This document shows positions 1 through 64,000 of a stretch of 64,000 nt of DNA, one piece after another (position 1 is the first letter of the stretch; every line of letters starts with the position of its first letter). A model generated the notes under the pieces. It made no database searches. It had not been told where the DNA came from and saw only the letters and a list, made by a program, of their open reading frames with translations. The stretch is from Pseudovibrio brasiliensis. Lineage in GTDB: Bacteria; Pseudomonadota; Alphaproteobacteria; Rhizobiales; Stappiaceae. The position numbers and the translations under genes are program-made. Location: NCBI RefSeq assembly GCF_018282095.1, contig NZ_CP074128.1:124001-188000 (forward strand), written 5' to 3'.

Positions 1-513
1 TACGCCATCAGTAACGGGCAGAACTGTCTTCCATGCAGCTTCAGGCAGATAGCCGTTGCTGTCGATGAAGCAGGTCAGATCCTTTAGCTTCTCATCGGAC
101 TTGATAGCCGTGAACAGAGCAAGAATGAACTTCAGTTGCGTGGTTGCCTCACCGCCGGAAATGGTGATGCCATTCAGGAACGGTTTATTCTGGTACAAAA
201 GTGCCAGAACATCATCAACACTGTACTGGGTTACCTTAGGGTTGGCGTTGATGGGGCAGACGTCCAGGCACTTATCGCATTGATCGCAGATGCTTGGATC
301 GTGCACCACCTTGCCTTGCACCATGGTCAGAGCGCCGGTTGGGCACTCTGGCACGCAGTCACCACAGTCGTTGCACAGCTTCATGGTGTGCGGATTGTGA
401 CAGGTTGGACAGGCGAAGTTGCAGCCTTGCAGAAACAGGACAAGCCGGTTGCCCGGCCCGTCCACGCAAGAGAACTTTAAAACCTTACTGACTGTAGCGA
501 GGGGCAAGTTCAT
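1..513 (-). CDS. yjjW: YjjW-family glycyl-radical enzyme activase, 3' end cut by window edge
   Basis: Radical SAM protein that would install the glycyl radical on the YjjI enzyme encoded just upstream. Read from an ATG at 513, the protein begins [10 protein letters not shown] and soon shows the radical SAM cluster motif CNFACPTC (CxxxCxxC). Two ferredoxin-like 4Fe-4S sets follow ([11 protein letters not shown] and [11 protein letters not shown]), then the SAM-binding ISGGEAT. This order of an N-terminal radical SAM motif with an inserted bicluster ferredoxin domain is typical of glycyl-radical activases. The start overlaps the end of yjjI by 29 bp, so the two are translationally linked. The reading frame is open to base 1, so the C-terminus lies outside the window. 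The family call is firm; the YjjW assignment also uses the neighbour. Confidence 0.9.
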
Positions 514-2020
514 GGCTCATCACCCGTGGTGCACGCTCCAGTATTTTACCTTTATCAGCCGCTTCTGCGCCCAGCACAGTTGTGTTGATGCGAGACCCGC
601 CACATTCCTTGAACTTCGCAATGTCTGACAAGCGCACCATGTAACCGGTGATCCGTACCAGATCATTGTTGGAGACGTTGGCAGAAAACTCACGGAAGCC
701 CAGCTGGAATGCACCTTTGACCAACTGTTCCAGCGCTGCCGGATTGTTCTCGATGGTCTCGTCCAGTGTCAGGATTTCTGAGACACCAGATGGATAGAAT
801 GCGTGGTGTTCTGCCAGAGCCTGAACATGCGTGACCGGATCTGGCTCGCTGCCATAAGGTATACGAACACCTGGAGTACAGCCGTCATCATCGCTGAGGC
901 CCGCTTGCGAATGCAGCATAGCCTTGCCTTGCCAACAGTTCTCTATTGGGCGTGCTTCAACAGCCTCGAAAAGCACTTTGGAGATGCGATGGCCAAGCTG
1001 GTTAGCAATCTCATCATGCCCATATTTACCGGACCTGCCTTCCTTGGCCTGTAATTCGTCCACACACTGGGCCATGGCAAAGATGCCGTACATGGCAGTG
1101 AAGCGGTCTCGGCTGATCCAGCCTTCTTTCACAAGGAAGCTTTCAAAGAAACCGGATTCGTTGAAGAGGTGATCAATCCGGGCTTCAGTCAGGCGGAAGT
1201 TGAGGTCTATGTACTTTGGCAGAACATTTTCGAAGAAGTCCGAGGTGTCTTTGGAGCGACGCGCCACTTCTCGCAGGTTGATGCGGGTGAGTGTGGAGGC
1301 ACCACCGCACAGTGGCAACACATTGTAGCAACTGGCGACACCATAGCCGTACTCATCAAACAATGGCTGATGCAGCGGGTTGTTGGCGATGTGCGGCTTG
1401 GAACATTCAATGATGCTTTTGCAAGCCTGAGAGAAGATTTCGTCAGAGCTGACGTCGGGATCCCAGATGAAGGTCAGGTTCGGCGCGATCTGCTTCAGCT
1501 CGGCATCAATGCGCATGATGGTGCGGGCAACACGGTTGTCGGTTGGCCCCACATTGGCATGCATGAAGGCATCCGGCAGGACACGGTCCAGATAGCGCCA
1601 GAACAGCTTCAGTTTCTTGTAGAGGTCTTCATCACTGACATCATCACAATACGGCAGCAGCAGATTGTCGAGGCGGCCAATGAAAACCGGCATGTTGGTG
1701 ACGGATGGCACGTGATGATAGGCGATCATGAGGGAGTTGATGGCCTCATCCAGCGTGGTGGCTGGGTCCAACTCCAAAAAGGTGCTGCCTTTTTCAAGAA
1801 CAACCGAATAGTCGGGCATTACATAGCGCGGTTTGAATGGCGCATGCCCCTCATACATGTCGCAGATAACGCGCTCTTCCAATGCCTTGGCGGTTTCCTC
1901 ATCAAGCTCAGGATAAGGCAGAGAGTTCTCTGCCTCCAGCGAGAGATAACGCGCCTTTTGCGTAAAGGAGAGGCCTGGGTCTTCCGTAATACCCTTAAAC
2001 CGTTTGAGAAGCTCCGACAT
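485..2020 (-). CDS. yjjI: YjjI-family glycine radical enzyme
   Basis: A 511-residue member of the YjjI (DUF3029) branch of glycyl radical enzymes, relatives of pyruvate formate-lyase whose substrate is not established. The radical-bearing glycine is in [11 protein letters not shown] at about residue 459, matching the family RVxGY signature. A candidate active-site cysteine lies in the ASCYN segment mid-protein. I chose the ATG at 2020 because AAAGGA sits about 7 bases before it; an in-frame codon 10 residues upstream lacks a comparable site. The gene is followed by the activase with a 29 bp overlap. Enzymes of this type need anoxic or microoxic conditions, which suggests a facultatively anaerobic host. 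The reaction cannot be read from sequence. Confidence 0.88.
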
Positions 2021-2300
2021 GGGTTCGTTCCTTTTTGCTCTTTGGAACAAATCTTAAACCCGTGAGGCCGGTGAGGAATTGAACTACCGCAATTTCCGAT
2101 TGGAAAAGAGACTTGATGCACAAGACTGGTTGGTGAAGCGAAGTCCTAAATGTATAAGACAGGAACACAAACCAATGATGCTCGCGAGGCAGGCTCACTC
2201 AAAGTATCTATGGATGAATAGATTGGCACCACGGCTGTCATCAGCTGCCAGTGAGGGCCTTTGTGAAAACGATGACGGCTTTTTTTGATGGTGATTAGGT

Positions 2301-2660
2301 ATGCGATTTAATCGAGTTATCGAAATAGATCTAAGCAACAAATACCATTTGCTTGGGTTGAATAACACGCTCATTCCGTGGCTGTTTTCTTACTTAATCA
2401 GGTTTGCAAAAAACTTTCTGATTGTGCTTCCATTTGATGCCGATGTCAGCTTCACACTGATTGCTATCTCGCTTGCTGTTCTTATGAACCTGTATAACTT
2501 GTATCTTGCGAGCTATTTCGGATTTCGGGGAAGAGTTGCCGCAGCGCTGCTTATATTTTTGAACTTCTCTGCTTTGCTATTGTTGGGATCGATCTCGATT
2601 TTTACTGCGATACCTAACTTGCCACTTCTGATTGGAACGCTGCAATCGTTCTTCGGCTAA
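2301..2660 (+). CDS. Small hypothetical membrane protein
   Basis: A 119-residue protein I do not recognise. It begins MRFNRVIEID and has three or four hydrophobic stretches (around residues 25-42, 48-70 and 82-110) with few charges between them, so it is probably an integral inner-membrane protein. No family motif is visible. It stands alone, divergent from yjjI, and ends 12 bp before a strong hairpin, which supports it being a transcribed unit. There is no clear ribosome binding site, so the start is uncertain. Confidence 0.5.
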   Translation: MRFNRVIEIDLSNKYHLLGLNNTLIPWLFSYLIRFAKNFLIVLPFDADVSFTLIAISLAVLMNLYNLYLASYFGFRGRVAAALLIFLNFSALLLLGSISIFTAIPNLPLLIGTLQSFFG

Positions 2661-2671
2661 TGCATGCAAAA

Positions 2672-2704
2672 ACATAACCCGGCCTCATCGAAGCCGGGTT
2701 ATGT
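2672..2704. terminator. Bidirectional hairpin terminator
   Basis: A perfect 12-bp inverted repeat (ACATAACCCGGC, then GCCGGGTTATGT) with a 9-base loop. It sits between the ends of the convergent genes 2301-2660 and 2727-3593. There is no long T tract, but the GC-rich stem and its position fit a shared terminator. Confidence 0.7.
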
Positions 2705-2726
2705 ACATTCCGTTCTGATTATGCGG

Positions 2727-3593
2727 TTACGCGTTTTCAGAGGCTGGTTTTGGGTCCAGGTCGCTGGCGTCGTGGCGTTCTGGGACCTGCTGGTCCTCAT
2801 CACCCCAGGTGCGGTTGACGCGTTTGCCGCGTTTCACGGCAGGGCGCTCAGCGATTTCTTCTGCCCAACGTTTCACGTTCTTGTACTCGTCAACAGAGAG
2901 GAACTCTGCAGCGCTGTAGAGTGAGCCGAGCACCAGTGCGCCGTACCATGGGAAGATCGCCATATCTGCGATGGAGTACTCGTCGCCAGCCATGAAGCGG
3001 CGTTCCGCCAGATTGCGGTCCAACACGTCCAGCTGGCGTTTTGCTTCCATGGCGAAGCGGTTGATCGGGTATTCAAACTTCTCCGGCGCATAAGCGTAGA
3101 AGTGACCGAAGCCGCCACCCAGATATGGAGCGGAACCCATCTGCCAGAACAGCCAGTTCATGGCTTCTGTGCGGGCTGCCGGATCTTTCGGCAAGAAGGC
3201 GCCGAACTTTTCTGCCAGGTACAGCAGGATGGAACCGGACTCGAACACGCGGGTTGGCGTTTCGGTGCTGTGGTCCACCAGTGCCGGGATTTTGGAGTTC
3301 GGGTTTGCGCCAACAAAGCCGCTGGAGAACTGGTCACCTTCACCGATGTTGATCAGCCAGGCATCGTATTCTGCTTCGCTGAAGCCAGCTGCCAGAAGCT
3401 CTTCCAGCATGATGGTGACTTTCACGCCGTTTGGCGTTGCCAGCGAGTAAAGCTGTAGCGGGTGCTTGCCAACCTGCAGATCTTTGTCATGGGTTGGGCC
3501 AGCGATTGGGCGGTTGATGTTTGCGAACTGGCCGCCGTTTTTCTGTTCCCACTTCCAAACCTTTGGTGGGGTATACTCTTGCTTATCACTCAT
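2727..3593 (-). CDS. yghU: YghU-like glutathione S-transferase / disulfide reductase
   Basis: A 288-residue cytosolic glutathione S-transferase superfamily protein of the YghU/YfcG type (Nu class), enzymes that show glutathione-dependent disulfide-bond reductase activity. The N-terminal thioredoxin-like domain contains SLATPNGVKVTIMLEEL, the glutathione-binding region with the Thr/Asn pair that replaces the usual Tyr or Ser, and later FESGSILLYLAEK. The C-terminal helical domain has the typical GDEYSIADMAIFPW. Length and the N-terminal extension (residues 1-45) match the YghU family. The ATG at 3593 is the natural start. The gene is monocistronic and converges on the 2301-2660 gene. Confidence 0.9.
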   Translation of the reverse strand: MSDKQEYTPPKVWKWEQKNGGQFANINRPIAGPTHDKDLQVGKHPLQLYSLATPNGVKVTIMLEELLAAGFSEAEYDAWLINIGEGDQFSSGFVGANPNSKIPALVDHSTETPTRVFESGSILLYLAEKFGAFLPKDPAARTEAMNWLFWQMGSAPYLGGGFGHFYAYAPEKFEYPINRFAMEAKRQLDVLDRNLAERRFMAGDEYSIADMAIFPWYGALVLGSLYSAAEFLSVDEYKNVKRWAEEIAERPAVKRGKRVNRTWGDEDQQVPERHDASDLDPKPASENA

Positions 3594-3861
3594 GAAATTG
3601 TGGCTCCGTATTGATTATTAGCAAATGGGAACGGACAGCTATGCGGCTGTCTTTTTCATCTCAACAGATGGGTGAGTCCTTAACAAAATCAAGTGTGCCA
3701 TCAAAAACAAGGTCTTGGCTGACACGCCTTGCTGCATAGTCCATCTTGAAAGTCTCCAATACGCCAGATTAAAAATTGCTTTTTTCAAAGCAGCTGCCGG
3801 AATATTGTTCGCCGCTGACAATACGCTCAGAGATTCCTTTTTTCATTGCTGGACTGATCAA

Positions 3862-4365
3862 ATGACTGTGATACCGACCCTCGAAACCGAAAGATTGTGC
3901 CTTCGTCCGATGACGATTGAGGATTGGCCGCAGCATGAGCGCTTGATGGGATCGGACCGTTCGCAGTTTATGGGCGGCCCAACACCTCGTCACGTGATCT
4001 GGGGCATCTTCAGTCATGATATCGCGCATTGGGTCTTGTTTGGACACGGTGCTTTGATGGTAGATGACAAGACAACAGGCAAAACCGTTGGTCAGGTCGG
4101 GCTCAATCATGGATCGTTGTTTCCTGAGCATGAGCTGGGCTGGTTCCTTTATGATGGCTTTGAAGGGCACGGCTATGCCTTGGAAGCAGCTCAGCGGATG
4201 CGCAAATGGGCCTTTGAAGAGCTAGGCCTGAAAACGCTGGTCAGCTATATCGACCCAAAAAACGAGCGTTCGCGCAAACTTGCAGAACGTATGGGCGCTG
4301 TCATCGACCCGGACGCAGAACGTCATGATCCTGTTGATCTGGTCTATCGCCATCCTGCTTTGTAG
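3862..4365 (+). CDS. GNAT N-acetyltransferase (RimJ/RimL type)
   Basis: A 167-residue acetyltransferase that would transfer acetyl from acetyl-CoA to an amine; the substrate is unknown. It begins MTVIPTLETERLCLRPM, the usual opening of RimJ/RimL-like enzymes. The acetyl-CoA loop region is YDGFEGHGYALEAAQRM, and LVSYIDPKNERSRKLAERMGA is the conserved C-terminal helix region. The ATG at 3862 aligns with the family N-terminus; an open frame continues 49 codons upstream from a TTG but encodes nothing recognisable. A hairpin terminator follows 10 bp after the stop. Confidence 0.85.
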   Translation: MTVIPTLETERLCLRPMTIEDWPQHERLMGSDRSQFMGGPTPRHVIWGIFSHDIAHWVLFGHGALMVDDKTTGKTVGQVGLNHGSLFPEHELGWFLYDGFEGHGYALEAAQRMRKWAFEELGLKTLVSYIDPKNERSRKLAERMGAVIDPDAERHDPVDLVYRHPAL

Positions 4366-4374
4366 GACTTTGAG

Positions 4375-4393
4375 ACGAGAGGCCTCGTTTTTT
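4375..4393 (+). terminator. Rho-independent terminator after the GNAT gene
   Basis: A short hairpin (ACGAG, loop AGGC, CTCGT) runs directly into a six-T tract on the plus strand, 10 bp after the acetyltransferase stop codon. The stem is only 5 bp, so the call is moderate. Confidence 0.55.
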
Positions 4394-4404
4394 CTTTAGC
4401 ACCA

Positions 4405-4431
4405 CGTCACATCTGAAGGCGCTGTCTCGTC
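4405..4431 (+). promoter_or_regulatory. Candidate ECF41-dependent promoter
   Basis: CGTCACA, then 16 bases, then CGTC, ending 39 bp before the AhpD-like gene. ECF41 sigma factors are reported to recognise a promoter with TGTCACA at -35 and CGTC at -10 upstream of the linked carboxymuconolactone-decarboxylase-type gene. Six of the seven -35 bases and all four -10 bases match at the expected spacing. The assignment rests on remembered consensus plus the adjacent ECF41 gene. Confidence 0.65.
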
Positions 4432-4470
4432 GAACCAGTGAACGCAACAAAACAATCACTGGAGATGACG

Positions 4471-4902
4471 ATGAACGTTCACACCACCATCAATCACTAT
4501 GAGAGCGGTGCGCAGATTATGGCAGCCCTTCAGGGCGTGGAAGAGGTTATTGCTGCGGCAGGTTTTGACGAAAAGCTGCATCACCTCATTCTGCTGCGCG
4601 CCTCTCAGATCAACGGCTGCGGTTTCTGCGTGAAGATGCACACCCGTGATGCGCGCAAGGCAGGGGAAACCAATCACCGTCTGGACCATCTCATCGTCTG
4701 GCGTCATAGCGATGATTTCTCTGAAAAAGAGAAGCTGGCGTTTGAATGGACCGAAGCTCTGACAGAACTTAACAAGGAAGACCAATTTCCACGTCTTCGC
4801 CAGGAGCTGAAAAAGCATTACAGTGATCAGGAAATTTCCACAATGACGGCCATGGTTGGCATGATCAACCTTTGGAACCGGATTGCAATATCGAACCATT
4901 GA
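4471..4902 (+). CDS. AhpD-like carboxymuconolactone decarboxylase family protein
   Basis: A 143-residue alkylhydroperoxidase AhpD-like protein. The redox motif is in NGCGFCVKMHTRDA (CxxC then His three residues on), and the preceding LILLRASQ helix is typical of the family. Such proteins reduce peroxides or act as small redox carriers, but the physiological substrate of the ECF41-linked group is not known. I prefer the ATG at 4471 because GGAG lies about 8 bases before it; an ATG at 4465 and a GTG at 4438 are also in frame. It is followed after 2 bp by the ECF41 sigma gene and preceded by a matching promoter, the standard ECF41 arrangement. Confidence 0.9.
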   Translation: MNVHTTINHYESGAQIMAALQGVEEVIAAAGFDEKLHHLILLRASQINGCGFCVKMHTRDARKAGETNHRLDHLIVWRHSDDFSEKEKLAFEWTEALTELNKEDQFPRLRQELKKHYSDQEISTMTAMVGMINLWNRIAISNH

Positions 4903-4904
4903 TC

Positions 4905-5777
4905 ATGACATCAGATAAATCACTTTGTGCATTTGAACAGGCCAGACCCATGCTGATGGGGCTGGCTTACCGTTTGTTGGGCTCCACTGCAGAAGCAGAA
5001 GACGTAGTGCAGGAAACCTACCTCAGTTGGTCTGCAGCCAATCATGACGATGTTCTAAATACAGAGGCGTGGCTCACCACCGTTTGCACGCGCAAAGCGC
5101 TTGACCATCTCAAATCAGCGCAAAAAAAACGCGAAAATTACGTTGGTATGTGGTTGCCGGAGCCTCTGCACACCACAACACAGGACACGCCAGAGGATCG
5201 GGTGGAGCTCTCTGAGAGTCTTACCATAGCGTTCCTGCTGGTGATGGAGCGGCTCGCCCCAAAAGAGCGTGCTGCCTTTTTGCTGCGGGAGGTGTTTTCC
5301 TCCAGCTATGAGGAAGTTGCTGAGATCCTGGAAGTGACCCCATCCAGTTGCCGTAAGCTGGTTTCGCGAGCCAAAGCGAACATCCAGCAGAAATCTCAGC
5401 GGTTTGTTGCACCTGCCGAAAAACAGCGCGAGATGGTTCATGCATTCCAATCTGCGCTGGAAACAGGGGAGACCTCTCAGCTTTCCCAGTTGCTGGCTGC
5501 TGATGTAGCGCTTCTTTCTGACGGTGGTGGCAAGGTCAACGCTATTCCAAAACCACTTGTGGGGCTGGAGCAGGTGCTTGGCTTTATCGACAAAGCCATC
5601 TCGCCAGCAGCGAGCAGTGGCAGAGCCTGGGTGGAAGAACTCAATGCCTGTCTGTCTCTGGTGACAGTCGATGGCGGCGGCACCGTTACGACCTTTACCT
5701 TTGGCTATGATGAGGAGATGAAGGTCAACGCCATCTACGCTCAGCGAAATCCGGACAAGCTGTCAGCGGTTCATTAG
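4905..5777 (+). CDS. ECF41-group RNA polymerase sigma factor with SnoaL-like C-terminal domain
   Basis: A 290-residue sigma factor. Region 2 is seen in AYRLLGSTAEAEDVVQETYL and region 4 in LREVFSSSYEEVAEILE. A C-terminal SnoaL-like extension follows. All three ECF41 signature motifs are present: WLPEP in the linker, DGGGKV in the extension and NPDKL near the C-terminus. In this group the extension is fused to the sigma factor and modulates its activity, so no separate anti-sigma factor is expected and none is found. The ATG at 4905 lies 2 bp after the AhpD-like gene, so the two are co-transcribed. A promoter of the ECF41 type precedes the pair, implying autoregulation. Confidence 0.93.
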   Translation: MTSDKSLCAFEQARPMLMGLAYRLLGSTAEAEDVVQETYLSWSAANHDDVLNTEAWLTTVCTRKALDHLKSAQKKRENYVGMWLPEPLHTTTQDTPEDRVELSESLTIAFLLVMERLAPKERAAFLLREVFSSSYEEVAEILEVTPSSCRKLVSRAKANIQQKSQRFVAPAEKQREMVHAFQSALETGETSQLSQLLAADVALLSDGGGKVNAIPKPLVGLEQVLGFIDKAISPAASSGRAWVEELNACLSLVTVDGGGTVTTFTFGYDEEMKVNAIYAQRNPDKLSAVH

Positions 5778-5861
5778 GGCATGGGCAGGTCACCTAAAGC
5801 CTGCCTTGCATTCATTGCGAGAACCTTCCAAACTGCCCGCTGATGTTTGGGAGGGGAACTC

Positions 5862-6476
5862 ATGTCAGTTGAGATGATATTTGCGCTTGTGATTGCAACA
5901 GCTGCTCTGGTGGCTATTCCGGGCCCCAATGTTGCGCTTATTGCAGCCAATACCATCAGCCATGGGTTCCGCTTTGGCGCTGTGACTGTTCTTGGAACAA
6001 CCCTCGGCGTTGCCATCCAGCTCAGCATTGTCGTGCTTGGATTTACAGCACTTTTGACGTTCGTGTCAGATGCCTTCTTGTGGGTGAAGTGGGCTGGTGC
6101 GGCTTACCTGATCTATCTTGGCATCAAGTCATGGAGAGAACGGGCGGATATGCTGGAGAATGCGCAAGCCAACGCAACACCTTTGCGCAGTCTCTTCTGG
6201 CAGGGCATGCTGCTGGCCATGATCAACCCGAAGACACTCGTCTTCAGCGCAGCCTTCTTGCCTCAGTTCGTCAGTGACCAGAGTGCGACCTACGCATTGG
6301 CTCAGCCAGCTTTGATCTATCTGCTTGTTATCCTTGGCGGAGACCTGTGTTGGGCCACACTGGCCCGCTCCGCAACGCCGCTCTTCAAAAGCATCGGCCA
6401 CCTGCGCCACAAGCTCACCGGCACGCTCTTTATCGGTTCCGGCATCGGCCTCGCGTTGGCACGGATTGAGCGGTGA
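5862..6476 (+). CDS. LysE/RhtB-family amino acid exporter
   Basis: A 204-residue inner-membrane exporter. The N-terminus carries the family signature AIPGPNVALIAAN, and six hydrophobic segments follow, with the typical GAAYLIYLGIKSW and NPKTLVFSAAFLPQF motifs. Members export amino acids or homoserine lactone-like metabolites; the substrate cannot be told here. The ATG at 5862 has a strong GGAGGGG 5 bases upstream. It lies 84 bp after the ECF41 gene on the same strand, so read-through is possible but not shown. Confidence 0.9.
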   Translation: MSVEMIFALVIATAALVAIPGPNVALIAANTISHGFRFGAVTVLGTTLGVAIQLSIVVLGFTALLTFVSDAFLWVKWAGAAYLIYLGIKSWRERADMLENAQANATPLRSLFWQGMLLAMINPKTLVFSAAFLPQFVSDQSATYALAQPALIYLLVILGGDLCWATLARSATPLFKSIGHLRHKLTGTLFIGSGIGLALARIER

Positions 6477-6478
6477 GG

Positions 6479-7219
6479 CTAGGCCTTCCCACCAATGGGG
6501 ATAATCTCGCGCAATAATGGGTGATAGGGCTCTCCAGTCCATTCTCCCAGCCAGTCTGTGGCATGCAATCCCGCGTCCACCATCAACTGCGCCAGTTTTT
6601 TCTGTGAGGTGTATTTGAGCTGGGAAGGTGCGCTGAAAATCTCTCCTGTCTCTAGTGACTTATAAACGTTGATGAAGCTGAGGATCTGCTCCGCCTCATC
6701 ATACTCCGAGATGTTCCAGCTCTCGATAGGCCCAAGTTTCGAATGCATGGACTGAGACAATGTTTCTTCTTTGCTGCGGGTCTTCCTGCCCGGAAAGTCC
6801 GGATTGCGGGTGTCGAAGACAAACTGACCTGTTGGGCTCAGGTGCTTTGCAATGCAGGATAGTGCTGCGCGCTGGTCTTCTTCTGTCAGGAAAAACTGGA
6901 AGGAATGCCCCGTTAGGCAAATAAGATCAAAGGTCTCTCCCAGATCAAACGAGCGGGCGTCACCTTCTACCCAGGTCACTTGCTCTCCACCGGGACGTGT
7001 GCGGGCGATATCCAGCATTGCTCCGGCTGGATCAAGCCCAATAACGCGGCGCCCTTTCACCAGTTGAGCGGTAAGCTCGCCAGTGCCACAGCCCAGATCA
7101 AGGACTGACTGGGCGTCACGAGCAAGTGATTTACAGAACATGTGGTCCTGTCGATCGCGAGGTGTCAGTTCATAAAACTGCGCGACAGCAGGGTCCGTGA
7201 AAATATTGCGCGTATTCAT
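6479..7219 (-). CDS. Class I SAM-dependent methyltransferase
   Basis: A 246-residue soluble methyltransferase. Motif I is SVLDLGCGTGELT, followed by VIGLDPAGAMLDIAR and WVEGDARSFDL, the order expected for a Rossmann-fold class I enzyme of the Methyltransf_25/11 type. FVFDTRNPDFPGRK lies in the substrate half. The substrate is unknown. I take the ATG at 7219 (MNTRNIF); an in-frame codon 12 residues earlier is possible. It ends 2 bp from the stop of the convergent LysE gene. Confidence 0.85.
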   Translation of the reverse strand: MNTRNIFTDPAVAQFYELTPRDRQDHMFCKSLARDAQSVLDLGCGTGELTAQLVKGRRVIGLDPAGAMLDIARTRPGGEQVTWVEGDARSFDLGETFDLICLTGHSFQFFLTEEDQRAALSCIAKHLSPTGQFVFDTRNPDFPGRKTRSKEETLSQSMHSKLGPIESWNISEYDEAEQILSFINVYKSLETGEIFSAPSQLKYTSQKKLAQLMVDAGLHATDWLGEWTGEPYHPLLREIIPIGGKA

Positions 7220-7421
7220 TTTTAAAACAGCTTTCTCAGAGAATGCCAGCAACATAGGCGTAGATCCGCACTAAGACAAATCATGGTAGAGCAGACCATG
7301 TCTCGACGGAGTGCCAACTGTTCAGAGCTGTAGGATCGCATTACTCTTGTCTGGATGAATCAGTTCCAGCGTGCGACCTTGGCCCACCGCTTGGCTCGCG
7401 ACAGCAGAGAAAGGCACTTAC

Positions 7422-8930
7422 ATGGCGAACCCGCTTTATGATCGTTTGTTCGGCATCCATGCATCCAAAACCAAGTCTTTCCTGTATTTGACCGATGGAA
7501 CAACCATCTCATACGCACAGTTTCTCGAGATGACTGCGCAGCTTGCCCATGCGCTCGTGAAGCATGGTTTGCAGCCGGGCGATCGCGTGGCCATGCAAAC
7601 GGAGAAGACCCCGCAAGCGCTGGCGCTTTATGCCGCTTGCGTTCAGGCTGGCCTGATCTTTCTGCCGTTGAATATCGCCTACATCGTCGAGGAGCTTTCC
7701 TACTTCCTCGATAACAGCGGTGCATCGGTGGTTGTCTGTGATGGTGCTCAAGCGGAGAAACTACAAGTGCTTGCTGATGAGCTAGGTGTGGTCCTGCGCA
7801 CGCTCAATGCAGATGGCACTGGCACGTTGATGGATGAAGCCAGCGGCCAGCCGACAGCATTTGAAACAGTAGACCGAGACCTTCAGGATCTGGCCGCTTT
7901 CCTCTACACCTCAGGCACCACGGGCCGTTCCAAAGGGGCCATGCTGACGCAAGATAATTTGCTTTCCAACGCGGATACTCTTGTCGAGTACTGGCGCTTT
8001 TCTGAGGAAGATGTGTTGCTGCATGCGCTGCCAATCTTCCATACGCACGGCCTGTTTGTCGCGACCAATGTGATCCTTGCCGTTGGTGGTTCCATGATCT
8101 TCTTATCCAAGTTCAATCTGGATACGATCATAGAGAAGCTGCCGGATGCGACCTCCATGATGGGTGTGCCAACGTTCTACACCAGATTGCTCGCAGATGA
8201 ACGCTTCACCAAAGACCTGACAGGCCACATGCGGCTTTTCACCTCCGGCAGTGCGCCATTATTGGCGGAAACTCATCGCCAGTTTGAAGACCGCACCAAT
8301 CACCGCATTCTTGAACGCTACGGTATGACCGAGACCAATATGAGCACCTCTAACCCCTATGATGGGGAACGGCGGGCAGGCACTGTTGGTTTCCCTTTGC
8401 CGGGTGTGGAGTTGAAGATCACGGAACCGGAAAGCGGCACTGAGCTGGAGCAAGGCGCCATCGGGGTCATTGAAGTTCGCGGAAGAAACGTCTTCAAAGG
8501 CTACTGGCAGATGCCGGAGAAAACCGCCGCAGAGCTGCGGGAGGACGGCTTCTTCATCACCGGCGATATGGGTAAGGTGGATGAGGATAGTTACGTCCAC
8601 ATTGTTGGCCGCAACAAAGACCTCATCATCTCAGGCGGTTACAACATCTACCCGAAAGAAATCGAACTCCTGCTGGATGAGCAACCCGGCGTTCTGGAAA
8701 GCGCGGTGATCGGCGTACCCCACGCAGACTTCGGCGAAGCCCCATTGGGTATTCTCGTCGCTGAAAAAGGCCAGACACCAGATCTGGACGCGATCATGAC
8801 AACCGTCAAAGACCACCTCGCCCGCTTCAAACACCCCCAAAAGCTGTTGGTTGTAAACGAACTTCCCCGCAACACCATGGGCAAAGTCCAAAAGAACGTT
8901 CTGAGGGAGCGCTTCAGCGAGCCGGTTTAG
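7422..8930 (+). CDS. matB: Malonyl-CoA synthetase (MatB-like)
   Basis: A 502-residue acyl-CoA synthetase of the ANL superfamily that would convert malonate, ATP and CoA to malonyl-CoA. The AMP-binding loop is YTSGTTGRSKGAM, the aryl-acid/adenylate motif is RYGMTETNMS, and the C-terminal catalytic lysine is in NTMGKVQK. Its length and the pattern around residues 195-260 (HALPIFHTHGLF) match MatB/RpfB proteins rather than long-chain ligases. The ATG at 7422 follows an AGAAAGG. The gene is monocistronic. It could supply malonyl-CoA for the ketide step of the NRPS/PKS cluster at 37-64 kb, but that link is inference only. Confidence 0.87.
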   Translation: MANPLYDRLFGIHASKTKSFLYLTDGTTISYAQFLEMTAQLAHALVKHGLQPGDRVAMQTEKTPQALALYAACVQAGLIFLPLNIAYIVEELSYFLDNSGASVVVCDGAQAEKLQVLADELGVVLRTLNADGTGTLMDEASGQPTAFETVDRDLQDLAAFLYTSGTTGRSKGAMLTQDNLLSNADTLVEYWRFSEEDVLLHALPIFHTHGLFVATNVILAVGGSMIFLSKFNLDTIIEKLPDATSMMGVPTFYTRLLADERFTKDLTGHMRLFTSGSAPLLAETHRQFEDRTNHRILERYGMTETNMSTSNPYDGERRAGTVGFPLPGVELKITEPESGTELEQGAIGVIEVRGRNVFKGYWQMPEKTAAELREDGFFITGDMGKVDEDSYVHIVGRNKDLIISGGYNIYPKEIELLLDEQPGVLESAVIGVPHADFGEAPLGILVAEKGQTPDLDAIMTTVKDHLARFKHPQKLLVVNELPRNTMGKVQKNVLRERFSEPV

Positions 8931-8935
8931 GCGGA

Positions 8936-8958
8936 GAGCGGCGAGTTTGTCGCCGCTC
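8936..8958. terminator. Hairpin terminator between convergent genes
   Basis: A perfect 9-bp stem (GAGCGGCGA / TCGCCGCTC) with a 5-base loop, placed 5 bp after the matB stop and 19 bp before the stop of the convergent peroxidase gene. It lacks a long T tract but is well placed to stop transcription from both sides. Confidence 0.6.
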
Positions 8959-8977
8959 AACACTGTTCAACTGCGGT

Positions 8978-10078
8978 TCAAAGAGCCTCAAGAAAGCTCA
9001 CCAGATCCTCGACCTCTGTTCTGTTCAGCTTCAATGGCTGCAACAGTTTGGAATGTTTGGGAAACAGCGGATCAGAAGCTTCTTTCTTGGTGCGTGGCCG
9101 CTCGCGACCGCCGCCGAAGTTATAGAGCAACACCACTTTGCGTAGTGAGGAGATGACGCCGTTGTGCATGTAGGGCGCGCTATTGCGGATATGACGCAGA
9201 CTAGGTGTTGCAAAGGCACCAACATCTTTTGGATTATTGGTCAACTGATAACGACCCAAATCCTCCAGTGGTTTACCGAAGTAAGTCAGGCCGAGATTGT
9301 GGAACTTGCCATCTGTCAGAGCTGGTCCGTTGTGGCAGTTCATGCAGCGGGCTTTTGTGCGAAACAGATGCAGTCCTCGGATTTGACTGTCGCTCAAAAC
9401 GCTGTGGCGACCCTCCATAAACAGATCCAGCCGTGTTTTTCGCTCTAGTCCGCGTTCAAAAGAGGCGATCGCGGTTGCCAGAAGATCCGCAGAGATTTGG
9501 TTGGCTGCAAAAGCATCAAAGAACATCTCGGGATAGACGTCATGGGTGTTCAGCCGCTCAAGGACTTTATCAAGCTCTGCTGCCATCTCAATCGGGTTTT
9601 CAATTGGCCCGAGTGCCTGTTCTTCCAGCGTTGCAGCGCGCCCATCCCAAAAGAGGGAAGGGCGATGCACGGCAGTAATCACCGCCGGTGCATTTCGATT
9701 GCCCCTTTGGCGATCATGACCGAACGAAGTTTTGACGCCATCTGCCCACCCAAGTTCCCTGTTGTGGCAACTCTGACAAGAAATCTGCCCACTTTTGGAA
9801 AGAATTGGATCATCAAATAGCTTTGCCCCAAGCACAGCAATTAAATGCTCTTTCGAGCCTTTTTCAGGTTTCTTGGGCAGTTGAAGCGGAGCCATCTCTC
9901 GCCACTCAACACCTTCATCGATGGTTGGTGCAGGCCATTCTGATACCGGCTTTTGATAGATGACACGAAGCGGCTCACCAGAAGGAGTTTGCGCGAAAAC
10001 AGCACCAGCCGCAGGCAACAGGAGCATCGCTGCAGAAACCGCAGCAGCCACCCTGGAAACAGTGATCTTCTTAAGCAT
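8978..10078 (-). CDS. Di-heme cytochrome c peroxidase / MauG-family protein
   Basis: A 366-residue periplasmic c-type cytochrome. Residues 1-29 form a Sec signal peptide ending AVFAQ. Two heme-binding CxxCH motifs are present: CQSCH in the N-terminal domain and CMNCH in the C-terminal domain. The family segments NAPAVITAV and FWDGRAATLEEQA also fit bacterial di-heme peroxidases and MauG-like enzymes. It lies 57 bp downstream of a TonB-dependent receptor on the same strand and belongs to the same FecI/FecR-type unit, with a hairpin between them. Some TonB receptor loci pair with such peroxidases, for example MbnH in copper-related operons, but no MbnP partner is visible here. The substrate is unknown. 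Confidence 0.88.
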   Translation of the reverse strand: MLKKITVSRVAAAVSAAMLLLPAAGAVFAQTPSGEPLRVIYQKPVSEWPAPTIDEGVEWREMAPLQLPKKPEKGSKEHLIAVLGAKLFDDPILSKSGQISCQSCHNRELGWADGVKTSFGHDRQRGNRNAPAVITAVHRPSLFWDGRAATLEEQALGPIENPIEMAAELDKVLERLNTHDVYPEMFFDAFAANQISADLLATAIASFERGLERKTRLDLFMEGRHSVLSDSQIRGLHLFRTKARCMNCHNGPALTDGKFHNLGLTYFGKPLEDLGRYQLTNNPKDVGAFATPSLRHIRNSAPYMHNGVISSLRKVVLLYNFGGGRERPRTKKEASDPLFPKHSKLLQPLKLNRTEVEDLVSFLEAL

Positions 10079-10100
10079 GTTACTTTGCTTTTATTGTCAT

Positions 10101-10129
10101 GAAAAAGAAAAGGGCCAGCTCCCCGGCCC
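10101..10129 (-). terminator. Terminator or attenuator after the TonB receptor gene
   Basis: On the minus strand GGGCC, an 8-base loop and GGCCC are followed by a T-rich run (TTTTCTTTTT). It sits in the 56 bp between the receptor and the peroxidase gene, so it could reduce rather than abolish expression of the peroxidase. Confidence 0.6.
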
Positions 10130-10134
10130 AAACT

Positions 10135-13032
10135 TTAGAAGCTCGTCTTCAACCCCAACCAGAACTGACGGCCTTTTTTGTAGGGATTTGTGTCTGACGC
10201 AGTAGCATTCCCGGTCTCGTTGAAGACGTTACTTACCTTAGCGGTAACAACCGTATCTCCGAACTCGGTCTTGGTAAGTTGGTAGGATGCGCCAGCGTTT
10301 ACATAGGTTGTGAAATCATAGCGGTGATCAACGTAGACATCATGCTTCTGCTCTGTGCCATCGACTTCAATATCGATGTTTTCCTTGCTGTCGATGACAC
10401 CGTCATACGGCAGGGTAAAAGAAGCGCTGCTCCAGAGTTTCAGGCGATTATCCAACAATCCAGCTTGCAAACGAAGGCCACCCCGGATTGGGATGTCTAG
10501 ATTGCCCTTTACCCCATCAAATCCGGATTCCGTGTAAGACTTGCCCTTGTAGTAAATGTAGTCTTCTAATTCTACTTCTTCGAAGTAGCTGTTATTCGTG
10601 ACATGACGTTTCGCCCATGAAGCGCTGACACTGAAACCGAGCGTGTTGAGCGGTCCGAATGAAAGATCGCTCCAGGTCTTAGCGTACTCAACTGAAACAC
10701 TGTCGTACTTACTTGAACCATCATTAGTCAAAGCATCGCCAGCTTCATTTTTTGCGAAGCGATCTTCACCCTTTCGATGTAAGTACTTGATGCGAAACAC
10801 ACCATCAATAAGTGGATCTGTTACACTTGCACCGATCGTGTACTCATCGTTGTAGGGTGTCCTCAGGCCAAAACTTGCGTAGTCAATAGCCGTTTTGCTA
10901 CTTCTGTAATACCAACCACCCTCAGCGCCTAACTCGTTGCTAATATTGCCATTTTTAATGTTTCGCCAATGGGTTACACTTTTGCTGTCGCCAGACTTTA
11001 GAGCATATCCAAGCATACTGTCGTCATAGTAACGATTAAAGCCACCTGAGATAACGACACGATCAGTTGCTTCCCATGACGCCTTTAAACGTGGAGCAAC
11101 ATTCACATTATTTAAAAAGTTTTCGTAATCCAACCGCACCCCAGGCCGGAACTGGAAATCGCCATAGTTGAGTTCAGCTTCAGCCCACAGATTTACTTCA
11201 GTTAATGCCACGTTGGTTTCGTACGGGGAGTAAGTAACACGAGAACGAGCATACATTTCATCATTCCAGCAAGCTGGGTCATCTGATGAAACACAGTCAA
11301 ACGTGCCTGTTTGGGATGACGAGTAGAACGTCAACTCTGTAGCCCGCTCACGGCGAGCGAAGATACGATTGACGCCAGCACCTGCTGAGAACTTATGCTC
11401 AAGCCAATCTCCGTCAACACTGAAGCTTGAACCTAAACTGGTTTCTGATTGAGTTTTTTCGCCGAGTCCTCCGTAGAAGCAGCCGATATAATTTTCACCT
11501 GGGAGGTCACCACAAACATTACTCAACCCATCGACGAAATCACCATTTCTAGCCTTTGCTGTTAGCGCATAAAACTCGTTGTTTTTGTCAATGTTTCCCT
11601 TCTTGGAGGTATTAATGAAGAGGTTTGAGGCAAAGTTCAGGTTGCTAAATTCACCCAGATCACCGAGGTCTTTTTGGAAGCTAAGTTGAGTGGAAGATCC
11701 GTCGCCGGTAAACTCAGCCGGCTCGTCCATTAAATAGCGATGAGATTCAAACTCTTGATCGTAAAGCGTTGTAGTATTCGTAACGGATAACTCTCCCCAG
11801 TCTCGATCTAGCTTCAGCTTGTTTAGGAAAGTCATAGAATGCGTGTTTGTTGATACGTCTTTTTGCTCAACAAATTGAGGTTCTCGTTCGCGTGTTGTGT
11901 TGGCGTATCGGTTAGAGAAGCTTGAAAGAATTGATAATCCATCTGCAATTGGTCCGCTTACTCCGATTGATCCGTTGAGTTTAAGGAACTCGTAGGGCTT
12001 AACATCATAAGGGTTTTCGCCATCATCAGTAGCAATGTTAAACTTAGCTAATGTGTCTGCTGTGCCCTCAATAGATGCAAAGCCTGACCAACGATCTGTA
12101 GTAGGATTGATTGTTTCAGCTTCAATGACGCCTCCTTGAAAACCGCCATAACGTGCAGAAATATCGCTATCTTGGACGGTGAGGGTCTGTACGACTGCAT
12201 CTGGGATATAGACTGTTTGAGAGTGCAGCCCATAGGTTGCTTTTAAGTCGATAGTCTTTTCGTCAAGGGGAAGGTCTGCTTTATCGTCATATCCAGCTCC
12301 ACGAGAGTTAACGCCAATTCCATCAAGCATAAAAAGATTTGCGTCTACATCTGCGCCCGAAATGGAATACTGACCTGGGCGTAAATCTTGCTCACTGGTT
12401 GAGCTATCTCCAGCATCTGTTGCGGTGTCATTTTGCCACTGAACATTCGGAAGTGTCTTGAGTTGGGAGTTGATGTCGCCGCCCGCATCTCCTCCGGTTT
12501 CGATAAGGCTGCGGCTGATTGTTGTTTTGCCGATGGCGCGAGGGTCTCCGTCACCGAACAGGCTTTCTGTATTGGAAGGATTGGTGTTGGCATAAACGAC
12601 AACCTCATCCAGTAACTCGCTGTCAGCTGAGGCATCTGCTTTGCTTCCGAAAGGGAGTAGTGCAACGGAGGTGGATGAGCGTTTGCGAAGCTGCAAGCCT
12701 GTGCCGCTGATTAGCTTTGTCAAGGCAGCTTCGGGCGACATGTTACCAGAGACGCCAGAAGAATGTTTGCCAGCAACCGCATCACTGGAGTAACTGATCT
12801 GCCAGCCCGTCGTTGCGATGAACTCTCTGATCGCTGAGGAGAGGGGCTGTGCGCTGATCAAAAATGAAACAGACTGTTCTTGAGCGATTGCAGAAACATG
12901 TTGGTTGAAAACGACTGAACCAGTCGTAAGCGCAGAGCAACCCAAAAGAGCTGTAACCAGAAGATGTGAAACAGAGTTTCCGTTTAATCTTTGGGTTTTC
13001 TTCTTTCCCAGAATATCAGAGAGCAAGTGCAT
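10135..13032 (-). CDS. TonB-dependent outer-membrane receptor with STN signalling domain
   Basis: A 965-residue outer-membrane transporter. After a signal sequence (to about residue 50) comes an STN domain (about 55-115, LISAQPLSSAIREFIATTG), the part that contacts an inner-membrane FecR-type anti-sigma factor. A plug domain (about 140-260) and a large beta-barrel follow, ending in an aromatic residue (KTSF), as outer-membrane proteins do. The barrel holds a few cysteine pairs. The ligand is unknown; siderophore, heme or another large molecule is possible. I use the ATG at 13032; a GTG 10 codons upstream is also in frame. FecR and FecI homologues lie directly upstream in the same direction, so it is probably regulated by surface signalling. 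Confidence 0.92.
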   Translation of the reverse strand: MHLLSDILGKKKTQRLNGNSVSHLLVTALLGCSALTTGSVVFNQHVSAIAQEQSVSFLISAQPLSSAIREFIATTGWQISYSSDAVAGKHSSGVSGNMSPEAALTKLISGTGLQLRKRSSTSVALLPFGSKADASADSELLDEVVVYANTNPSNTESLFGDGDPRAIGKTTISRSLIETGGDAGGDINSQLKTLPNVQWQNDTATDAGDSSTSEQDLRPGQYSISGADVDANLFMLDGIGVNSRGAGYDDKADLPLDEKTIDLKATYGLHSQTVYIPDAVVQTLTVQDSDISARYGGFQGGVIEAETINPTTDRWSGFASIEGTADTLAKFNIATDDGENPYDVKPYEFLKLNGSIGVSGPIADGLSILSSFSNRYANTTREREPQFVEQKDVSTNTHSMTFLNKLKLDRDWGELSVTNTTTLYDQEFESHRYLMDEPAEFTGDGSSTQLSFQKDLGDLGEFSNLNFASNLFINTSKKGNIDKNNEFYALTAKARNGDFVDGLSNVCGDLPGENYIGCFYGGLGEKTQSETSLGSSFSVDGDWLEHKFSAGAGVNRIFARRERATELTFYSSSQTGTFDCVSSDDPACWNDEMYARSRVTYSPYETNVALTEVNLWAEAELNYGDFQFRPGVRLDYENFLNNVNVAPRLKASWEATDRVVISGGFNRYYDDSMLGYALKSGDSKSVTHWRNIKNGNISNELGAEGGWYYRSSKTAIDYASFGLRTPYNDEYTIGASVTDPLIDGVFRIKYLHRKGEDRFAKNEAGDALTNDGSSKYDSVSVEYAKTWSDLSFGPLNTLGFSVSASWAKRHVTNNSYFEEVELEDYIYYKGKSYTESGFDGVKGNLDIPIRGGLRLQAGLLDNRLKLWSSASFTLPYDGVIDSKENIDIEVDGTEQKHDVYVDHRYDFTTYVNAGASYQLTKTEFGDTVVTAKVSNVFNETGNATASDTNPYKKGRQFWLGLKTSF

Positions 13033-13139
13033 TTTGTCCCAACTTTTTGCCGTGCAGTTCACTCAGCGATGCTTCAAATATCGCCATCTAAAAAGAACGA
13101 CGTTTGAAACATTCCAATCCGGCAAAAAAAGTTGAGTAT

Positions 13140-14141
13140 TTAATTCATAAAATAAATTCCGGTAGGCAATCGATAGAGTTCCGCCCCTGTTGCGAGGGCC
13201 AGTGTCTCAATAGCTTCAATCAGATTATTCGTTTTAAAATAACCGCTTACCCGTGTATCACGAAGTGTGGGCGAGGTGATGAAAATGGAGCTGCTGTAGT
13301 AACGTTCAATTTCTTCAATCGCCTTTGAAAGGGGAACATCCTCAAGCACCAGCCGGCCCTCCCGCCAGGCCAGAACTTCAGCTGGATTAATCTCTCTGCT
13401 CTCTTCAATGCCTTTTGACGAGATGTGGCTCAGCTCCCCCGGCTTCAGCTCTCTGGCTGTCTTTGCATCATTTGCTCGGGTGAGTTCTACACGTCCCCTC
13501 TCCAACACCACTCGGTCTTCAGTCTTGCTTGTCAGCACCGAAAAGGCGGTGCCGAGAACCGTCACTTCTCCAAAACTGCCGGTGACCTGAAACGGTCTTT
13601 GAGCATCATGGAAGACATCAAAATAGACCTCTCCGCGAAGAACGTGCACGCGGCGCTGCATTCCTTCAAAATCCAGCGCAACAGCTGTTTCGCTGTTCAT
13701 GAGCATAGAAGAGCCGTCCGGTAAAGAAATCTGCCGCATTTGTGCAGATTGAGTCGTATAATCAGCCTGCAAATAGATCCACCAATCAGAAAATTGTGTC
13801 ACTCCGATCATCAAAGCGAAAGCCGCCGCAACCCCAGTCAACTTTCGGAAGGTCTTTCGCGGTTGGGTTTTAGTCGCTGGTGGATGAACTGAATCAGTTT
13901 TCAACTCCCCCACCGCCTTCTTAAAGGCCGATGCTCCCCAAATCTCTTCCAGTCTGGTGAACTCCTGGCGATGTCGCTCACTAGTGTTGAACCAGGCTGA
14001 GAATTGCTTCCTTTGCTTTTTGGAGGCACCTTCTCGCAGCTTTAGAAACCAGTTTAATGCCTCATCAGCGATGGGGTCAGGATGCCTGAAAACTCTGGTG
14101 TCTTGGTCGTCTTTGGTAGTGTTATCTTGGAACGAGTTCAT
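13140..14141 (-). CDS. FecR-like anti-sigma / signal transducer
   Basis: A 333-residue inner-membrane regulator. The cytoplasmic N-terminus (ADEALNWFLKLREG, SAWFNTSERHRQEF) matches the FecR DUF4880 region that binds the sigma factor. One membrane segment lies near residues 90-108 (LTGVAAAFALMIG). The periplasmic part contains the FecR domain with LPDGSSMLMNSETAV and GEVYFDV, then a C-terminal domain that meets the receptor STN. It lies between the FecI-like sigma gene and the TonB receptor on one strand, the standard surface-signalling order. Confidence 0.9.
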   Translation of the reverse strand: MNSFQDNTTKDDQDTRVFRHPDPIADEALNWFLKLREGASKKQRKQFSAWFNTSERHRQEFTRLEEIWGASAFKKAVGELKTDSVHPPATKTQPRKTFRKLTGVAAAFALMIGVTQFSDWWIYLQADYTTQSAQMRQISLPDGSSMLMNSETAVALDFEGMQRRVHVLRGEVYFDVFHDAQRPFQVTGSFGEVTVLGTAFSVLTSKTEDRVVLERGRVELTRANDAKTARELKPGELSHISSKGIEESREINPAEVLAWREGRLVLEDVPLSKAIEEIERYYSSSIFITSPTLRDTRVSGYFKTNNLIEAIETLALATGAELYRLPTGIYFMN

Positions 14142-14188
14142 AAGAAACTGCTTGAAATAATTATTGTTTTGGGTTGGGAAAAAGACTT

Positions 14189-14704
14189 CTATTTTTGCTC
14201 AAGTCGATGTAGTGCATCCCGGCAATGAGCCATGGCTAACTTCAGATCGTTGAACACGGTTCGTTCAGAAACATCCAGATGCTTGGCAATTCTATGATTT
14301 GGCCACTCTTCGATACGGCTTAAAACGATGACCGTTTGCGCCCGTGAAGGAAGACAGGACAGCGCGCTGCGAAACTCCCGAAACCGCTCACGTTCTATCA
14401 AAGCATTTTCCAGGGAGTAGACGTCTGCAGGAACGCTATCCAAAGCGTCCGACGCACCGCTATCCATCTCGTAGGTTTGGCGCGTTTTGCTTCGGCGCAG
14501 ATGATCTAAGGCAAGATTTCGGGCAGTCTGATGCAAAAAGCCTTCAACATGGCTGATCTGCTGAGAATCTGAAGTTCTTTGTGCCCGGAGATAAGCCTCT
14601 TGTGAGAGGTCCTCAGCAATGCCGGGATCCTTCACAATCCGCAAAATACTGCCAATCAACGAGCGTCGCTCGTTCATAAAGATTGAAGCTAAGGTCGGCG
14701 ACAT
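14189..14704 (-). CDS. FecI-like ECF sigma factor
   Basis: A 171-residue ECF sigma factor. Region 2 includes ILRIVKDPGIAEDLSQEAYLRAQ and region 4 includes IEEWPNHRIAKHLDVSERTVF, a helix-turn-helix. Length and gene context (FecR-like and STN-type TonB receptor genes immediately downstream) support the FecI group. It would switch on the receptor and probably the peroxidase gene when the receptor is occupied. The ATG at 14704 has only a weak ribosome binding site. The 208 bp upstream holds no gene and is where its promoter should be. Confidence 0.9.
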   Translation of the reverse strand: MSPTLASIFMNERRSLIGSILRIVKDPGIAEDLSQEAYLRAQRTSDSQQISHVEGFLHQTARNLALDHLRRSKTRQTYEMDSGASDALDSVPADVYSLENALIERERFREFRSALSCLPSRAQTVIVLSRIEEWPNHRIAKHLDVSERTVFNDLKLAMAHCRDALHRLEQK

Positions 14705-14912
14705 CTTTAACTACCCGAGAAAACTAAGTTTACTCCTCGGGCGTCGGCTAAAGGATTGAGCGCTGTATAACACAACACCAACCTCAGGAAAGTCCCCTAC
14801 AGCACATCAACTACGGAAATTCCCTCAACATTTGGCGTGAGAAATTTTGGTTTCCGTGAAATGCTCTCCAAGAGCACTTAGCTCGCGGTTTATCATGCTT
14901 GGAGCGAATACT

Positions 14913-15854
14913 CTAAGAACCGTCGATCTTTTGATAGATCTGCCCCAGGTTCATATTCGTGCCGCGCACAAGTCCAATCGCAGATGCAATTTTCTTTGCC
15001 GAAGAGAGCAACAGCTTCCGTCCTTTCCTCTGGTTAATCAGGAAAAGAAAGCTAGATCCAACACCACCAGCGATGCCGCCGAAGAAACGGCCGATCGCTT
15101 TTAGGATAGCTTTCTTTGACGCTTTTTGAAGGCCAAACCGTTTCCGTGAAATATATGCTTGTGCGCTTGCTACCGAGTAAGATCGGCGGACTTGATAACC
15201 AAATGTGAGGCGAGATGCTGGTGTGATTTCACGCGTAATTGCATCAGGAACCCATACAATCTTCGCACCTCTGTCAGTCGCGCGATAGAAGAAATCGATG
15301 TCACTTCCACCACTAAACCGCATGGTTTCATCAAAGTTCAAGTCTGTTACAGCTTCAACAGAGAACAACACATTGTCTGTTCCAGCGGTTTCCATAATTG
15401 TACCAGGTTGTCTTTTATTCCGTGGTCGGTGAAAGGACCAAGGTGCGTTAAGATCTTCTGGTGTTGATTGTGTCCAACCATGATAGATTTCAGCAGGCCA
15501 CTTATCCATGGCCTTTGACATTTCGACCAACCATTGAGGGTCGAGGATCTCATCATCATCTATAAATGCGATCCAGTCGGGATTAAGGGAGCGCGCTGTG
15601 TTTAATGCAGTGTTCCGTGCGAATGGAATACCAGCTTGAACTTCATGAACATAGTTTAAGGGTACATTTGCTGCGGCTTTGATTTCTTCCTGATCTTTGG
15701 AAGTCATCGGTTTGCTATTATTGTCACAGATAATTAGCGTAATTTCGAAGTCATGATGCGGAACCAGCTGACTTATCGAGTTCATGCAGGCAAGCAGCAT
15801 GTTTTTACGCGCTCTGGTGCAGACAGCGATAATTAATCTTTGAGAATTAGACAC
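14913..15854 (-). CDS. Glycosyltransferase family 2
   Basis: A GT-A fold glycosyltransferase of 313 residues. It opens with LIIAVCTRARKNMLLACMNSI. The nucleotide-sugar region is IICDNNSKP, and WIAFIDDDEILDPQWL carries the DxD-type metal site. A basic C-terminal tail has hydrophobic stretches (about residues 260-285), suggesting membrane association. I chose a GTG at 15854 with GGA 8 bases upstream; a TTG 6 codons earlier is also open. It is followed in genomic order by another GT2 gene on the same strand, so the pair probably acts in surface polysaccharide or LPS synthesis. Sugar and acceptor are unknown. Confidence 0.85.
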   Translation of the reverse strand: MSNSQRLIIAVCTRARKNMLLACMNSISQLVPHHDFEITLIICDNNSKPMTSKDQEEIKAAANVPLNYVHEVQAGIPFARNTALNTARSLNPDWIAFIDDDEILDPQWLVEMSKAMDKWPAEIYHGWTQSTPEDLNAPWSFHRPRNKRQPGTIMETAGTDNVLFSVEAVTDLNFDETMRFSGGSDIDFFYRATDRGAKIVWVPDAITREITPASRLTFGYQVRRSYSVASAQAYISRKRFGLQKASKKAILKAIGRFFGGIAGGVGSSFLFLINQRKGRKLLLSSAKKIASAIGLVRGTNMNLGQIYQKIDGS

Positions 15855-15889
15855 AAAGCAAATCCGATACAATTAAGAAGTTTGATAAC

Positions 15890-16681
15890 CTAATGCTGAA
15901 CGTTTTGCTGCTTTTCGAGCATTTTTAGGATGCGGGAGAAGCGGGAGAAGGATTGGGTTGCGGCGAAGGCAAAGCCCTTCCAACCAGCAAAAATAAATCG
16001 ACGTACAAATAGATACTTGAGCATCTCTACAGGCAGTTCAGTTACCAGCCGCAGACGCAACAACCATACTGGCTTTTTCTTTTGTGTTTCAGCAGCCAGT
16101 TCGGACGTGTAGTTTAACTTGTTTAACGCGTGAGCCCAGGTTCGGAAGGAATAGTGATACTGCCGATTTCGCAAAGTACCCATTTTGTATCCCTCATCAA
16201 GCTGCATCCGGTCATAGGACGGATCAAGCTTAATACGGGCATGTTTGAGATTGTAAAGTCGAGGAACCTTACGGAAATCAGCAAAAAGACGCGGCTTTTT
16301 GTCTCCTGGAAGTACCATGGTGTTACGTACGAGATAACACGCAAACTCTGGCTCGTCCTTGGCAAACATCTCGGTTAGTTCCTGTTTTAACTCAGGAGTA
16401 ACAACTTCGTCTGCATCAATGTAAAACACCCAATCGAAGTTGCATTGGGTCTCGCCAAAGCTACGTTGTGGCCCAAATCCATGCCAAGGATTATAGACGA
16501 CTTTCGCACCGTGAGATTCCGCAATCGCCACTGTGTCATCTGTCGATCCGGAATCGATCACAATGATTTCCTGGCCGAGCTCTTTTACGCTTTCCAGTGT
16601 TCTTCCAATACGATCAGCTTCATTGAAGCTTCGGATTAGAATAGAAATCGGTGGCAATTCCTGTGACATTTGCGGGGCCAT
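15890..16681 (-). CDS. Glycosyltransferase family 2 (WaaE/KdtX-like)
   Basis: A 263-residue GT-A glycosyltransferase. The N-terminus ISILIRSFNEADRIGRTLES, EIIVIDSGSTDDTVAIAE and DWVFYIDADEVVTPEL are the usual GT2 nucleotide- and metal-binding segments. The overall shape, including a YHYSFRTWAHALNKLNYTSELAA segment with LPVEMLKYLFVRRFIFAGWKG near the end, resembles LPS core beta-glucosyltransferases of the WaaE/KdtX type. It precedes the other GT2 gene by 35 bp. It is divergent from the GT-A gene at 16779 across 97 bp. Confidence 0.85.
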   Translation of the reverse strand: MAPQMSQELPPISILIRSFNEADRIGRTLESVKELGQEIIVIDSGSTDDTVAIAESHGAKVVYNPWHGFGPQRSFGETQCNFDWVFYIDADEVVTPELKQELTEMFAKDEPEFACYLVRNTMVLPGDKKPRLFADFRKVPRLYNLKHARIKLDPSYDRMQLDEGYKMGTLRNRQYHYSFRTWAHALNKLNYTSELAAETQKKKPVWLLRLRLVTELPVEMLKYLFVRRFIFAGWKGFAFAATQSFSRFSRILKMLEKQQNVQH

Positions 16682-16778
16682 ATTTACTAGTTGCTTCTTA
16701 GCTGTAATTAAGGGTTCACGTGGATTTAATCAAGCCTGATGTATATGATATGAGTGCGGCAAAAAAAGGAAACGGGAC

Positions 16779-17546
16779 TTGAAACAGGCAAATAAAGTGC
16801 ATGAAACAGACAAGGATGTCACATCGTGCATCACCAGTTGTGGCCGCCTTGACTTACTCTCAAAGACGCTGGACAGCTTTATGCCGGACCATCAAGGGAA
16901 TTTTGCGAAGTCCTTAATCATTGATGACGCTAACACAAAAGAAATCCGTAGTTGGGTGGAGAGGAACTATCCTGAAACGGAAGTGTTGCTGAACCAGCCT
17001 CAGCTTGGGCAGATGAAGTCCATCGATAAAATGTATGCGCATGTGACTACGCCATATATTTTTCATGGCGAAGATGACTGGATGTTTCAGGCTGGTGATA
17101 CAATTGAGGCCTGTAAGAAAGTTTTATCAGCGGAGCCAAAGGTGAGTGTTGTTTGCGTGCGTAAACTATCGGATTTACAACAACGTTTTCAGGAAAATTG
17201 TATCCGTAAAGAAGTTGATGGTGTGTGTTACGCTCTTATGCCGGTCGATATTCATCCGGAATGGCTCAGTTTCTCATTTAATCCTGGGCTTGTTCGAAAA
17301 AGCCTTTGGGACCGCTATGGGCCATATGAGCGATATGGCACTGAAGAGCGGATCTCTATGGTTATGAAAAAAGACGGCTGGATGGTTGCGTTTTTGGATC
17401 CTGGTGCATGTCATCATATAGGCGGTGACGCGCATGTTGATGACCCTTATCAGCCGAAACGAGCGAACACGATTGCTTCTCGTTTAAGGCGTTCTGTACG
17501 TAAGCGTTGGCTTCGGTTATTGCGCAAATTTGGCTATGACGTCTGA
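16779..17546 (+). CDS. GT-A fold glycosyltransferase family protein
   Basis: A 255-residue protein resembling family 2 glycosyltransferases. VTSCITSCGRLDLLSKTLDSF is the opening strand-helix, KSLIIDDANTKEI the nucleotide region, and YIFHGEDDWMF holds an EDD metal-binding site. ACHHIGGDAHVDDP is a histidine-rich C-terminal segment. The start is a TTG at 16779 with AAGGAAA 5-6 bases before it; a GTG 6 codons later is an alternative. It is divergent from the GT2 pair and probably serves the same surface glycan, but its substrate is unknown. Confidence 0.75.
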   Translation: MKQANKVHETDKDVTSCITSCGRLDLLSKTLDSFMPDHQGNFAKSLIIDDANTKEIRSWVERNYPETEVLLNQPQLGQMKSIDKMYAHVTTPYIFHGEDDWMFQAGDTIEACKKVLSAEPKVSVVCVRKLSDLQQRFQENCIRKEVDGVCYALMPVDIHPEWLSFSFNPGLVRKSLWDRYGPYERYGTEERISMVMKKDGWMVAFLDPGACHHIGGDAHVDDPYQPKRANTIASRLRRSVRKRWLRLLRKFGYDV

Positions 17547-17564
17547 TTAGTTTGGGTCGCTTGC

Positions 17565-17715
17565 TGACCTCAAACTTCTGCGCGATGTGAGCGGGCACGA
17601 GTGGTTTGATGCCTTTGCGCCAGGCTGCCAGCCCAATTGCAGAAAGGGGCTCTGCGTCTTCAGCGGTTGCTGGCTTGATGGTTAGGGTGGGTGAGGAAGC
17701 GTGAGAGAAAACCAT
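17565..17715 (-). pseudogene. N-terminal remnant of a GNAT acetyltransferase
   Basis: The minus strand from an ATG at 17715 encodes TIKPATAEDAEPLSAIGLAAW followed by GIKPLVPAHIAQKF, which looks like the first 45 or so residues of a GNAT acetyltransferase. After KFEVS the frame runs into the antisense of the neighbouring glycosyltransferase and no longer resembles the family. The acetyl-CoA-binding half is missing, so this is probably a truncated relic. The call rests on a short stretch. Confidence 0.5.
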
Positions 17716-17745
17716 GGTAATCGGGAAAGGTGTATTCGCACTCGC

Positions 17746-18120
17746 CTAGTTGGTGCGGTTGAAGCTTTGGAAGCCTTTGCAGGCCTTGGGGCTCTTAGCG
17801 TTGGGTTGGCTGAGTTCGCCGCAGGTCTTTCTCGTCACGGATGAAACGCAGGCAATTGCTTGTCTCTTTTGCGCGTTGGACGTGGCCTCACTGGCAAAGT
17901 CGGCTTTGATCACCGCGCACGCCTGATTGACGCTGTTGTTGATGGCCGTCGCCGTGGGGTGCTGCTTTGAGGATGCATCAATGCCCATCTGCTCAAACGC
18001 GCAAGCCTTCAGCTTCTCGCACATGTTGGCGATTGCTGCGTTGAGATCAGAGGTCATTCCCGCAGTTGCGACGCTGGACGAGGCAAGCAGAAGAGAAGCA
18101 GCAAGGCATAGATTTTTCAT
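17746..18120 (-). CDS. Small secreted cysteine-containing hypothetical protein
   Basis: A 124-residue protein I cannot name. From the ATG at 18120, residues 1-21 form a clear Sec signal peptide (MKNLCLAASLLLASSSVATAG). The mature part has six cysteines at spaced positions (in NMCEKLKACAF, NQACAV, AIACVSS, KTCGEL and KACKGF), suggesting disulfides in the periplasm or outside. Longer in-frame starts exist but would bury the signal peptide. It lies between the GNAT remnant and the Mpo1-like gene on the same strand. Confidence 0.6.
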   Translation of the reverse strand: MKNLCLAASLLLASSSVATAGMTSDLNAAIANMCEKLKACAFEQMGIDASSKQHPTATAINNSVNQACAVIKADFASEATSNAQKRQAIACVSSVTRKTCGELSQPNAKSPKACKGFQSFNRTN

Positions 18121-18287
18121 CGCAGACTCAAGTTTGCATTGGTCACGTAAGCATTTTGAGTTGCTGACATGATCAACACAATCACCAAGATCTGCTGGCT
18201 TTACCCTCAGGGTTTCGCCATGTTCCGTGTACTTACTGCCGTCATCCTTACGCACCTTCTCTCCGTCCCAAAGAAGGTGCCGTGACC

Positions 18288-18620
18288 TCACCGGAGGATG
18301 GAAACCTTGCCGCGCAGGATGTCGAAGAACATCACGAAATCGCCAAGAAGGCTGTAGAACGGGAACTTGAATGTGGCTGGCTTGTTCTTTTCAAAAAAGA
18401 AATGCCCAATCCATGCAAAGCCATAGCCGACCACGGGCACGGCGAGCAGCCATGTCCAGAGGCCGAAGGTGATGATGTAGGCGACCAGCCCAAGTACAAG
18501 GGCCGTTCCGGTGAAGTGCAGGCGGCGGCTGACCACGTTCTGGTGCTCTGCCAGATAAAACGGATAGAACTCTTTGAAACTGCCAAACTGCTGGTTATGG
18601 CTGTTGTTGGCTTCACTCAT
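18288..18620 (-). CDS. Mpo1-like (DUF962) membrane protein
   Basis: A 110-residue protein of the Mpo1/YGL010w (DUF962) family. FYPFYLAEHQNVVSRRLHFTG holds the conserved H-(x)n-R-x-x-H pattern, and two hydrophobic stretches follow (TALVLGLVAYIITFGLWTW and AVPVVGYGFAWIG), then GHFFFEKNKPATF. Yeast Mpo1 is a dioxygenase acting on 2-hydroxy fatty acids in the ER; the bacterial role is untested. The gene lies 4 bp after the dioxygenase gene and is probably in one operon with it and the membrane protein at 19527. Confidence 0.88.
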   Translation of the reverse strand: MSEANNSHNQQFGSFKEFYPFYLAEHQNVVSRRLHFTGTALVLGLVAYIITFGLWTWLLAVPVVGYGFAWIGHFFFEKNKPATFKFPFYSLLGDFVMFFDILRGKVSILR

Positions 18621-18624
18621 TGCA

Positions 18625-19530
18625 TTATCCCCCCTTAATCTGCCGATAGTACGTTAACAGCACTGCGGCCTGACGCGTGATGAATAATCGCGCGCGTTCT
18701 CCCAATCCTGCCTCTTTTTCCGGAAGAAGCATAGACCTGACCAATCTACGCATGGCGCGGGCGTGTTCGCGGTAGCGCTGTGTCGGGTTCTGGCCCTTGC
18801 TGCGCTGTTCCATGGTGATGTTGGTGTGGTTTTGGCCGCGCACCAGCAAAGCAGACTGGTTGTCGGCCCGCACATTGCTTTTGGCCGCCACATAGCGGAT
18901 GGCAAAGCCAATACGTCGGTCATCTGTAGTGTTGGCGTCAGAGCCATGCACCAGCTGGAAATGATGCAAAGACATCTCTCCGGGCTTCAGCTCCATATAG
19001 ATCTGACGTTCCGGTTCCAACTCCTCAACCGGAATTTCCTGTCCGCGGGTGAGCAGGTTGTCTTTGGCGTAGGTGTTGATTTGCGTGCGGATGGATTTGT
19101 GGCTGCCCGGTTCCACCTTCATCACGCCAGACTGAGCCGTCGCAGGGCTGAGCGCAACCCAGGCGGTGACCACATCGTCCGCGTCCACGCCCCAGTAAGC
19201 TGCATCCTGATGCATGGAGACATAGGATTTGCTGCCCGCTTCCTTGGTGAATAGGTTGGTCATCAGGCACAGAATATCCGGGCCGATCAGCTGTTCAACC
19301 GCATCCAGAATAACCGGATGGTGCACCAACTCGTCCGCCCAGTCATACAACAGGTAGGATTTGTTGCACTGTGCCTTGTCGAGTGGATGGCCTTGTAGCT
19401 TTTCGACGGCCTCCAGCTCCGCACGCATGCGGATGGCGTCGTCTGATCCCAACACCTTGATTGGGAACAAAAATCCCTCGCTTTGGTATTGGTCTGTGTC
19501 GATTGTGTTGGCGGTGTCTGTCAATGTCAT
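18625..19530 (-). CDS. Phytanoyl-CoA dioxygenase (PhyH) family protein
   Basis: A 301-residue Fe(II)/2-oxoglutarate oxygenase. The iron site is visible as HQD in VSMHQDAAYWG, with the distal histidine in QLVHGSDAN, and an arginine for 2-oxoglutarate in RRIGFAIRY. The HxD is intact, so this is a hydroxylase-type enzyme rather than a halogenase. The substrate is unknown; PhyH members act on fatty acyl chains and small molecules. The ATG at 19530 follows AAGGATGG. It overlaps the start-side end of the membrane protein gene at 19527 by 4 bp and is followed by the Mpo1-like gene, so three genes form an operon. Confidence 0.87.
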   Translation of the reverse strand: MTLTDTANTIDTDQYQSEGFLFPIKVLGSDDAIRMRAELEAVEKLQGHPLDKAQCNKSYLLYDWADELVHHPVILDAVEQLIGPDILCLMTNLFTKEAGSKSYVSMHQDAAYWGVDADDVVTAWVALSPATAQSGVMKVEPGSHKSIRTQINTYAKDNLLTRGQEIPVEELEPERQIYMELKPGEMSLHHFQLVHGSDANTTDDRRIGFAIRYVAAKSNVRADNQSALLVRGQNHTNITMEQRSKGQNPTQRYREHARAMRRLVRSMLLPEKEAGLGERARLFITRQAAVLLTYYRQIKGG

Positions 19531-19889
19531 GCTGGAACCATCCTTGAAATAAGCGTTGCGAAGGTTGCAATAAGACCGAGTGAAGCTGCGCCAAGAAGAA
19601 CTGAAAGTGCCGGTATACGTTCGCGTGTGCCGGTGTACGGGTCCAACCGCGTGAACAGCATGGCGTAAAGATTGCCGGTCATGAACGCCCATGCGCAAAG
19701 CATAAGAACAACGCCGGCTGCACTTTCAAAAATCAAAGCAGAAATGATGAGTGCGCCGCAAGCTAGATAGTCATCAATGGATAACGGCCAATATTTGTAG
19801 GTTCTGACCAAAATGAGTGTTTCGCCCACGCAGAGTATTGCTGCGAGAACAATTGCGTAAATTGGCAGATAAGTTTGAAACTCCCCCAA
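19527..19889 (-). CDS. Small hypothetical membrane protein
   Basis: A 120-residue integral membrane protein with four predicted hydrophobic helices (YAIVLAAILCVGETL, YLACGALIISALIF, GVVLMLCAWAFM and SVLLGAASLGLIATF). I do not recognise a family. I place the start at a TTG at 19889 because GGAGGGAGA lies 6-7 bases upstream; no ATG is available near the N-terminus. Its stop overlaps the dioxygenase start by 4 bp, so it is translationally coupled to it and may support the same membrane or lipid role. Confidence 0.65.
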   Translation of the reverse strand: MGEFQTYLPIYAIVLAAILCVGETLILVRTYKYWPLSIDDYLACGALIISALIFESAAGVVLMLCAWAFMTGNLYAMLFTRLDPYTGTRERIPALSVLLGAASLGLIATFATLISRMVPA

Positions 19890-19947
19890 AGTTCTCCCTC
19901 CCAAATTGTGGAAACAGCGTTACCGAGTCTTGTTGATGTGTCAAGTT

Positions 19948-19965
19948 AATTGATCTCGATCAATT
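19948..19965. promoter_or_regulatory. Perfect palindrome, probable TetR operator
   Basis: AATTGATC, a 2-base spacer, then GATCAATT: an 18-bp perfect inverted repeat. It sits in the divergent gap between the membrane protein/dioxygenase operon and the TetR gene, 58 bp from the first and 92 bp from the second. Size and position fit a TetR-family operator controlling both directions. Confidence 0.6.
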
Positions 19966-20057
19966 CCGGAGTGTTTTTCGGTACATCTTCGGACAAGGCG
20001 GCTAGGAGACAAATGAAAACCGGATACAATGGGAGAAGTTGGGGGGAGCCAATAAGA

Positions 20058-20651
20058 ATGACCGTGGACGTAGACCGCAGAACAATAAAGCCGGAAGCGC
20101 TTGAAACACTTCGCAAAACCATTCTGGAGATCTTCTCCTCCGGAATGTATCAGGACGTGGGAATCCGGCAGATCTGCCAGCAGGCACGTGTGAGCCCACA
20201 AACGGTTTACAAGTACTTTGGCAACAAGGAGGAGATGCTCTACGCTTGCATCAAAGGGGATCTTGAAAACCTTTATGCAGAAGCGATGCAGGCAGCCCAA
20301 GAGGCTGAGAGCACGGTCGATAAGTGCCTTACCTTTCTGGATATCTGGTGCGAGTTCTATTTCGCCAACCCAAGCATCGCCCGCATCGTGTTCCTGAACA
20401 TTCCGCAGGCCTATTGGATGGGCCAAACCCAGTTCACGCACGTTGCTTTGCATGATGAAACCACGCGTATCATCGCAGACGGCCAGAGTGAGGGAACCGT
20501 CTGGGATGAAACATCCGCTGAGCTGCTGGGACAGGCCATCATGGGCATGGCCCACCGCCTGCTCACCCGCTGGCTGATGACCGATAATGTCAGCGGCGAG
20601 GAAACCAAGCAGGCCCTCGCAAAAAGCATCAAAAAACTTCTGCAGCCTTAA
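20058..20651 (+). CDS. TetR-family transcriptional regulator
   Basis: A 197-residue regulator. The helix-turn-helix is in VGIRQICQQARVSPQTVYKYFGNKEEML (about residues 38-65), preceded by a helix starting LETLRKTILEIF. The C-terminal ligand-binding part is helical and includes AQFTH-like and LGQAIMGMAHRLLTRWLM segments. The ATG at 20058 follows GGGGGGAG. It is divergent from the membrane protein, dioxygenase and Mpo1-like operon and has a perfect palindrome in the gap, so it probably represses that operon and itself. The ligand is unknown. Confidence 0.9.
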   Translation: MTVDVDRRTIKPEALETLRKTILEIFSSGMYQDVGIRQICQQARVSPQTVYKYFGNKEEMLYACIKGDLENLYAEAMQAAQEAESTVDKCLTFLDIWCEFYFANPSIARIVFLNIPQAYWMGQTQFTHVALHDETTRIIADGQSEGTVWDETSAELLGQAIMGMAHRLLTRWLMTDNVSGEETKQALAKSIKKLLQP

Positions 20652-20663
20652 GGGAAGAGGGGC

Positions 20664-22283
20664 CTAATCCAGCTCAATGTCGGTAGCGTGTGAGATGAGG
20701 CGTTTCAGGCTGTTGGTGCCTTCATCGACGGATTTTTGCGCCTGAATGGCTTTGCCGTTCTCAAGGTGGCCTTGCGCATTATCGAAGTGGCCTTTCACCA
20801 CATCCGCCTCTTTCACATAGGCATCAAAGCTTTGCTTGGCGTTCTCATCGGACTGGCTGATGAGCTTGAGGTCTTTGTGTTGATCCAGCCAGGACTTTGC
20901 TTCGTCTTTTAGCTGAGTGAGCTGTTTTTCAACCCACTCCAGCTGTTCCTTGGCTTTATGGGTCATGCTGTAAAGCTGGAAGCGGATTTTCCTGAGTGGA
21001 AGCACCTTTTCTTCCGCTTCTTCAACCCTACCAGAAATCAGATCAGACTGAGCTGAGGTGAGCAGTGTCTTCAAAGACTTGCACTCTGCCTCATATTGAT
21101 GAGCATTGGGCAGACAGTCTTTGATGAAAGGCAGCCGCTCATATGCCTGATCCAAGGCATTGCGCAGGTTCTCAATCTTCTTGCGGGTGGGGATTGGCTT
21201 GCCTTTCTCAACTGGCGCACCTGTTTCATCTTCAGATGTTGAGGCACTGGCAAACCAGATCTGCTGCATATCAAACAGCGTGCTTTCATTCTCATGCACC
21301 ACTGCAATGGCACCTTGATAATCTCCGCCGGAAAGTGCTTGCAAGCCCTTTGGAGTGGCCGCAGCCACCTTGTCATAAGCAGAAGTGAACTGCGCAAGCG
21401 TCTCCGGAGCATGCTCCAGTTCTGAGGAACGTTTGTTCAACGCGGTGGCATCGGCAAGTGTCTTATCCAGCCGCTGCTGCGCATCCTCCCGGTTCTTTTC
21501 AATCTGCTCCTTGGCATCCTCATAGGCTTTGACGAAGCCTTCCTTCTTGCCTTTGATCTTACCAAGCATGAACTTCAGGCCCGGATAGCTGTGATCCGCT
21601 ATCGCCTTTTGCATGCGAAGAAGGGGAAGGTTGGCAATGCGGTGTGCCTTGTCGAAGGCGGTTGTCTCAACACCCCACTGCACCAGTTCATCGCGGTGTT
21701 TGTAGGTGTCTTCAACGGTGTTCTTGTAGGCCTCAACCGCAGGCATTTCCTTGGCGATCATCTCGTCCGCATGTTTGCAGCCCTGCTGCAGAACCTTTTT
21801 ACCTTCGCTGATGTGGTACTGCACCTTATCCAGCAAGGTTTTCAGCAGACTGATGGTTCCCGCATCCGGGCGCTGCTGGCCAGAGAAATTCTTATTGAAC
21901 TGCTTAAAGGTGTTGCTGATCTTCTCAACCTGCACCTTAAACGCCTCGATGTGCTCTTTGGTGACGAGCTGCTTGCGGGCCTGCGCATCCAGCTTTTGGG
22001 CGTTGGTGGCCAGTGTCTGATACCGGTTGGAGAGTTGCGTGATTTCAGCCTTGAACTGCTCTGCTGCTTGCGCAGCCTGCTGTTGATAGGCAGCGGGACT
22101 GTCTTTGGAAACCAGCACACGCGCGCGGCGGGCGGCTCGTTTGCCCGGATTGACCTCGTTGGGTTGCTTAGTGCCCGCGTTGCTCTCGTCCAATTGCACC
22201 TCATCAACGTTCTTCAAGTTCAAGTGGTTGAGGACCAGTTCGGTCCACTGTTCTTGCTCGGGAGTGAGGTTAGACTTCGGCAT
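20664..22283 (-). CDS. Large alpha-helical hypothetical protein
   Basis: A 539-residue, charged, almost wholly helical protein without signal peptide or membrane segment. It opens MPKSNLTPEQEQWTELVLNHL, then has long Gln/Lys/Glu-rich heptad-like stretches (around residues 65-135, 245-285 and 440-520) that suggest coiled coils or helical bundles. Residues 45-56 (GKRAARRARVLV) are strongly basic. No catalytic motif or known family is visible. The ATG at 22283 follows GGAG. It converges on the TetR gene with a 12 bp gap and is divergent from the hydrolase gene at 22631. Function unknown. Confidence 0.6.
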   Translation of the reverse strand: MPKSNLTPEQEQWTELVLNHLNLKNVDEVQLDESNAGTKQPNEVNPGKRAARRARVLVSKDSPAAYQQQAAQAAEQFKAEITQLSNRYQTLATNAQKLDAQARKQLVTKEHIEAFKVQVEKISNTFKQFNKNFSGQQRPDAGTISLLKTLLDKVQYHISEGKKVLQQGCKHADEMIAKEMPAVEAYKNTVEDTYKHRDELVQWGVETTAFDKAHRIANLPLLRMQKAIADHSYPGLKFMLGKIKGKKEGFVKAYEDAKEQIEKNREDAQQRLDKTLADATALNKRSSELEHAPETLAQFTSAYDKVAAATPKGLQALSGGDYQGAIAVVHENESTLFDMQQIWFASASTSEDETGAPVEKGKPIPTRKKIENLRNALDQAYERLPFIKDCLPNAHQYEAECKSLKTLLTSAQSDLISGRVEEAEEKVLPLRKIRFQLYSMTHKAKEQLEWVEKQLTQLKDEAKSWLDQHKDLKLISQSDENAKQSFDAYVKEADVVKGHFDNAQGHLENGKAIQAQKSVDEGTNSLKRLISHATDIELD

Positions 22284-22630
22284 CGAGATGCTCCAAATGA
22301 CTGCGCATACTTTGGCTTTTCATCATCTATAAGGCCAAAATACTGAGCATTCTTAAGGGTGATACCGTCAAATGAGCAGTTCGGTTAACCGCAGCTTGAG
22401 CCTCGCCCAATGTTTTGCTGCGATTTTTCACTAAGAGTATGAGAGTGAATGAAACATCTTGCAGCACTCGCATTTTGTGATGGACGTCACAGTTTTGCGG
22501 GGCACGGTGCAAAATTTACAAATGTCGTCTGGTATGTACACTTGGTGCTTCCTAGTTTAAGCAGCAAGAGAAGGGCAACAAGAGCTGGCAAAGCGCCAAA
22601 AGCTCGGCTGTAAGAGATTGCAAAAAGAGA
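22284..22630. other. 347-bp divergent intergenic region
   Basis: No gene is supported between the helical orphan (minus) and the metallo-beta-lactamase-fold gene (plus). Promoters for both must lie here. The only distinct element is a CRP-like palindrome at 22476-22491, listed separately. Confidence 0.6.
22476..22491. promoter_or_regulatory. CRP/FNR-family-like palindrome
   Basis: TGTGA, six bases, TCACA: an exact match to the core consensus of CRP-type sites, lying 139 bp before the hydrolase ATG and 192 bp before the helical-protein ATG. No regulator is shown to use it, so this is a candidate only. Confidence 0.35.
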
Positions 22631-23848
22631 ATGATTAAGAAAATTGCCGGTGGAGTATTGGGCGTCGTGGTGGTCGGAGTTGGCGTGATTTACGCCAGCG
22701 CCTACACCAATATGGGGCAGAAGCCAGATGAAGAACACAAGGCACAGCTGGCCCAGTCTGACCAATGGGCCGATGGCAGCTTTGCAAATAAGCTTCCTAT
22801 GGTTCGCGGACCACTGAGCGAGATTTTCCGTCAGTTCATTTTGGAACCGACCGATCACAACCGCCCGCAACAACCTGTTCCAACCGAGACCATCGGCGAC
22901 CGTCTGAACACACCACCTGAGTCCGGTGCCCGCGTAACATGGTTTGGCCACTCCACACTCCTGGTGGAGCTGGAGGAGACGCGTATTCTTATCGACCCTG
23001 TCTGGAGCAAGCGTGCTTCTCCACTGCCGTGGGCAGGCGTAGAGCGTTTCTATGATCCGCTGATTGCGCTGGAAGACCTGCCCGAGATTGATGCGGTGGT
23101 GATCTCTCATGATCACTACGACCATCTGGACATGGCAACCGTCCAAAAGCTGGCGCAAAAGCAAGTGAAATGGATCGTTCCGCTTGGAGTCGGATCGCAT
23201 CTGGAATATTGGGGCGTCGCGAACGCTGACATCACCGAGCTGGACTGGTGGCAGTCAACACAGGTGGAAGAGACTACTGTGACCGCCACACCCTCCCGCC
23301 ACCGTTCTGGCCGGTCTGTCACCTTCAGCGATGTCAACGCAACGCTCTGGGCAGGTTGGGCCTTCAATGGTCCTGAGCACGCCGTGTTCTACTCCGGCGA
23401 CACCGGCATGCATGATCGTTTTGAGGAGATTGGTGAACGCCTCGGCCCATTTGATCTGACCGTGATTGAGACCGGCGCGTACAACCCACTTTGGAAGGAC
23501 ACCCATCTGGGCCCGGAACAAGCCGTTCTGGCCCACAAACTGGTGAAGGGCAAAACCATGCTGCCGGTTCACTGGGGCCTGTTTGACCTATCCTCCCACA
23601 ACTGGACAGAACCTGTTGAGCGGGTCATGGCCGCCGCAGAAAAGTATGGTGTTGATCTGGCTGTGCCGCTGCCCGGTGGTTCTGTTGAACCGGGGCAGGA
23701 GGTCTCCACCACAGCCTGGTGGCCTCAGGTGCCATGGAAAACCGCAGAAGAGCGCCCAATCTGGGCAACGCGTGTGGAAGAAATCGTCAAACGCGCCAAA
23801 GAGATGAACAGCGGCGAGCCTCAAGTGGCCTCTCGCCCGTCAAACTGA
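22631..23848 (+). CDS. Metallo-beta-lactamase-fold hydrolase (NAPE-PLD/UlaG-like)
   Basis: A 405-residue hydrolase. A single N-terminal hydrophobic segment (IAGGVLGVVVVGVGVIYASAY, residues 5-25) anchors it or acts as an uncleaved signal. The metal-binding HxHxDH-type motif is SHDHYDHLD, with further ligands in TWFGHSTLLVEL, YSGDTGMHD and LPVHWGLFDLS. The pattern, with RFYDPLIALEDLPEIDAVV, fits the Beta_lactamase_B_2 group that includes N-acyl-phosphatidylethanolamine phospholipase D and RomA-like proteins. It is probably periplasmic-facing and membrane-bound; the substrate is unknown. A terminator follows. Confidence 0.87.
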   Translation: MIKKIAGGVLGVVVVGVGVIYASAYTNMGQKPDEEHKAQLAQSDQWADGSFANKLPMVRGPLSEIFRQFILEPTDHNRPQQPVPTETIGDRLNTPPESGARVTWFGHSTLLVELEETRILIDPVWSKRASPLPWAGVERFYDPLIALEDLPEIDAVVISHDHYDHLDMATVQKLAQKQVKWIVPLGVGSHLEYWGVANADITELDWWQSTQVEETTVTATPSRHRSGRSVTFSDVNATLWAGWAFNGPEHAVFYSGDTGMHDRFEEIGERLGPFDLTVIETGAYNPLWKDTHLGPEQAVLAHKLVKGKTMLPVHWGLFDLSSHNWTEPVERVMAAAEKYGVDLAVPLPGGSVEPGQEVSTTAWWPQVPWKTAEERPIWATRVEEIVKRAKEMNSGEPQVASRPSN

Positions 23849-23856
23849 TAGTTCAG

Positions 23857-23889
23857 AAGGAGAGTAGGCGAGGGCCACTCTCCTTTTTT
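23857..23889 (+). terminator. Rho-independent terminator after the hydrolase gene
   Basis: AAGGAGAGT pairs with ACTCTCCTT across an 11-base loop, and the descending arm runs into six Ts. It lies 8 bp after the hydrolase stop and just before the stop of the convergent cyclase gene. Confidence 0.8.
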
Positions 23890-23892
23890 GCA

Positions 23893-24726
23893 TCAGTAAA
23901 CGGCCAGAATACGCCCTGGACCGCCGGTTCCGCCTTTAAATTTCGGTGCCCCAGCGATGATCGTTGCACCTGCGAGGGGCACTTGATCCAGATTGGTGAG
24001 GTTCTCAATGCCATATCGCCCGGACCCAAGCCACAGGTAGTGAACGGGAAAGTCCTTCGTCGGCCCATAATCTATGGAGAGCGTGTCCACCCCAAGCCCA
24101 TAAACGCTACGCTCATTGATCAGGAACTTGGCTGTTTCCTCATGAAACCCAGGGAAATGAAGCACACCTTTGCTGTCTTCCCCCCGGTACTTCTCCGTTT
24201 CCACATATTGCGGCCACCCGGAAAGCATCGCAACGCAGGCCCTGTCCGGTATGCGGCCATGTTGCTGCTCATAAGCCAGAATATCTTCTGGCATAACACG
24301 GTAGTCTGCATTGTTCGCCGCCTGATCCCGAACATCAATCACCGCCAGAGGGCAGACGAACTTTTCAATGGGGATCTCATCAATGGACTGCCCATCCTTG
24401 CTGAAATGGATCGGCGCATCAAAGTGCGTTCCCACATGCTCGTGATAGTGCAAGGTCTTCAGGTTCAAGCCATCTTTTGCAAAGGTGTATTCGTAACTCT
24501 CTTCAAACGCAGGCCCGCCCTCAAACGTGGGAAAGTCCGGTGCCAACGTTTGTGTCAGATCAATCACGTTAGAAAACGAAACACTCTCCGGCAACACATT
24601 CGCCGTCGCAGAAAGCGCCGACGCACTCAACACCGCCCCTCCTGCCGCAGAAGCCACAGCCCTACTCAAAAACCCCCTCCGCGACAACCGCCCCTTCACC
24701 ACCTCCATCACACACACATCACACAT
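23893..24726 (-). CDS. Cyclase-family (kynurenine formamidase-like) protein with Tat signal
   Basis: A 277-residue protein of the cyclase/KynB fold. The N-terminus carries a twin-arginine export signal (SRRGFLSRAVASAAGG, about residues 15-30), so it should act in the periplasm. The metal-binding family motif is HEHVGTHFDAPIHF, preceded by DLTQTLAPDFPTFEGG. Metal-dependent hydrolysis or isomerisation of a small amide or lactone is likely, but the substrate is unknown. The ATG at 24726 follows GAGGAAGAG. It converges on the hydrolase gene. Confidence 0.87.
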   Translation of the reverse strand: MCDVCVMEVVKGRLSRRGFLSRAVASAAGGAVLSASALSATANVLPESVSFSNVIDLTQTLAPDFPTFEGGPAFEESYEYTFAKDGLNLKTLHYHEHVGTHFDAPIHFSKDGQSIDEIPIEKFVCPLAVIDVRDQAANNADYRVMPEDILAYEQQHGRIPDRACVAMLSGWPQYVETEKYRGEDSKGVLHFPGFHEETAKFLINERSVYGLGVDTLSIDYGPTKDFPVHYLWLGSGRYGIENLTNLDQVPLAGATIIAGAPKFKGGTGGPGRILAVY

Positions 24727-24806
24727 TCTCTTCCTCTATGGGCTTTTGATTTGAGCGGAAAGAGTAGGGGAGAAGTGTTAAGGAGGGTTGAGGGGCGCTC
24801 GGGTAG

Positions 24807-26090
24807 CTAATGATGTTTGACTCGATGAACCTTTATCGAAACGGCCATGCTTTGCTCTTCGTTGTTCATTCGAACCCTCTTCCTGATCATAGAAAATGTT
24901 GCGATTAGGAAGATGGTGATCCAGAATTCGCGTTTTCGGACAGAGTAGGTGTACATCCAGGCGCTGGCCTGGCCTATTAGCAGCGGGAAAAAGAAGACGA
25001 GGAAGCGTTCTACCTGATTGCTCCAGCTAAGAATGAAGACGCTTTTCATTACGTTGTACAAGAAGAACATATATGTGAGGAAACCAACAACGCCTGACGT
25101 CGCGAGAAGTGCAACATAAGTGCTGTGGATCTCGAACTCATGGTAGACATCCTCGATGTTTCCCAGACCAACCCCTAAAATTGGTCGATCAGAAAACGCC
25201 GTAAAACCGGCAATAAGGTTGCTGAAATAGAAGCCTGATGAGAAGTTCTCGAGACCTGCTTTCGTGAACTTAGCCTCTAACCTCCACATGGCACCTTCCA
25301 CCATGGAAAGCGACATGGAGATCGCGAAAAACGCCACTACGCCAACCACGATTGACGTGATAACGAACATACTACCAACACGTGCGTCAGAACTCTTTCT
25401 GGACACGAACATCAGGACAAGGAGGAGCAGAAGAAAACCTGCGATCAAGCCGACGAGCGATGCACGTTTACCTGTCAGTATCAATGCCAGCAGGATCGTC
25501 AATACCATTGACGCATTGAAGAATGTTCTGGGTAAGAGCCCTGAGAGGATTGCTGCAAGACCGATGGTTGAGAACACCAAAAAATAGTTCCCGGCCTGCC
25601 CAGTGTTTCGGAAGCTACCCGCCAAACCGCCAACAACCGGGTTCAGGTGCGGGAAGAAAAACAGAACCACTATGCCATAGGCGGCCATTATCGCAGCGCC
25701 TAGCAAAATCGCAAAAGTAAGCTGCCGGGCAAAGAGCACATCCATCTTCTCTGGCAATAGATTTAGAAGTGCCAGTGAGAACAATACCGCAAAAATGTGC
25801 ACACATAACTCAATGTATGCACCTTGCTGATGATCCGCGAACGTTCCAGAGATAAAAAACGCGGCAAATAATGGAAGAATAGAGAGATAATGGCGCGTTA
25901 TACGGATTCTGCCCCTGTTCTTCATGATCATAAGGAACGCCAAACCGATCAGCATGATGAGCAGCAGATCGCCGATTGAGATGCGCCCGCCGACGCCTTG
26001 TCCTGGAGGCGCAAGGGTTTTTGTCAGGCCTGCGGCAACCGTGGCGAGCCAAACTGCAAAGAGCGATAGTTTTCTCGTGCTTATGGTCAT
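24807..26090 (-). CDS. O-antigen ligase / polymerase (WaaL/Wzy) family protein
   Basis: A 427-residue inner-membrane protein with about 10-12 hydrophobic helices. The large periplasmic loop contains FTAFSDRPILGVGLGNIEDVYHE and HSTYVALLATSGVVG, the signature region of the Wzy_C/WaaL family. It would polymerise or ligate lipid-linked glycan repeats in the periplasm. It overlaps the upstream ATP-grasp gene by 4 bp (ATGA). With flippase, export and kinase genes nearby it most probably works as the polymerase of an exopolysaccharide; ligase activity on LPS is an alternative. Confidence 0.85.
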   Translation of the reverse strand: MTISTRKLSLFAVWLATVAAGLTKTLAPPGQGVGGRISIGDLLLIMLIGLAFLMIMKNRGRIRITRHYLSILPLFAAFFISGTFADHQQGAYIELCVHIFAVLFSLALLNLLPEKMDVLFARQLTFAILLGAAIMAAYGIVVLFFFPHLNPVVGGLAGSFRNTGQAGNYFLVFSTIGLAAILSGLLPRTFFNASMVLTILLALILTGKRASLVGLIAGFLLLLLVLMFVSRKSSDARVGSMFVITSIVVGVVAFFAISMSLSMVEGAMWRLEAKFTKAGLENFSSGFYFSNLIAGFTAFSDRPILGVGLGNIEDVYHEFEIHSTYVALLATSGVVGFLTYMFFLYNVMKSVFILSWSNQVERFLVFFFPLLIGQASAWMYTYSVRKREFWITIFLIATFSMIRKRVRMNNEEQSMAVSIKVHRVKHH

Positions 26091-26953
26091 CTTTTGCCAG
26101 AGATCTCCAGCATAATCTGGCCCAGCTGTGTATCTCCTTCTGGAGGAGTGAACAGTTCCGCACCATTGCCTGGAAAGAAGGTCATTTCGCCAAGCTTTAG
26201 ACCGGACGGCATGAAATAGAAATCAACACGTACAAAGCCAAAGCCTTGCGCTAACTGGCGCGCAGACTGCAGTGCTTCATCCACCAATGCAGGTTTCGCC
26301 ATGGGGTCAGGATTGCGTTCATAACACATTGCGTATGGCAGTAAGTTCCAGTTGGTATCGTAGAGCTGCCGTGTGTGATGCGTGTAACGCCCGTGATCAA
26401 CCTGAATGGCAAAAGGCTCGCCGTTCACACAGAAGAACTTGAAATCTTTGGGTGGATTGCCTGTTTCATCTCGTAGCAGTGGCTCAACAATAATACGCTT
26501 GCGCAATCCTTTGTAGTTTGGCTCTCGACTGCGCTTATAGTAGTCTTCAGCTAACCAACTGCGAAATACCTCAAGGTCTTCCCGCGTGAAGGCCTTACCA
26601 TTTTGAGCGGTACGGATAATCGCTTCTCCGCTCCCATGGGTGGACTTTGCGATCAACTCCCCCTCGAAATGATAGGTTTCTATATCTTCAACACTTTCAA
26701 AGACGCCAAGTGTCGGAACGACCAGATCGTCCCTTCCTAACTCAGTGAGCCAGTCTTTAACCTGTGCTTTATCCGTAATGCGTTTAGCGAGCTCTAATTC
26801 ACCTTCGAAGAACCATTTCTGAGCAAGAATATGCTCGTTGAACGTACGCGGTTGGCGAGAGTTCGGAAAATAGCCCAAACGCTTTCGAGCATTCAGAAGT
26901 GACAGAGCATTGTCCCACAAATGTCCGGTAGGAAGATAGTTTTGAAGCTTCAT
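26087..26953 (-). CDS. TupA-like ATP-grasp protein
   Basis: A 288-residue protein of the TupA-like ATP-grasp family, often found in polysaccharide loci. It opens MKLQNYLPTGHLWDNAL. Typical segments are RTFNEHILAQKWF, FEGELIAKSTHGSGEAII (ATP-binding strand and glycine loop), KRIIVEPLLRDETGNPPKDFKFFCV and FVRVDFYFMPSGLKLGEMTFFPGNG (metal-binding end). Members are thought to attach amino acids or related groups to cell-envelope glycans. The ATG at 26953 gives the family N-terminus; longer frames upstream are the neighbouring flippase on the same strand. Stop overlaps the next gene by 4 bp. Confidence 0.85.
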   Translation of the reverse strand: MKLQNYLPTGHLWDNALSLLNARKRLGYFPNSRQPRTFNEHILAQKWFFEGELELAKRITDKAQVKDWLTELGRDDLVVPTLGVFESVEDIETYHFEGELIAKSTHGSGEAIIRTAQNGKAFTREDLEVFRSWLAEDYYKRSREPNYKGLRKRIIVEPLLRDETGNPPKDFKFFCVNGEPFAIQVDHGRYTHHTRQLYDTNWNLLPYAMCYERNPDPMAKPALVDEALQSARQLAQGFGFVRVDFYFMPSGLKLGEMTFFPGNGAELFTPPEGDTQLGQIMLEISGKR

Positions 26954-26964
26954 GGGGTTTACTC

Positions 26965-28257
26965 TTAATGTCGAGGGGTAAGCGTTAGGAAGGAGAGTTG
27001 CCACACGCCGCAAGCCAGCCAACGCAAGCCAAGCGACCAAGACAAAATGACTGCAGAAGATGCAATGGCAGCACCGAGAATGCCTAGGTATGGGATCAGT
27101 ATTGCGTTCGCTACGACCGAAAACATGCCAGAAGCGAAGAAAATCCAAGCTGTTTTCCGTTGATGCCCTTGCATATACAGCGCCTGCATGGTGGCGCCAT
27201 TGGCAGCCACAGCAAGATTTGCTGCGCACAAGATCAGCATTATCGGATAAGCAGGCAGATACTCTGGTCCGGCTAACAGAGTAATGATTAACTTGCCGAC
27301 AAGTGCGAGTCCTAGCAAGGCAAGCCCGCCAAACCCAAGCGAAAACAAAATACTCTTGCGTAGATATCCGGAGATCTTTGAGGGTGCGGTTTGACTGTCA
27401 GCTGTAGCCAGATATGGCGCATAGAGATGGCCGATGGCCTGAACTCCAAAGGTGACAAGGATCGATGCCTGCGCTGCAATCCGATAAATGCCGGCTTCTT
27501 CTTCACCCGCGAGCGTGCCAAGCAGGATCACATCAATCTGACGGTTGAAGATCAACAAACCGGTTACAATTGCAAATGGCGCAACCAAGCCGATCCATTC
27601 TGCGCTCCTCATTCGATCATTTTTTGCGTGCGATAGCAGTGGCATCAAGAATGGGCGCACGAGGATCAGGCTCAGTAGTGTGATCGCAACTGCTGCAGAG
27701 ATGTAAAGCCAAATTGCAAACGACCAGCCTTGCCCTTTTAGTTGCTCATTTAGAACAGCAGCCGCAGCGAGGACGACAAGTGGAACTAGGACTGTGCCGA
27801 TAAGTATTGCAGCATTGGGGCGAAAGCTGCCACGTAAGACACCTTCCATCAGGCCTGTGATGCAAAGGAAAGGCAATGCGAATGAAAAAAGTGCGACACT
27901 TGAAATGAACGCATTCTCTCCATCTCCTAATGCAAAAACTGCAACTGAGCCAAGTATCAGTAGAACTGCATAAACCAGTGACAGGATGATGCCTTTTGCC
28001 AGAAGTGGGCCAGCCTGCTCATCTACATTGCCTTCGCGTGCTATTGCCACATGCTTCGTGATCAATGTGGAGGCACCATTCTTGATTGGGATAGCTAGCA
28101 ACATTGTTGTGGCAAGACCAAAGGCAAAGACACCAAACTCAGCAGGCCCCAAAACGCGCGCCAAATAGATCGTCATGGCTGCCCCTGCCAGAGCCTCAGT
28201 TCCCTTCAGAGCCAAGACACGCAGGCCAGCACGATGCTTGAGCAGGCGCGCGATCAT
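26965..28257 (-). CDS. Polysaccharide flippase (Wzx, MATE/MVF-type)
   Basis: A 430-residue inner-membrane protein with about 12 hydrophobic helices. The N-terminal YLARVLGPAEFGVFAFGLATT is the standard opening of Wzx-type flippases. It would flip undecaprenyl-linked repeat units across the inner membrane. It lies 11 bp before the TupA-like gene in the same operon, with a polymerase, export lipoprotein and glycosyltransferase, which together form a Wzx/Wzy-dependent set. Confidence 0.87.
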   Translation of the reverse strand: MIARLLKHRAGLRVLALKGTEALAGAAMTIYLARVLGPAEFGVFAFGLATTMLLAIPIKNGASTLITKHVAIAREGNVDEQAGPLLAKGIILSLVYAVLLILGSVAVFALGDGENAFISSVALFSFALPFLCITGLMEGVLRGSFRPNAAILIGTVLVPLVVLAAAAVLNEQLKGQGWSFAIWLYISAAVAITLLSLILVRPFLMPLLSHAKNDRMRSAEWIGLVAPFAIVTGLLIFNRQIDVILLGTLAGEEEAGIYRIAAQASILVTFGVQAIGHLYAPYLATADSQTAPSKISGYLRKSILFSLGFGGLALLGLALVGKLIITLLAGPEYLPAYPIMLILCAANLAVAANGATMQALYMQGHQRKTAWIFFASGMFSVVANAILIPYLGILGAAIASSAVILSWSLGLRWLACGVWQLSFLTLTPRH

Positions 28258-28337
28258 GATGCGAACCTTTCTGCAGCTAACAGTTCGGCGATTTTGGACA
28301 GGGCTTCAAACAAAGCAGTCATTCTCATTTTTTGGGA

Positions 28338-28931
28338 TCAGAAGTATCTTTCAGGAACACGAATACTGTCGCCGGGACGCAGATATAGTCTTGTTCCAGT
28401 CAGACGCACGGGTACTTCCATATTGCTCCCGACGGGACGCAGGAAAACGCGCGAGTTATCCGCACGATATGAGTATCCGCCTGCCATGGCGATCGCATCC
28501 TGAAGCGTCAAACCGTTCTGATAAGAGTATTCACCAGGACGTCCGATCTCTCCCTGAATAAAGAATGGACGATAGTTTAGAACCTCCAAGCTCACTCGGG
28601 GCTCTTTCAAGTAACCGTCTTTGAGCGCGCTGATGATGCGATCTTCAAGCGCTTCCAGACTTTCATTGTTGGCGTTCACATCACCGATCAATGGCAAATC
28701 AAGGCTTCCCTGATCATCCACGACGAACTCACCTGAAAGATCTGGTTCGCCGAACACAATCATGCGGAGCTTGTCGCCTGGGCCTAGGCGGTACACTTCG
28801 GGCTGCGACAGAACACGGCCAGCCACGATCTGATTTTCGTCCGGTTTAACTCCCATTTCACCAGACACGCAGCCTTGCAACAGGCCTGCTGCTAAAAGGC
28901 TGATAAAGCTGTTACGTAGTTTCCTCTTCAC
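28338..28931 (-). CDS. Short outer-membrane polysaccharide export (OPX) lipoprotein
   Basis: A 197-residue OPX protein. The signal ends in a lipobox (LLAAGLLQGC), so it is anchored by lipid. The Poly_export domain (YRLGPGDKLRMIVFGEPDLSG, LDLPLIGDV) is followed by a single SLBB-type domain (FIQGEIGRPGEYSYQNGL). It is about half the size of E. coli Wza and lacks a C-terminal transmembrane helix, so it resembles the short ExoF-type members that work with a separate outer-membrane barrel. Such a barrel is encoded at 31947. The start is GTG at 28931. Confidence 0.87.
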   Translation of the reverse strand: MKRKLRNSFISLLAAGLLQGCVSGEMGVKPDENQIVAGRVLSQPEVYRLGPGDKLRMIVFGEPDLSGEFVVDDQGSLDLPLIGDVNANNESLEALEDRIISALKDGYLKEPRVSLEVLNYRPFFIQGEIGRPGEYSYQNGLTLQDAIAMAGGYSYRADNSRVFLRPVGSNMEVPVRLTGTRLYLRPGDSIRVPERYF

Positions 28932-29006
28932 GCCCGATGCCTTTTCTCTTCGTTCGTCTATGCTTCGTACAACAAGAAGCCACTTTCCGGCTTACACCAC
29001 AGTAAC

Positions 29007-30188
29007 TTATTGATTTATTTCAGATTGGGATGATTTCAGTTTAAGCGGTTCCGACCGTCTTTCATTGGAACTCGTTTTGATAGCTGCGTCTCGCAGAACT
29101 GAAGTGTAATTGTCGATAACAATCTGCTCATCAAACTTCTGCTCTGCTAACTGGCGGGAAGCTTTCCCCATTTCATCAACGGCTTCTTCGCTCATTAAGA
29201 GGAATTGCCGCATAGCAGTCTCAAGGGATTGCGCGCTTTTTGGCTTACAAAGGAAACCATTCCGTCCATCGTCAACAACATCCTTACATCCAGGTATGGT
29301 TGTCGTGATAATTGGCCTACCCATCGCGGCTGCTTCCAACAGAGCTCGAGGTGTTCCCTCACGATAAAAAGAAGGAAGTACGACGCAATCAGCCTCTGCA
29401 ACGACTGGGCGGACATCTTTAACGGCACCGCGATATTCGACGATCCCGTCAGACGTCAACTTCTTCATATCCGCTTCGCTTAAAGCACCACTCTTGCCGG
29501 AACCTGAGGGACCGAGGAGTACAAAACGAGCATCAGGAAAGCTGGAAGACAGAGCACGAGCAACTTCAACAAACTCATAGATGCCTTTTTCGCGTAACAT
29601 TCTTGCAACCAAAACAAAAGTTCTGTTGTGCCCGCTTCCAGGCAACGAGCTCACATGAAAGTTCTTTAAATCAACGCCTGAACCTGGCAGTAAGTATGCT
29701 TGTTGCCTCGAAATCAGCCCACTTTTTACGAAGAATGAAAGGTCCTCTGGGTTTTGCAGAAAAACACGCGGACAACGGCGGAACGCGGTGCGGTACAGCC
29801 ATTTGATTAAGCGCGCAAGAAGATCCTCACGATCAAAAACACTCCCCATCCCGGTAATGTTAGGTACAAAAGGAACACCAAGGATACGTGCTGACAATGC
29901 GCCATAAATATTGGGTTTAATCGTATATCCGAGGACAGCATCCGGTTTCTTACTGCGAGTGATGCTGAAAATCTTCAATAAAAGCTTGGCCTCTGCAACG
30001 AGCGACGTTCCTGTGGCATCCATCGGGAGTTCAACATACTTCACTCCCATTCTGGCAAAATCTGGTGTGTATTCATCGCGCGGAGCGGTAGCAATGAGTT
30101 CATGACCCTCCTCTTGCAGCTGCTGAATCAAAGTACGTCTGAAGTTGATAAGCTTGAAACTGCTATTCGCAACAAGAAGAATTCTCAT
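29007..30188 (-). CDS. Glycosyltransferase family 4
   Basis: A 393-residue GT-B glycosyltransferase. The N-terminal domain opens ILLVANSSFKLINFRRTLIQ and includes VPFVPNITGMGSVF. The C-terminal nucleotide-sugar domain has FVLVARMLREKGIYEFVEVA and LPSFYREGTPRALLEAAAMGRPIITT, the glutamate-containing EX7E motif. The pattern resembles PglA/WbnH-like enzymes that add N-acetylgalactosamine or galactose, but the sugar is not certain. It is the first gene of the minus-strand half of the exopolysaccharide locus. Confidence 0.88.
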   Translation of the reverse strand: MRILLVANSSFKLINFRRTLIQQLQEEGHELIATAPRDEYTPDFARMGVKYVELPMDATGTSLVAEAKLLLKIFSITRSKKPDAVLGYTIKPNIYGALSARILGVPFVPNITGMGSVFDREDLLARLIKWLYRTAFRRCPRVFLQNPEDLSFFVKSGLISRQQAYLLPGSGVDLKNFHVSSLPGSGHNRTFVLVARMLREKGIYEFVEVARALSSSFPDARFVLLGPSGSGKSGALSEADMKKLTSDGIVEYRGAVKDVRPVVAEADCVVLPSFYREGTPRALLEAAAMGRPIITTTIPGCKDVVDDGRNGFLCKPKSAQSLETAMRQFLLMSEEAVDEMGKASRQLAEQKFDEQIVIDNYTSVLRDAAIKTSSNERRSEPLKLKSSQSEINQ

Positions 30189-31109
30189 TTTTATTGCTCT
30201 ACTAAATCATCAATACACAGCACATCTCTATGCGCAAGTTGAATCAATCGACTGGTGAACCGGAGGCTCTGCGCGTAAGAAAATGTTGACCAAATCAATC
30301 GACCTTTAAAGATCTCTTACTTCAATTGCTGTAAAGATTAAACTTTTACTGGATATTTCCAGCTTACCCCCACCTTTAGAAGCAATTGGGTTCGTGGATA
30401 TTTTAATTTGCATGATCAAGTCAATTTATTAATTCAACAACTCTAAGTATTATGAGGATTTTGCAAATTTACATCTAACTAACTTAATACATAATATTAT
30501 TTCATTTAAGTTGTAATAAATTTGAAATTGAATAATGCACACAAAACTGGACTCATTACTTAAGAAACACGACACTCTTCGTTTGGACATAAACGATAGG
30601 AAAACGGCACATTCATTTCGTTTTGCTAAGGCCTACTCCACCTCAAATAAGTCCATCAGCGTGGGGCAGAACTTTATGAGGATCAACGGAAACGAGATTG
30701 CATCTAACGCAGTATAATTTAGTTAAAATACAACATTAATCCAAGATCAAAATACTTAAACTATTATTCTTATATTTATAAATTAAGTTATGTGGCTATT
30801 ACTATTTAATTCCTTGACTTTATTACTTAGAATCGAATACCTAGCATCGCTGTTATCGGATTATTCAAAAAATAATTCTATGAAAATTCTAATCAATACA
30901 GTTTTACAGTTGTATTCTATTAGAATTTTAAGATCTGACAATAAGTAAGCCTAGCGAAACTCGCATGGTTTTCTCTACTCAGAGCTGCGTAGTGTTTGAG
31001 ATGTCTATCCGCATAACCGGCAGATTTCTTAGCGAAGGGGATTTCTCACAAGCACGATCTCTGCTGAAAAAATACGTATCCTGGAATAGACAGCCTTGAA
31101 GTGTGCGCC
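30189..31109. other. AT-rich divergent intergenic region of the exopolysaccharide locus
   Basis: About 920 bp with visibly lower GC than either side, rich in A/T runs, between the GT4 gene and the sugar transferase gene. A 60-codon frame at 30535-30717 starts with ATG, but it has no family resemblance and no clear ribosome binding site, so I do not call it. A small inverted repeat (AACTTAA at 30481, TTAAGTT at 30506) is present. Promoters for both halves of the locus are expected here. Confidence 0.7.
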
Positions 31110-31721
31110 ATGTTGAGAATATTTGACATCATCTTTAGTTTTACTGTGATAATGCTCACCTCCCCACTTATGTTGCTTGCCGCAATATTGGTGCGCACGA
31201 AATTTGGTAGTCCGATCATTTTCAAGCAAGATCGTGCTGGTCTTAATGGCGAAGTCTTTCAGATCTACAAGTTTAGAAGCATGACTGACGAGCGGGATGC
31301 TGCGGGAAACTTGTTACCAGACGAAAAACGTCTGACTAAGTTCGGCCGCTTCCTACGTGCAACCAGTATTGATGAGCTTCCTGGCTTCCTAAACGTTCTA
31401 TGGGGCGACATGTCAGTAGTCGGTCCGCGCCCTCAACATGCAAGCTTTCTGGAATTTTATTCCAAGCGTCAAATGATGCGTCACTATGTAAAACCAGGCA
31501 TTACCGGCTGGGCACAAGTAAATGGGCGTAACAGTATTGGTTGGGATGATCGCTTTGAACTAGATGTCTGGTACGTCGAGAACAAGAGTTTCTGGCTCGA
31601 TATGAAGATCATTTTCCTGACTATGGTGATTGTGTTGAGACGCGAAGGCATCAGCGCTGCAGGTCATGCCACAATGCCTGAGTTCCGCGGAAGCCAACTT
31701 ACAGTTCCGCAAAATGACTAA
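31110..31721 (+). CDS. Undecaprenyl-phosphate sugar phosphotransferase (ExoY/WcaJ type)
   Basis: A 203-residue initiating sugar transferase that would place sugar-1-phosphate on undecaprenyl phosphate to start repeat-unit synthesis. One N-terminal membrane helix (IFSFTVIMLTSPLMLLAAIL) is followed by FKQDRAGLNGEVFQIYKFRSM, SIDELPGFLNVLWGDMSVVGPRP and KPGITGWAQVNGRN, the conserved cytoplasmic bacterial sugar transferase domain. This is the short form without the four extra membrane helices of full WcaJ. A GTG at 31101 is an alternative start. Confidence 0.9.
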   Translation: MLRIFDIIFSFTVIMLTSPLMLLAAILVRTKFGSPIIFKQDRAGLNGEVFQIYKFRSMTDERDAAGNLLPDEKRLTKFGRFLRATSIDELPGFLNVLWGDMSVVGPRPQHASFLEFYSKRQMMRHYVKPGITGWAQVNGRNSIGWDDRFELDVWYVENKSFWLDMKIIFLTMVIVLRREGISAAGHATMPEFRGSQLTVPQND

Positions 31722-31946
31722 GAGATTGCTTGAGCCTTATCCGATCTTCGAGTGAACTCAGAGGGATGGAAACTGCCACAACGCCTGAGCGGATGGCAGT
31801 TTCAAACTTTCTCAGCTTCCACAAACAGCAAAAGAATCTTTTCGGGATCAAGCAAACGCGTCCCGATACAACGTTTAAAACCACGACAGAAATGAGTTCC
31901 ACCGTAATGCGTAACGTGAAGATTTTCTGCATCCATTGGTGTTTGC

Positions 31947-33197
31947 ATGACTAGCTTGAGGGTTACAATCATAGCCTGCATGGCCGTCACAGCTGTAAAT
32001 GCTGCGACGGCTTCAGATCTTTCTGATGCCCTATTGCAAAATAGCAGCGGATACAGCTTACGTGCTCAACCTCAATACAGCGCACTGGGCATTCGCTTTG
32101 CAAACTGGTTATTGATGCCAACCCTAAAGTCGGGCCTTTACTACGACAGCAATCTTTACAAAGCAAAAGGCCGAAAAGAGAGCAGCGTCGTTGGCCTCTT
32201 TGCACCAGCTCTTACGCTACATTCTGATGTCTCGCGCCACAGTTTTCAGTTTGGTTTATCTGGTCTGCGAAAGCATGCGTTTTCAAACGAAAATGCATCC
32301 ACTCTGTCAGGGCGCGCGTCAGCAAACGCGAATGTCGAGATCCTCAGCGATTTTGCCTTAGACTTGGGCGCAAGTATCGAAACCAAGCAATTTGAGTTGG
32401 GAGCAGCTGATGCCTCTTCTGATGCGCAGCATGGTGTCCGACGAGAAGCTTATGTCGCTTCTGCCAGAATTTCGAAAGTCTTCAATCGCCTACGCTTCAT
32501 TGGTGGAGCTTCCGTCACACATCACAACTATCATGATGTTAGTGCTGAGAGCGGCGGTGTTATTGATCAGGATTACCGAGACGGAACACGTTTCAGCATT
32601 CTTGGTAAGATGAACTATGCTTTTTCGCCGGGCTTGAGCGCTTTTGCGAGTGCAGAATACAATGCACGCAACTGGAAAGCAGCCGGAGTCGATAACAGAG
32701 ACTCTCAGGGTATTGAGTTCTTAACCGGTCTTGAAGTCGACAAACGTGGCAACTTTCATGGTGTGGCTGGAGTTGGATATCTCAGGCAAGACTATGATCT
32801 AGGGACACGTGGAGACATCTCAACCTACTCCGTCAATGTAGATCTGCAATGGATGCCCTCGCCTCTTTTGGTCGTGAACTTTGATGGTCGACGCTCCGTT
32901 GAAGAAAGCTCGCTTGCTGGACACACGAGTAAACTCACTTCAAAGGCTGAGGTTTCACTTGATTACGAGTTCCTCCGTAACCTGATCATTTCACCAGTCA
33001 TTTCCTACAAGCGCGAAAACTACTCGGGCGTTGATCGCCGTGACGATACGTTTCGCGCAAGATTGGAAACGAAACATCTTATCAACCGCAACCTGAAGTT
33101 CGGTGCTTACTATGACTTTGAAACACTCAAGTCTACTGCAGCTGAAAACAGCTACAGCCGGCATCTGATAGGGATCAACGCTAAAGTAGAGTACTAA
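31947..33197 (+). CDS. Outer-membrane beta-barrel protein (BBP2-like) for exopolysaccharide
   Basis: A 416-residue protein with a Sec signal (LRVTIIACMAVTAVNAATA, cleaved near residue 22). It is rich in alternating amphipathic strands and ends KVEY, aromatic at the terminus, as barrels do. YYDSNLYKA near the N-terminus is typical of BBP2 (putative beta-barrel porin 2) proteins found in alphaproteobacterial exopolysaccharide loci. It probably serves as the outer-membrane exit partnering the short OPX lipoprotein. It lies 5 bp before the chain-length/kinase gene. Confidence 0.8.
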   Translation: MTSLRVTIIACMAVTAVNAATASDLSDALLQNSSGYSLRAQPQYSALGIRFANWLLMPTLKSGLYYDSNLYKAKGRKESSVVGLFAPALTLHSDVSRHSFQFGLSGLRKHAFSNENASTLSGRASANANVEILSDFALDLGASIETKQFELGAADASSDAQHGVRREAYVASARISKVFNRLRFIGGASVTHHNYHDVSAESGGVIDQDYRDGTRFSILGKMNYAFSPGLSAFASAEYNARNWKAAGVDNRDSQGIEFLTGLEVDKRGNFHGVAGVGYLRQDYDLGTRGDISTYSVNVDLQWMPSPLLVVNFDGRRSVEESSLAGHTSKLTSKAEVSLDYEFLRNLIISPVISYKRENYSGVDRRDDTFRARLETKHLINRNLKFGAYYDFETLKSTAAENSYSRHLIGINAKVEY

Positions 33198-33202
33198 AAA
33201 TC

Positions 33203-35416
33203 ATGCAAAACTCCCTAGCATCAAATGCCATGCCGGAAGATTCTATCAATCTACGTCTGGTCTTCCAGTTTTTGCGGAACTATTGGTCGCTCATTCTAGG
33301 TATTACTGGGCTCGTGACAGTTTTAGGCATCACGTTTTCAATCTTAGCTGCCCCCAAGTACACAGCTGTCACATCAGTATACATCGAAACCCGTGCATCT
33401 AATGTTGTTGACGTGAAGGCCGTTCTCAGCGGTTTTGGTTCCGACGACAAGCTTTTGAAGAGCCAGATTGAGATTATTGGTTCGAATGCAGTCGCTAAGC
33501 GAGTGATTGAGGAACACGACCTCAAGAACTCACCTTTGTTTAAGCTGGAACCCTCAAAACTCTCGGAGATACTCTCCAAGATCACCGGTGAACCACCTGT
33601 TGCACCAAGCCTTGAACAGCGTGTCTTGAATGGCCTGACGGTGAACCTTAATCGAAACACGACCGTTGTTGACTTATCTTATCAGGCTCATTCTCCGGAA
33701 ATGGCAGCTGAGCTGGCAAATGGATTTGCAGAGGCATACCTTGCTGACCGTTTAGCAACCAAATACGAAGCTATCCGACAGGCAAGTGAATGGTTGAGCG
33801 TCCGTTTGTCTGAGTTGGGTGTGAAAGTACGCGCATCAGAACAAGCCGTTGAGCAGTTTCGTAGTGAATACAACCTTCAAGTCGCAGGTGGCGGAACTAT
33901 CAGTGAGAAGCAAATCGCAACGCTCAACCAGCAGCTCGTCTTTGCACGTACAAAAACAGCAGAAGCGCAGGCACGTGTTGATCAGATCGAAAAAGTACGT
34001 GTGCGAGGTGGCTCAACCTCTTCATTTGCTGATGCGGCTCAATCTGCAGTGATCACGCAGTTGCGCGCGAAAGCCTCTGAAGTTGCACGTAAAGAAGCAG
34101 CACTCACCGTCAAATACAGCCACAAGCATCCAGCGGTGGTGAGCGTTCGTTCTCAGTTGGCTGACCTCAACCAGCAAATTGAGAAAGAACTGCAGCGTAT
34201 CGTCGACACAGCTCAAAACGAGCTGGCCGTCGCAAAACGTCGTGAAGCATCCATCTCTGATAGCCTCGACCAGCTCCGTGACGTCACCAACACGGAAAAC
34301 CACGCTCAGGTTTATCTGCGCGAGTTGATCCGTGAAGCTGCTGCAAACAGAACGCTCTATGAATCTTTCCTTGCTCGCCTGAAAGAGACACAGGAATTTG
34401 AAAAGATGGATTCTGTCAGCAGCCGTATCCTAAGCCGCGCGGAAGTTCCAAGTAATGCGAGCTTCCCGAACAAGAGACTGTTTCTAGTCGTTTCCGTGGT
34501 TCTTGGCTTAATCTTCGGCACTGTACTTGCGTTAATTCTGGAGATTTTCGATAACACACTGAAATCTAAAGAAGATGTGGAAGGACGTATTGGCCTGCCA
34601 TTATTCTCTCAGATTCCTTTGCTCGATGAGTTTGCATCCTCATCCAGATTTGGCTCCTTCTTCAGTTTTCTTGGTGGGAATAACACGCATGGATCACGAG
34701 GCGCTAAAAGCGACGCCGCGTCAAATAAAGCAATCAATGAGTTTGCTTCTTCTAATCCACTCAGTCACTACGCAGAATCGATCCGTGCGCTCCGTTCTCG
34801 TGTTAAGTTCACTCGATTAGATGATCCGATCAAAACATTGCTGATCACATCAGCTATCCCGGGTGAAGGCAAATCAACAGTTTCCCGCAATCTTGCCCAC
34901 TATGCAGCGAAAGCCGGCGAGCGTGTTCTTTTCATTGATGCAGATATGCGCCGTCAGCTTTCCGCAGACACGCCAAAAGATGCCAATGAGAAGAACCTTG
35001 CTGATGTTTTGATGGGAGACGTGACAGTTGCTGATGCGATCAGGCATGAAGAGGGCTCCAAGTTCTATTATCTGCCTGCTCCAAGTCACCGAGAGCTCTG
35101 GGAGACAGCGGAGTTGCTCTCCTCAAAAGCTATGAAAACTTTGCTGGAAGGTGCACGAAAGTCGTTCGATCTGATCATCATCGATAGTCCACCAACTATA
35201 CCGCTCATCGATAGCCGTGTTCTTTCGCACATCGTGGACGGCACTGTTCTGGTTGTTTCTTGGAACCATACGGATGGTGGGCTTGTTGAGCAGGCGAAGG
35301 AATTGCTTGATCAAACACCAGGTAAGACGCTTGGTGTAGTGTTGAACAGCTTTGACGTCAGCAAAGCCCGTCTCAACAGGCATCAGGCTTCCTATGGGTA
35401 CGGCTATTATAAGTGA
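33203..35416 (+). CDS. Wzz/BY-kinase polysaccharide co-polymerase (ExoP-like)
   Basis: A 737-residue fused co-polymerase and tyrosine autokinase. The Wzz part has membrane segments near residues 28-50 and 430-455 flanking a long coiled-coil periplasmic region. The cytoplasmic kinase has Walker A in SAIPGEGKSTVSRNLA (about residue 550), Walker A' in VLFIDADMRR and Walker B in LIIIDSPPTIPL. The C-terminus is tyrosine-rich (YGYGYYK), the usual autophosphorylation tail. It would control chain length and export of the exopolysaccharide and is the last gene of the plus-strand half. Confidence 0.92.
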   Translation: MQNSLASNAMPEDSINLRLVFQFLRNYWSLILGITGLVTVLGITFSILAAPKYTAVTSVYIETRASNVVDVKAVLSGFGSDDKLLKSQIEIIGSNAVAKRVIEEHDLKNSPLFKLEPSKLSEILSKITGEPPVAPSLEQRVLNGLTVNLNRNTTVVDLSYQAHSPEMAAELANGFAEAYLADRLATKYEAIRQASEWLSVRLSELGVKVRASEQAVEQFRSEYNLQVAGGGTISEKQIATLNQQLVFARTKTAEAQARVDQIEKVRVRGGSTSSFADAAQSAVITQLRAKASEVARKEAALTVKYSHKHPAVVSVRSQLADLNQQIEKELQRIVDTAQNELAVAKRREASISDSLDQLRDVTNTENHAQVYLRELIREAAANRTLYESFLARLKETQEFEKMDSVSSRILSRAEVPSNASFPNKRLFLVVSVVLGLIFGTVLALILEIFDNTLKSKEDVEGRIGLPLFSQIPLLDEFASSSRFGSFFSFLGGNNTHGSRGAKSDAASNKAINEFASSNPLSHYAESIRALRSRVKFTRLDDPIKTLLITSAIPGEGKSTVSRNLAHYAAKAGERVLFIDADMRRQLSADTPKDANEKNLADVLMGDVTVADAIRHEEGSKFYYLPAPSHRELWETAELLSSKAMKTLLEGARKSFDLIIIDSPPTIPLIDSRVLSHIVDGTVLVVSWNHTDGGLVEQAKELLDQTPGKTLGVVLNSFDVSKARLNRHQASYGYGYYK

Positions 35417-36085
35417 CGTATATCTACTTAAAGATAATGACGGTACCATAGTCTAATCCAATGTTTGAGGTGAAGCTCAATATTCTTCCTTCTCTTTTGG
35501 ACTGGCTATTGGTTTCTGATAAATCTTGACAAGATAAATCGACTATTTCAGATCGCTGAAATGGAAAATGAAACACGTGGTTCAGACGATGATACATTGA
35601 TTGGTATCGATGTTGAGAACATCCAGAGTGGCGACTAAGGCGTTGATAACGATTTAGGGGAATAGCGGAGTCGATATTAGGGTGATCCACAACAATAATT
35701 ACATCGATGCCATTATTTTCGGCTCTGCTATGGACAACTGAACTGAATCTAGCTGAGGTTTTATTGTCGACCTTATAAGTGGTGAAGAAATTTTCGACTT
35801 CAGCCAGTTTAATGCCCACTCTAATCTAACAGGTGTTCAGTCATTCCCATGCAATGAAGATGGTGCATAAATATTCTTTGTAGACCGAGAACTATGGCCC
35901 TACAGAGCATATCTACGATGATCTTGATGGTGAGCCCAACCCGACTTTGCAGTCGTTGTTAGAGGTCCGCACAAATTAGGAGCTACAGCCTCCATCCTGT
36001 AAACGCCACGAGATGACACTCTCGACCTCCTATCAAAATCACGCAATACTCGATGCATTGAGTTTGACTAGATTGATGGTTTTAA
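35417..36085. other. 669-bp region without an intact gene, possible gene relic
   Basis: Every frame is broken by stops. On the plus strand, short pieces such as SDDDTLIGIDVENIQSGD and, in another frame, DLISGEEIFDFSQFNAHSN faintly resemble calcium-binding RTX or cadherin-type repeats, so a decayed secreted-protein gene is possible. A 131-codon minus-strand frame (35424-35819) looks like chance. The region separates the exopolysaccharide locus from the NRPS/PKS cluster and must hold the promoter of the thioesterase gene. Confidence 0.4.
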
Positions 36086-36871
36086 ATGAGTTTTCCGATG
36101 CCTTCCCCTTGGTTTGATGCTGAGGCCCATCCGAATAAGCTGAACTTGGTTTGCCTGCCTCAGGCAGGGGGCGATACAAGTTTGTACAACCGATGGAAGG
36201 TGCCGCTTGGTGATCAGGTGAACGTGATGCCAGCAAAGTTTCCTGGTCGAGGGGGGCGTCTGGGAGAACCAGCAATCAATTGTATGGAAGAGGTTGTCGA
36301 TCAGTTAGCTCAAGAGATTGGGCAGTTTGGAGAAGCCCCATTTGCACTGCTTGGATCCAGTATGGGGGGCTGGATTGCTTATGAGTTAGCTCTTTACCTT
36401 GCGAAACAACATCATCTTGAACCAACCGCCCTGTTTGTGCTGGCGTCAGCCTCGCCGTTTGCTGCAAGAAGCCTTCCGTTCCTTGAAGGATGTACGCGAG
36501 AGGAAATGATTGAAGAGCTCATCTTGTTTAATCCTGACTTTAAGCAGATCGCTGAGCATGATGAGTTGGTGAGCTTACTTCTACCTGCGATCATCAGTGA
36601 TTTTAAGCTCTGCGAGACTTATCGGCCACGTGCCCCTTGGAAGGTTAAGTCCCCCATTTTTGCTTTTGCAGGACGTGAAGACCAAATTGTCGAGCGGAGC
36701 AAAGTGGAAGAATGGACGACTTTGAGCTCTGAAACCGTAGTAATTGACGACGTGGAAGGTGGACATTTCTTCATTGAAGAACTTCCCATCAAGGTGCTTG
36801 ATCAGATAAGAGAGCACGCTGCAAACGTGGTCCATCAGATGTCTCAACCCGCTACCTTGCAGCTGGCGTAA
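36086..36871 (+). CDS. Type II thioesterase of the NRPS/PKS cluster
   Basis: A 261-residue alpha/beta hydrolase of the GrsT/SrfD type that removes wrong or stalled groups from carrier proteins. It opens LNLVCLPQAGGDTSLYNRW. The nucleophile is the serine in LLGSSMGGWIAYELAL, the acidic residue is probably in FAGREDQIV, and the histidine is in VEGGHFFIEEL. The ATG at 36086 is the natural start, though the ribosome binding site is weak. The phosphopantetheinyl transferase gene follows after 6 bp. Both face the minus-strand synthase operon, so they are dedicated accessory genes. Confidence 0.9.
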   Translation: MSFPMPSPWFDAEAHPNKLNLVCLPQAGGDTSLYNRWKVPLGDQVNVMPAKFPGRGGRLGEPAINCMEEVVDQLAQEIGQFGEAPFALLGSSMGGWIAYELALYLAKQHHLEPTALFVLASASPFAARSLPFLEGCTREEMIEELILFNPDFKQIAEHDELVSLLLPAIISDFKLCETYRPRAPWKVKSPIFAFAGREDQIVERSKVEEWTTLSSETVVIDDVEGGHFFIEELPIKVLDQIREHAANVVHQMSQPATLQLA

Positions 36872-36877
36872 GACACA

Positions 36878-37645
36878 ATGCCGATTTCAGTTCCCGCCAA
36901 AGATGCTCAAGAATGGTTTCAAACTCTGAGAGGGAAGTGGCAACATTGTTACGAGACCAACAGGGTGTTGCTGGTTCTCGTGCCAATAGAGTTTCCATTT
37001 CCGGATGACTGCATTTTGACTGGGGAAGAAAAAGAAAGAAGCGCACGCTATCGGTTTATTCGAGACAGGCGAGCATATGAGTTGGGCCGCTTTATTGTTC
37101 GAACCACGCTCAAGGCTACGACTCCTCTTGAGCCTTTTGCAATTAGAGATCTAGGCAAGCCCTACATAAATGGCTATCCAGCGTTCAACATAAGCCACTC
37201 TGGTGGATTGGTTGCTGTTGCATTTGCTCGCAGGGAGCCTTTGGGCGTTGATATTGAGTTGATCCGCTCAGATAATCAATCAACTGATCTGATAGATGCT
37301 GTTTGTCATCCGGCTGAGCGTAGAGAGCTTGCAGGGTGCTCCGAGCAGGAGCGAGACGAGATGTTTTATCGTTGCTGGACCCGTAAAGAAGCTGTGTTGA
37401 AGGCAACCGGTGAAGGGCTTCGAGATGATCTTCGTTCGCTTGATGTGAAGTTATCTCAGTATCAACCGACCATTGCTTCTGAAGCTCTATCCATGGCGCT
37501 GTTTGATGTTCCTCTTCGCTGGAAAGGTTACAGCTGTGCTCTTGCTGTTGATCCAGGTGTTACAGCTATAGATGTTCTCTCACCCTTCCATTTTTATCAA
37601 CTCGCGTGTCTCGAGCAAGTCCATGACACTGAGCACGTCATCTAG
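36878..37645 (+). CDS. Sfp-type 4'-phosphopantetheinyl transferase
   Basis: A 255-residue enzyme that would attach the phosphopantetheine arm to the carrier domains of the cluster. The magnesium and CoA site is in PLGVDIELIR (the GVDIE motif), and FYRCWTRKEAVLKATGEGL is the diagnostic WxxKEAxxK-type motif. FNISHSGGLVAVAF holds the conserved SHS. The start ATG lies 6 bp after the thioesterase. Its last 66 bp overlap, on the opposite strand, the end of the 2,992-residue synthase gene. Confidence 0.93.
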   Translation: MPISVPAKDAQEWFQTLRGKWQHCYETNRVLLVLVPIEFPFPDDCILTGEEKERSARYRFIRDRRAYELGRFIVRTTLKATTPLEPFAIRDLGKPYINGYPAFNISHSGGLVAVAFARREPLGVDIELIRSDNQSTDLIDAVCHPAERRELAGCSEQERDEMFYRCWTRKEAVLKATGEGLRDDLRSLDVKLSQYQPTIASEALSMALFDVPLRWKGYSCALAVDPGVTAIDVLSPFHFYQLACLEQVHDTEHVI

Positions 37646-40600
37646 CGCCTCACCCCTCATTATGGAGTAGTGATCGGCCTCAATGACCTTCCAGTTCTGT
37701 AGATTTGGAAGAACTCCCAGCCAGTTTATCTGCGTGTTTGCACTGGTGTTTTGGTTTTCATTCAACCCTTCGGCAGTTTCAGATGCCAAAATCACATTCG
37801 CTTTCCAGAAAGGAACCGGACGCATTTGGTGATTGACCATCGCCTTGATGTTGGAGGATGTACAGCGGATAAGAGCTTCCCGATATTCTTGTTTTTCTCC
37901 GTGAATGCCCTCTTCGCTAGATTGGATGTTATCGGCTCCCCATTTTTCGCTCAGCTCCTTTAAGAAAATCTGCTCAATTTCTCGTTCGCTCAATTGTTGC
38001 AGATCTGGGCCAGAGTTTGGGGCTGGTGGGTCAATCAATGTCAACTGGCCAGAGATGCCTGACTTGTCATGGAAGTAGAGGGCTACCTCGTGTGCGATCC
38101 ATGCTCCAAATGACCAGCCGACTAAATGAACCCTTTGTTTTGCTAGGTTTTTTATCAAGGTGTCCGAGTAGACCCTTGCTCTTTCTTTTAGACTGATCTC
38201 CGGGAGGTCGGGGTTACTGTGGTGAGGGTCAGCTATGACAAGGATCTGAGTGTTAGCAGGTAGCTTTGCCGCCAATTCACGATAAGCTTCCACATCACCA
38301 CCAACCGGATGTATGAGAACAACAGTTTCTTCACCGCTTCCAGCCTGCCACTCATGTACAGTTACGGCATCAGTCCATGTGGTTTGGTTGGAATTGGGTT
38401 TAATCTCGAGCTGCTGCTCGACCAACTCCATGATCTGTCTTAGAGAGGAGTTTTTTGGGACTTGAGAAAGCAATAAACGGACGCCGTGTTTCTCTAGCAA
38501 ACCCACAAGATCGAGAAGAGTAAGAGAGTCCATACCCAGATCATAGAGGCACTCATCAGGGGCGATTTGGTCAAGGCCCAGCTGCTCTAGTAATAGAGTT
38601 TCAGTTTGATTTTGAATGGAGGTGAGTTTCGTCTCAGCATTGTCAGATATGTTTTCAAAATCAACTCCGATCAGAGATCTATAGAAGTATTGAGAGTCTT
38701 CAATATCACAAGTGCTAACCAGGACTTGCGGGAGAGACGTTGTGCGTATTTGAGAGAAGATACGCCGCCCTTCGTCGTTTGATAGCCCAACCTTCAGATG
38801 TTGCTGATGGAGTTCATCGCGCAACTCAGCAGAAACGGCCATTCCGCTCTCATTCCAGATTTCCCAATTGATGGTTGTTCTCACAGTGTTAGGTGCTACT
38901 GGATTTCTAAAATGTGCAAAGCTGTCCATCAAAGCGTTAGAGGAGGTGTAATCGAGCTGACCAGCACCACCAAGAACGGCAGACATGGATGAGCAGTAAA
39001 TAGCTCTAGCCGGCTGGAATCTCTCAATAAAATACTCGACGAAAACACTTCCTTCGTACTTTGAACGCATCTTCTTGTGAGCGTCAGCAGGGTCTCGAAA
39101 TGAGATCAGGTTTCCTTCACCGATACCTGAAGCATGGACAATCCCGGTAACAGGCAAGTTTATCTCTGCGATGCTATCTAAAGTCGTTGCCCAAATATCT
39201 GGGTTTCCTATGTCTGCTTTGATCAGATGTATTCTGGAGATCTCTCGCAATAACCCTGCGGGGACACTTGGATTGCGTGAAACGATTGCGACTTGCGACT
39301 GAGGGTCAGACAGTAAACTCTTGCAAACCTGAGTTCCGATAGCTCCACTACCACCGGTCACCACAAAGAGACCTTCTTTCTCCGCTTCAGCAATGGCTGT
39401 AGCTTGATTTCTTATGGGCAAAGTAGAAACTTCGGACTGCCAAACGAACTCATTTCTTATTGCGAGACGCTCTTTGCCTTGTTCTTGAAGTGAGAGTGCA
39501 AAGGCAACTTTAGACCACCCTCTACTGGATGGAGTATCATCAATGTCCAACCACAATGTTTGGATACCAAACTCTTGAGGAATAACTGATAATGGGCCTG
39601 AAAGCATGCCATGTTGTGGCTGGTTGACCGTACCGAATACAGGTAAAGCTCCACTGGAGAGCAAGCAAATTCTGGAAATTTTCAGACCGCATGCTTGCTG
39701 AGCTTGAAGAAGATAAGTCAGGCTATCGAGGCAGACGCTTTGAGCTTGCTGGAGATCAGCCAGTTTATCTCCTGTCCTCCTGTAAAAGAGCGGAAGGGAA
39801 TGTATCCAGTCTACTTCTTCAAGATCCATGTTTGCGAGCTGCTGAGTAAGCTGCTCAATGGAGCTCTTGCAGAATGGATTTACCGAGAGATTGCCCGGGA
39901 CGGCAGTTAAAGCGTGACCTTCAATGAAGACAGGAACAACCTGATTATAGACTTCATTGAGTGGTAGCAGATCATCAGGATTGCTATTTGCGTCCAGTAA
40001 TACAACTGCCGTTCTTGGAACTTTGCCAGCGTTGCTGCTTTCGATCCGGCACACTGGCTGCCAGACCATTTGACTGAGCCATTCGCTTTCTGGAAGCCGC
40101 TGAGGAAGGTTGGTGGCTTCCTGATTTTGGGACATTTCTTGTTCAAAAACAGTATATTGTCGAAGATTGAAGCTATATCCCGGGTGATCCCATGGTGGCG
40201 GCGTGCTTTGCTGGTTGGTGATGCTGGAGGGAGATGAGCTGTTGTAACGCTGCGGAGTAACTGCCTCAAAAGCAGGTTGTTTCAAGGCTTGGCCCAAGAC
40301 AACGTGCGTGTTGGTGCCGCCAATCCCAAAGCTGCTAACGCCCGCATAACGGGGGGCAGGGCTTTCCCAACTTCTGCCAACAGACGGAACATAAAAGCCT
40401 TTTTCATCCAAACCCAGTTCTGGGTTAGGGAGTTCAAACCCAAGATTAGGCGGTAAGTAAGCATGGTAGACCGAGAGTGCTGCTCGAATGACGCCAAGAA
40501 CACCGGCTCCGGCTCCTAAATGGCCGACCTGGCTTTTAACGGATGAGAGCGCACAGGAACCTTCTGTGAGTTTACCATAGGCATTGGAAAGTGCTTGTAC

Positions 40601-43600
40601 TTCAATGGGATCACCCAGTTGTGTCCCTGTTCCATGAGCTTCGACGTAACCGATTTGATCGCCGCTTAAGCCAGCATTCGCAAGTGCTTGTCGGATGACC
40701 TTCTCCTGACCGGAAACAGAGGGAGAAGTATAGCTCATTTTGGACCGTCCATCGTTGTTGATAGCCGATCCTTCAATAACTGCGTAAATGCGATCTCCGT
40801 TGGCTAGAGCGCGGTCCAGACACTTCAGAACCACGACACCTACACCGCTTGCACCAATGGTTCCGCTGGCGTCATTGCTGAAGGGCGCGCAGTTGCCGTC
40901 CTTGGAAAAGATGTGTTGCGACTGATACTTATAACCTTCTGTCATATCGGGATCGACAAGGACACCACCTGCAAGCATAACATCGCATTCGGCATTTTTA
41001 AGCATGCCTGCAGCACTGTGAATACCAACCAGCGAGCTACCGCAAGCAGCTTGTAGCGTTATGGCTGGGCCTTTGAGATCAAGCTGAAAGGCGACCTTGG
41101 TTGCGAGGAAGTCTTTCTCGTGGTGCAAGGCCATTTGGAACTTGTCGGGAAGGGCGAGTGAGGAGGCTGAACGGAGGGCGGCGTGGTAGTAGGTTGTTTC
41201 ACCACAGCTTGCGATGACGCCGATGTTCTGGTCATTGTGGTGAAGAGAAATACCAGCATTTTCAAGAGCATGTACGCAGCTCATCATGAAATGTCGTTGC
41301 TGTGGATCCATAAGTGCGGCTTCGCGGGGGCTGATGCCGAAGTACTCGGGATCAAACGACACCATTTCGCTCATCTGACTTCTGGCACCAACGAAGTCAG
41401 GATTATCCGGGGTGAAATGTTCGATACCACTTCGGTTTTCGAGCACCATGGACCAGAACTCTGCAAGATTATCTGCGCCTGGAACCCTGAGTGCCATGCC
41501 GATGATGGCAACTTTATCCGCGCTTTGAGCTGCTTGCTCTTTGCTGTCCGGCTGCTCCGTTTCACCATCCTTTTCAATATGTTCTGCCAGTTTAGCAGGT
41601 GTTACATGGCGGAACAGATCAGCAATACTCACCTTCACGCCGAACTCTTTGCTCAGATGCATTTGGTAACGCATCAGCTGCAGAGAGGAGCAGCCAGCCT
41701 CAAAGAATGTTTGATCTGCAGAGATTGGAGAGCCGACAACATCTTCAAATGCCGCGATGAGCTGGTTTGTGCGTTGGTTTGCGTTTTTTGTGTGTTTTTT
41801 GCGTTTCTTTGTTTCAAGCAGAATCCAATCACACAGCTTCAACGCTCTCTGGTCGATCTTGCCACTTGGTGTACGCGGCCAGTTCTCAATCTGCCTGAAC
41901 TCGTCGATACGAATGTAATCTGGTAGCCGGTTTGAAAGGTGGCAGTTAAGATCATCAGCACTAATGGAACTGTCCCGAAGGCTGACATAGGCGAATAACT
42001 TTTTGTGCTCTCCATCGAACACAACGGACGCCTGCTCGACTGCACCGTGATCGATGAGAGACATTTCCAGCTCGCCAAGTTCGACCCGGTGGCCGGAGAT
42101 TTTCACCTGATGATCCTGTCGGCCCTGATAGTTCAGGTGGCCATTCTGATCCAGAACGCCAATATCGCCCGTTTTGTAGTAAAGCTGAGATGCACCCGAG
42201 CTGCCATTTGGTTGGCGCTTAACGAACTGATCTTTGTTTAGCTCTGCATTGTTCAGATAGCAGCGACGGACCCATTGGCCTCCAATGAGGAGATGGCCCG
42301 GTTCGCCCGATACAACGGGTTGGTAGCTGTCGTCGACAAGCATGATCTCCGTATTGGCGATAGGATTGCCAATAGGGGGACGTGTTGGCCAGTTCGCTGG
42401 AGAGCCATGTAGACTATGAACGCAAACCACATGGGTTTCTGTAGGGCCGTAATGATTGTGCAAGGAAGCTTGAGGCAGTCTGGCGAAGAAATCGCGCAGT
42501 GCTCTGGTGCAATAAAGTTGTTCGCCCGCTGTCACCACGTTCTTTAAGGCAGCTGGGAAGATCTCGAACGTCAAAGCAGCTTCACAAAACAACTCCAAAG
42601 CTACAAAAGGCATATAGATGCGCTCAATGGTGTTGTCGCGCATGTATGTCAGCAGGCATCGCATGTCCTGTCGCCAGGCTGGATCAATGATATGGAAGCA
42701 ACCACCAGAGCAGAGTGTCGAAAATATCTCCTGAAACGAAACATCAAAGGCCAGCTTAGAGAACTGCATGGTGCTTTCAGCGGCGGGTAACTCTCCTTGT
42801 TCTTGCTGCCAATGCAACAAGTTGCAGAGTGTTTCGTTATAGACGTCGACTCCTTTGGGTTGGCCTGTCGAACCTGAGGTGAACAGCGTATAAAGCGGCC
42901 TTTCACTGTCAGGGAGTTCTAAAGCCGCTACATCTTGAGTGCCTTTGAGGTCTTCCAGTTCCACCGGAATTAGGAGGAGATCACCCTGTTGAAGTTCTGG
43001 TGGATAGGGTGCTCCTGCTTGATGGAGGACTGCTACTGGCTTGGCTTGTGAGACAACGGCTTGCAGCAGTTTTTCGGGGTAACTGAAGTCCAGCGGCACG
43101 ACTGTTACGCCCAGCTTTGTCAGGGCAAGGAGCGCAATGATGTACTCAGGAGAGGCATCCATGTAGAGCGCGATCCGTAATGGCTCTGTTGGATCTTCAG
43201 CACCAACGACCGTAGACTGCAGGTGTGCTGCGAGTGCGTCTGATAGCTTACCAAGCTCTTGATAGGAAAGTGTATTGTCTTGCCATGCCAAGGCTGGAGC
43301 GTGAGGTGTTTGCAAAATCTGATCGTGGAACCAGGCAGCCACCGATTTGTGTGGCAGTGCTAAATCGCTTCCTTTTAGATGAGATACCTGTTGCTGCTTG
43401 TCGGTCTTGAAAATATCGCCTGCTGGTTTGTCCAGTTCCATCTGAGATAACCCAGCGAGCATGGCTTGTTCCAGCTGCGCAATGTCCTCTGTGCTGAAGT
43501 AAGCAAGGTCATACTCCCAATAGAACTGGTAGGTCTCAGCCTCATCCAGAACTGAAAGATAAAGCGGGCATTTAGGGGTGATGCACTCCGGGAAAGATGG

Positions 43601-46558
43601 CGGCGAATATTCTCCGTTCAGGTTCAGTGTTTCATAGCGTGTGTTTTCAGTCGCAAACATAAACTCGAAAGGCAGACCTGATAGGTGGTTCGCCTTTTGC
43701 AAGTGGTCTACGACATGTTCAAAAGCAACTTCCTGACAAGCAAGTGTGCATTTTGAAACTTCGGCCAATGCGCTCGTATTCTGTCCAATGGTTTGGGCAG
43801 GATAGATCACCACCGGCAACAGCATTGTGTTGGCGAACATTCCAACAGTCGCCTCAAACTCTGATGTGTTGCGGTTGGCTACTGGGCTTGCGATCGTAAA
43901 TCTTGATTTGCCCAAATGCGCATAAAGCGCATGTGCGAACAGGGAATGGAAGACCTGATGAGGTGTCAGCGAAAGTTGATGAGCAGTTGCGATCAACTTT
44001 GCCCGATGAGCGCCTTCAAGGCGCATCAAACGCGTGCGGCCTGCCGGTCCTTCCCGATCACCATGTTTTGAGTTCAACACAGGTGACCAGCATGCGGAGA
44101 AACCTGCTTCCTCATAGATTTTGAAGAGTTGTTCCCGCTGTGTTTTGTAATGCTCGCTTTCCCAGGTTTGCACCTGCCAAGCCGCAAAATCCAACGGGGT
44201 GAGGGAGGCCTTTTTCTGCTCGGAGAGCTCCTCATTGAGTTGAGCCTTATAAGCCTGGGAAAGGTCCTCAAACAGGATATTGAGGGACCAGCCATCCAAA
44301 ACGATGTGATGCGCATGGAGGATGAGCACACTTGAACCATCGGATTCATGCGCAAGATGAAGCTGAAACAAGTGGGGCACTTCAAGGTCAAACGGTTGAC
44401 CGAAGAGTGTGTTTTGCAGTGCTGCGATCTCGTTCTGCTCTAAGACACCGTGGTAATGAAACATCTCAGGATTATTCTGCGCAACGTGCTGTTCCACTCC
44501 ATCGTCCGTCAGGTGAAAGCTGGTGCGCAGCGCTGGATGTTGTTTTGCGAGAGCTCGTGACGCTCTCTCTAGCTTTTCGGGATTGAGCTCTCCGGCGAAC
44601 CGGAAAGTGAAGGGTGTGTTGTAAGAGGTGTCAGAAGGGTTCTTTTGCTGCTGCAGCCACAAACGCTTCTGCTCAGACGTCGCGTGGGCTTTCGAAATGT
44701 TTGACGGGGAGGGAACCGGCGGCAAGACGTTCAGCTGAGGGCCTTGATTTCGGATCGTATCTGCAAGCTCAGAAAAAGTTAGATTTAGGAGCTGGGATGG
44801 AACTAAGCGATAGCCAAGTGTCTTGTTCAGGTGATTTGCAAGACTAATCGCCTTCAGGGAGTCTCCGCCTGCGATGAGCACTGTATCCTCACCATTCAAG
44901 TGAGGCACACTCAAAACCAACTCCGCAGCCTTCAAAATGTCCGTGAGGATTTCGTCTGTAGTTCCACTGGAAGATTGTGCGGGGCGGAGTGGAGCGCAGT
45001 CCATCTTCTGGAAGGCATCTCGATCAATTTTGCCGTTTGCATTCAGGGGCATTTCGTCAATGCAAAAGATCTGGTGAGGGCGCATGTAATCCGGCAGATG
45101 CGCTGACATGTGGGCATTAAGATCTGCATAGTTTAGACGCGTATCCGCTGTCAGATACGCGTGTAGCTCGAGCGGTTTTCCGGGTTCCTGATGTGCGAGT
45201 ACAAACGCTTGCTGCACCTTAGAAAAATGCTGGAGCCCCTGTTCTATTTCCTCCAGTTCAACACGAAACCCACGGACTTTAACTTGCCTGTCAACGCGGC
45301 CAACATATTCTACGAGTCCTTTGTTGTTGAGGCGGACCAGATCACCGGTGCGATACCACCTCCGGCCATCTGAAAGCTCGACAAAGCTGTGCTGTGTTTC
45401 CTCTTCTCTGTTCAGATAGCCATGCGCTACGCCAGTCCCGCCAATATAGAGTTCAGCAGCCTCTGCTGGGTTAGCTCTCTCTCCATTGGAGGACCGCAGC
45501 TGACAGTCTGTGCTGGCAATGGGTTTGCCGATCGGAACAACGTCACCACTAAAGCCGCGAGGGATGGGGTAGCTTAATGCAAAGGTCGCGCATTCCGTGG
45601 GGCCGTAGATGTTGTGTATTTGGCAAGCGCTTTGCGGGTTTGCCTCATACCAGCCCTGTACGGTGTGCGGGTTGATTTGCTCTCCACCGATCAACAGATG
45701 TTCGAGTGTGGTGAAACAGGTTGCCCCGTAATCAACCATGGCGTTGAACAGCGAGACTGTCATGAACATAGTTTTGATGGAGCGCTTTTCCAGCTTCCTC
45801 GCAAAACCTTCAAAGTCAGCTGTTTCCTCTGCAGAGAAAACAACGATACAGCCACCTGTTAAAAGCGGCACCCAGACATCAAAGCTGAGGGCATCAAATG
45901 CCGGGTTGGAAATGTGTGCGTAGCGATCTCCAATGGACATTGGAACGAAACGCGGCTGATGCGCGAGCCTCTCAATGGCCGTCAGAGGAACTTGCACACC
46001 CTTTGGTCTTCCCGTTGTTCCGGACGTGTAAAAAAGAAAAGCCGTGCTGGCGACTGAGGAGGCTTGGAACTGGCCTTGGTCATCAGGCAAACTTTCAGCA
46101 ACCAACTCACCGATATGGAGAGTTTTGTATGTTGCCGAGGGAACGGATCTGGAGTGTGCTTCTTGTGATGTGATCAGGAAGCGCGCCTGACTATCAGCTA
46201 AAATAGCAGCTTGCCTGTTTGGTGGACTTGCAGCATCCAGCGGGACAACAGTCGCTCCTGCTTTCAGGATTGCAAGCATGAGGACAATGAGTTCCTGAGA
46301 CCGCGGCAAGCAAACAGCAACAGCATTACCTTGCTTCACACCATGCTGCCTCAGCAGTGCTGCGGACCGGGAAGAATGTGTGCCAAGTTCCAGATAGGTG
46401 AGCGTGCTGTCATGGTCCTGAACGGCTGTCAGTTTTGGAAAACGTGCAGCATAATAACTGATGCTCTCAAACAGTGAGGACTGGACCGGACCTTCCTCAC
46501 CCAACTTCAAGTCAACATAATCAGAGGCTGAATGGTCATGTGAGATAGTGCTGTTCAT
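37580..46558 (-). CDS. Hybrid NRPS-PKS: A-PCP-C-A-PCP-KS-KR-ACP-TE
   Basis: A 2,992-residue synthase. A1 about 30-520 (FYTSGTTGRPKG, A10 lysine in NANGKIDR); PCP1 with Ser567; C about 620-1045 (HHIVLDG at 750); A2 about 1070-1575; PCP2 with Ser1625; KS about 1680-2095 with Cys1839, His1975 and His2013 intact; KR about 2160-2560 (TGGSGAIG at 2401, Tyr2537); ACP with Ser2678; TE about 2735-2985 with Ser2816 and His2963. There is no acyltransferase between KS and KR, so malonyl must be loaded in trans, and there is no leading C domain, so A1 is a loading module. By position, A1 reads DAFMLGIT (branched aliphatic) and A2 reads DVQIVAHV (proline-like). The predicted product is an aliphatic residue, Pro and a reduced two-carbon unit. 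It starts 8 bp after the previous synthase. Confidence 0.93.
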   Translation of the reverse strand: MNSTISHDHSASDYVDLKLGEEGPVQSSLFESISYYAARFPKLTAVQDHDSTLTYLELGTHSSRSAALLRQHGVKQGNAVAVCLPRSQELIVLMLAILKAGATVVPLDAASPPNRQAAILADSQARFLITSQEAHSRSVPSATYKTLHIGELVAESLPDDQGQFQASSVASTAFLFYTSGTTGRPKGVQVPLTAIERLAHQPRFVPMSIGDRYAHISNPAFDALSFDVWVPLLTGGCIVVFSAEETADFEGFARKLEKRSIKTMFMTVSLFNAMVDYGATCFTTLEHLLIGGEQINPHTVQGWYEANPQSACQIHNIYGPTECATFALSYPIPRGFSGDVVPIGKPIASTDCQLRSSNGERANPAEAAELYIGGTGVAHGYLNREEETQHSFVELSDGRRWYRTGDLVRLNNKGLVEYVGRVDRQVKVRGFRVELEEIEQGLQHFSKVQQAFVLAHQEPGKPLELHAYLTADTRLNYADLNAHMSAHLPDYMRPHQIFCIDEMPLNANGKIDRDAFQKMDCAPLRPAQSSSGTTDEILTDILKAAELVLSVPHLNGEDTVLIAGGDSLKAISLANHLNKTLGYRLVPSQLLNLTFSELADTIRNQGPQLNVLPPVPSPSNISKAHATSEQKRLWLQQQKNPSDTSYNTPFTFRFAGELNPEKLERASRALAKQHPALRTSFHLTDDGVEQHVAQNNPEMFHYHGVLEQNEIAALQNTLFGQPFDLEVPHLFQLHLAHESDGSSVLILHAHHIVLDGWSLNILFEDLSQAYKAQLNEELSEQKKASLTPLDFAAWQVQTWESEHYKTQREQLFKIYEEAGFSACWSPVLNSKHGDREGPAGRTRLMRLEGAHRAKLIATAHQLSLTPHQVFHSLFAHALYAHLGKSRFTIASPVANRNTSEFEATVGMFANTMLLPVVIYPAQTIGQNTSALAEVSKCTLACQEVAFEHVVDHLQKANHLSGLPFEFMFATENTRYETLNLNGEYSPPSFPECITPKCPLYLSVLDEAETYQFYWEYDLAYFSTEDIAQLEQAMLAGLSQMELDKPAGDIFKTDKQQQVSHLKGSDLALPHKSVAAWFHDQILQTPHAPALAWQDNTLSYQELGKLSDALAAHLQSTVVGAEDPTEPLRIALYMDASPEYIIALLALTKLGVTVVPLDFSYPEKLLQAVVSQAKPVAVLHQAGAPYPPELQQGDLLLIPVELEDLKGTQDVAALELPDSERPLYTLFTSGSTGQPKGVDVYNETLCNLLHWQQEQGELPAAESTMQFSKLAFDVSFQEIFSTLCSGGCFHIIDPAWRQDMRCLLTYMRDNTIERIYMPFVALELFCEAALTFEIFPAALKNVVTAGEQLYCTRALRDFFARLPQASLHNHYGPTETHVVCVHSLHGSPANWPTRPPIGNPIANTEIMLVDDSYQPVVSGEPGHLLIGGQWVRRCYLNNAELNKDQFVKRQPNGSSGASQLYYKTGDIGVLDQNGHLNYQGRQDHQVKISGHRVELGELEMSLIDHGAVEQASVVFDGEHKKLFAYVSLRDSSISADDLNCHLSNRLPDYIRIDEFRQIENWPRTPSGKIDQRALKLCDWILLETKKRKKHTKNANQRTNQLIAAFEDVVGSPISADQTFFEAGCSSLQLMRYQMHLSKEFGVKVSIADLFRHVTPAKLAEHIEKDGETEQPDSKEQAAQSADKVAIIGMALRVPGADNLAEFWSMVLENRSGIEHFTPDNPDFVGARSQMSEMVSFDPEYFGISPREAALMDPQQRHFMMSCVHALENAGISLHHNDQNIGVIASCGETTYYHAALRSASSLALPDKFQMALHHEKDFLATKVAFQLDLKGPAITLQAACGSSLVGIHSAAGMLKNAECDVMLAGGVLVDPDMTEGYKYQSQHIFSKDGNCAPFSNDASGTIGASGVGVVVLKCLDRALANGDRIYAVIEGSAINNDGRSKMSYTSPSVSGQEKVIRQALANAGLSGDQIGYVEAHGTGTQLGDPIEVQALSNAYGKLTEGSCALSSVKSQVGHLGAGAGVLGVIRAALSVYHAYLPPNLGFELPNPELGLDEKGFYVPSVGRSWESPAPRYAGVSSFGIGGTNTHVVLGQALKQPAFEAVTPQRYNSSSPSSITNQQSTPPPWDHPGYSFNLRQYTVFEQEMSQNQEATNLPQRLPESEWLSQMVWQPVCRIESSNAGKVPRTAVVLLDANSNPDDLLPLNEVYNQVVPVFIEGHALTAVPGNLSVNPFCKSSIEQLTQQLANMDLEEVDWIHSLPLFYRRTGDKLADLQQAQSVCLDSLTYLLQAQQACGLKISRICLLSSGALPVFGTVNQPQHGMLSGPLSVIPQEFGIQTLWLDIDDTPSSRGWSKVAFALSLQEQGKERLAIRNEFVWQSEVSTLPIRNQATAIAEAEKEGLFVVTGGSGAIGTQVCKSLLSDPQSQVAIVSRNPSVPAGLLREISRIHLIKADIGNPDIWATTLDSIAEINLPVTGIVHASGIGEGNLISFRDPADAHKKMRSKYEGSVFVEYFIERFQPARAIYCSSMSAVLGGAGQLDYTSSNALMDSFAHFRNPVAPNTVRTTINWEIWNESGMAVSAELRDELHQQHLKVGLSNDEGRRIFSQIRTTSLPQVLVSTCDIEDSQYFYRSLIGVDFENISDNAETKLTSIQNQTETLLLEQLGLDQIAPDECLYDLGMDSLTLLDLVGLLEKHGVRLLLSQVPKNSSLRQIMELVEQQLEIKPNSNQTTWTDAVTVHEWQAGSGEETVVLIHPVGGDVEAYRELAAKLPANTQILVIADPHHSNPDLPEISLKERARVYSDTLIKNLAKQRVHLVGWSFGAWIAHEVALYFHDKSGISGQLTLIDPPAPNSGPDLQQLSEREIEQIFLKELSEKWGADNIQSSEEGIHGEKQEYREALIRCTSSNIKAMVNHQMRPVPFWKANVILASETAEGLNENQNTSANTQINWLGVLPNLQNWKVIEADHYSIMRGEALDDVLSVMDLLETRELIKMEG

Positions 46559-46566
46559 GATGACCT

Positions 46567-49500
46567 CTAAGCGACACTAGGTACAGCAGGGGAAAGAGTG
46601 TGGGAGTTCTTCCGCTCAAACAACTGAAACTCGTAGGAGATTGCTTTTTTGACGCGCTGGATTTCTTCTGACTCCAGCAGTTCCCAATGGTCTCCGCGAA
46701 CCAATCTGGTCATGAAGCTGCCTGTCACCCGTTCTATCCAGAACTGGCGTAACTCATGCAAAAAGTCTTTGTTGAGAGACCCGAAGGCCTGAACAAAAAC
46801 CACGCGAACCTCTAGGGGTTGGCACTCATAGCTGGGAACGCATGACCGGTTGTGATTGTAGACCCGGTGATAGCGCTCTATTTGCGCATCGTCGATGCCA
46901 GGGTACATCCCGTTGAACTTGACCAGCTTGTCGCGAAACTCATCGAGGTCCACGGGCGCGAGGCTATCGCGTTCATGTTCTTCAAACCCTTGAGTATCGA
47001 GGAGAATGACACTCACATTGTCATTTCCGCGCGCTTTGAGGAGGCGGGCCATTTCAAACGCCACATAACCGCCAAAAGACAAGCCTGTCAGAACGATTTT
47101 ATCCTGTGCGATATGCTCGATCCGTTTCAGGTAAGCCTCTGCCATGGCAGGGATGGAAGATAATGTGTCTTCCCCACTGTTCAGGCCGGGAGATTGAAGG
47201 CCATAGACACCGATGTCATCGGCTAGGATCTTCGCCAGAGACAGGTAGCAAAATGCAGTTCCACCAGCGGGATGGATACACACGACATGCTCTCCGTTTT
47301 GGCTTTCACGGAACGTAATCAGGTTGTCTTGTGCATCTTCTTTAGGTGCTCCGGCGCGTATCCAACTGGCTAACGCTTCGATTGTTGGGTTTAAAATGAA
47401 GGTCTTTGGAGGCACTTGAACCTCAAATGCTTCGCCAACACGGTGCGCGACCTTAATCGCGGCAATGGATGAGCCACCCACATGGAAGAAGTTGTCGCTG
47501 ATGCCAATGGACGGGTGCAGGAGCACCTCTCGCCAGATGTTATAGATCTGCAGTTCGATATGGTCGCGGGGACTTTCCTGATTGACCTTAAACACGGCCT
47601 CATGTGCCATGACGGCAGCTTCAGCAGCGCGGTAATCTATCTTGCCATTGTTGGTGAGCGGGATCGCCTCCATGTGCAGCAACGTGTGAGGCAGCATGTA
47701 ATCAGGAAGCTTGCTGGAAAGGTGCTGGCGCAAATCGCTTTCAAGCAAGGGCTCGCCCGTTGAAGAGGTGTAACACAGCGCCAGTTGAGCATCGCCGCCC
47801 TCTCGCTGAACCTGAATGGCTGCGCAGCTGCGGCAAGCAGCATGTTGAAGCAAAACCCCTTCAATCTCTGAGAGTTCGATGCGGAAGCCATTGAGTTTGA
47901 TCTGATTGTCTTTGCGCCCTACAAAAATCAACTGTCCCTGTTCGTTGTAATAGGCAAGATCACCGGTGCGGTAGAGTGTTTCTTCTGGAGCAAACGGGTT
48001 TTCTACGAAAGCAGATGCGTTCTGTTGCGGGGCATTCAGATACCCGGAGGAGAGACCTGCACCACCGATATAGAGCTCTCCCACCAGCCCAACTGGTACA
48101 ACCGACATGTTCTCGTCGAGCAGATAGGTTTTTGAATTGCTGATAGGTTTCCCAACTGGAGCTGCCCGCTTGTTGTGGTCTTCAGGCAAAATGCTGTGCC
48201 AGGTGCTGTCCACGGTGCATTCTGTTGGGCCGTACAAATTGTGCAACGTCGCCCTTGGCAGCTTACTGGCAAACTTGCGCATCAGCACGCCACTTAACTC
48301 CCCTCCACCGCAGAATACATCTCTAAGGTGAGTGCATTGAGTGAGGAGAGGTTCATCAAGAAAGAGATCCAGCATGGCAGGGACAAACTGAACGGCTGTA
48401 ATGTCGTGCGAGACACAGAGCTGTGCCAGTTCAGCGGGCGACCTATGAGCCGTTGGGGGAGCCAAAACCAGTGACGAACCAGAACACAGCGGCCAGAAGA
48501 ACTCCCAGATAGCTGCATCAAACCCCATCGGCGTCTTCTGTAAGAGCGCATCTCCGGGCTTAGGCGGGAAGGTGCGATTGCTCCAGTCTACGAGGTTGAC
48601 CAGTCCCTTGTGCGTGAGCTTGGTGCCTTTGGGAACTCCGGTGGTGCCGGAGGTGTAGATGATATAGGCGAGCTCATCAGCATTCGTGCTGCTCGCTGGA
48701 AGATTGGTGCTGTCGTAGGATCGGGTTGTTTCTTCCAACAACTCTTCATTCAAAGATAGCGCTTTGACATCGCAGGTGGTTGCCAGGTCGGCCATCACAT
48801 CGGCAGTGGCCGGGTGCGTCACTATCAGATCAGGCTGGCTGTCTTGCACCATGTACTCAAGGCGCTTCAAGGGCAGGCCGGGTTCGAGAGGGATGAAATG
48901 CCCTCCGGCTTTGAGGGTCGCCAGCATGGCGATGACCAGTTCGCTGGAGCGTTCAAGGAGCAACCCAACGGGGCTCCCTGCTTTGACACCACGTTCCTGT
49001 AGATGGCGCGCAAGCTGATTTACTTTGGCGTTGAGTTCGGCGTAACTCCACACTGCCTCACCGCAGACAAGAGCTGGTGCATCGGGGGAGCGCTGGCACT
49101 GCGCTTCGAAGGCCTCATGAATGCACGTTGAGCTTAGTGCGTGCGTTTCACCATGAGGCCAGACTTGCGTAAGCAGGTGTTGTTCTTCTGGTGTGATGTA
49201 CTTAATCAGACCGACTTGACCATGCGGATCATCAATGGCGTTTGAGAGGAAACATTCAAGGTGCCTGGCCATGCGCTCGATGCGAGCCTGCGTGAACAAG
49301 TCTTTGTTGTATTCAAAGCCGAGGCTGAACGAAGGCCCGCGCTCAAACACTTCCAGCGTGATATCGAACTTTGCCGTCTGGCTATCGGTTGCAAGCGCTT
49401 CTATCTCCACCCCGTCCATGTGAGTGGAACCTGCCGGGAGATTTTGATAGATCAGCATGACTTGAAATAGAGGCGAATGAGCTGGTGAGCGCTCCGGGTT

Positions 49501-50685
49501 CACAGCTTCAACCACCTTCTCAAAAGGCAGGTCTTGATTGTCCAAGGCTTCTAAAATGGCCGTCTGCGCTTGTGACACCAACTCTGCAAAGGTGCTGTGC
49601 GCTGATACCTGTGTTTTTAAAGCAAGGGTATTGATGAAATGACCAATCAAAGGTTCCACTTCAGCCCTGTGGCGATTGGCAAAAGAGGTCCCGATGCAGA
49701 TGTCTTCTTGTTTGCTATAACGCCACAAAACAACGGCAAACCCAGCAAGAAACAGCGCAAAAGGTGTGATTGATCTGCTTTTGCAGAAAGAACGCACACG
49801 ATCACTCAGATCATCACCAAACATGAGTTCAAAGTGAGCGCCATTATGTGTCTGCTCTGTGGGGCGGGGATAATCTGTCGGCAGATCAAGTAAGGCAGGC
49901 AACCCGGCAAGTTTCTCAGTCCAGTATTGGGTTTGCTCCTGTTCCCGAGAGAGCGATTGCTGGCTATGGGCCACATAATCCGCATACTGCATCTTGAGCG
50001 TTGGAACATCAGGCGTCATGCCTTGTCTGAACGCGTTGTAATGGGCGGTCACTTCGCTGAAGAACAAGCCGATTGACCATCCGTCAGCAGCAATATGATG
50101 CAGGTTCACCAGCCAGACATACTCGCCTTCGGAGAGCTTCACATAACTGGAGCGGACAAGTGGCCCGTCGTCCAAATTAAACGGCTGACTGGCTTCCTTC
50201 TGGACATGATCGTTCAGTGCGAGGCTTTGCTCTTCATCGCTGAGCTGTGACAGGTTCAGAACATCAAGAGGAAGCTCTGAATGTTCAGCAAAAGTCTGCT
50301 GAGGCACACCATCGCTGAGACCAAACTGCGCGCGGAGCATGTCATGACGAGCAACAACGGTATTCACTGCGCGGTGGAGTGTTTCAACGTCAAGCGCCCC
50401 GCTTACCTTTAGCGCGATCGGGTTGTTGTAGAACGGGTTATCCGGCTCCAACTGGTGCAAGTACCACAAATGGCGCTGCGAAGCGGAAAGCGGAACTCCA
50501 GTTGATTTTGCGTCCTCTGCTTGTCGCTGCAATAGAGATATCAATTCGGACTTTTGCGCCTTCAACGCGGCAGCCAGTTGTGGCTCCAAAAATCCTTTTG
50601 GGGCCTTGAAACGGAGTTTTTCGCCATCTGTTTGCAGGCTCACATTATGCGTGGCGAAATGGTTGAGCAGTTGGTGCGCGTTCAT
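46567..50685 (-). CDS. NRPS: docking-C-A-PCP-TE
   Basis: A 1,372-residue termination module. Residues 1-55 resemble a TubC-type N-terminal docking domain. C spans about 62-495 (HHIAADG at 196). A spans about 520-1025 (YTSGTTGVPKG, A10 in TNNGKIDY) and PCP has Ser1073. TE spans about 1130-1350 with Ser1203 in GLSFGG and His1333. The eight-position specificity code reads DAWQFGLV, close to the glutamine code DAWQFGLI, so Gln is the best guess. The start overlaps the stop of the 3,467-residue synthase by 4 bp (ATGA) with GGAGGAG upstream. It would accept the thiazole-containing chain, add one residue and release it by hydrolysis or cyclisation. Confidence 0.93.
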   Translation of the reverse strand: MNAHQLLNHFATHNVSLQTDGEKLRFKAPKGFLEPQLAAALKAQKSELISLLQRQAEDAKSTGVPLSASQRHLWYLHQLEPDNPFYNNPIALKVSGALDVETLHRAVNTVVARHDMLRAQFGLSDGVPQQTFAEHSELPLDVLNLSQLSDEEQSLALNDHVQKEASQPFNLDDGPLVRSSYVKLSEGEYVWLVNLHHIAADGWSIGLFFSEVTAHYNAFRQGMTPDVPTLKMQYADYVAHSQQSLSREQEQTQYWTEKLAGLPALLDLPTDYPRPTEQTHNGAHFELMFGDDLSDRVRSFCKSRSITPFALFLAGFAVVLWRYSKQEDICIGTSFANRHRAEVEPLIGHFINTLALKTQVSAHSTFAELVSQAQTAILEALDNQDLPFEKVVEAVNPERSPAHSPLFQVMLIYQNLPAGSTHMDGVEIEALATDSQTAKFDITLEVFERGPSFSLGFEYNKDLFTQARIERMARHLECFLSNAIDDPHGQVGLIKYITPEEQHLLTQVWPHGETHALSSTCIHEAFEAQCQRSPDAPALVCGEAVWSYAELNAKVNQLARHLQERGVKAGSPVGLLLERSSELVIAMLATLKAGGHFIPLEPGLPLKRLEYMVQDSQPDLIVTHPATADVMADLATTCDVKALSLNEELLEETTRSYDSTNLPASSTNADELAYIIYTSGTTGVPKGTKLTHKGLVNLVDWSNRTFPPKPGDALLQKTPMGFDAAIWEFFWPLCSGSSLVLAPPTAHRSPAELAQLCVSHDITAVQFVPAMLDLFLDEPLLTQCTHLRDVFCGGGELSGVLMRKFASKLPRATLHNLYGPTECTVDSTWHSILPEDHNKRAAPVGKPISNSKTYLLDENMSVVPVGLVGELYIGGAGLSSGYLNAPQQNASAFVENPFAPEETLYRTGDLAYYNEQGQLIFVGRKDNQIKLNGFRIELSEIEGVLLQHAACRSCAAIQVQREGGDAQLALCYTSSTGEPLLESDLRQHLSSKLPDYMLPHTLLHMEAIPLTNNGKIDYRAAEAAVMAHEAVFKVNQESPRDHIELQIYNIWREVLLHPSIGISDNFFHVGGSSIAAIKVAHRVGEAFEVQVPPKTFILNPTIEALASWIRAGAPKEDAQDNLITFRESQNGEHVVCIHPAGGTAFCYLSLAKILADDIGVYGLQSPGLNSGEDTLSSIPAMAEAYLKRIEHIAQDKIVLTGLSFGGYVAFEMARLLKARGNDNVSVILLDTQGFEEHERDSLAPVDLDEFRDKLVKFNGMYPGIDDAQIERYHRVYNHNRSCVPSYECQPLEVRVVFVQAFGSLNKDFLHELRQFWIERVTGSFMTRLVRGDHWELLESEEIQRVKKAISYEFQLFERKNSHTLSPAVPSVA

Positions 50686-53600
50686 ATTTCAAACTCCTCC
50701 ATTTCGTCTTCTTCTTGCTGTGCAAGAGCTGGTGTGGCGCTGAACGTTTCAATGGTGTGTTGCCGGTTCTGGTCTGCTGTGCGCGTGCCGCCAATCATGG
50801 AATAGATGAGCTTATGGGACGAACTGAGCTGAAACAGATCATTCAGAGCTCTCTCATCAACCGAGCCAATGCCGCAAAGCCCCAGTCCTGTCTCGTGAGC
50901 GCGCATGGTGAGCAGCTGCGCCATTGCGCCCGTTTCGATCAGGCAGAACTGCTCGCTCATTTCACCGTAAAGCGGCTCTATCGCTTTGCGCTCTGCCACA
51001 AAGAACAGGGCAAATGCGGCATCTTCAAAAGTCGGGCGATTGACGAAGTAATCGTAGGTGTCCGGACTGAGTGCCTTACCATTCGCCGTTGAAATCAAAG
51101 CATGATTTTGCGGATCATAATAATATGCCCCGCCGTCCAATCCCTGCACGCGGTCAGGCTTGATGTAGATGTACGTCTGCACCGGATAGAGCCCACCTGC
51201 GCTGGCAAATAGATGTTTCGGGGCATCTGGGTTTTGATTGCGCCGCAAAGCTGAAAGCAGGTCTTCCAATCGGTTTATATGCAAAGGATCGGGAATAAAC
51301 TGACGTACAGATCGGTAGGCATCAAACTCATCAAATCCACGAGGATTTGAGTGCGCCAGTTGGTGCGTGGTGTGTTGCTGATCGAACCTGCGCAAGCCTA
51401 CATTTCGATTTTTGAAGGTCTGGCGCTCCTGTGGGTCTTCAATGGTCGCAATCGCAGAACTGTTTGCTGTGCTCTCCGCTTCAGTTTCTGCTTGGCCGAA
51501 CTGGTCCCGATACATCTTGAGGAGCGTTGCAAGGCTTGGGCTGCCCATGAACTTTGCAAGTGGAGGACGGAAGGAGAGGGCGCTGGAAAGAGCGTTAGAG
51601 ATGCGTGTAATATCGATTGATGTTGCACCCAACTGCAACAAGTTCTCCTCTGGAGCAATCTGGTTCAGTTTCAAAACATCCGAAACAATCTCGCGGATCT
51701 TTTCTTCCTGCTTTCCTGTCGGTTCAAAGCTGACTTGAGTTGTCGATGACCTGCTTGGCCGTGGCAGTTTTTTGCGATCTACTTTGCCATTTGCTGACAC
51801 TGGGATCTGTTCAATCTCGATAAGAGAAGACGGGATCATGTAGTGGGGCAGGTGCGCTCGCAAATGTTTCAGAAGTGTGTTGGTGTCGACATGGGTTCTT
51901 TCTGGTACCACATAGCCAACAAGCTGCTTGTTGCTTTGAGCTTCTCCAAAGACTTTGAAGACAGAAGCTTTCACCGCGTCATGCGCGTTGAGGACGGTCT
52001 CAATCTCACCTAACTCGATCCGGAAGCCTTGCACTTTGACCTGCGTGTCCATGCGGCCCAGAAACTCAATGTTTCCATCGGGCATATAACGGCCAAGGTC
52101 ACCTGTGCGATAAAGGCGCTCGCCGGTTGTTGGATGAGTGATGAAACGATAGTTGGTTTGCTCCTCATCCTGCCAATAGCCCTGGGCCAGTCCAAGGCCG
52201 CCAATGTAAAGCTCTCCGGTGACCCAGCACGGGCGGGCTGCCAACGCCTCATCCAGAACATAGAACTGCTGATTTTCCAACGACTTGCCATAGGGGATAC
52301 TCGTCCATTGGGGCAAGACATCCTGAACCGGGTAACAAATGGACCAGATGGAAGCTTCTGTCGCTCCCCCTAAGCTTAACACCTCAGCATTAGGTGCGAG
52401 TGCTTGTGCACGGCTCGGAAGTGAAAGCGGGATCCAGTCACCAGACAACATGATCTGGCGGAGGGCTACCCCTAGGGATTTACGATCACTCTCAGCATAA
52501 TCCACCAGCATGCCGAGAAGGGCTGGGGCGGAGTTCCAGATGGTCACATTGTGTTGCGTCACGCACTCCAGCCAATGAGCAGGGTCTTTCACTTCGTTTT
52601 CATTGGGTATGACAACAGCGCCGCCTGCTGCCAGCAATCCAAAAATGTCATAGACAGACAGATCGAAACCCAATGCAGAGATGGCAAACACGCGGTCCTC
52701 TGGCTGGACATTCAAGCGTTTGTTGATGTCCAGCAGTGTGTTTACAGCGCCGCGATGATCAATCATGACGCCCTTCGGTTCTCCAGTAGAGCCGGAGGTG
52801 AAGATCACATAGGCCAGATCATCGGGTTGTGTTTCCGCAGTTTTGAGTTTGCTGTCGCTTGCTGCGTCCAGTTCCGAGCCCACTTCAATGGTCAGAGCGC
52901 AATCCGGAACACCCTTTAACTTGTCAGCTTGGCCGGTTTTAACGCAGATGAGTTTGGAGGCGGTCCGTCGCAAAATGCCTTCAATGCGATTGGCGGGCAG
53001 ATCTGGATCTATTGGAAGATACGCGCCTCCGGCATACAAAATGGCAAGTGCAGCAACTGTCTGCTCCCAACCCGGGCGCATCTTGATGGCCACTAGCTCA
53101 CCCTTCTCCAACCCCTTTTGCTGCAAAAGAGCTGCAAGGTTCTGCGCTCGTTGCCGGGTCTGGCTGTAGGAGAGTGTCAGGGCATCGCATATGAGGGCGG
53201 GGGCATCAGGTGTCTTGAGAGCTTGTGTCTCAAAAAGCTGATGCATCAACGGCCAGTTCTGTGAAAGCGCTTTGTGGGCATCCCAATTTGGGAAGGTTTG
53301 CTTCGCTGTTTGCTGCCATCGATCCGGTGCCTCCAGCTCTTCCAGCAATGCGCAGTAAGCGTCAAACATCTCCTGCATCATGCCTTCAGGAAATAGCTCA
53401 TCGATGCTATCCCAGTTGAAGCAGAGTTCGCCATCGACCTCCAGAATCGTATGATCCAGCCAGACTTGCGGTGTTTGGGTGATCGTATGAACGTTTTGCG
53501 CATTCAGAGCAGAGGAGAGTGTGATTTCCTCCTGGTCCGGGATCATCTCAACCAGAGTACTGTTGAAGACAATCGGCATGCCTGTTTGCTGCTCACCGCG

Positions 53601-56600
53601 TTGTTTGGTCAGCTCGCGCAGAACCTGCACACCACTGACCTCGCTATGATCCATATCTTTCCAAAGTTGCCGCTGAGCTGCTTTTGCATTTGCAACAAAA
53701 TTGGTTGTGGCATCAAAGCCGACCTCCAACAGAACGATCGACGTGAAGTCACCGATGAGGCGGTTGATATGAGGGTGAAGTGGCTGGCGGTTGAACACCG
53801 GCAAGCTCAACGTAAACTGAGGCGATTGGCTCCATTTGGCCAATACCTGGGCAAAGGCAGTTAGCAAACAGCCAGAGGGCGTTACGCCATGTTGGCGTGC
53901 ATTTGCTTTGATCTGTGACCACTTGGTTGTATCCAACACAAGGTGTCTACGGGTAAACCGCGGATTGCTGATGCTTTCAGGCTGCTTTGCCAGTGGCAAA
54001 TCTGGTGCTGCTGCCAGTGTGGCAAGCCGGTCCTGCCAATACTTCAGCGAGGTTGTATAGCGTGAGCCATCCCGCAGCGCCAACTCTTGCGCCACATAGT
54101 CTCGGAAGGTGATTTCGATCTCTGGGAGCTCGACCTGAAGGTCTTCATAGAACGCGGCTAGCTCACGGGAAAAAATCTGACTGCTGGCAGCATCGACGAT
54201 CAGGGCATCCATGGAGATGTGCAGGCGAGTGACACCATTATCAAGTTGCAGGGCTCTGAACTCAAACAGTGGCCATGTGCCAGCATCCAGCACCTGATGA
54301 GACATGGCCTCCCGATTTCTGGCGATCATACGCTCTACGACACGTGCATTTCGCCCTCGGGCATCATCCGTCTGGATGATGTAGTCGGGAACATCCTGCA
54401 ATATGCGTTGTGTGCCGTCTTTCGCAAAAACAGCTCTCAGCATGTCATGGCGCTGGATCAGTTTATTCAGAGCTGCATTGAAGTGCTCGAGATCCAGATC
54501 AGGAATTTCAATTTCTTCATAAGCATGTGCGCTGACACCACCCAGCCCCAAACCATCATCTCTGCCAACCCAATAGGCCTGCTGGATGTCCGTCAATGGG
54601 AACGGCTCATACCGATTTGCTTCATCTGCATGGATCTGAACCACAGCTTGCTCTGGCTGGTTGTTCCCGGAATTGGCTGAGGCCGTGAGATCTGCAAGTA
54701 CCGGATTCTCGATGAGATCTGTGAGGGACAGGCTGAGTGACAGGTCCTTGTTCAGAGTATGAATGAGCCGCGTTGCAAGCAGCGAATGTCCGCCCAGATC
54801 GAAGAAGTTGTCTGTGCGGCCAATCTGATCAACCTTGAGCACCACCTCCCAAACCTTTGCGATGTCCGCTTCAAGGCCTGCCATAGGCGCTTCGAAGTCT
54901 GACGCTGTGAGCCGAATTGGAGAAGGCAAGGCTCTGCGGTCGACCTTGCCGTTTGGCGTGATGGGCAGTTCGTCAAGCTGCATCCAGTCTGTAGGGATCA
55001 TGTAATCGGGCAGACGGGTTTTAAGCTCTGCTCGCAGTGCGTCGACAGAACAGGTTCCAACGAAGTAACAGATCAGCCGCGCATGCTCTGCACCTGTGGA
55101 CTTATCAAAGATAACAAAGGCTTCCTGAACACCTTCAATCTGCAACACGCAGTTTGTGATCTCCATGGGCTCAATGCGGAACCCGCGAAACTTCACTTGA
55201 TCATCAGCACGTCCATGGAAGGCCAGAGTGCCATCCGGGAGATACACAGCCAGATCGCCAGTACGATACAGGCGAAGAGGAGGCTGTGATCCGAATGTGT
55301 GCGAGATGAACCGGTCAGCGGTCAGTTCTTCATTGCCGAAGTACCCAGAGGCCAGATTATCTCCGCAAACATAGATTTCACCGGTGGTTCCAGGAGGCAC
55401 GGGCCGCATGCCATCGTCCAGCAGAAACACACTGGTGTTATCCATGGGCTTACCAATAGGAGGAGAAGCTGGCCAATCCTCCATGTGGCCGCAATCCAGA
55501 ATATGCTGGGTCACAACGTGCGTTTCGGTGGGGCCGTATTGATTGTAAAAGTGACGTCCACCCAGTGCCTTAAGAAGGCTGCGCAGGCCATCGTTGACGA
55601 GCAGTGCTTCTCCCGCTGTAATCACCTCGCAAGCAGGCCCATCCGGTAGGTGTTCGGATTCAAAAAGGCCAGCCATCTGCTGAAGGACTGCAAAGGGCAA
55701 GTGGGCACGTTCAACACCGTTGGACTTGAGGAAGCCTGCTAGATTGCCAATGTCTTTGCGCTGCGTATCCGTCATCAGCACGAGACTTGAGCCCTGATAC
55801 AGTGTGCAGAAAACTTCCTGAAAAGCCACGTCGAAGTTGAGCGACGCAAACTGAAGAACACGTGTCGGCGCTTTATCCGTCGGGCCTTGCTTTAACTGCC
55901 AGTGCACCAGATTGCGCAGTGTGCGATGTGTTTGCACAACGCCTTTGGGTTTCCCCGTCGAGCCGGATGTGTAAAGCACGTAAGCAGGATCAAGCGGGGC
56001 AGGCGTATGTGCAGGATTATCCGCTGATGCTGACTGGCACTTTGTTTTGAGCTCCTCAATGGTCGCTGTTGCTTCCGCAAACTCTTCCGGGAGTTTGGAC
56101 CTCAGTGCTTTTGTTGTGATGATGAGATCTGGCTGGACATCCTGCAAGATAACATGAAGCCGAGCTAACGGATAAGCAGGGTCCAGCGGAACGACTGCAG
56201 CTCCCGCCTTCAATATGCCCAGCAGTGTGACGACCATCTGCATAGAACGGTCAATACACACTGCGATGTTAGCTTGAGCACCAATACCTTGCTGCCGGAG
56301 TGTGTGAGCAAGCTGATTGGCCTGCCTGTTTAGCTCGCCATAACTGAGTGTTTCTTGCCCGAGGATCACGGCAGTTGCCTCAGGTGTTTCCGCCGCATGC
56401 TTTTCGATCTGTCTGCTGATGCATTCGGACTCTGGATATGGCACAGGACCTTGTTGCCAACCCTCCAACGCCTGCGTTTGCTCCAGATCTGTCAGCAGGC
56501 TTATATCGCTGAGGTTTGCGCCAGTGTTCGCAACCAGTTGCGTGAGGACATGCTCAAAGTAACGCCCAATGCGAGCTGCTGTTTCTGGTTCAAACAAGTC

Positions 56601-59600
56601 GCTTGCGAACTCGATTGCTCCCTTTAGCTGTCCGTTTACATCCTGAAGGGACAGCAGCAAATCGAACTTGGCTCCTCCATGGTGATGGTGGAGCAGCTCA
56701 ACAGAAAGGCCGGGAAGCTCAAACTGATCATTGTTCTCACCCTCCCACGCAAACATCACCTGAAAGAGTGGTGCGTGCGCAAGGCTTCGGGGTGGATTGA
56801 GATGCTCAATGACCTGTTCAAAGGGGAGGTCCTGATTTTGCTGAGCCTCCAGCACCGTTTCCTGTATTTGCAAAAGATACCCGGACAGAGGCAGATCTTT
56901 GTTTGCATCCACCCGCAAAGCAAGCGTGTTGGCGAAAAAGCCGATCAGCTTATCGAGCTGCGCGTGGTCTCTGTTGGCAACCGGACTGCCAACAACCACG
57001 TCCGTTTGGCCTGAAAGTTTGGAAAGTGTGAGTGCCCAGGCACCAAGAAGCGTGGAGAACACGGTGCCGCCGCTCCCAGCCGAATACTCCTTTATTCTCC
57101 GAGATAAAGAAACATCCAGTTCCAGCGGGATTGCTGCCCCTTTGAAGGACTGTCGTTTGGGTCTCGGATGATCCAACGGCAACTCTAGGAGCACTGGCGA
57201 GCCTTCAAGCTTGGAACCCCAGTAGTGCTTCTGTTCGTTCCATGTGCCCTTGCTGAGTTCTTCTCGCTGCCACACTGCAAAGTCGGCATACTGGATTTGC
57301 AGGTCAGGGAGGTTGGGCTTCTGTTGTTGGATCAAAGCCGAATAGAGCTCGCTCAGCTCTTTGCTAAAGACACCCATGGACCAGGCATCTGAGATGCTGT
57401 GGTGCATCACAATCACGAGTGCATGATGGGCCTCATCCCGATGCAGTAAGGCCGCCCGAAAGAGTGGTCCCGCCTCCAAATCGAAAGGCTCAGCAACCAA
57501 CTGCGCTACATGCTCCTTGAGATCATCATCTTCAGTCAGCCGTGTTGGTGCTTCCATCCGCCATGTATTTGCCGGTCGAATATCCAGATAGGCTGTGCCG
57601 TCTTTTTGCTTAAACCGTGTGCGCAATGTCTCATGGCGTGCCATGATTGTCTCGATGGCTTGAGAAAGGGCAGAGACCTCTAACTTACCCTTCAGCTCAA
57701 GCAGGAGGGGCATATGGTATGCCTCGCTTTGCCCTTCCATCTCGGCCAGATACCACAGGCGTTGCTGAGAAGACGAAAGCGGGAGCTCCTTGGTTCTGTC
57801 GGTGCGAGCAATCTGAGTGCCTGTGCTGGAGGAGGTCCAGTCAATTGCTTCAGCAAGGGAGGGAAGCGTTGGCGCTGTAAACACAATGGTTGCCGCCACA
57901 TCTACGCAGAAGGCCTCGCGGATACGTTGGGCTAAACGCACTGCCAGCAGGGAGTGACCGCCAAGAGCAAAGAAGTTGTTGTGGCGCCCGATAGTGCTAA
58001 GGCCGAGCAGATCACACCAGATCTGAGCTAGCTCTGTTTCTTTCCCTTCCCGTGGAGGGGCAAACACTGCCTGTGAGAGAGTTGAGGGATCAACATCCGG
58101 TAGGGCTTTGTGATCAACCTTGCCATTTGGTGTGAGGGGGAGCTGCTGAATTGCGGCAATGCCAGCAGGCACCATGAAGTGAGGCAGTTTGTGGCTCAAA
58201 CCTTCTTTAAGTTCAGCAAGCACATCACCCGTGTCTTCACTGGAAAGAACCACATAGGCCAGCAGTTGCTCTTCCCCGGACTTCTCGTTTACGACACAAA
58301 TAGCGGCTTGCACTCGCTCATCGGCTTCAAGCGCGGCTTCCACCTCTCCTAGCTCTACACGAAACCCGCGAAGCTTAGCTTGTCTGTCATTGCGACCCAG
58401 GAACTCAATGGTTCCATCGCGAAGCAATCGACCAAGATCACCCGTTTTAAAAACTCGTAGATCCTCATGGCCCGCAATACAGGTGAATTTTTGCTCGGTT
58501 AGCTCAGGTGCGTTCCAATACCCTTGCGCAAGTCCTGCTCCGGCAACGCAGATTTCACCGACAACGCCTTCAGGTACAGGCTGGCCTGAGGGATCTAAAA
58601 CCAAGACGTCGTAGTTTTTGATTGCCTTGCCTAAACTGAGGCTGTCAGTCTTCGAAAAAGTTTGAGGCATGGTGAGAGCAAGGCAATCAATCGCTGTTTC
58701 AGTTAAGCCATAGGCATGGATGATGTGCGCATCAGGCCCGAAAACACTGCGCGCTGTAACAGCACCTTTTGAAGACCACCGGTCGGACCCGCACACAATT
58801 GTTTTGAGGGGAACTGAAGATGCTCCACTCTTCTGTATATGCGCTGTTAAGCTGTCCAGAACTGCTGGAACAAAATCAGCAAAGGTCGTCTGATGCTGCT
58901 CGATTTTGGCAAGCAGGGCTGTGCTGTCGATCAGCTCATCCTGATTGACAAGGACAAGCGTGCCTCCAAACGTGAGGGCGCGGACAAGATCTGCCGTGAA
59001 AACGTCAAATGACAAGTTAGCCATTTGCAAAACACGTGGCGGCTCGTCGAAACTATACAGTTCGCTCCAGGCATCTCTTACGGTCCAGATCGCGCAATGG
59101 TCCACCATCACGCCTTTAGGTCGCCCTGTCGAACCAGATGTGTAGATGATGTAGGCGAGGTCATCAGGGTCAATTGGAACAGTTAGGTTCTGCCCATCCA
59201 GCGAACCCCATTTATCTTCTTGGTTTTTGATATGGACAACTTCCGCCGCGAGGTCAGGCAGGTGAACCAGTTGCTTTGTCCCATATGCATCAACCAGTAT
59301 GCACTTAGGTGAGCAATCCTGAACAAGCGTGTTGATCCGCTCAGGAGGGTAGTTTGCATCAATCGGAATGTAGGCTGCGCCCGCTTTCAGGACAGCCAGC
59401 AACGCTGTGACAGCATCTGCGGACTTCTGCATACAGATCGCGATGCGGTCCTGTTCCTGAACCCCAAGTGAGCGCAGATATCTTGCTAGTTTGTTCGCTC
59501 GCTCGTTGAGTTGAGCGTATGTAAGTTTATGCTCACCATCGATGATCGCGGTTCGTTCGCCATATGATGCGGCGGTGTCTTCAAACGAAAGATGGATAGG

Positions 59601-61085
59601 CTCGGCAGTTGAGGTATTGCTGGATATCAAGAGGGACGTTTTTAGCGTTTCGGCCCGTTTGGCTTCATCCATAATGGGCAGACTAGCAACACCTTGCTCT
59701 GGATCCTCGCAAATGGCTTGAACCACCTGCAGAACATAACCTGCGAGTTGCTCGATGGACTGCTGGTTAAAGAGTGCTGTTGCGTACTCCAGTCCGCCGG
59801 AAATCTTGGTGCCGTTGTCCACCAGCTCCAGTGTAAGATCGAACTGCGATGCGCTGCGGGGAACCGAGAATGGTTCATGCTTCAAATCGGCAAAGCGAAG
59901 TGTTGCATCGTCAAGACTTTGCCAGGCAAACATGGTCTGGAACAAAGGTGTATGGGAAAGTGACCGCTGAGGGTTCAGTGCATCCACCACCTGCTCAAAA
60001 GGAACAGATTGGTTATCCTGACTGTCGAGGAATGTATCTCGCGCGTGAGCCAGCAACTGGCTCACCGTTATGTCTTCATCGAAATTGAAGCGTAACGCCA
60101 GTGTGTTGACGAACAGCCCCGCCATCTCTTCCAGCTCTTTACGGACCCTGTTGGCTGATGGTGTTCCAATGACAATGTCATCCTGACCAGACATGCGCGC
60201 AAGCACAGTTGCATAGGCGCACATAAGTACCAGATACGGAGTTGTCCCGGCCTCACATGCAAACTCTCTTACCTTTGCAGTGAGTTCAGAATCTAACTCC
60301 AGAGGTAGAAAGTCCCCCTCAAAACTTTGCTGTAGCGGACGTTGGCGGTCTGTTGGCAACAGCAAACGTTCTGGTGCTCCGGATAGGCGCTGTTCCCAAT
60401 AGGCCTTCTGCTTCTCAAAGCTTTTTTGTTGCTCAGGCTGTTTTTGCCAATAGGCATAGTCTGCGTAGGAAAGCTCAGGCGTGTTGCGGTCAATCGGTTG
60501 TCCGACCTCGGTCAGATGCGTGTAGTTTTCGCTCAGCTCCTTGAGCAAAAGCCCGTTGGACCAACCATCAGAAATGAAATGGTGCAGCACAAGCAGCAGC
60601 ACATGCTCTCTCTCACTCACCCTGATAAAGCAACACCGCGCAAGCGGGCCGGTCTTCAGATCAAACGGCTTTGTGCATTCCTTATCCGCCACTTGGTGGA
60701 TCGCAGCTTCTAAGTCGTCTTCGGCCTCAATGTTGATCAGATGCAAAGGCAAACCGCAGGTGGGAGGAGCAAACCGCAGCCCGGGCTCTCCGGTGTCTTC
60801 GCAGACAAAAGCGCGAAGCCCTTCATGTCGCGCGATCAGTTGATCCAGTGCGTTTTGAAGAGCGCTCGTGTTGAGCGCGCCTCGCAGACGTATGCCAAGT
60901 GTCAGGTGATAGGCGGATCCTATCCCTGCCATGCGAGAAAGGAACCACAGCCTCTCTTGGGCGAAAGACAAAGGCAGGGGACCTTGATCTCGCGGAGCTG
61001 CTTTAAGAGCGGTGCGCTGGCGCAGCTTCAACAACTGCTCTGGTGTAAGAGAGCGCATTTTTCGCTTGTTTTGTCCGTCCTGCAT
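50682..61085 (-). CDS. Trimodular NRPS: C-A-PCP-C-A-PCP-Cy-A-PCP-Ox (thiazole-forming)
   Basis: A 3,467-residue synthetase. C1 about 38-470 (HHFISDG at 168), A1 500-1000, PCP1 Ser1045; C2 1098-1535 (HHSISDA at 1228, glycine replaced by alanine), A2 1555-2055, PCP2 Ser2101; heterocyclisation domain 2160-2595 (DALIVDAAS at 2293 in place of HHxxxDG), A3 2610-3108, PCP3 Ser3156; C-terminal FMN oxidase of the SagB/nitroreductase type, 3230-3440. Codes read by position: A1 DVADICAI (acidic pocket, perhaps Arg), A2 DVQAIAQV (proline-like), A3 DLYNMSLI (cysteine). Cy plus cysteine A plus Ox predicts a thiazole. No epimerase is present. The acidic tail (EEDEMEEFEI) could bind the docking domain of the next protein. 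ATG at 61085 follows GGGAGGA. Confidence 0.94.
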   Translation of the reverse strand: MQDGQNKRKMRSLTPEQLLKLRQRTALKAAPRDQGPLPLSFAQERLWFLSRMAGIGSAYHLTLGIRLRGALNTSALQNALDQLIARHEGLRAFVCEDTGEPGLRFAPPTCGLPLHLINIEAEDDLEAAIHQVADKECTKPFDLKTGPLARCCFIRVSEREHVLLLVLHHFISDGWSNGLLLKELSENYTHLTEVGQPIDRNTPELSYADYAYWQKQPEQQKSFEKQKAYWEQRLSGAPERLLLPTDRQRPLQQSFEGDFLPLELDSELTAKVREFACEAGTTPYLVLMCAYATVLARMSGQDDIVIGTPSANRVRKELEEMAGLFVNTLALRFNFDEDITVSQLLAHARDTFLDSQDNQSVPFEQVVDALNPQRSLSHTPLFQTMFAWQSLDDATLRFADLKHEPFSVPRSASQFDLTLELVDNGTKISGGLEYATALFNQQSIEQLAGYVLQVVQAICEDPEQGVASLPIMDEAKRAETLKTSLLISSNTSTAEPIHLSFEDTAASYGERTAIIDGEHKLTYAQLNERANKLARYLRSLGVQEQDRIAICMQKSADAVTALLAVLKAGAAYIPIDANYPPERINTLVQDCSPKCILVDAYGTKQLVHLPDLAAEVVHIKNQEDKWGSLDGQNLTVPIDPDDLAYIIYTSGSTGRPKGVMVDHCAIWTVRDAWSELYSFDEPPRVLQMANLSFDVFTADLVRALTFGGTLVLVNQDELIDSTALLAKIEQHQTTFADFVPAVLDSLTAHIQKSGASSVPLKTIVCGSDRWSSKGAVTARSVFGPDAHIIHAYGLTETAIDCLALTMPQTFSKTDSLSLGKAIKNYDVLVLDPSGQPVPEGVVGEICVAGAGLAQGYWNAPELTEQKFTCIAGHEDLRVFKTGDLGRLLRDGTIEFLGRNDRQAKLRGFRVELGEVEAALEADERVQAAICVVNEKSGEEQLLAYVVLSSEDTGDVLAELKEGLSHKLPHFMVPAGIAAIQQLPLTPNGKVDHKALPDVDPSTLSQAVFAPPREGKETELAQIWCDLLGLSTIGRHNNFFALGGHSLLAVRLAQRIREAFCVDVAATIVFTAPTLPSLAEAIDWTSSSTGTQIARTDRTKELPLSSSQQRLWYLAEMEGQSEAYHMPLLLELKGKLEVSALSQAIETIMARHETLRTRFKQKDGTAYLDIRPANTWRMEAPTRLTEDDDLKEHVAQLVAEPFDLEAGPLFRAALLHRDEAHHALVIVMHHSISDAWSMGVFSKELSELYSALIQQQKPNLPDLQIQYADFAVWQREELSKGTWNEQKHYWGSKLEGSPVLLELPLDHPRPKRQSFKGAAIPLELDVSLSRRIKEYSAGSGGTVFSTLLGAWALTLSKLSGQTDVVVGSPVANRDHAQLDKLIGFFANTLALRVDANKDLPLSGYLLQIQETVLEAQQNQDLPFEQVIEHLNPPRSLAHAPLFQVMFAWEGENNDQFELPGLSVELLHHHHGGAKFDLLLSLQDVNGQLKGAIEFASDLFEPETAARIGRYFEHVLTQLVANTGANLSDISLLTDLEQTQALEGWQQGPVPYPESECISRQIEKHAAETPEATAVILGQETLSYGELNRQANQLAHTLRQQGIGAQANIAVCIDRSMQMVVTLLGILKAGAAVVPLDPAYPLARLHVILQDVQPDLIITTKALRSKLPEEFAEATATIEELKTKCQSASADNPAHTPAPLDPAYVLYTSGSTGKPKGVVQTHRTLRNLVHWQLKQGPTDKAPTRVLQFASLNFDVAFQEVFCTLYQGSSLVLMTDTQRKDIGNLAGFLKSNGVERAHLPFAVLQQMAGLFESEHLPDGPACEVITAGEALLVNDGLRSLLKALGGRHFYNQYGPTETHVVTQHILDCGHMEDWPASPPIGKPMDNTSVFLLDDGMRPVPPGTTGEIYVCGDNLASGYFGNEELTADRFISHTFGSQPPLRLYRTGDLAVYLPDGTLAFHGRADDQVKFRGFRIEPMEITNCVLQIEGVQEAFVIFDKSTGAEHARLICYFVGTCSVDALRAELKTRLPDYMIPTDWMQLDELPITPNGKVDRRALPSPIRLTASDFEAPMAGLEADIAKVWEVVLKVDQIGRTDNFFDLGGHSLLATRLIHTLNKDLSLSLSLTDLIENPVLADLTASANSGNNQPEQAVVQIHADEANRYEPFPLTDIQQAYWVGRDDGLGLGGVSAHAYEEIEIPDLDLEHFNAALNKLIQRHDMLRAVFAKDGTQRILQDVPDYIIQTDDARGRNARVVERMIARNREAMSHQVLDAGTWPLFEFRALQLDNGVTRLHISMDALIVDAASSQIFSRELAAFYEDLQVELPEIEITFRDYVAQELALRDGSRYTTSLKYWQDRLATLAAAPDLPLAKQPESISNPRFTRRHLVLDTTKWSQIKANARQHGVTPSGCLLTAFAQVLAKWSQSPQFTLSLPVFNRQPLHPHINRLIGDFTSIVLLEVGFDATTNFVANAKAAQRQLWKDMDHSEVSGVQVLRELTKQRGEQQTGMPIVFNSTLVEMIPDQEEITLSSALNAQNVHTITQTPQVWLDHTILEVDGELCFNWDSIDELFPEGMMQEMFDAYCALLEELEAPDRWQQTAKQTFPNWDAHKALSQNWPLMHQLFETQALKTPDAPALICDALTLSYSQTRQRAQNLAALLQQKGLEKGELVAIKMRPGWEQTVAALAILYAGGAYLPIDPDLPANRIEGILRRTASKLICVKTGQADKLKGVPDCALTIEVGSELDAASDSKLKTAETQPDDLAYVIFTSGSTGEPKGVMIDHRGAVNTLLDINKRLNVQPEDRVFAISALGFDLSVYDIFGLLAAGGAVVIPNENEVKDPAHWLECVTQHNVTIWNSAPALLGMLVDYAESDRKSLGVALRQIMLSGDWIPLSLPSRAQALAPNAEVLSLGGATEASIWSICYPVQDVLPQWTSIPYGKSLENQQFYVLDEALAARPCWVTGELYIGGLGLAQGYWQDEEQTNYRFITHPTTGERLYRTGDLGRYMPDGNIEFLGRMDTQVKVQGFRIELGEIETVLNAHDAVKASVFKVFGEAQSNKQLVGYVVPERTHVDTNTLLKHLRAHLPHYMIPSSLIEIEQIPVSANGKVDRKKLPRPSRSSTTQVSFEPTGKQEEKIREIVSDVLKLNQIAPEENLLQLGATSIDITRISNALSSALSFRPPLAKFMGSPSLATLLKMYRDQFGQAETEAESTANSSAIATIEDPQERQTFKNRNVGLRRFDQQHTTHQLAHSNPRGFDEFDAYRSVRQFIPDPLHINRLEDLLSALRRNQNPDAPKHLFASAGGLYPVQTYIYIKPDRVQGLDGGAYYYDPQNHALISTANGKALSPDTYDYFVNRPTFEDAAFALFFVAERKAIEPLYGEMSEQFCLIETGAMAQLLTMRAHETGLGLCGIGSVDERALNDLFQLSSSHKLIYSMIGGTRTADQNRQHTIETFSATPALAQQEEDEMEEFEI

Positions 61086-61121
61086 GGTTCCTCCCAGAGA
61101 CGCTGACGACCTGCTTCTGCG

Positions 61122-64000
61122 TCAGGAAAATTCTTCGGCTGCTTCCAGCTCTTCAAAAATGTAGTCGAGGGTTTGCTCAATGGTGGGACGCTCAAAGAAG
61201 ATGCGAAGAGGCACCTCCACCCCCAATGCGTCTTGCATGCGAGCCGTAATGCGTGTGGCTCGGAGGGAATGTCCGCCAATTTCAAAGAAGTTGTCGCGGA
61301 TGCCGACACCGTCCAGTTGCAAGACCTCAGCCCAGATACGCGCAAGTTCCTCTTCCAATGGCGTCTCAGGCGCCACGTAGTTGCGAACCGACTCAATGCT
61401 GTGTGCGGTTGGTGTGGGAAGCTGGCTGCGGTCAATTTTGCCGTTTGATGTTAAGGGCAAATCATCCAGCTGCACATAAAGCGCTGGGACCATATAGTCC
61501 GGCAGCTGGTTGGCCAGGGCACCGCGCATAGCAGTCGTGTCGAGTTCCGCTGCATTTTGCTGCATGCAGACATACGCAACCAGTTGAGAAGACCCTGCCT
61601 GATCTGCATGAGCGACCACAACAGCATTCAAGATACCATCAAATTGAGATAGCGCGTGTTCAATTTCGCCCGGCTCAATGCGATAACCACGCACTTTGAT
61701 CTGGAAGTCGTCTCTGCCCAGATACTCAATTGTGCCGTCTTCCAGATAGCGCCCCACATCTCCGGTTTGATAGAGCCGTTCCCCAGCCTTAAATGGGCTC
61801 GGAATAAAGCGCTCCACTGTGAGTTCAGGACGATTCAGATACCCCTTGGCAACACCGGGACCAGCCACATAGAGATCGCCTGCAACACCAACAGGAACAA
61901 GGTCCAGATGGCGATCCAGAATGTACATTTTCATACCTGCGATGGGCTGCCCTATAGGAACAACAGGCGGATACTCAGCGCAGTAATCCAACTCTAGCCT
62001 GGTGCAGTAGACACTTGCTTCTGTGGGCCCATAAAGGTTTTGTAAGTGTATTGACCCAAGAGCCTTGAAACAGCGTTCCGCAAGCCGAGAGGGGAATGCT
62101 TCGCCTCCGCAAAGGATTGATCGCAAGCTTGTGCAGGCGCTGACGTTTTCACAGGAAAGGAAAAAGTCCAGCAATGAAGGGACAAACTGACAAACAGTGA
62201 CCTGTTGTTCCGCTATCAGCTCAACCAGATAATTGCCTTCAAGCAAGCGCGCCCGATCTGCGATAACAACAGTTGCCCCACATGAAAGGCTGGCAAACAC
62301 TTCCACCACTGAAATGTCAAAGGTGAGAGACGTCGACAGTAGAACTTTGTCTTCTAGAGTGAAGGTGCCTTCTTGCAGGAACCAAGCCATGAGGTTAGCA
62401 GGGCCTTTATGGGGTACCACAACACCTTTTGGTTTGCCTGTGGTGCCGGAGGTATAAATCACATAGGCAGTGTCTTCACTGGAGACTGGTGCATTGAGGT
62501 TCTCATCGTCGAGACTTTGCCAGGGCGGTTCCTGCTGTCCCACATTGACCAGCTTTGCCGGAGGAGTAATTTCTCTCAGTTCAGAAATGCTTGCAGCGTC
62601 GCAAAGCACCAGAACAGGGGTACTGTCTTCAATCAGATACGAAATCCGCTCTGATGGATAAGTGGGATCGATTGGAATGTAGGCCCCGCCAGCTTTTAGG
62701 ATGGCAAGCAGCCCGACAACAGCATTTGCCGAATTTTGCAAACACACCGCAACGCGACTTTGGCTGGAAACACCTTGAGCAACTAAATATCTGGCAAGCT
62801 GATTAGCCTGACTGTTCAGTTGTCCGTATGTGAGTTGCGCTCCTTCGCCGACCAACGCAACTTGCGTTCCATGATCTACGGCTACAGCTTCAAATGCGCT
62901 ATGGAGTGTAGTTGAAGCCTCTTCAAACTCCGCGCCCTCTGCAAATTCAAGGAGTTTGCTTGTCTGGTCTGTATCCAACTGTACCAGTTGATGTGCAGGC
63001 GTCTGTTCTGCCTTTGAATGCACCTGAATGAGGCGCTGCAAGCAGCCAAGCGTCATATGCAATAGCGAAGAAGCAAAACTGCCATGTGGGGCTTGGGCTT
63101 GGACTTTGAAGGATGTGCCGAAGTCATCAACGGTCAGGTTGAAGGGGTAGCTCGTACCATAATGACCCGCGATGTAGTTAGCGCCCGGCAAGTCACGGTG
63201 AGAGGAACCTTGTGAGCCATCGGACATGAGCTGGGCGTGACGGAAGTTCACCAGTGAAGAGATCAGCGGTGTTGTGCGATCGACCCCACTGGCCTCAATT
63301 GCATCTGCAAGCGACGCATACTCATGATCCATCAGATCAAGAAGTGTCTGGTGGACGGCAAGAAGGGCGCTCTTCCAGTCCTGATCAGTCAGATTGACAC
63401 GCAGGGGTAGGGTATTAATGAACGGCCCCAAAATCCGCTCGGCATTCTCAAGCCCCTGTAATCGGCCAAGAAGCACAGTGGCAAAGCAAACGTCTTCCTG
63501 CCCGGAGCATTTTGCCATGACCAGTGCCCAAACGAAGTGAAAAATCGATGCAGTGCTCACGCCTAGCTGACTGGCAACCTCTCTCAGACCCGATGTCAGC
63601 GCGGTATCCGTATGGGTTGTGTCTGTATCAAGATCAGAGCCATGAACATGATCAACACCGAGACCGAGAGGCGTGTTGGGAGCCTCAAGACCTCTGAACA
63701 GCTCACTGAAGAAGTTGCGTGCGTCTCCTTTCGTGCTCTCTTCTTGCTGAAAGGCGACATATTCCTTGAACTGTGCTGGTGTTTCCAGTCGGTTGCCATC
63801 CCCCACCATGAAAGCTTTGACCTCAGCATTGAGCTGCTTGAGGGATGTGTTGTCGTCAATGATGTGGTGGAAAAGCTTGAGGAGTAACCAGCGGTCATTA
63901 TCGGTGTCGTAGCAAGTATAAACCCGCAGAAGAGATGGTTCTTGCAAATCAACTTTCGTGGTGCGCGGGGCAAAATGCGCCTGCAGCCTTTCTGCAATAT
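61122..64000 (-). CDS. NRPS, C-A-PCP end; N-terminus beyond window
   Basis: The last 958 residues of a synthetase whose frame is open to the right edge. Visible parts, numbered from the first full codon: the second half of a C domain (HHIIDDN at about 44, then SLVNFRHAQ), an A domain (about 360-865; YTSGTTGKPKG, A10 in TSNGKIDR) and a PCP (IGGHSLRA near residue 909). The specificity code reads DIVQLGLV, near the glycine code DILQLGLI, so Gly is a guess. The tail is acidic (FEELEAAEEFS), like the tail of the next protein. The gene ends 36 bp before the 3,467-residue synthetase and would pass its chain to it. A TTG at 63947 lies inside the C domain and is not the start. Confidence 0.9.
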   Translation of the reverse strand, partial: IAERLQAHFAPRTTKVDLQEPSLLRVYTCYDTDNDRWLLLKLFHHIIDDNTSLKQLNAEVKAFMVGDGNRLETPAQFKEYVAFQQEESTKGDARNFFSELFRGLEAPNTPLGLGVDHVHGSDLDTDTTHTDTALTSGLREVASQLGVSTASIFHFVWALVMAKCSGQEDVCFATVLLGRLQGLENAERILGPFINTLPLRVNLTDQDWKSALLAVHQTLLDLMDHEYASLADAIEASGVDRTTPLISSLVNFRHAQLMSDGSQGSSHRDLPGANYIAGHYGTSYPFNLTVDDFGTSFKVQAQAPHGSFASSLLHMTLGCLQRLIQVHSKAEQTPAHQLVQLDTDQTSKLLEFAEGAEFEEASTTLHSAFEAVAVDHGTQVALVGEGAQLTYGQLNSQANQLARYLVAQGVSSQSRVAVCLQNSANAVVGLLAILKAGGAYIPIDPTYPSERISYLIEDSTPVLVLCDAASISELREITPPAKLVNVGQQEPPWQSLDDENLNAPVSSEDTAYVIYTSGTTGKPKGVVVPHKGPANLMAWFLQEGTFTLEDKVLLSTSLTFDISVVEVFASLSCGATVVIADRARLLEGNYLVELIAEQQVTVCQFVPSLLDFFLSCENVSACTSLRSILCGGEAFPSRLAERCFKALGSIHLQNLYGPTEASVYCTRLELDYCAEYPPVVPIGQPIAGMKMYILDRHLDLVPVGVAGDLYVAGPGVAKGYLNRPELTVERFIPSPFKAGERLYQTGDVGRYLEDGTIEYLGRDDFQIKVRGYRIEPGEIEHALSQFDGILNAVVVAHADQAGSSQLVAYVCMQQNAAELDTTAMRGALANQLPDYMVPALYVQLDDLPLTSNGKIDRSQLPTPTAHSIESVRNYVAPETPLEEELARIWAEVLQLDGVGIRDNFFEIGGHSLRATRITARMQDALGVEVPLRIFFERPTIEQTLDYIFEELEAAEEFS

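What the first reader, a model, noticed from the sequence alone, without database searches (positions are those of the whole stretch)
36086..64000. NRPS/PKS cluster whose layout fits a pseudovibriamide-type (ppp) system
Four megasynthases lie on one strand with gaps of 36, -4 and 8 bp, and a thioesterase and phosphopantetheinyl transferase face them. Visible adenylation domains number seven: 1 (partial protein) + 3 + 1 on the main line and 2 on the last protein. As I recall, pseudovibriamides of Pseudovibrio are a heptapeptide series (A) and a nonadepsipeptide series (B) containing a ureido-linked, chain-reversed peptide. Two extra residues and a hydroxyl from the last protein would turn seven into nine. 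The host and family match is from memory, and the first synthase is incomplete here.
Basis: partly seen in the sequence, partly recalled or inferred. Interest (0 to 1): 0.85.

Follow-up and report, generated by a model that had tools for sequence, protein, structure and literature searches.

The report
Pseudovibriamide gene cluster, already published

Summary
The four megasynthases, their gaps (36, -4, 8 bp) and the facing thioesterase and phosphopantetheinyl transferase are as described. The nine A-domain codes read Tyr-Thr-Gly/Ala-Arg-Pro-Cys-Gln plus Val/Ile-Pro, collinear with pseudovibriamide. The first C domain carries the exact ureido signature EHHLVHDG; module 6 has a cyclisation motif and a C-terminal oxidase; genes fitting pppG-K and pppL-P follow. 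The nearest named relative is Pseudovibrio denitrificans. This is the published ppp cluster, so already known. Additions: FabD is the only stand-alone acyltransferase of its family found in this genome; PppI and PppH keep the residues tested in PipF and PipG; the PppH-PppI pair recurs without a megasynthase nearby and once as a fusion, suggesting a general O-acyltransferase module; complete divergent ppp clusters occur in two other alphaproteobacterial families; one Pseudovibrio genome shows an almost unmutated extra module made by tandem duplication.

The parts
61122..64000 (-). PppA-type NRPS, partial: residues from about 1807 of 2765 (end of the third C domain region, A for Gly/Ala, carrier). 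The gene continues to C3:193419, outside the window: A(Tyr)-T-C(ureido)-A(Thr)-T-C-A-T
   Evidence: ORF; Pfam; codes; EHHLVHDG at residue 747
50682..61085 (-). PppB-type NRPS: C-A(Arg)-T-C-A(Pro)-T-Cy-A(Cys)-T-Ox (carrier before a C-terminal nitroreductase-type oxidase)
46567..50685 (-). PppC-type NRPS: TubC-type docking domain, C-A(Gln)-T-TE
   Evidence: Pfam; code
37580..46558 (-). PppD-type NRPS-PKS: A(Val/Ile)-T-C-A(Pro)-T-KS-KR-ACP-TE; no acyltransferase domain found
   Evidence: Pfam; codes; own-genome PF00698 search gives no match here
36878..37645 (+). PppE-type 4'-phosphopantetheinyl transferase (overlaps the 3' end of the PppD gene by 66 bp)
   Evidence: Pfam ACPS E=8e-19; overlap
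36086..36871 (+). PppF-type stand-alone type II thioesterase
   Evidence: Pfam Thioesterase E=2.1e-30

Best explanation
This is the ppp cluster of a Pseudovibrio species (P. brasiliensis or a close relative), on a 421-kb contig. PppA loads Tyr; its first C domain joins Tyr and Thr head to head through a ureido group, reversing the chain. The next modules add Gly/Ala, Arg, Pro, Cys and Gln; Thr becomes dehydrobutyrine, and Cys becomes a thiazole through the cyclisation domain and oxidase of PppB. The PppC thioesterase releases the heptapeptide with water (pseudovibriamide A) or hands it to the hydroxyl of the PppD product (pseudovibriamide B). PppD makes Val/Ile-Pro and extends it by one malonate unit, probably loaded in trans by FabD, and its KR makes the hydroxyl. 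PppK hydroxylates the proline and PppH-I-J probably O-propionylates it. Anatomy, codes and motifs are shown here; the chemistry is taken from the published ppp, pip and mbp work; FabD loading and PppHIJ as propionyl transferase are inferred by analogy.
Against: No product was measured. The strain is not named; identity with Ab134 is not shown. PppI/PppH were compared with PipF/PipG by residue number only, because no Pip sequence was at hand. Against propionylation by PppHIJ: in PMC11796379 each single mutant lost PB and PC altogether and no depropionylated analogue was detected, whereas pip mutants accumulate the unacylated product. The PppJ alignments found no convincing family or PDB match.
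Confidence: 0.95

Rival explanations
1. Same cluster type, but the Phe-starting product (pseudobulbiferamide, mbp) rather than pseudovibriamide.
For: The mbp cluster has the same seven-module layout plus an MbpD (PMC10616845).
Against: The window's first code is DASTVAAVC, recalled as a Tyr code; the host is Pseudovibrio-like, not Microbulbifer.
Confidence: 0.03
2. PppH-I-J is the trans-acyltransferase that loads malonate on PppD, not the propionyl transferase.
For: Deletion of any of the three removes PB and PC altogether in P. brasiliensis and no depropionylated analogue was seen (PMC11796379); PppD has no AT domain.
Against: FabD is present and loads the homologous PipC ACP; PipC works in E. 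coli without any cluster AT. PipD, PipF and PipG mutants accumulate the unacetylated product. PppI and PppH keep the residues tested there. H-I pairs occur at 5 places without a multimodular synthase in the 20-21 kb read.
Confidence: 0.2
3. A detoxin/rimosamide-like cluster not of the ppp subtype (for example chitinimide- or pip-like).
For: PppD, PppH and PppK homologues are shared by all of these (PMC9503745 passages; PMC12828459 passages).
Against: Full 3+3+1 ureido main line with Tyr-Thr-Gly/Ala-Arg-Pro-Cys-Gln codes and 95% identity of PppH to a Pseudovibrio.
Confidence: 0.02

Closest known systems
ppp cluster of Pseudovibrio brasiliensis Ab134 (pseudovibriamides A, B, C)
   Same: Module number and order, Tyr start, ureido C domain, thiazole oxidase, NRPS-PKS PppD without AT, genes E-K and L-M by function, type III PKS on the same replicon, two-component system about 3 kb away
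   Different: No difference found; nucleotide identity to Ab134 could not be tested because that record was not available by name
mbp cluster of Microbulbifer sp. MKSA007 (pseudobulbiferamides)
   Same: Seven main-line modules plus a two-NRPS/one-PKS MbpD, plasmid location
   Different: Product starts with Phe, not Tyr; the extended depsipeptide was not detected there
pip cluster of Pseudomonas entomophila (pseudotetraivprolide)
   Same: PKS protein without AT, dioxygenase, GSCFA + SGNH + third protein acylating the hydroxyproline
   Different: Different peptide part (PipA and PipB), free N-terminus acetylated by PipH
chitinimide (chm), detoxin, rimosamide and miramide clusters
   Same: Detoxin-like ending; chitinimides also have a ureido bond and thiazole
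   Different: Other peptide parts (passages only)

Membership tests
ppp (pseudovibriamide) cluster | Heptamodular NRPS main line on three proteins (PppA-C) | tested here: met
   3+3+1 A domains
ppp (pseudovibriamide) cluster | Ureido-forming C domain after a Tyr loading module | tested here: met
   EHHLVHDG at residue 747; first code DASTVAAVC (Tyr assignment recalled)
ppp (pseudovibriamide) cluster | Specificities Tyr-Thr-Gly/Ala-Arg-Pro-Cys-Gln | tested here: met
   Codes by motif anchoring; the Gly/Ala code DIVQLGLVY is the least clear
ppp (pseudovibriamide) cluster | Cyclisation domain and oxidase for thiazole | tested here: met
ppp (pseudovibriamide) cluster | PppD: two NRPS modules (Val/Ile/Leu, Pro) and one PKS module without AT, TE at the end | tested here: met
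   Pfam, codes
ppp (pseudovibriamide) cluster | Genes pppE-K (PPTase, TEII, transporter, SGNH-like H, I, J, dioxygenase K) | tested here: met
   the published figure was not seen, only its legend and text
ppp (pseudovibriamide) cluster | Production of pseudovibriamides | not testable with these tools
   Needs LC-MS
P. brasiliensis Ab134 itself | Sequence identity with GCA_018282095.1 | not testable with these tools
Detoxin/rimosamide-like (DRL) clusters | NRPS-PKS without AT plus dioxygenase plus GSCFA protein | tested here: met

The most novel reading that the evidence does not exclude
PppH and PppI form a two-part O-acyltransferase (a GSCFA protein with an invariant Cys and an SGNH protein with Ser-Asp-His) that exists as a general module outside antibiotic-antidote clusters, for example beside polysaccharide genes, and was recruited with the extra protein PppJ into ppp-type clusters. 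This would give the GSCFA family, listed as without known function in a 2022 review, a general role.
Probability: 0.45. Interest if true: 0.5.

Novelty: already known. Interest (0 to 1): 0.3.

Why it matters
The cluster makes signalling peptides that steer motility genes and can protect Bacillus from blasticidin S (PMC11796379, PMC12911931). The side results narrow an open question of that work (what PppHIJ do and what loads PppD) and show where the acylating pair occurs outside such clusters.

Tried and rejected
Structure prediction for PppI and PppJ: switched off, so no fold search. PppJ identity: no Pfam match at E<=1 for the window strain's copy; one of 5 homologues matched RteC at E=0.077, taken as chance; PDB profile searches gave nothing better than E=0.06. 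PppI and PppH PDB profile searches: no match at E<=10. PLSDB plasmids with PppC: 2935 records match, every best place under 60% identity, no ppp plasmid among the 20 rows shown; records near the window may be left out. NCBIfam on the synthases gave only general NRPS models. The idea that Vreelandella sedimenti (L012) carries a ppp cluster was rejected: its PppH homologue sits among glycan genes. A first motif scan for carrier domains missed some that Pfam finds. A paper search for ppp clusters in other Alphaproteobacteria gave nothing on the point in the 6 of 64 rows listed.

Full report
Observation. Pfam gives the partial first protein C-A-T, the second three C, three A, three carrier domains and a C-terminal nitroreductase-type oxidase, the third a docking domain, C-A-T-TE, and the last two A, one C, KS, KR, three carrier domains and TE, with no acyltransferase.

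Extension. The window is C3:124001-188000 of a 6.03-Mb genome in six contigs; C3 is 420,747 bp. The first synthase ends its reading at C3:193419 and is 2765 aa with three A, two C and three carrier domains. Main line 3+3+1 = 7 A domains, last protein 2. To its right lie an MFS transporter, a GSCFA protein, two proteins without a Pfam match at E<=0.001, a TauD-type dioxygenase, then MFS, GNAT, a solute-binding protein, a histidine kinase and a response regulator. These fit pppG-K and, in function, pppL and pppM; what PppN-P are in the paper I did not see. A two-component system about 3 kb from the cluster is mentioned in PMC12911931 and is present here. A type III PKS lies on the same contig, as PMC11796379 says for the ppp plasmid (passage).

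PppH, I, J and the loading of PppD. PMC11796379 left open whether PppHIJ propionylate hydroxyproline or load PppD. In PMC12828459 (passages and section 11) PipD, PipF and PipG acetylate the homologous product, Ser18 and His211 of PipF and Cys47 of PipG matter in vivo, and FabD loads the PipC ACP. Here PppI has Ser25, Asp215 and His218, each seven positions after PipF Ser18, Asp208 and His211, and PppH has Ser46 and Cys47. No Pip sequence was aligned. In eight PppI-like proteins the invariant columns are G23, S25, H26, G99, D215 and H218; in eight PppH-like proteins G45, S46, C47 and F48 are invariant, while position 51 (His in PipG) is His in 5 and Asn in 3, and Thr238 is not invariant. Only two PF00698 acyltransferase matches occur in the genome: one inside a 2546-aa reading frame on C3 and a 317-aa protein on C1 that passes the fabD cut-off. 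Against this reading stands the absence of a depropionylated analogue in the pppH, I and J mutants.

The pair outside such clusters. Of 289 alphaproteobacterial genomes (own included) 18 have a GSCFA match. In 31 loci scanned, 11 hold a G[DNS]SH-motif ORF; two of the 31 are the same own locus and several are gene fragments, so this is a motif count, not a census. Around L012 (Vreelandella), L064, L066, L068 and L084, 20-21 kb each, I saw a GSCFA gene beside such an ORF, no multimodular synthase and no PppJ hit (PppJ limit E 1e-3, for L084 1e-5). L066, L068 and L012 have the partner only by motif and alignment: blastp gave a PppI hit in L064 and L084 but none at the limit used in L066, L068 or L012; the L012 partner scores E=0.001 in a two-sequence comparison. 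L065 is a single 605-aa protein with both parts (PppH 41% over 353 aa, PppI 29% over 90 aa; GSCFA E=5.7e-50, SGNH E=0.0024, below its cut-off). PMC12828459 says PipD, F and G always occur together and only with such clusters; the triple may, but the pair seems not to.

Distribution. A PppJ match occurs in 6 of 16 Pseudovibrio genomes searched, own included. In the stretches read, G002, G009 and G011 have all of A-K; G010 has A-D, G-J and K, with E and F outside the stretch read; G004, the P. denitrificans JCM 12308 contig, has A, C and D broken into several reading frames and a short J. Two genomes of other alphaproteobacterial families, G179 and G226, have all of A-K at 28-70% identity with nearly the same codes. 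G624, of the same phylum only, has a detoxin-like relative without a ureido start, with weak PppF and PppJ hits and no PppE or PppG hit.

Papers. PMC11796379: abstract, sections 3, 5, 6, 14 and passages. PMC10616845: outline and the whole main section. PMC12911931: abstract, sections 3 and 18. PMC12828459: section 11 and passages. PMC12016493, PMC11212132, PMC9503745, PMC9487903, PMC8302735: passages only. The original 2021 description was not in the library results and is known to me only through these papers.

Verdict. The finding is correct and the cluster is already described.

Noticed in passing
G010:C4, L058+L059 laid end to end, 24036-27335 (-): In this Pseudovibrio genome an extra one-module NRPS gene (1099 aa, C-A-T, Gly/Ala-like code) lies between pppA and pppB. 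Its first 1640 bp are 99.94% identical to the start of pppB and its last 1782 bp 99.94% identical to the end of pppA, overlapping by 122 bp, with 18-bp gaps on both sides: the mark of a recent tandem duplication that would add an eighth residue. An assembly error is not excluded.
   Followed up: partly
L011 / G004:C8 (P. denitrificans JCM 12308) and G179:C19: The first A-domain code is DAFTVAAVW and DAFTIAAIW instead of the Tyr code, predicting another aromatic first residue. The JCM 12308 draft has many broken frames, so its reading needs care.
   Followed up: partly
L065:7830-9647: A GSCFA protein and an SGNH protein are fused in one 605-aa reading frame, supporting a physical PppH-PppI partnership.
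   Followed up: yes
G624:C1 about 251000-290000 (L080-L083): A detoxin-like cluster with a 5629-aa synthase coded Thr-Thr-Arg-Pro-Cys, a last module of unclear code and two dioxygenases, without the ureido loading module.
   Followed up: partly
G000:C3:75178-76125 and 93045-93440: A 2546-aa reading frame with an acyltransferase domain and a type III PKS lie about 18 kb apart on the same contig.
   Followed up: no
window 14913-35416: Exopolysaccharide-type genes adjoin the cluster: glycosyltransferases, Wzy_C, Polysacc_synt, Poly_export, sugar transferase, BBP2_2 porin and Wzz/kinase.
   Followed up: no
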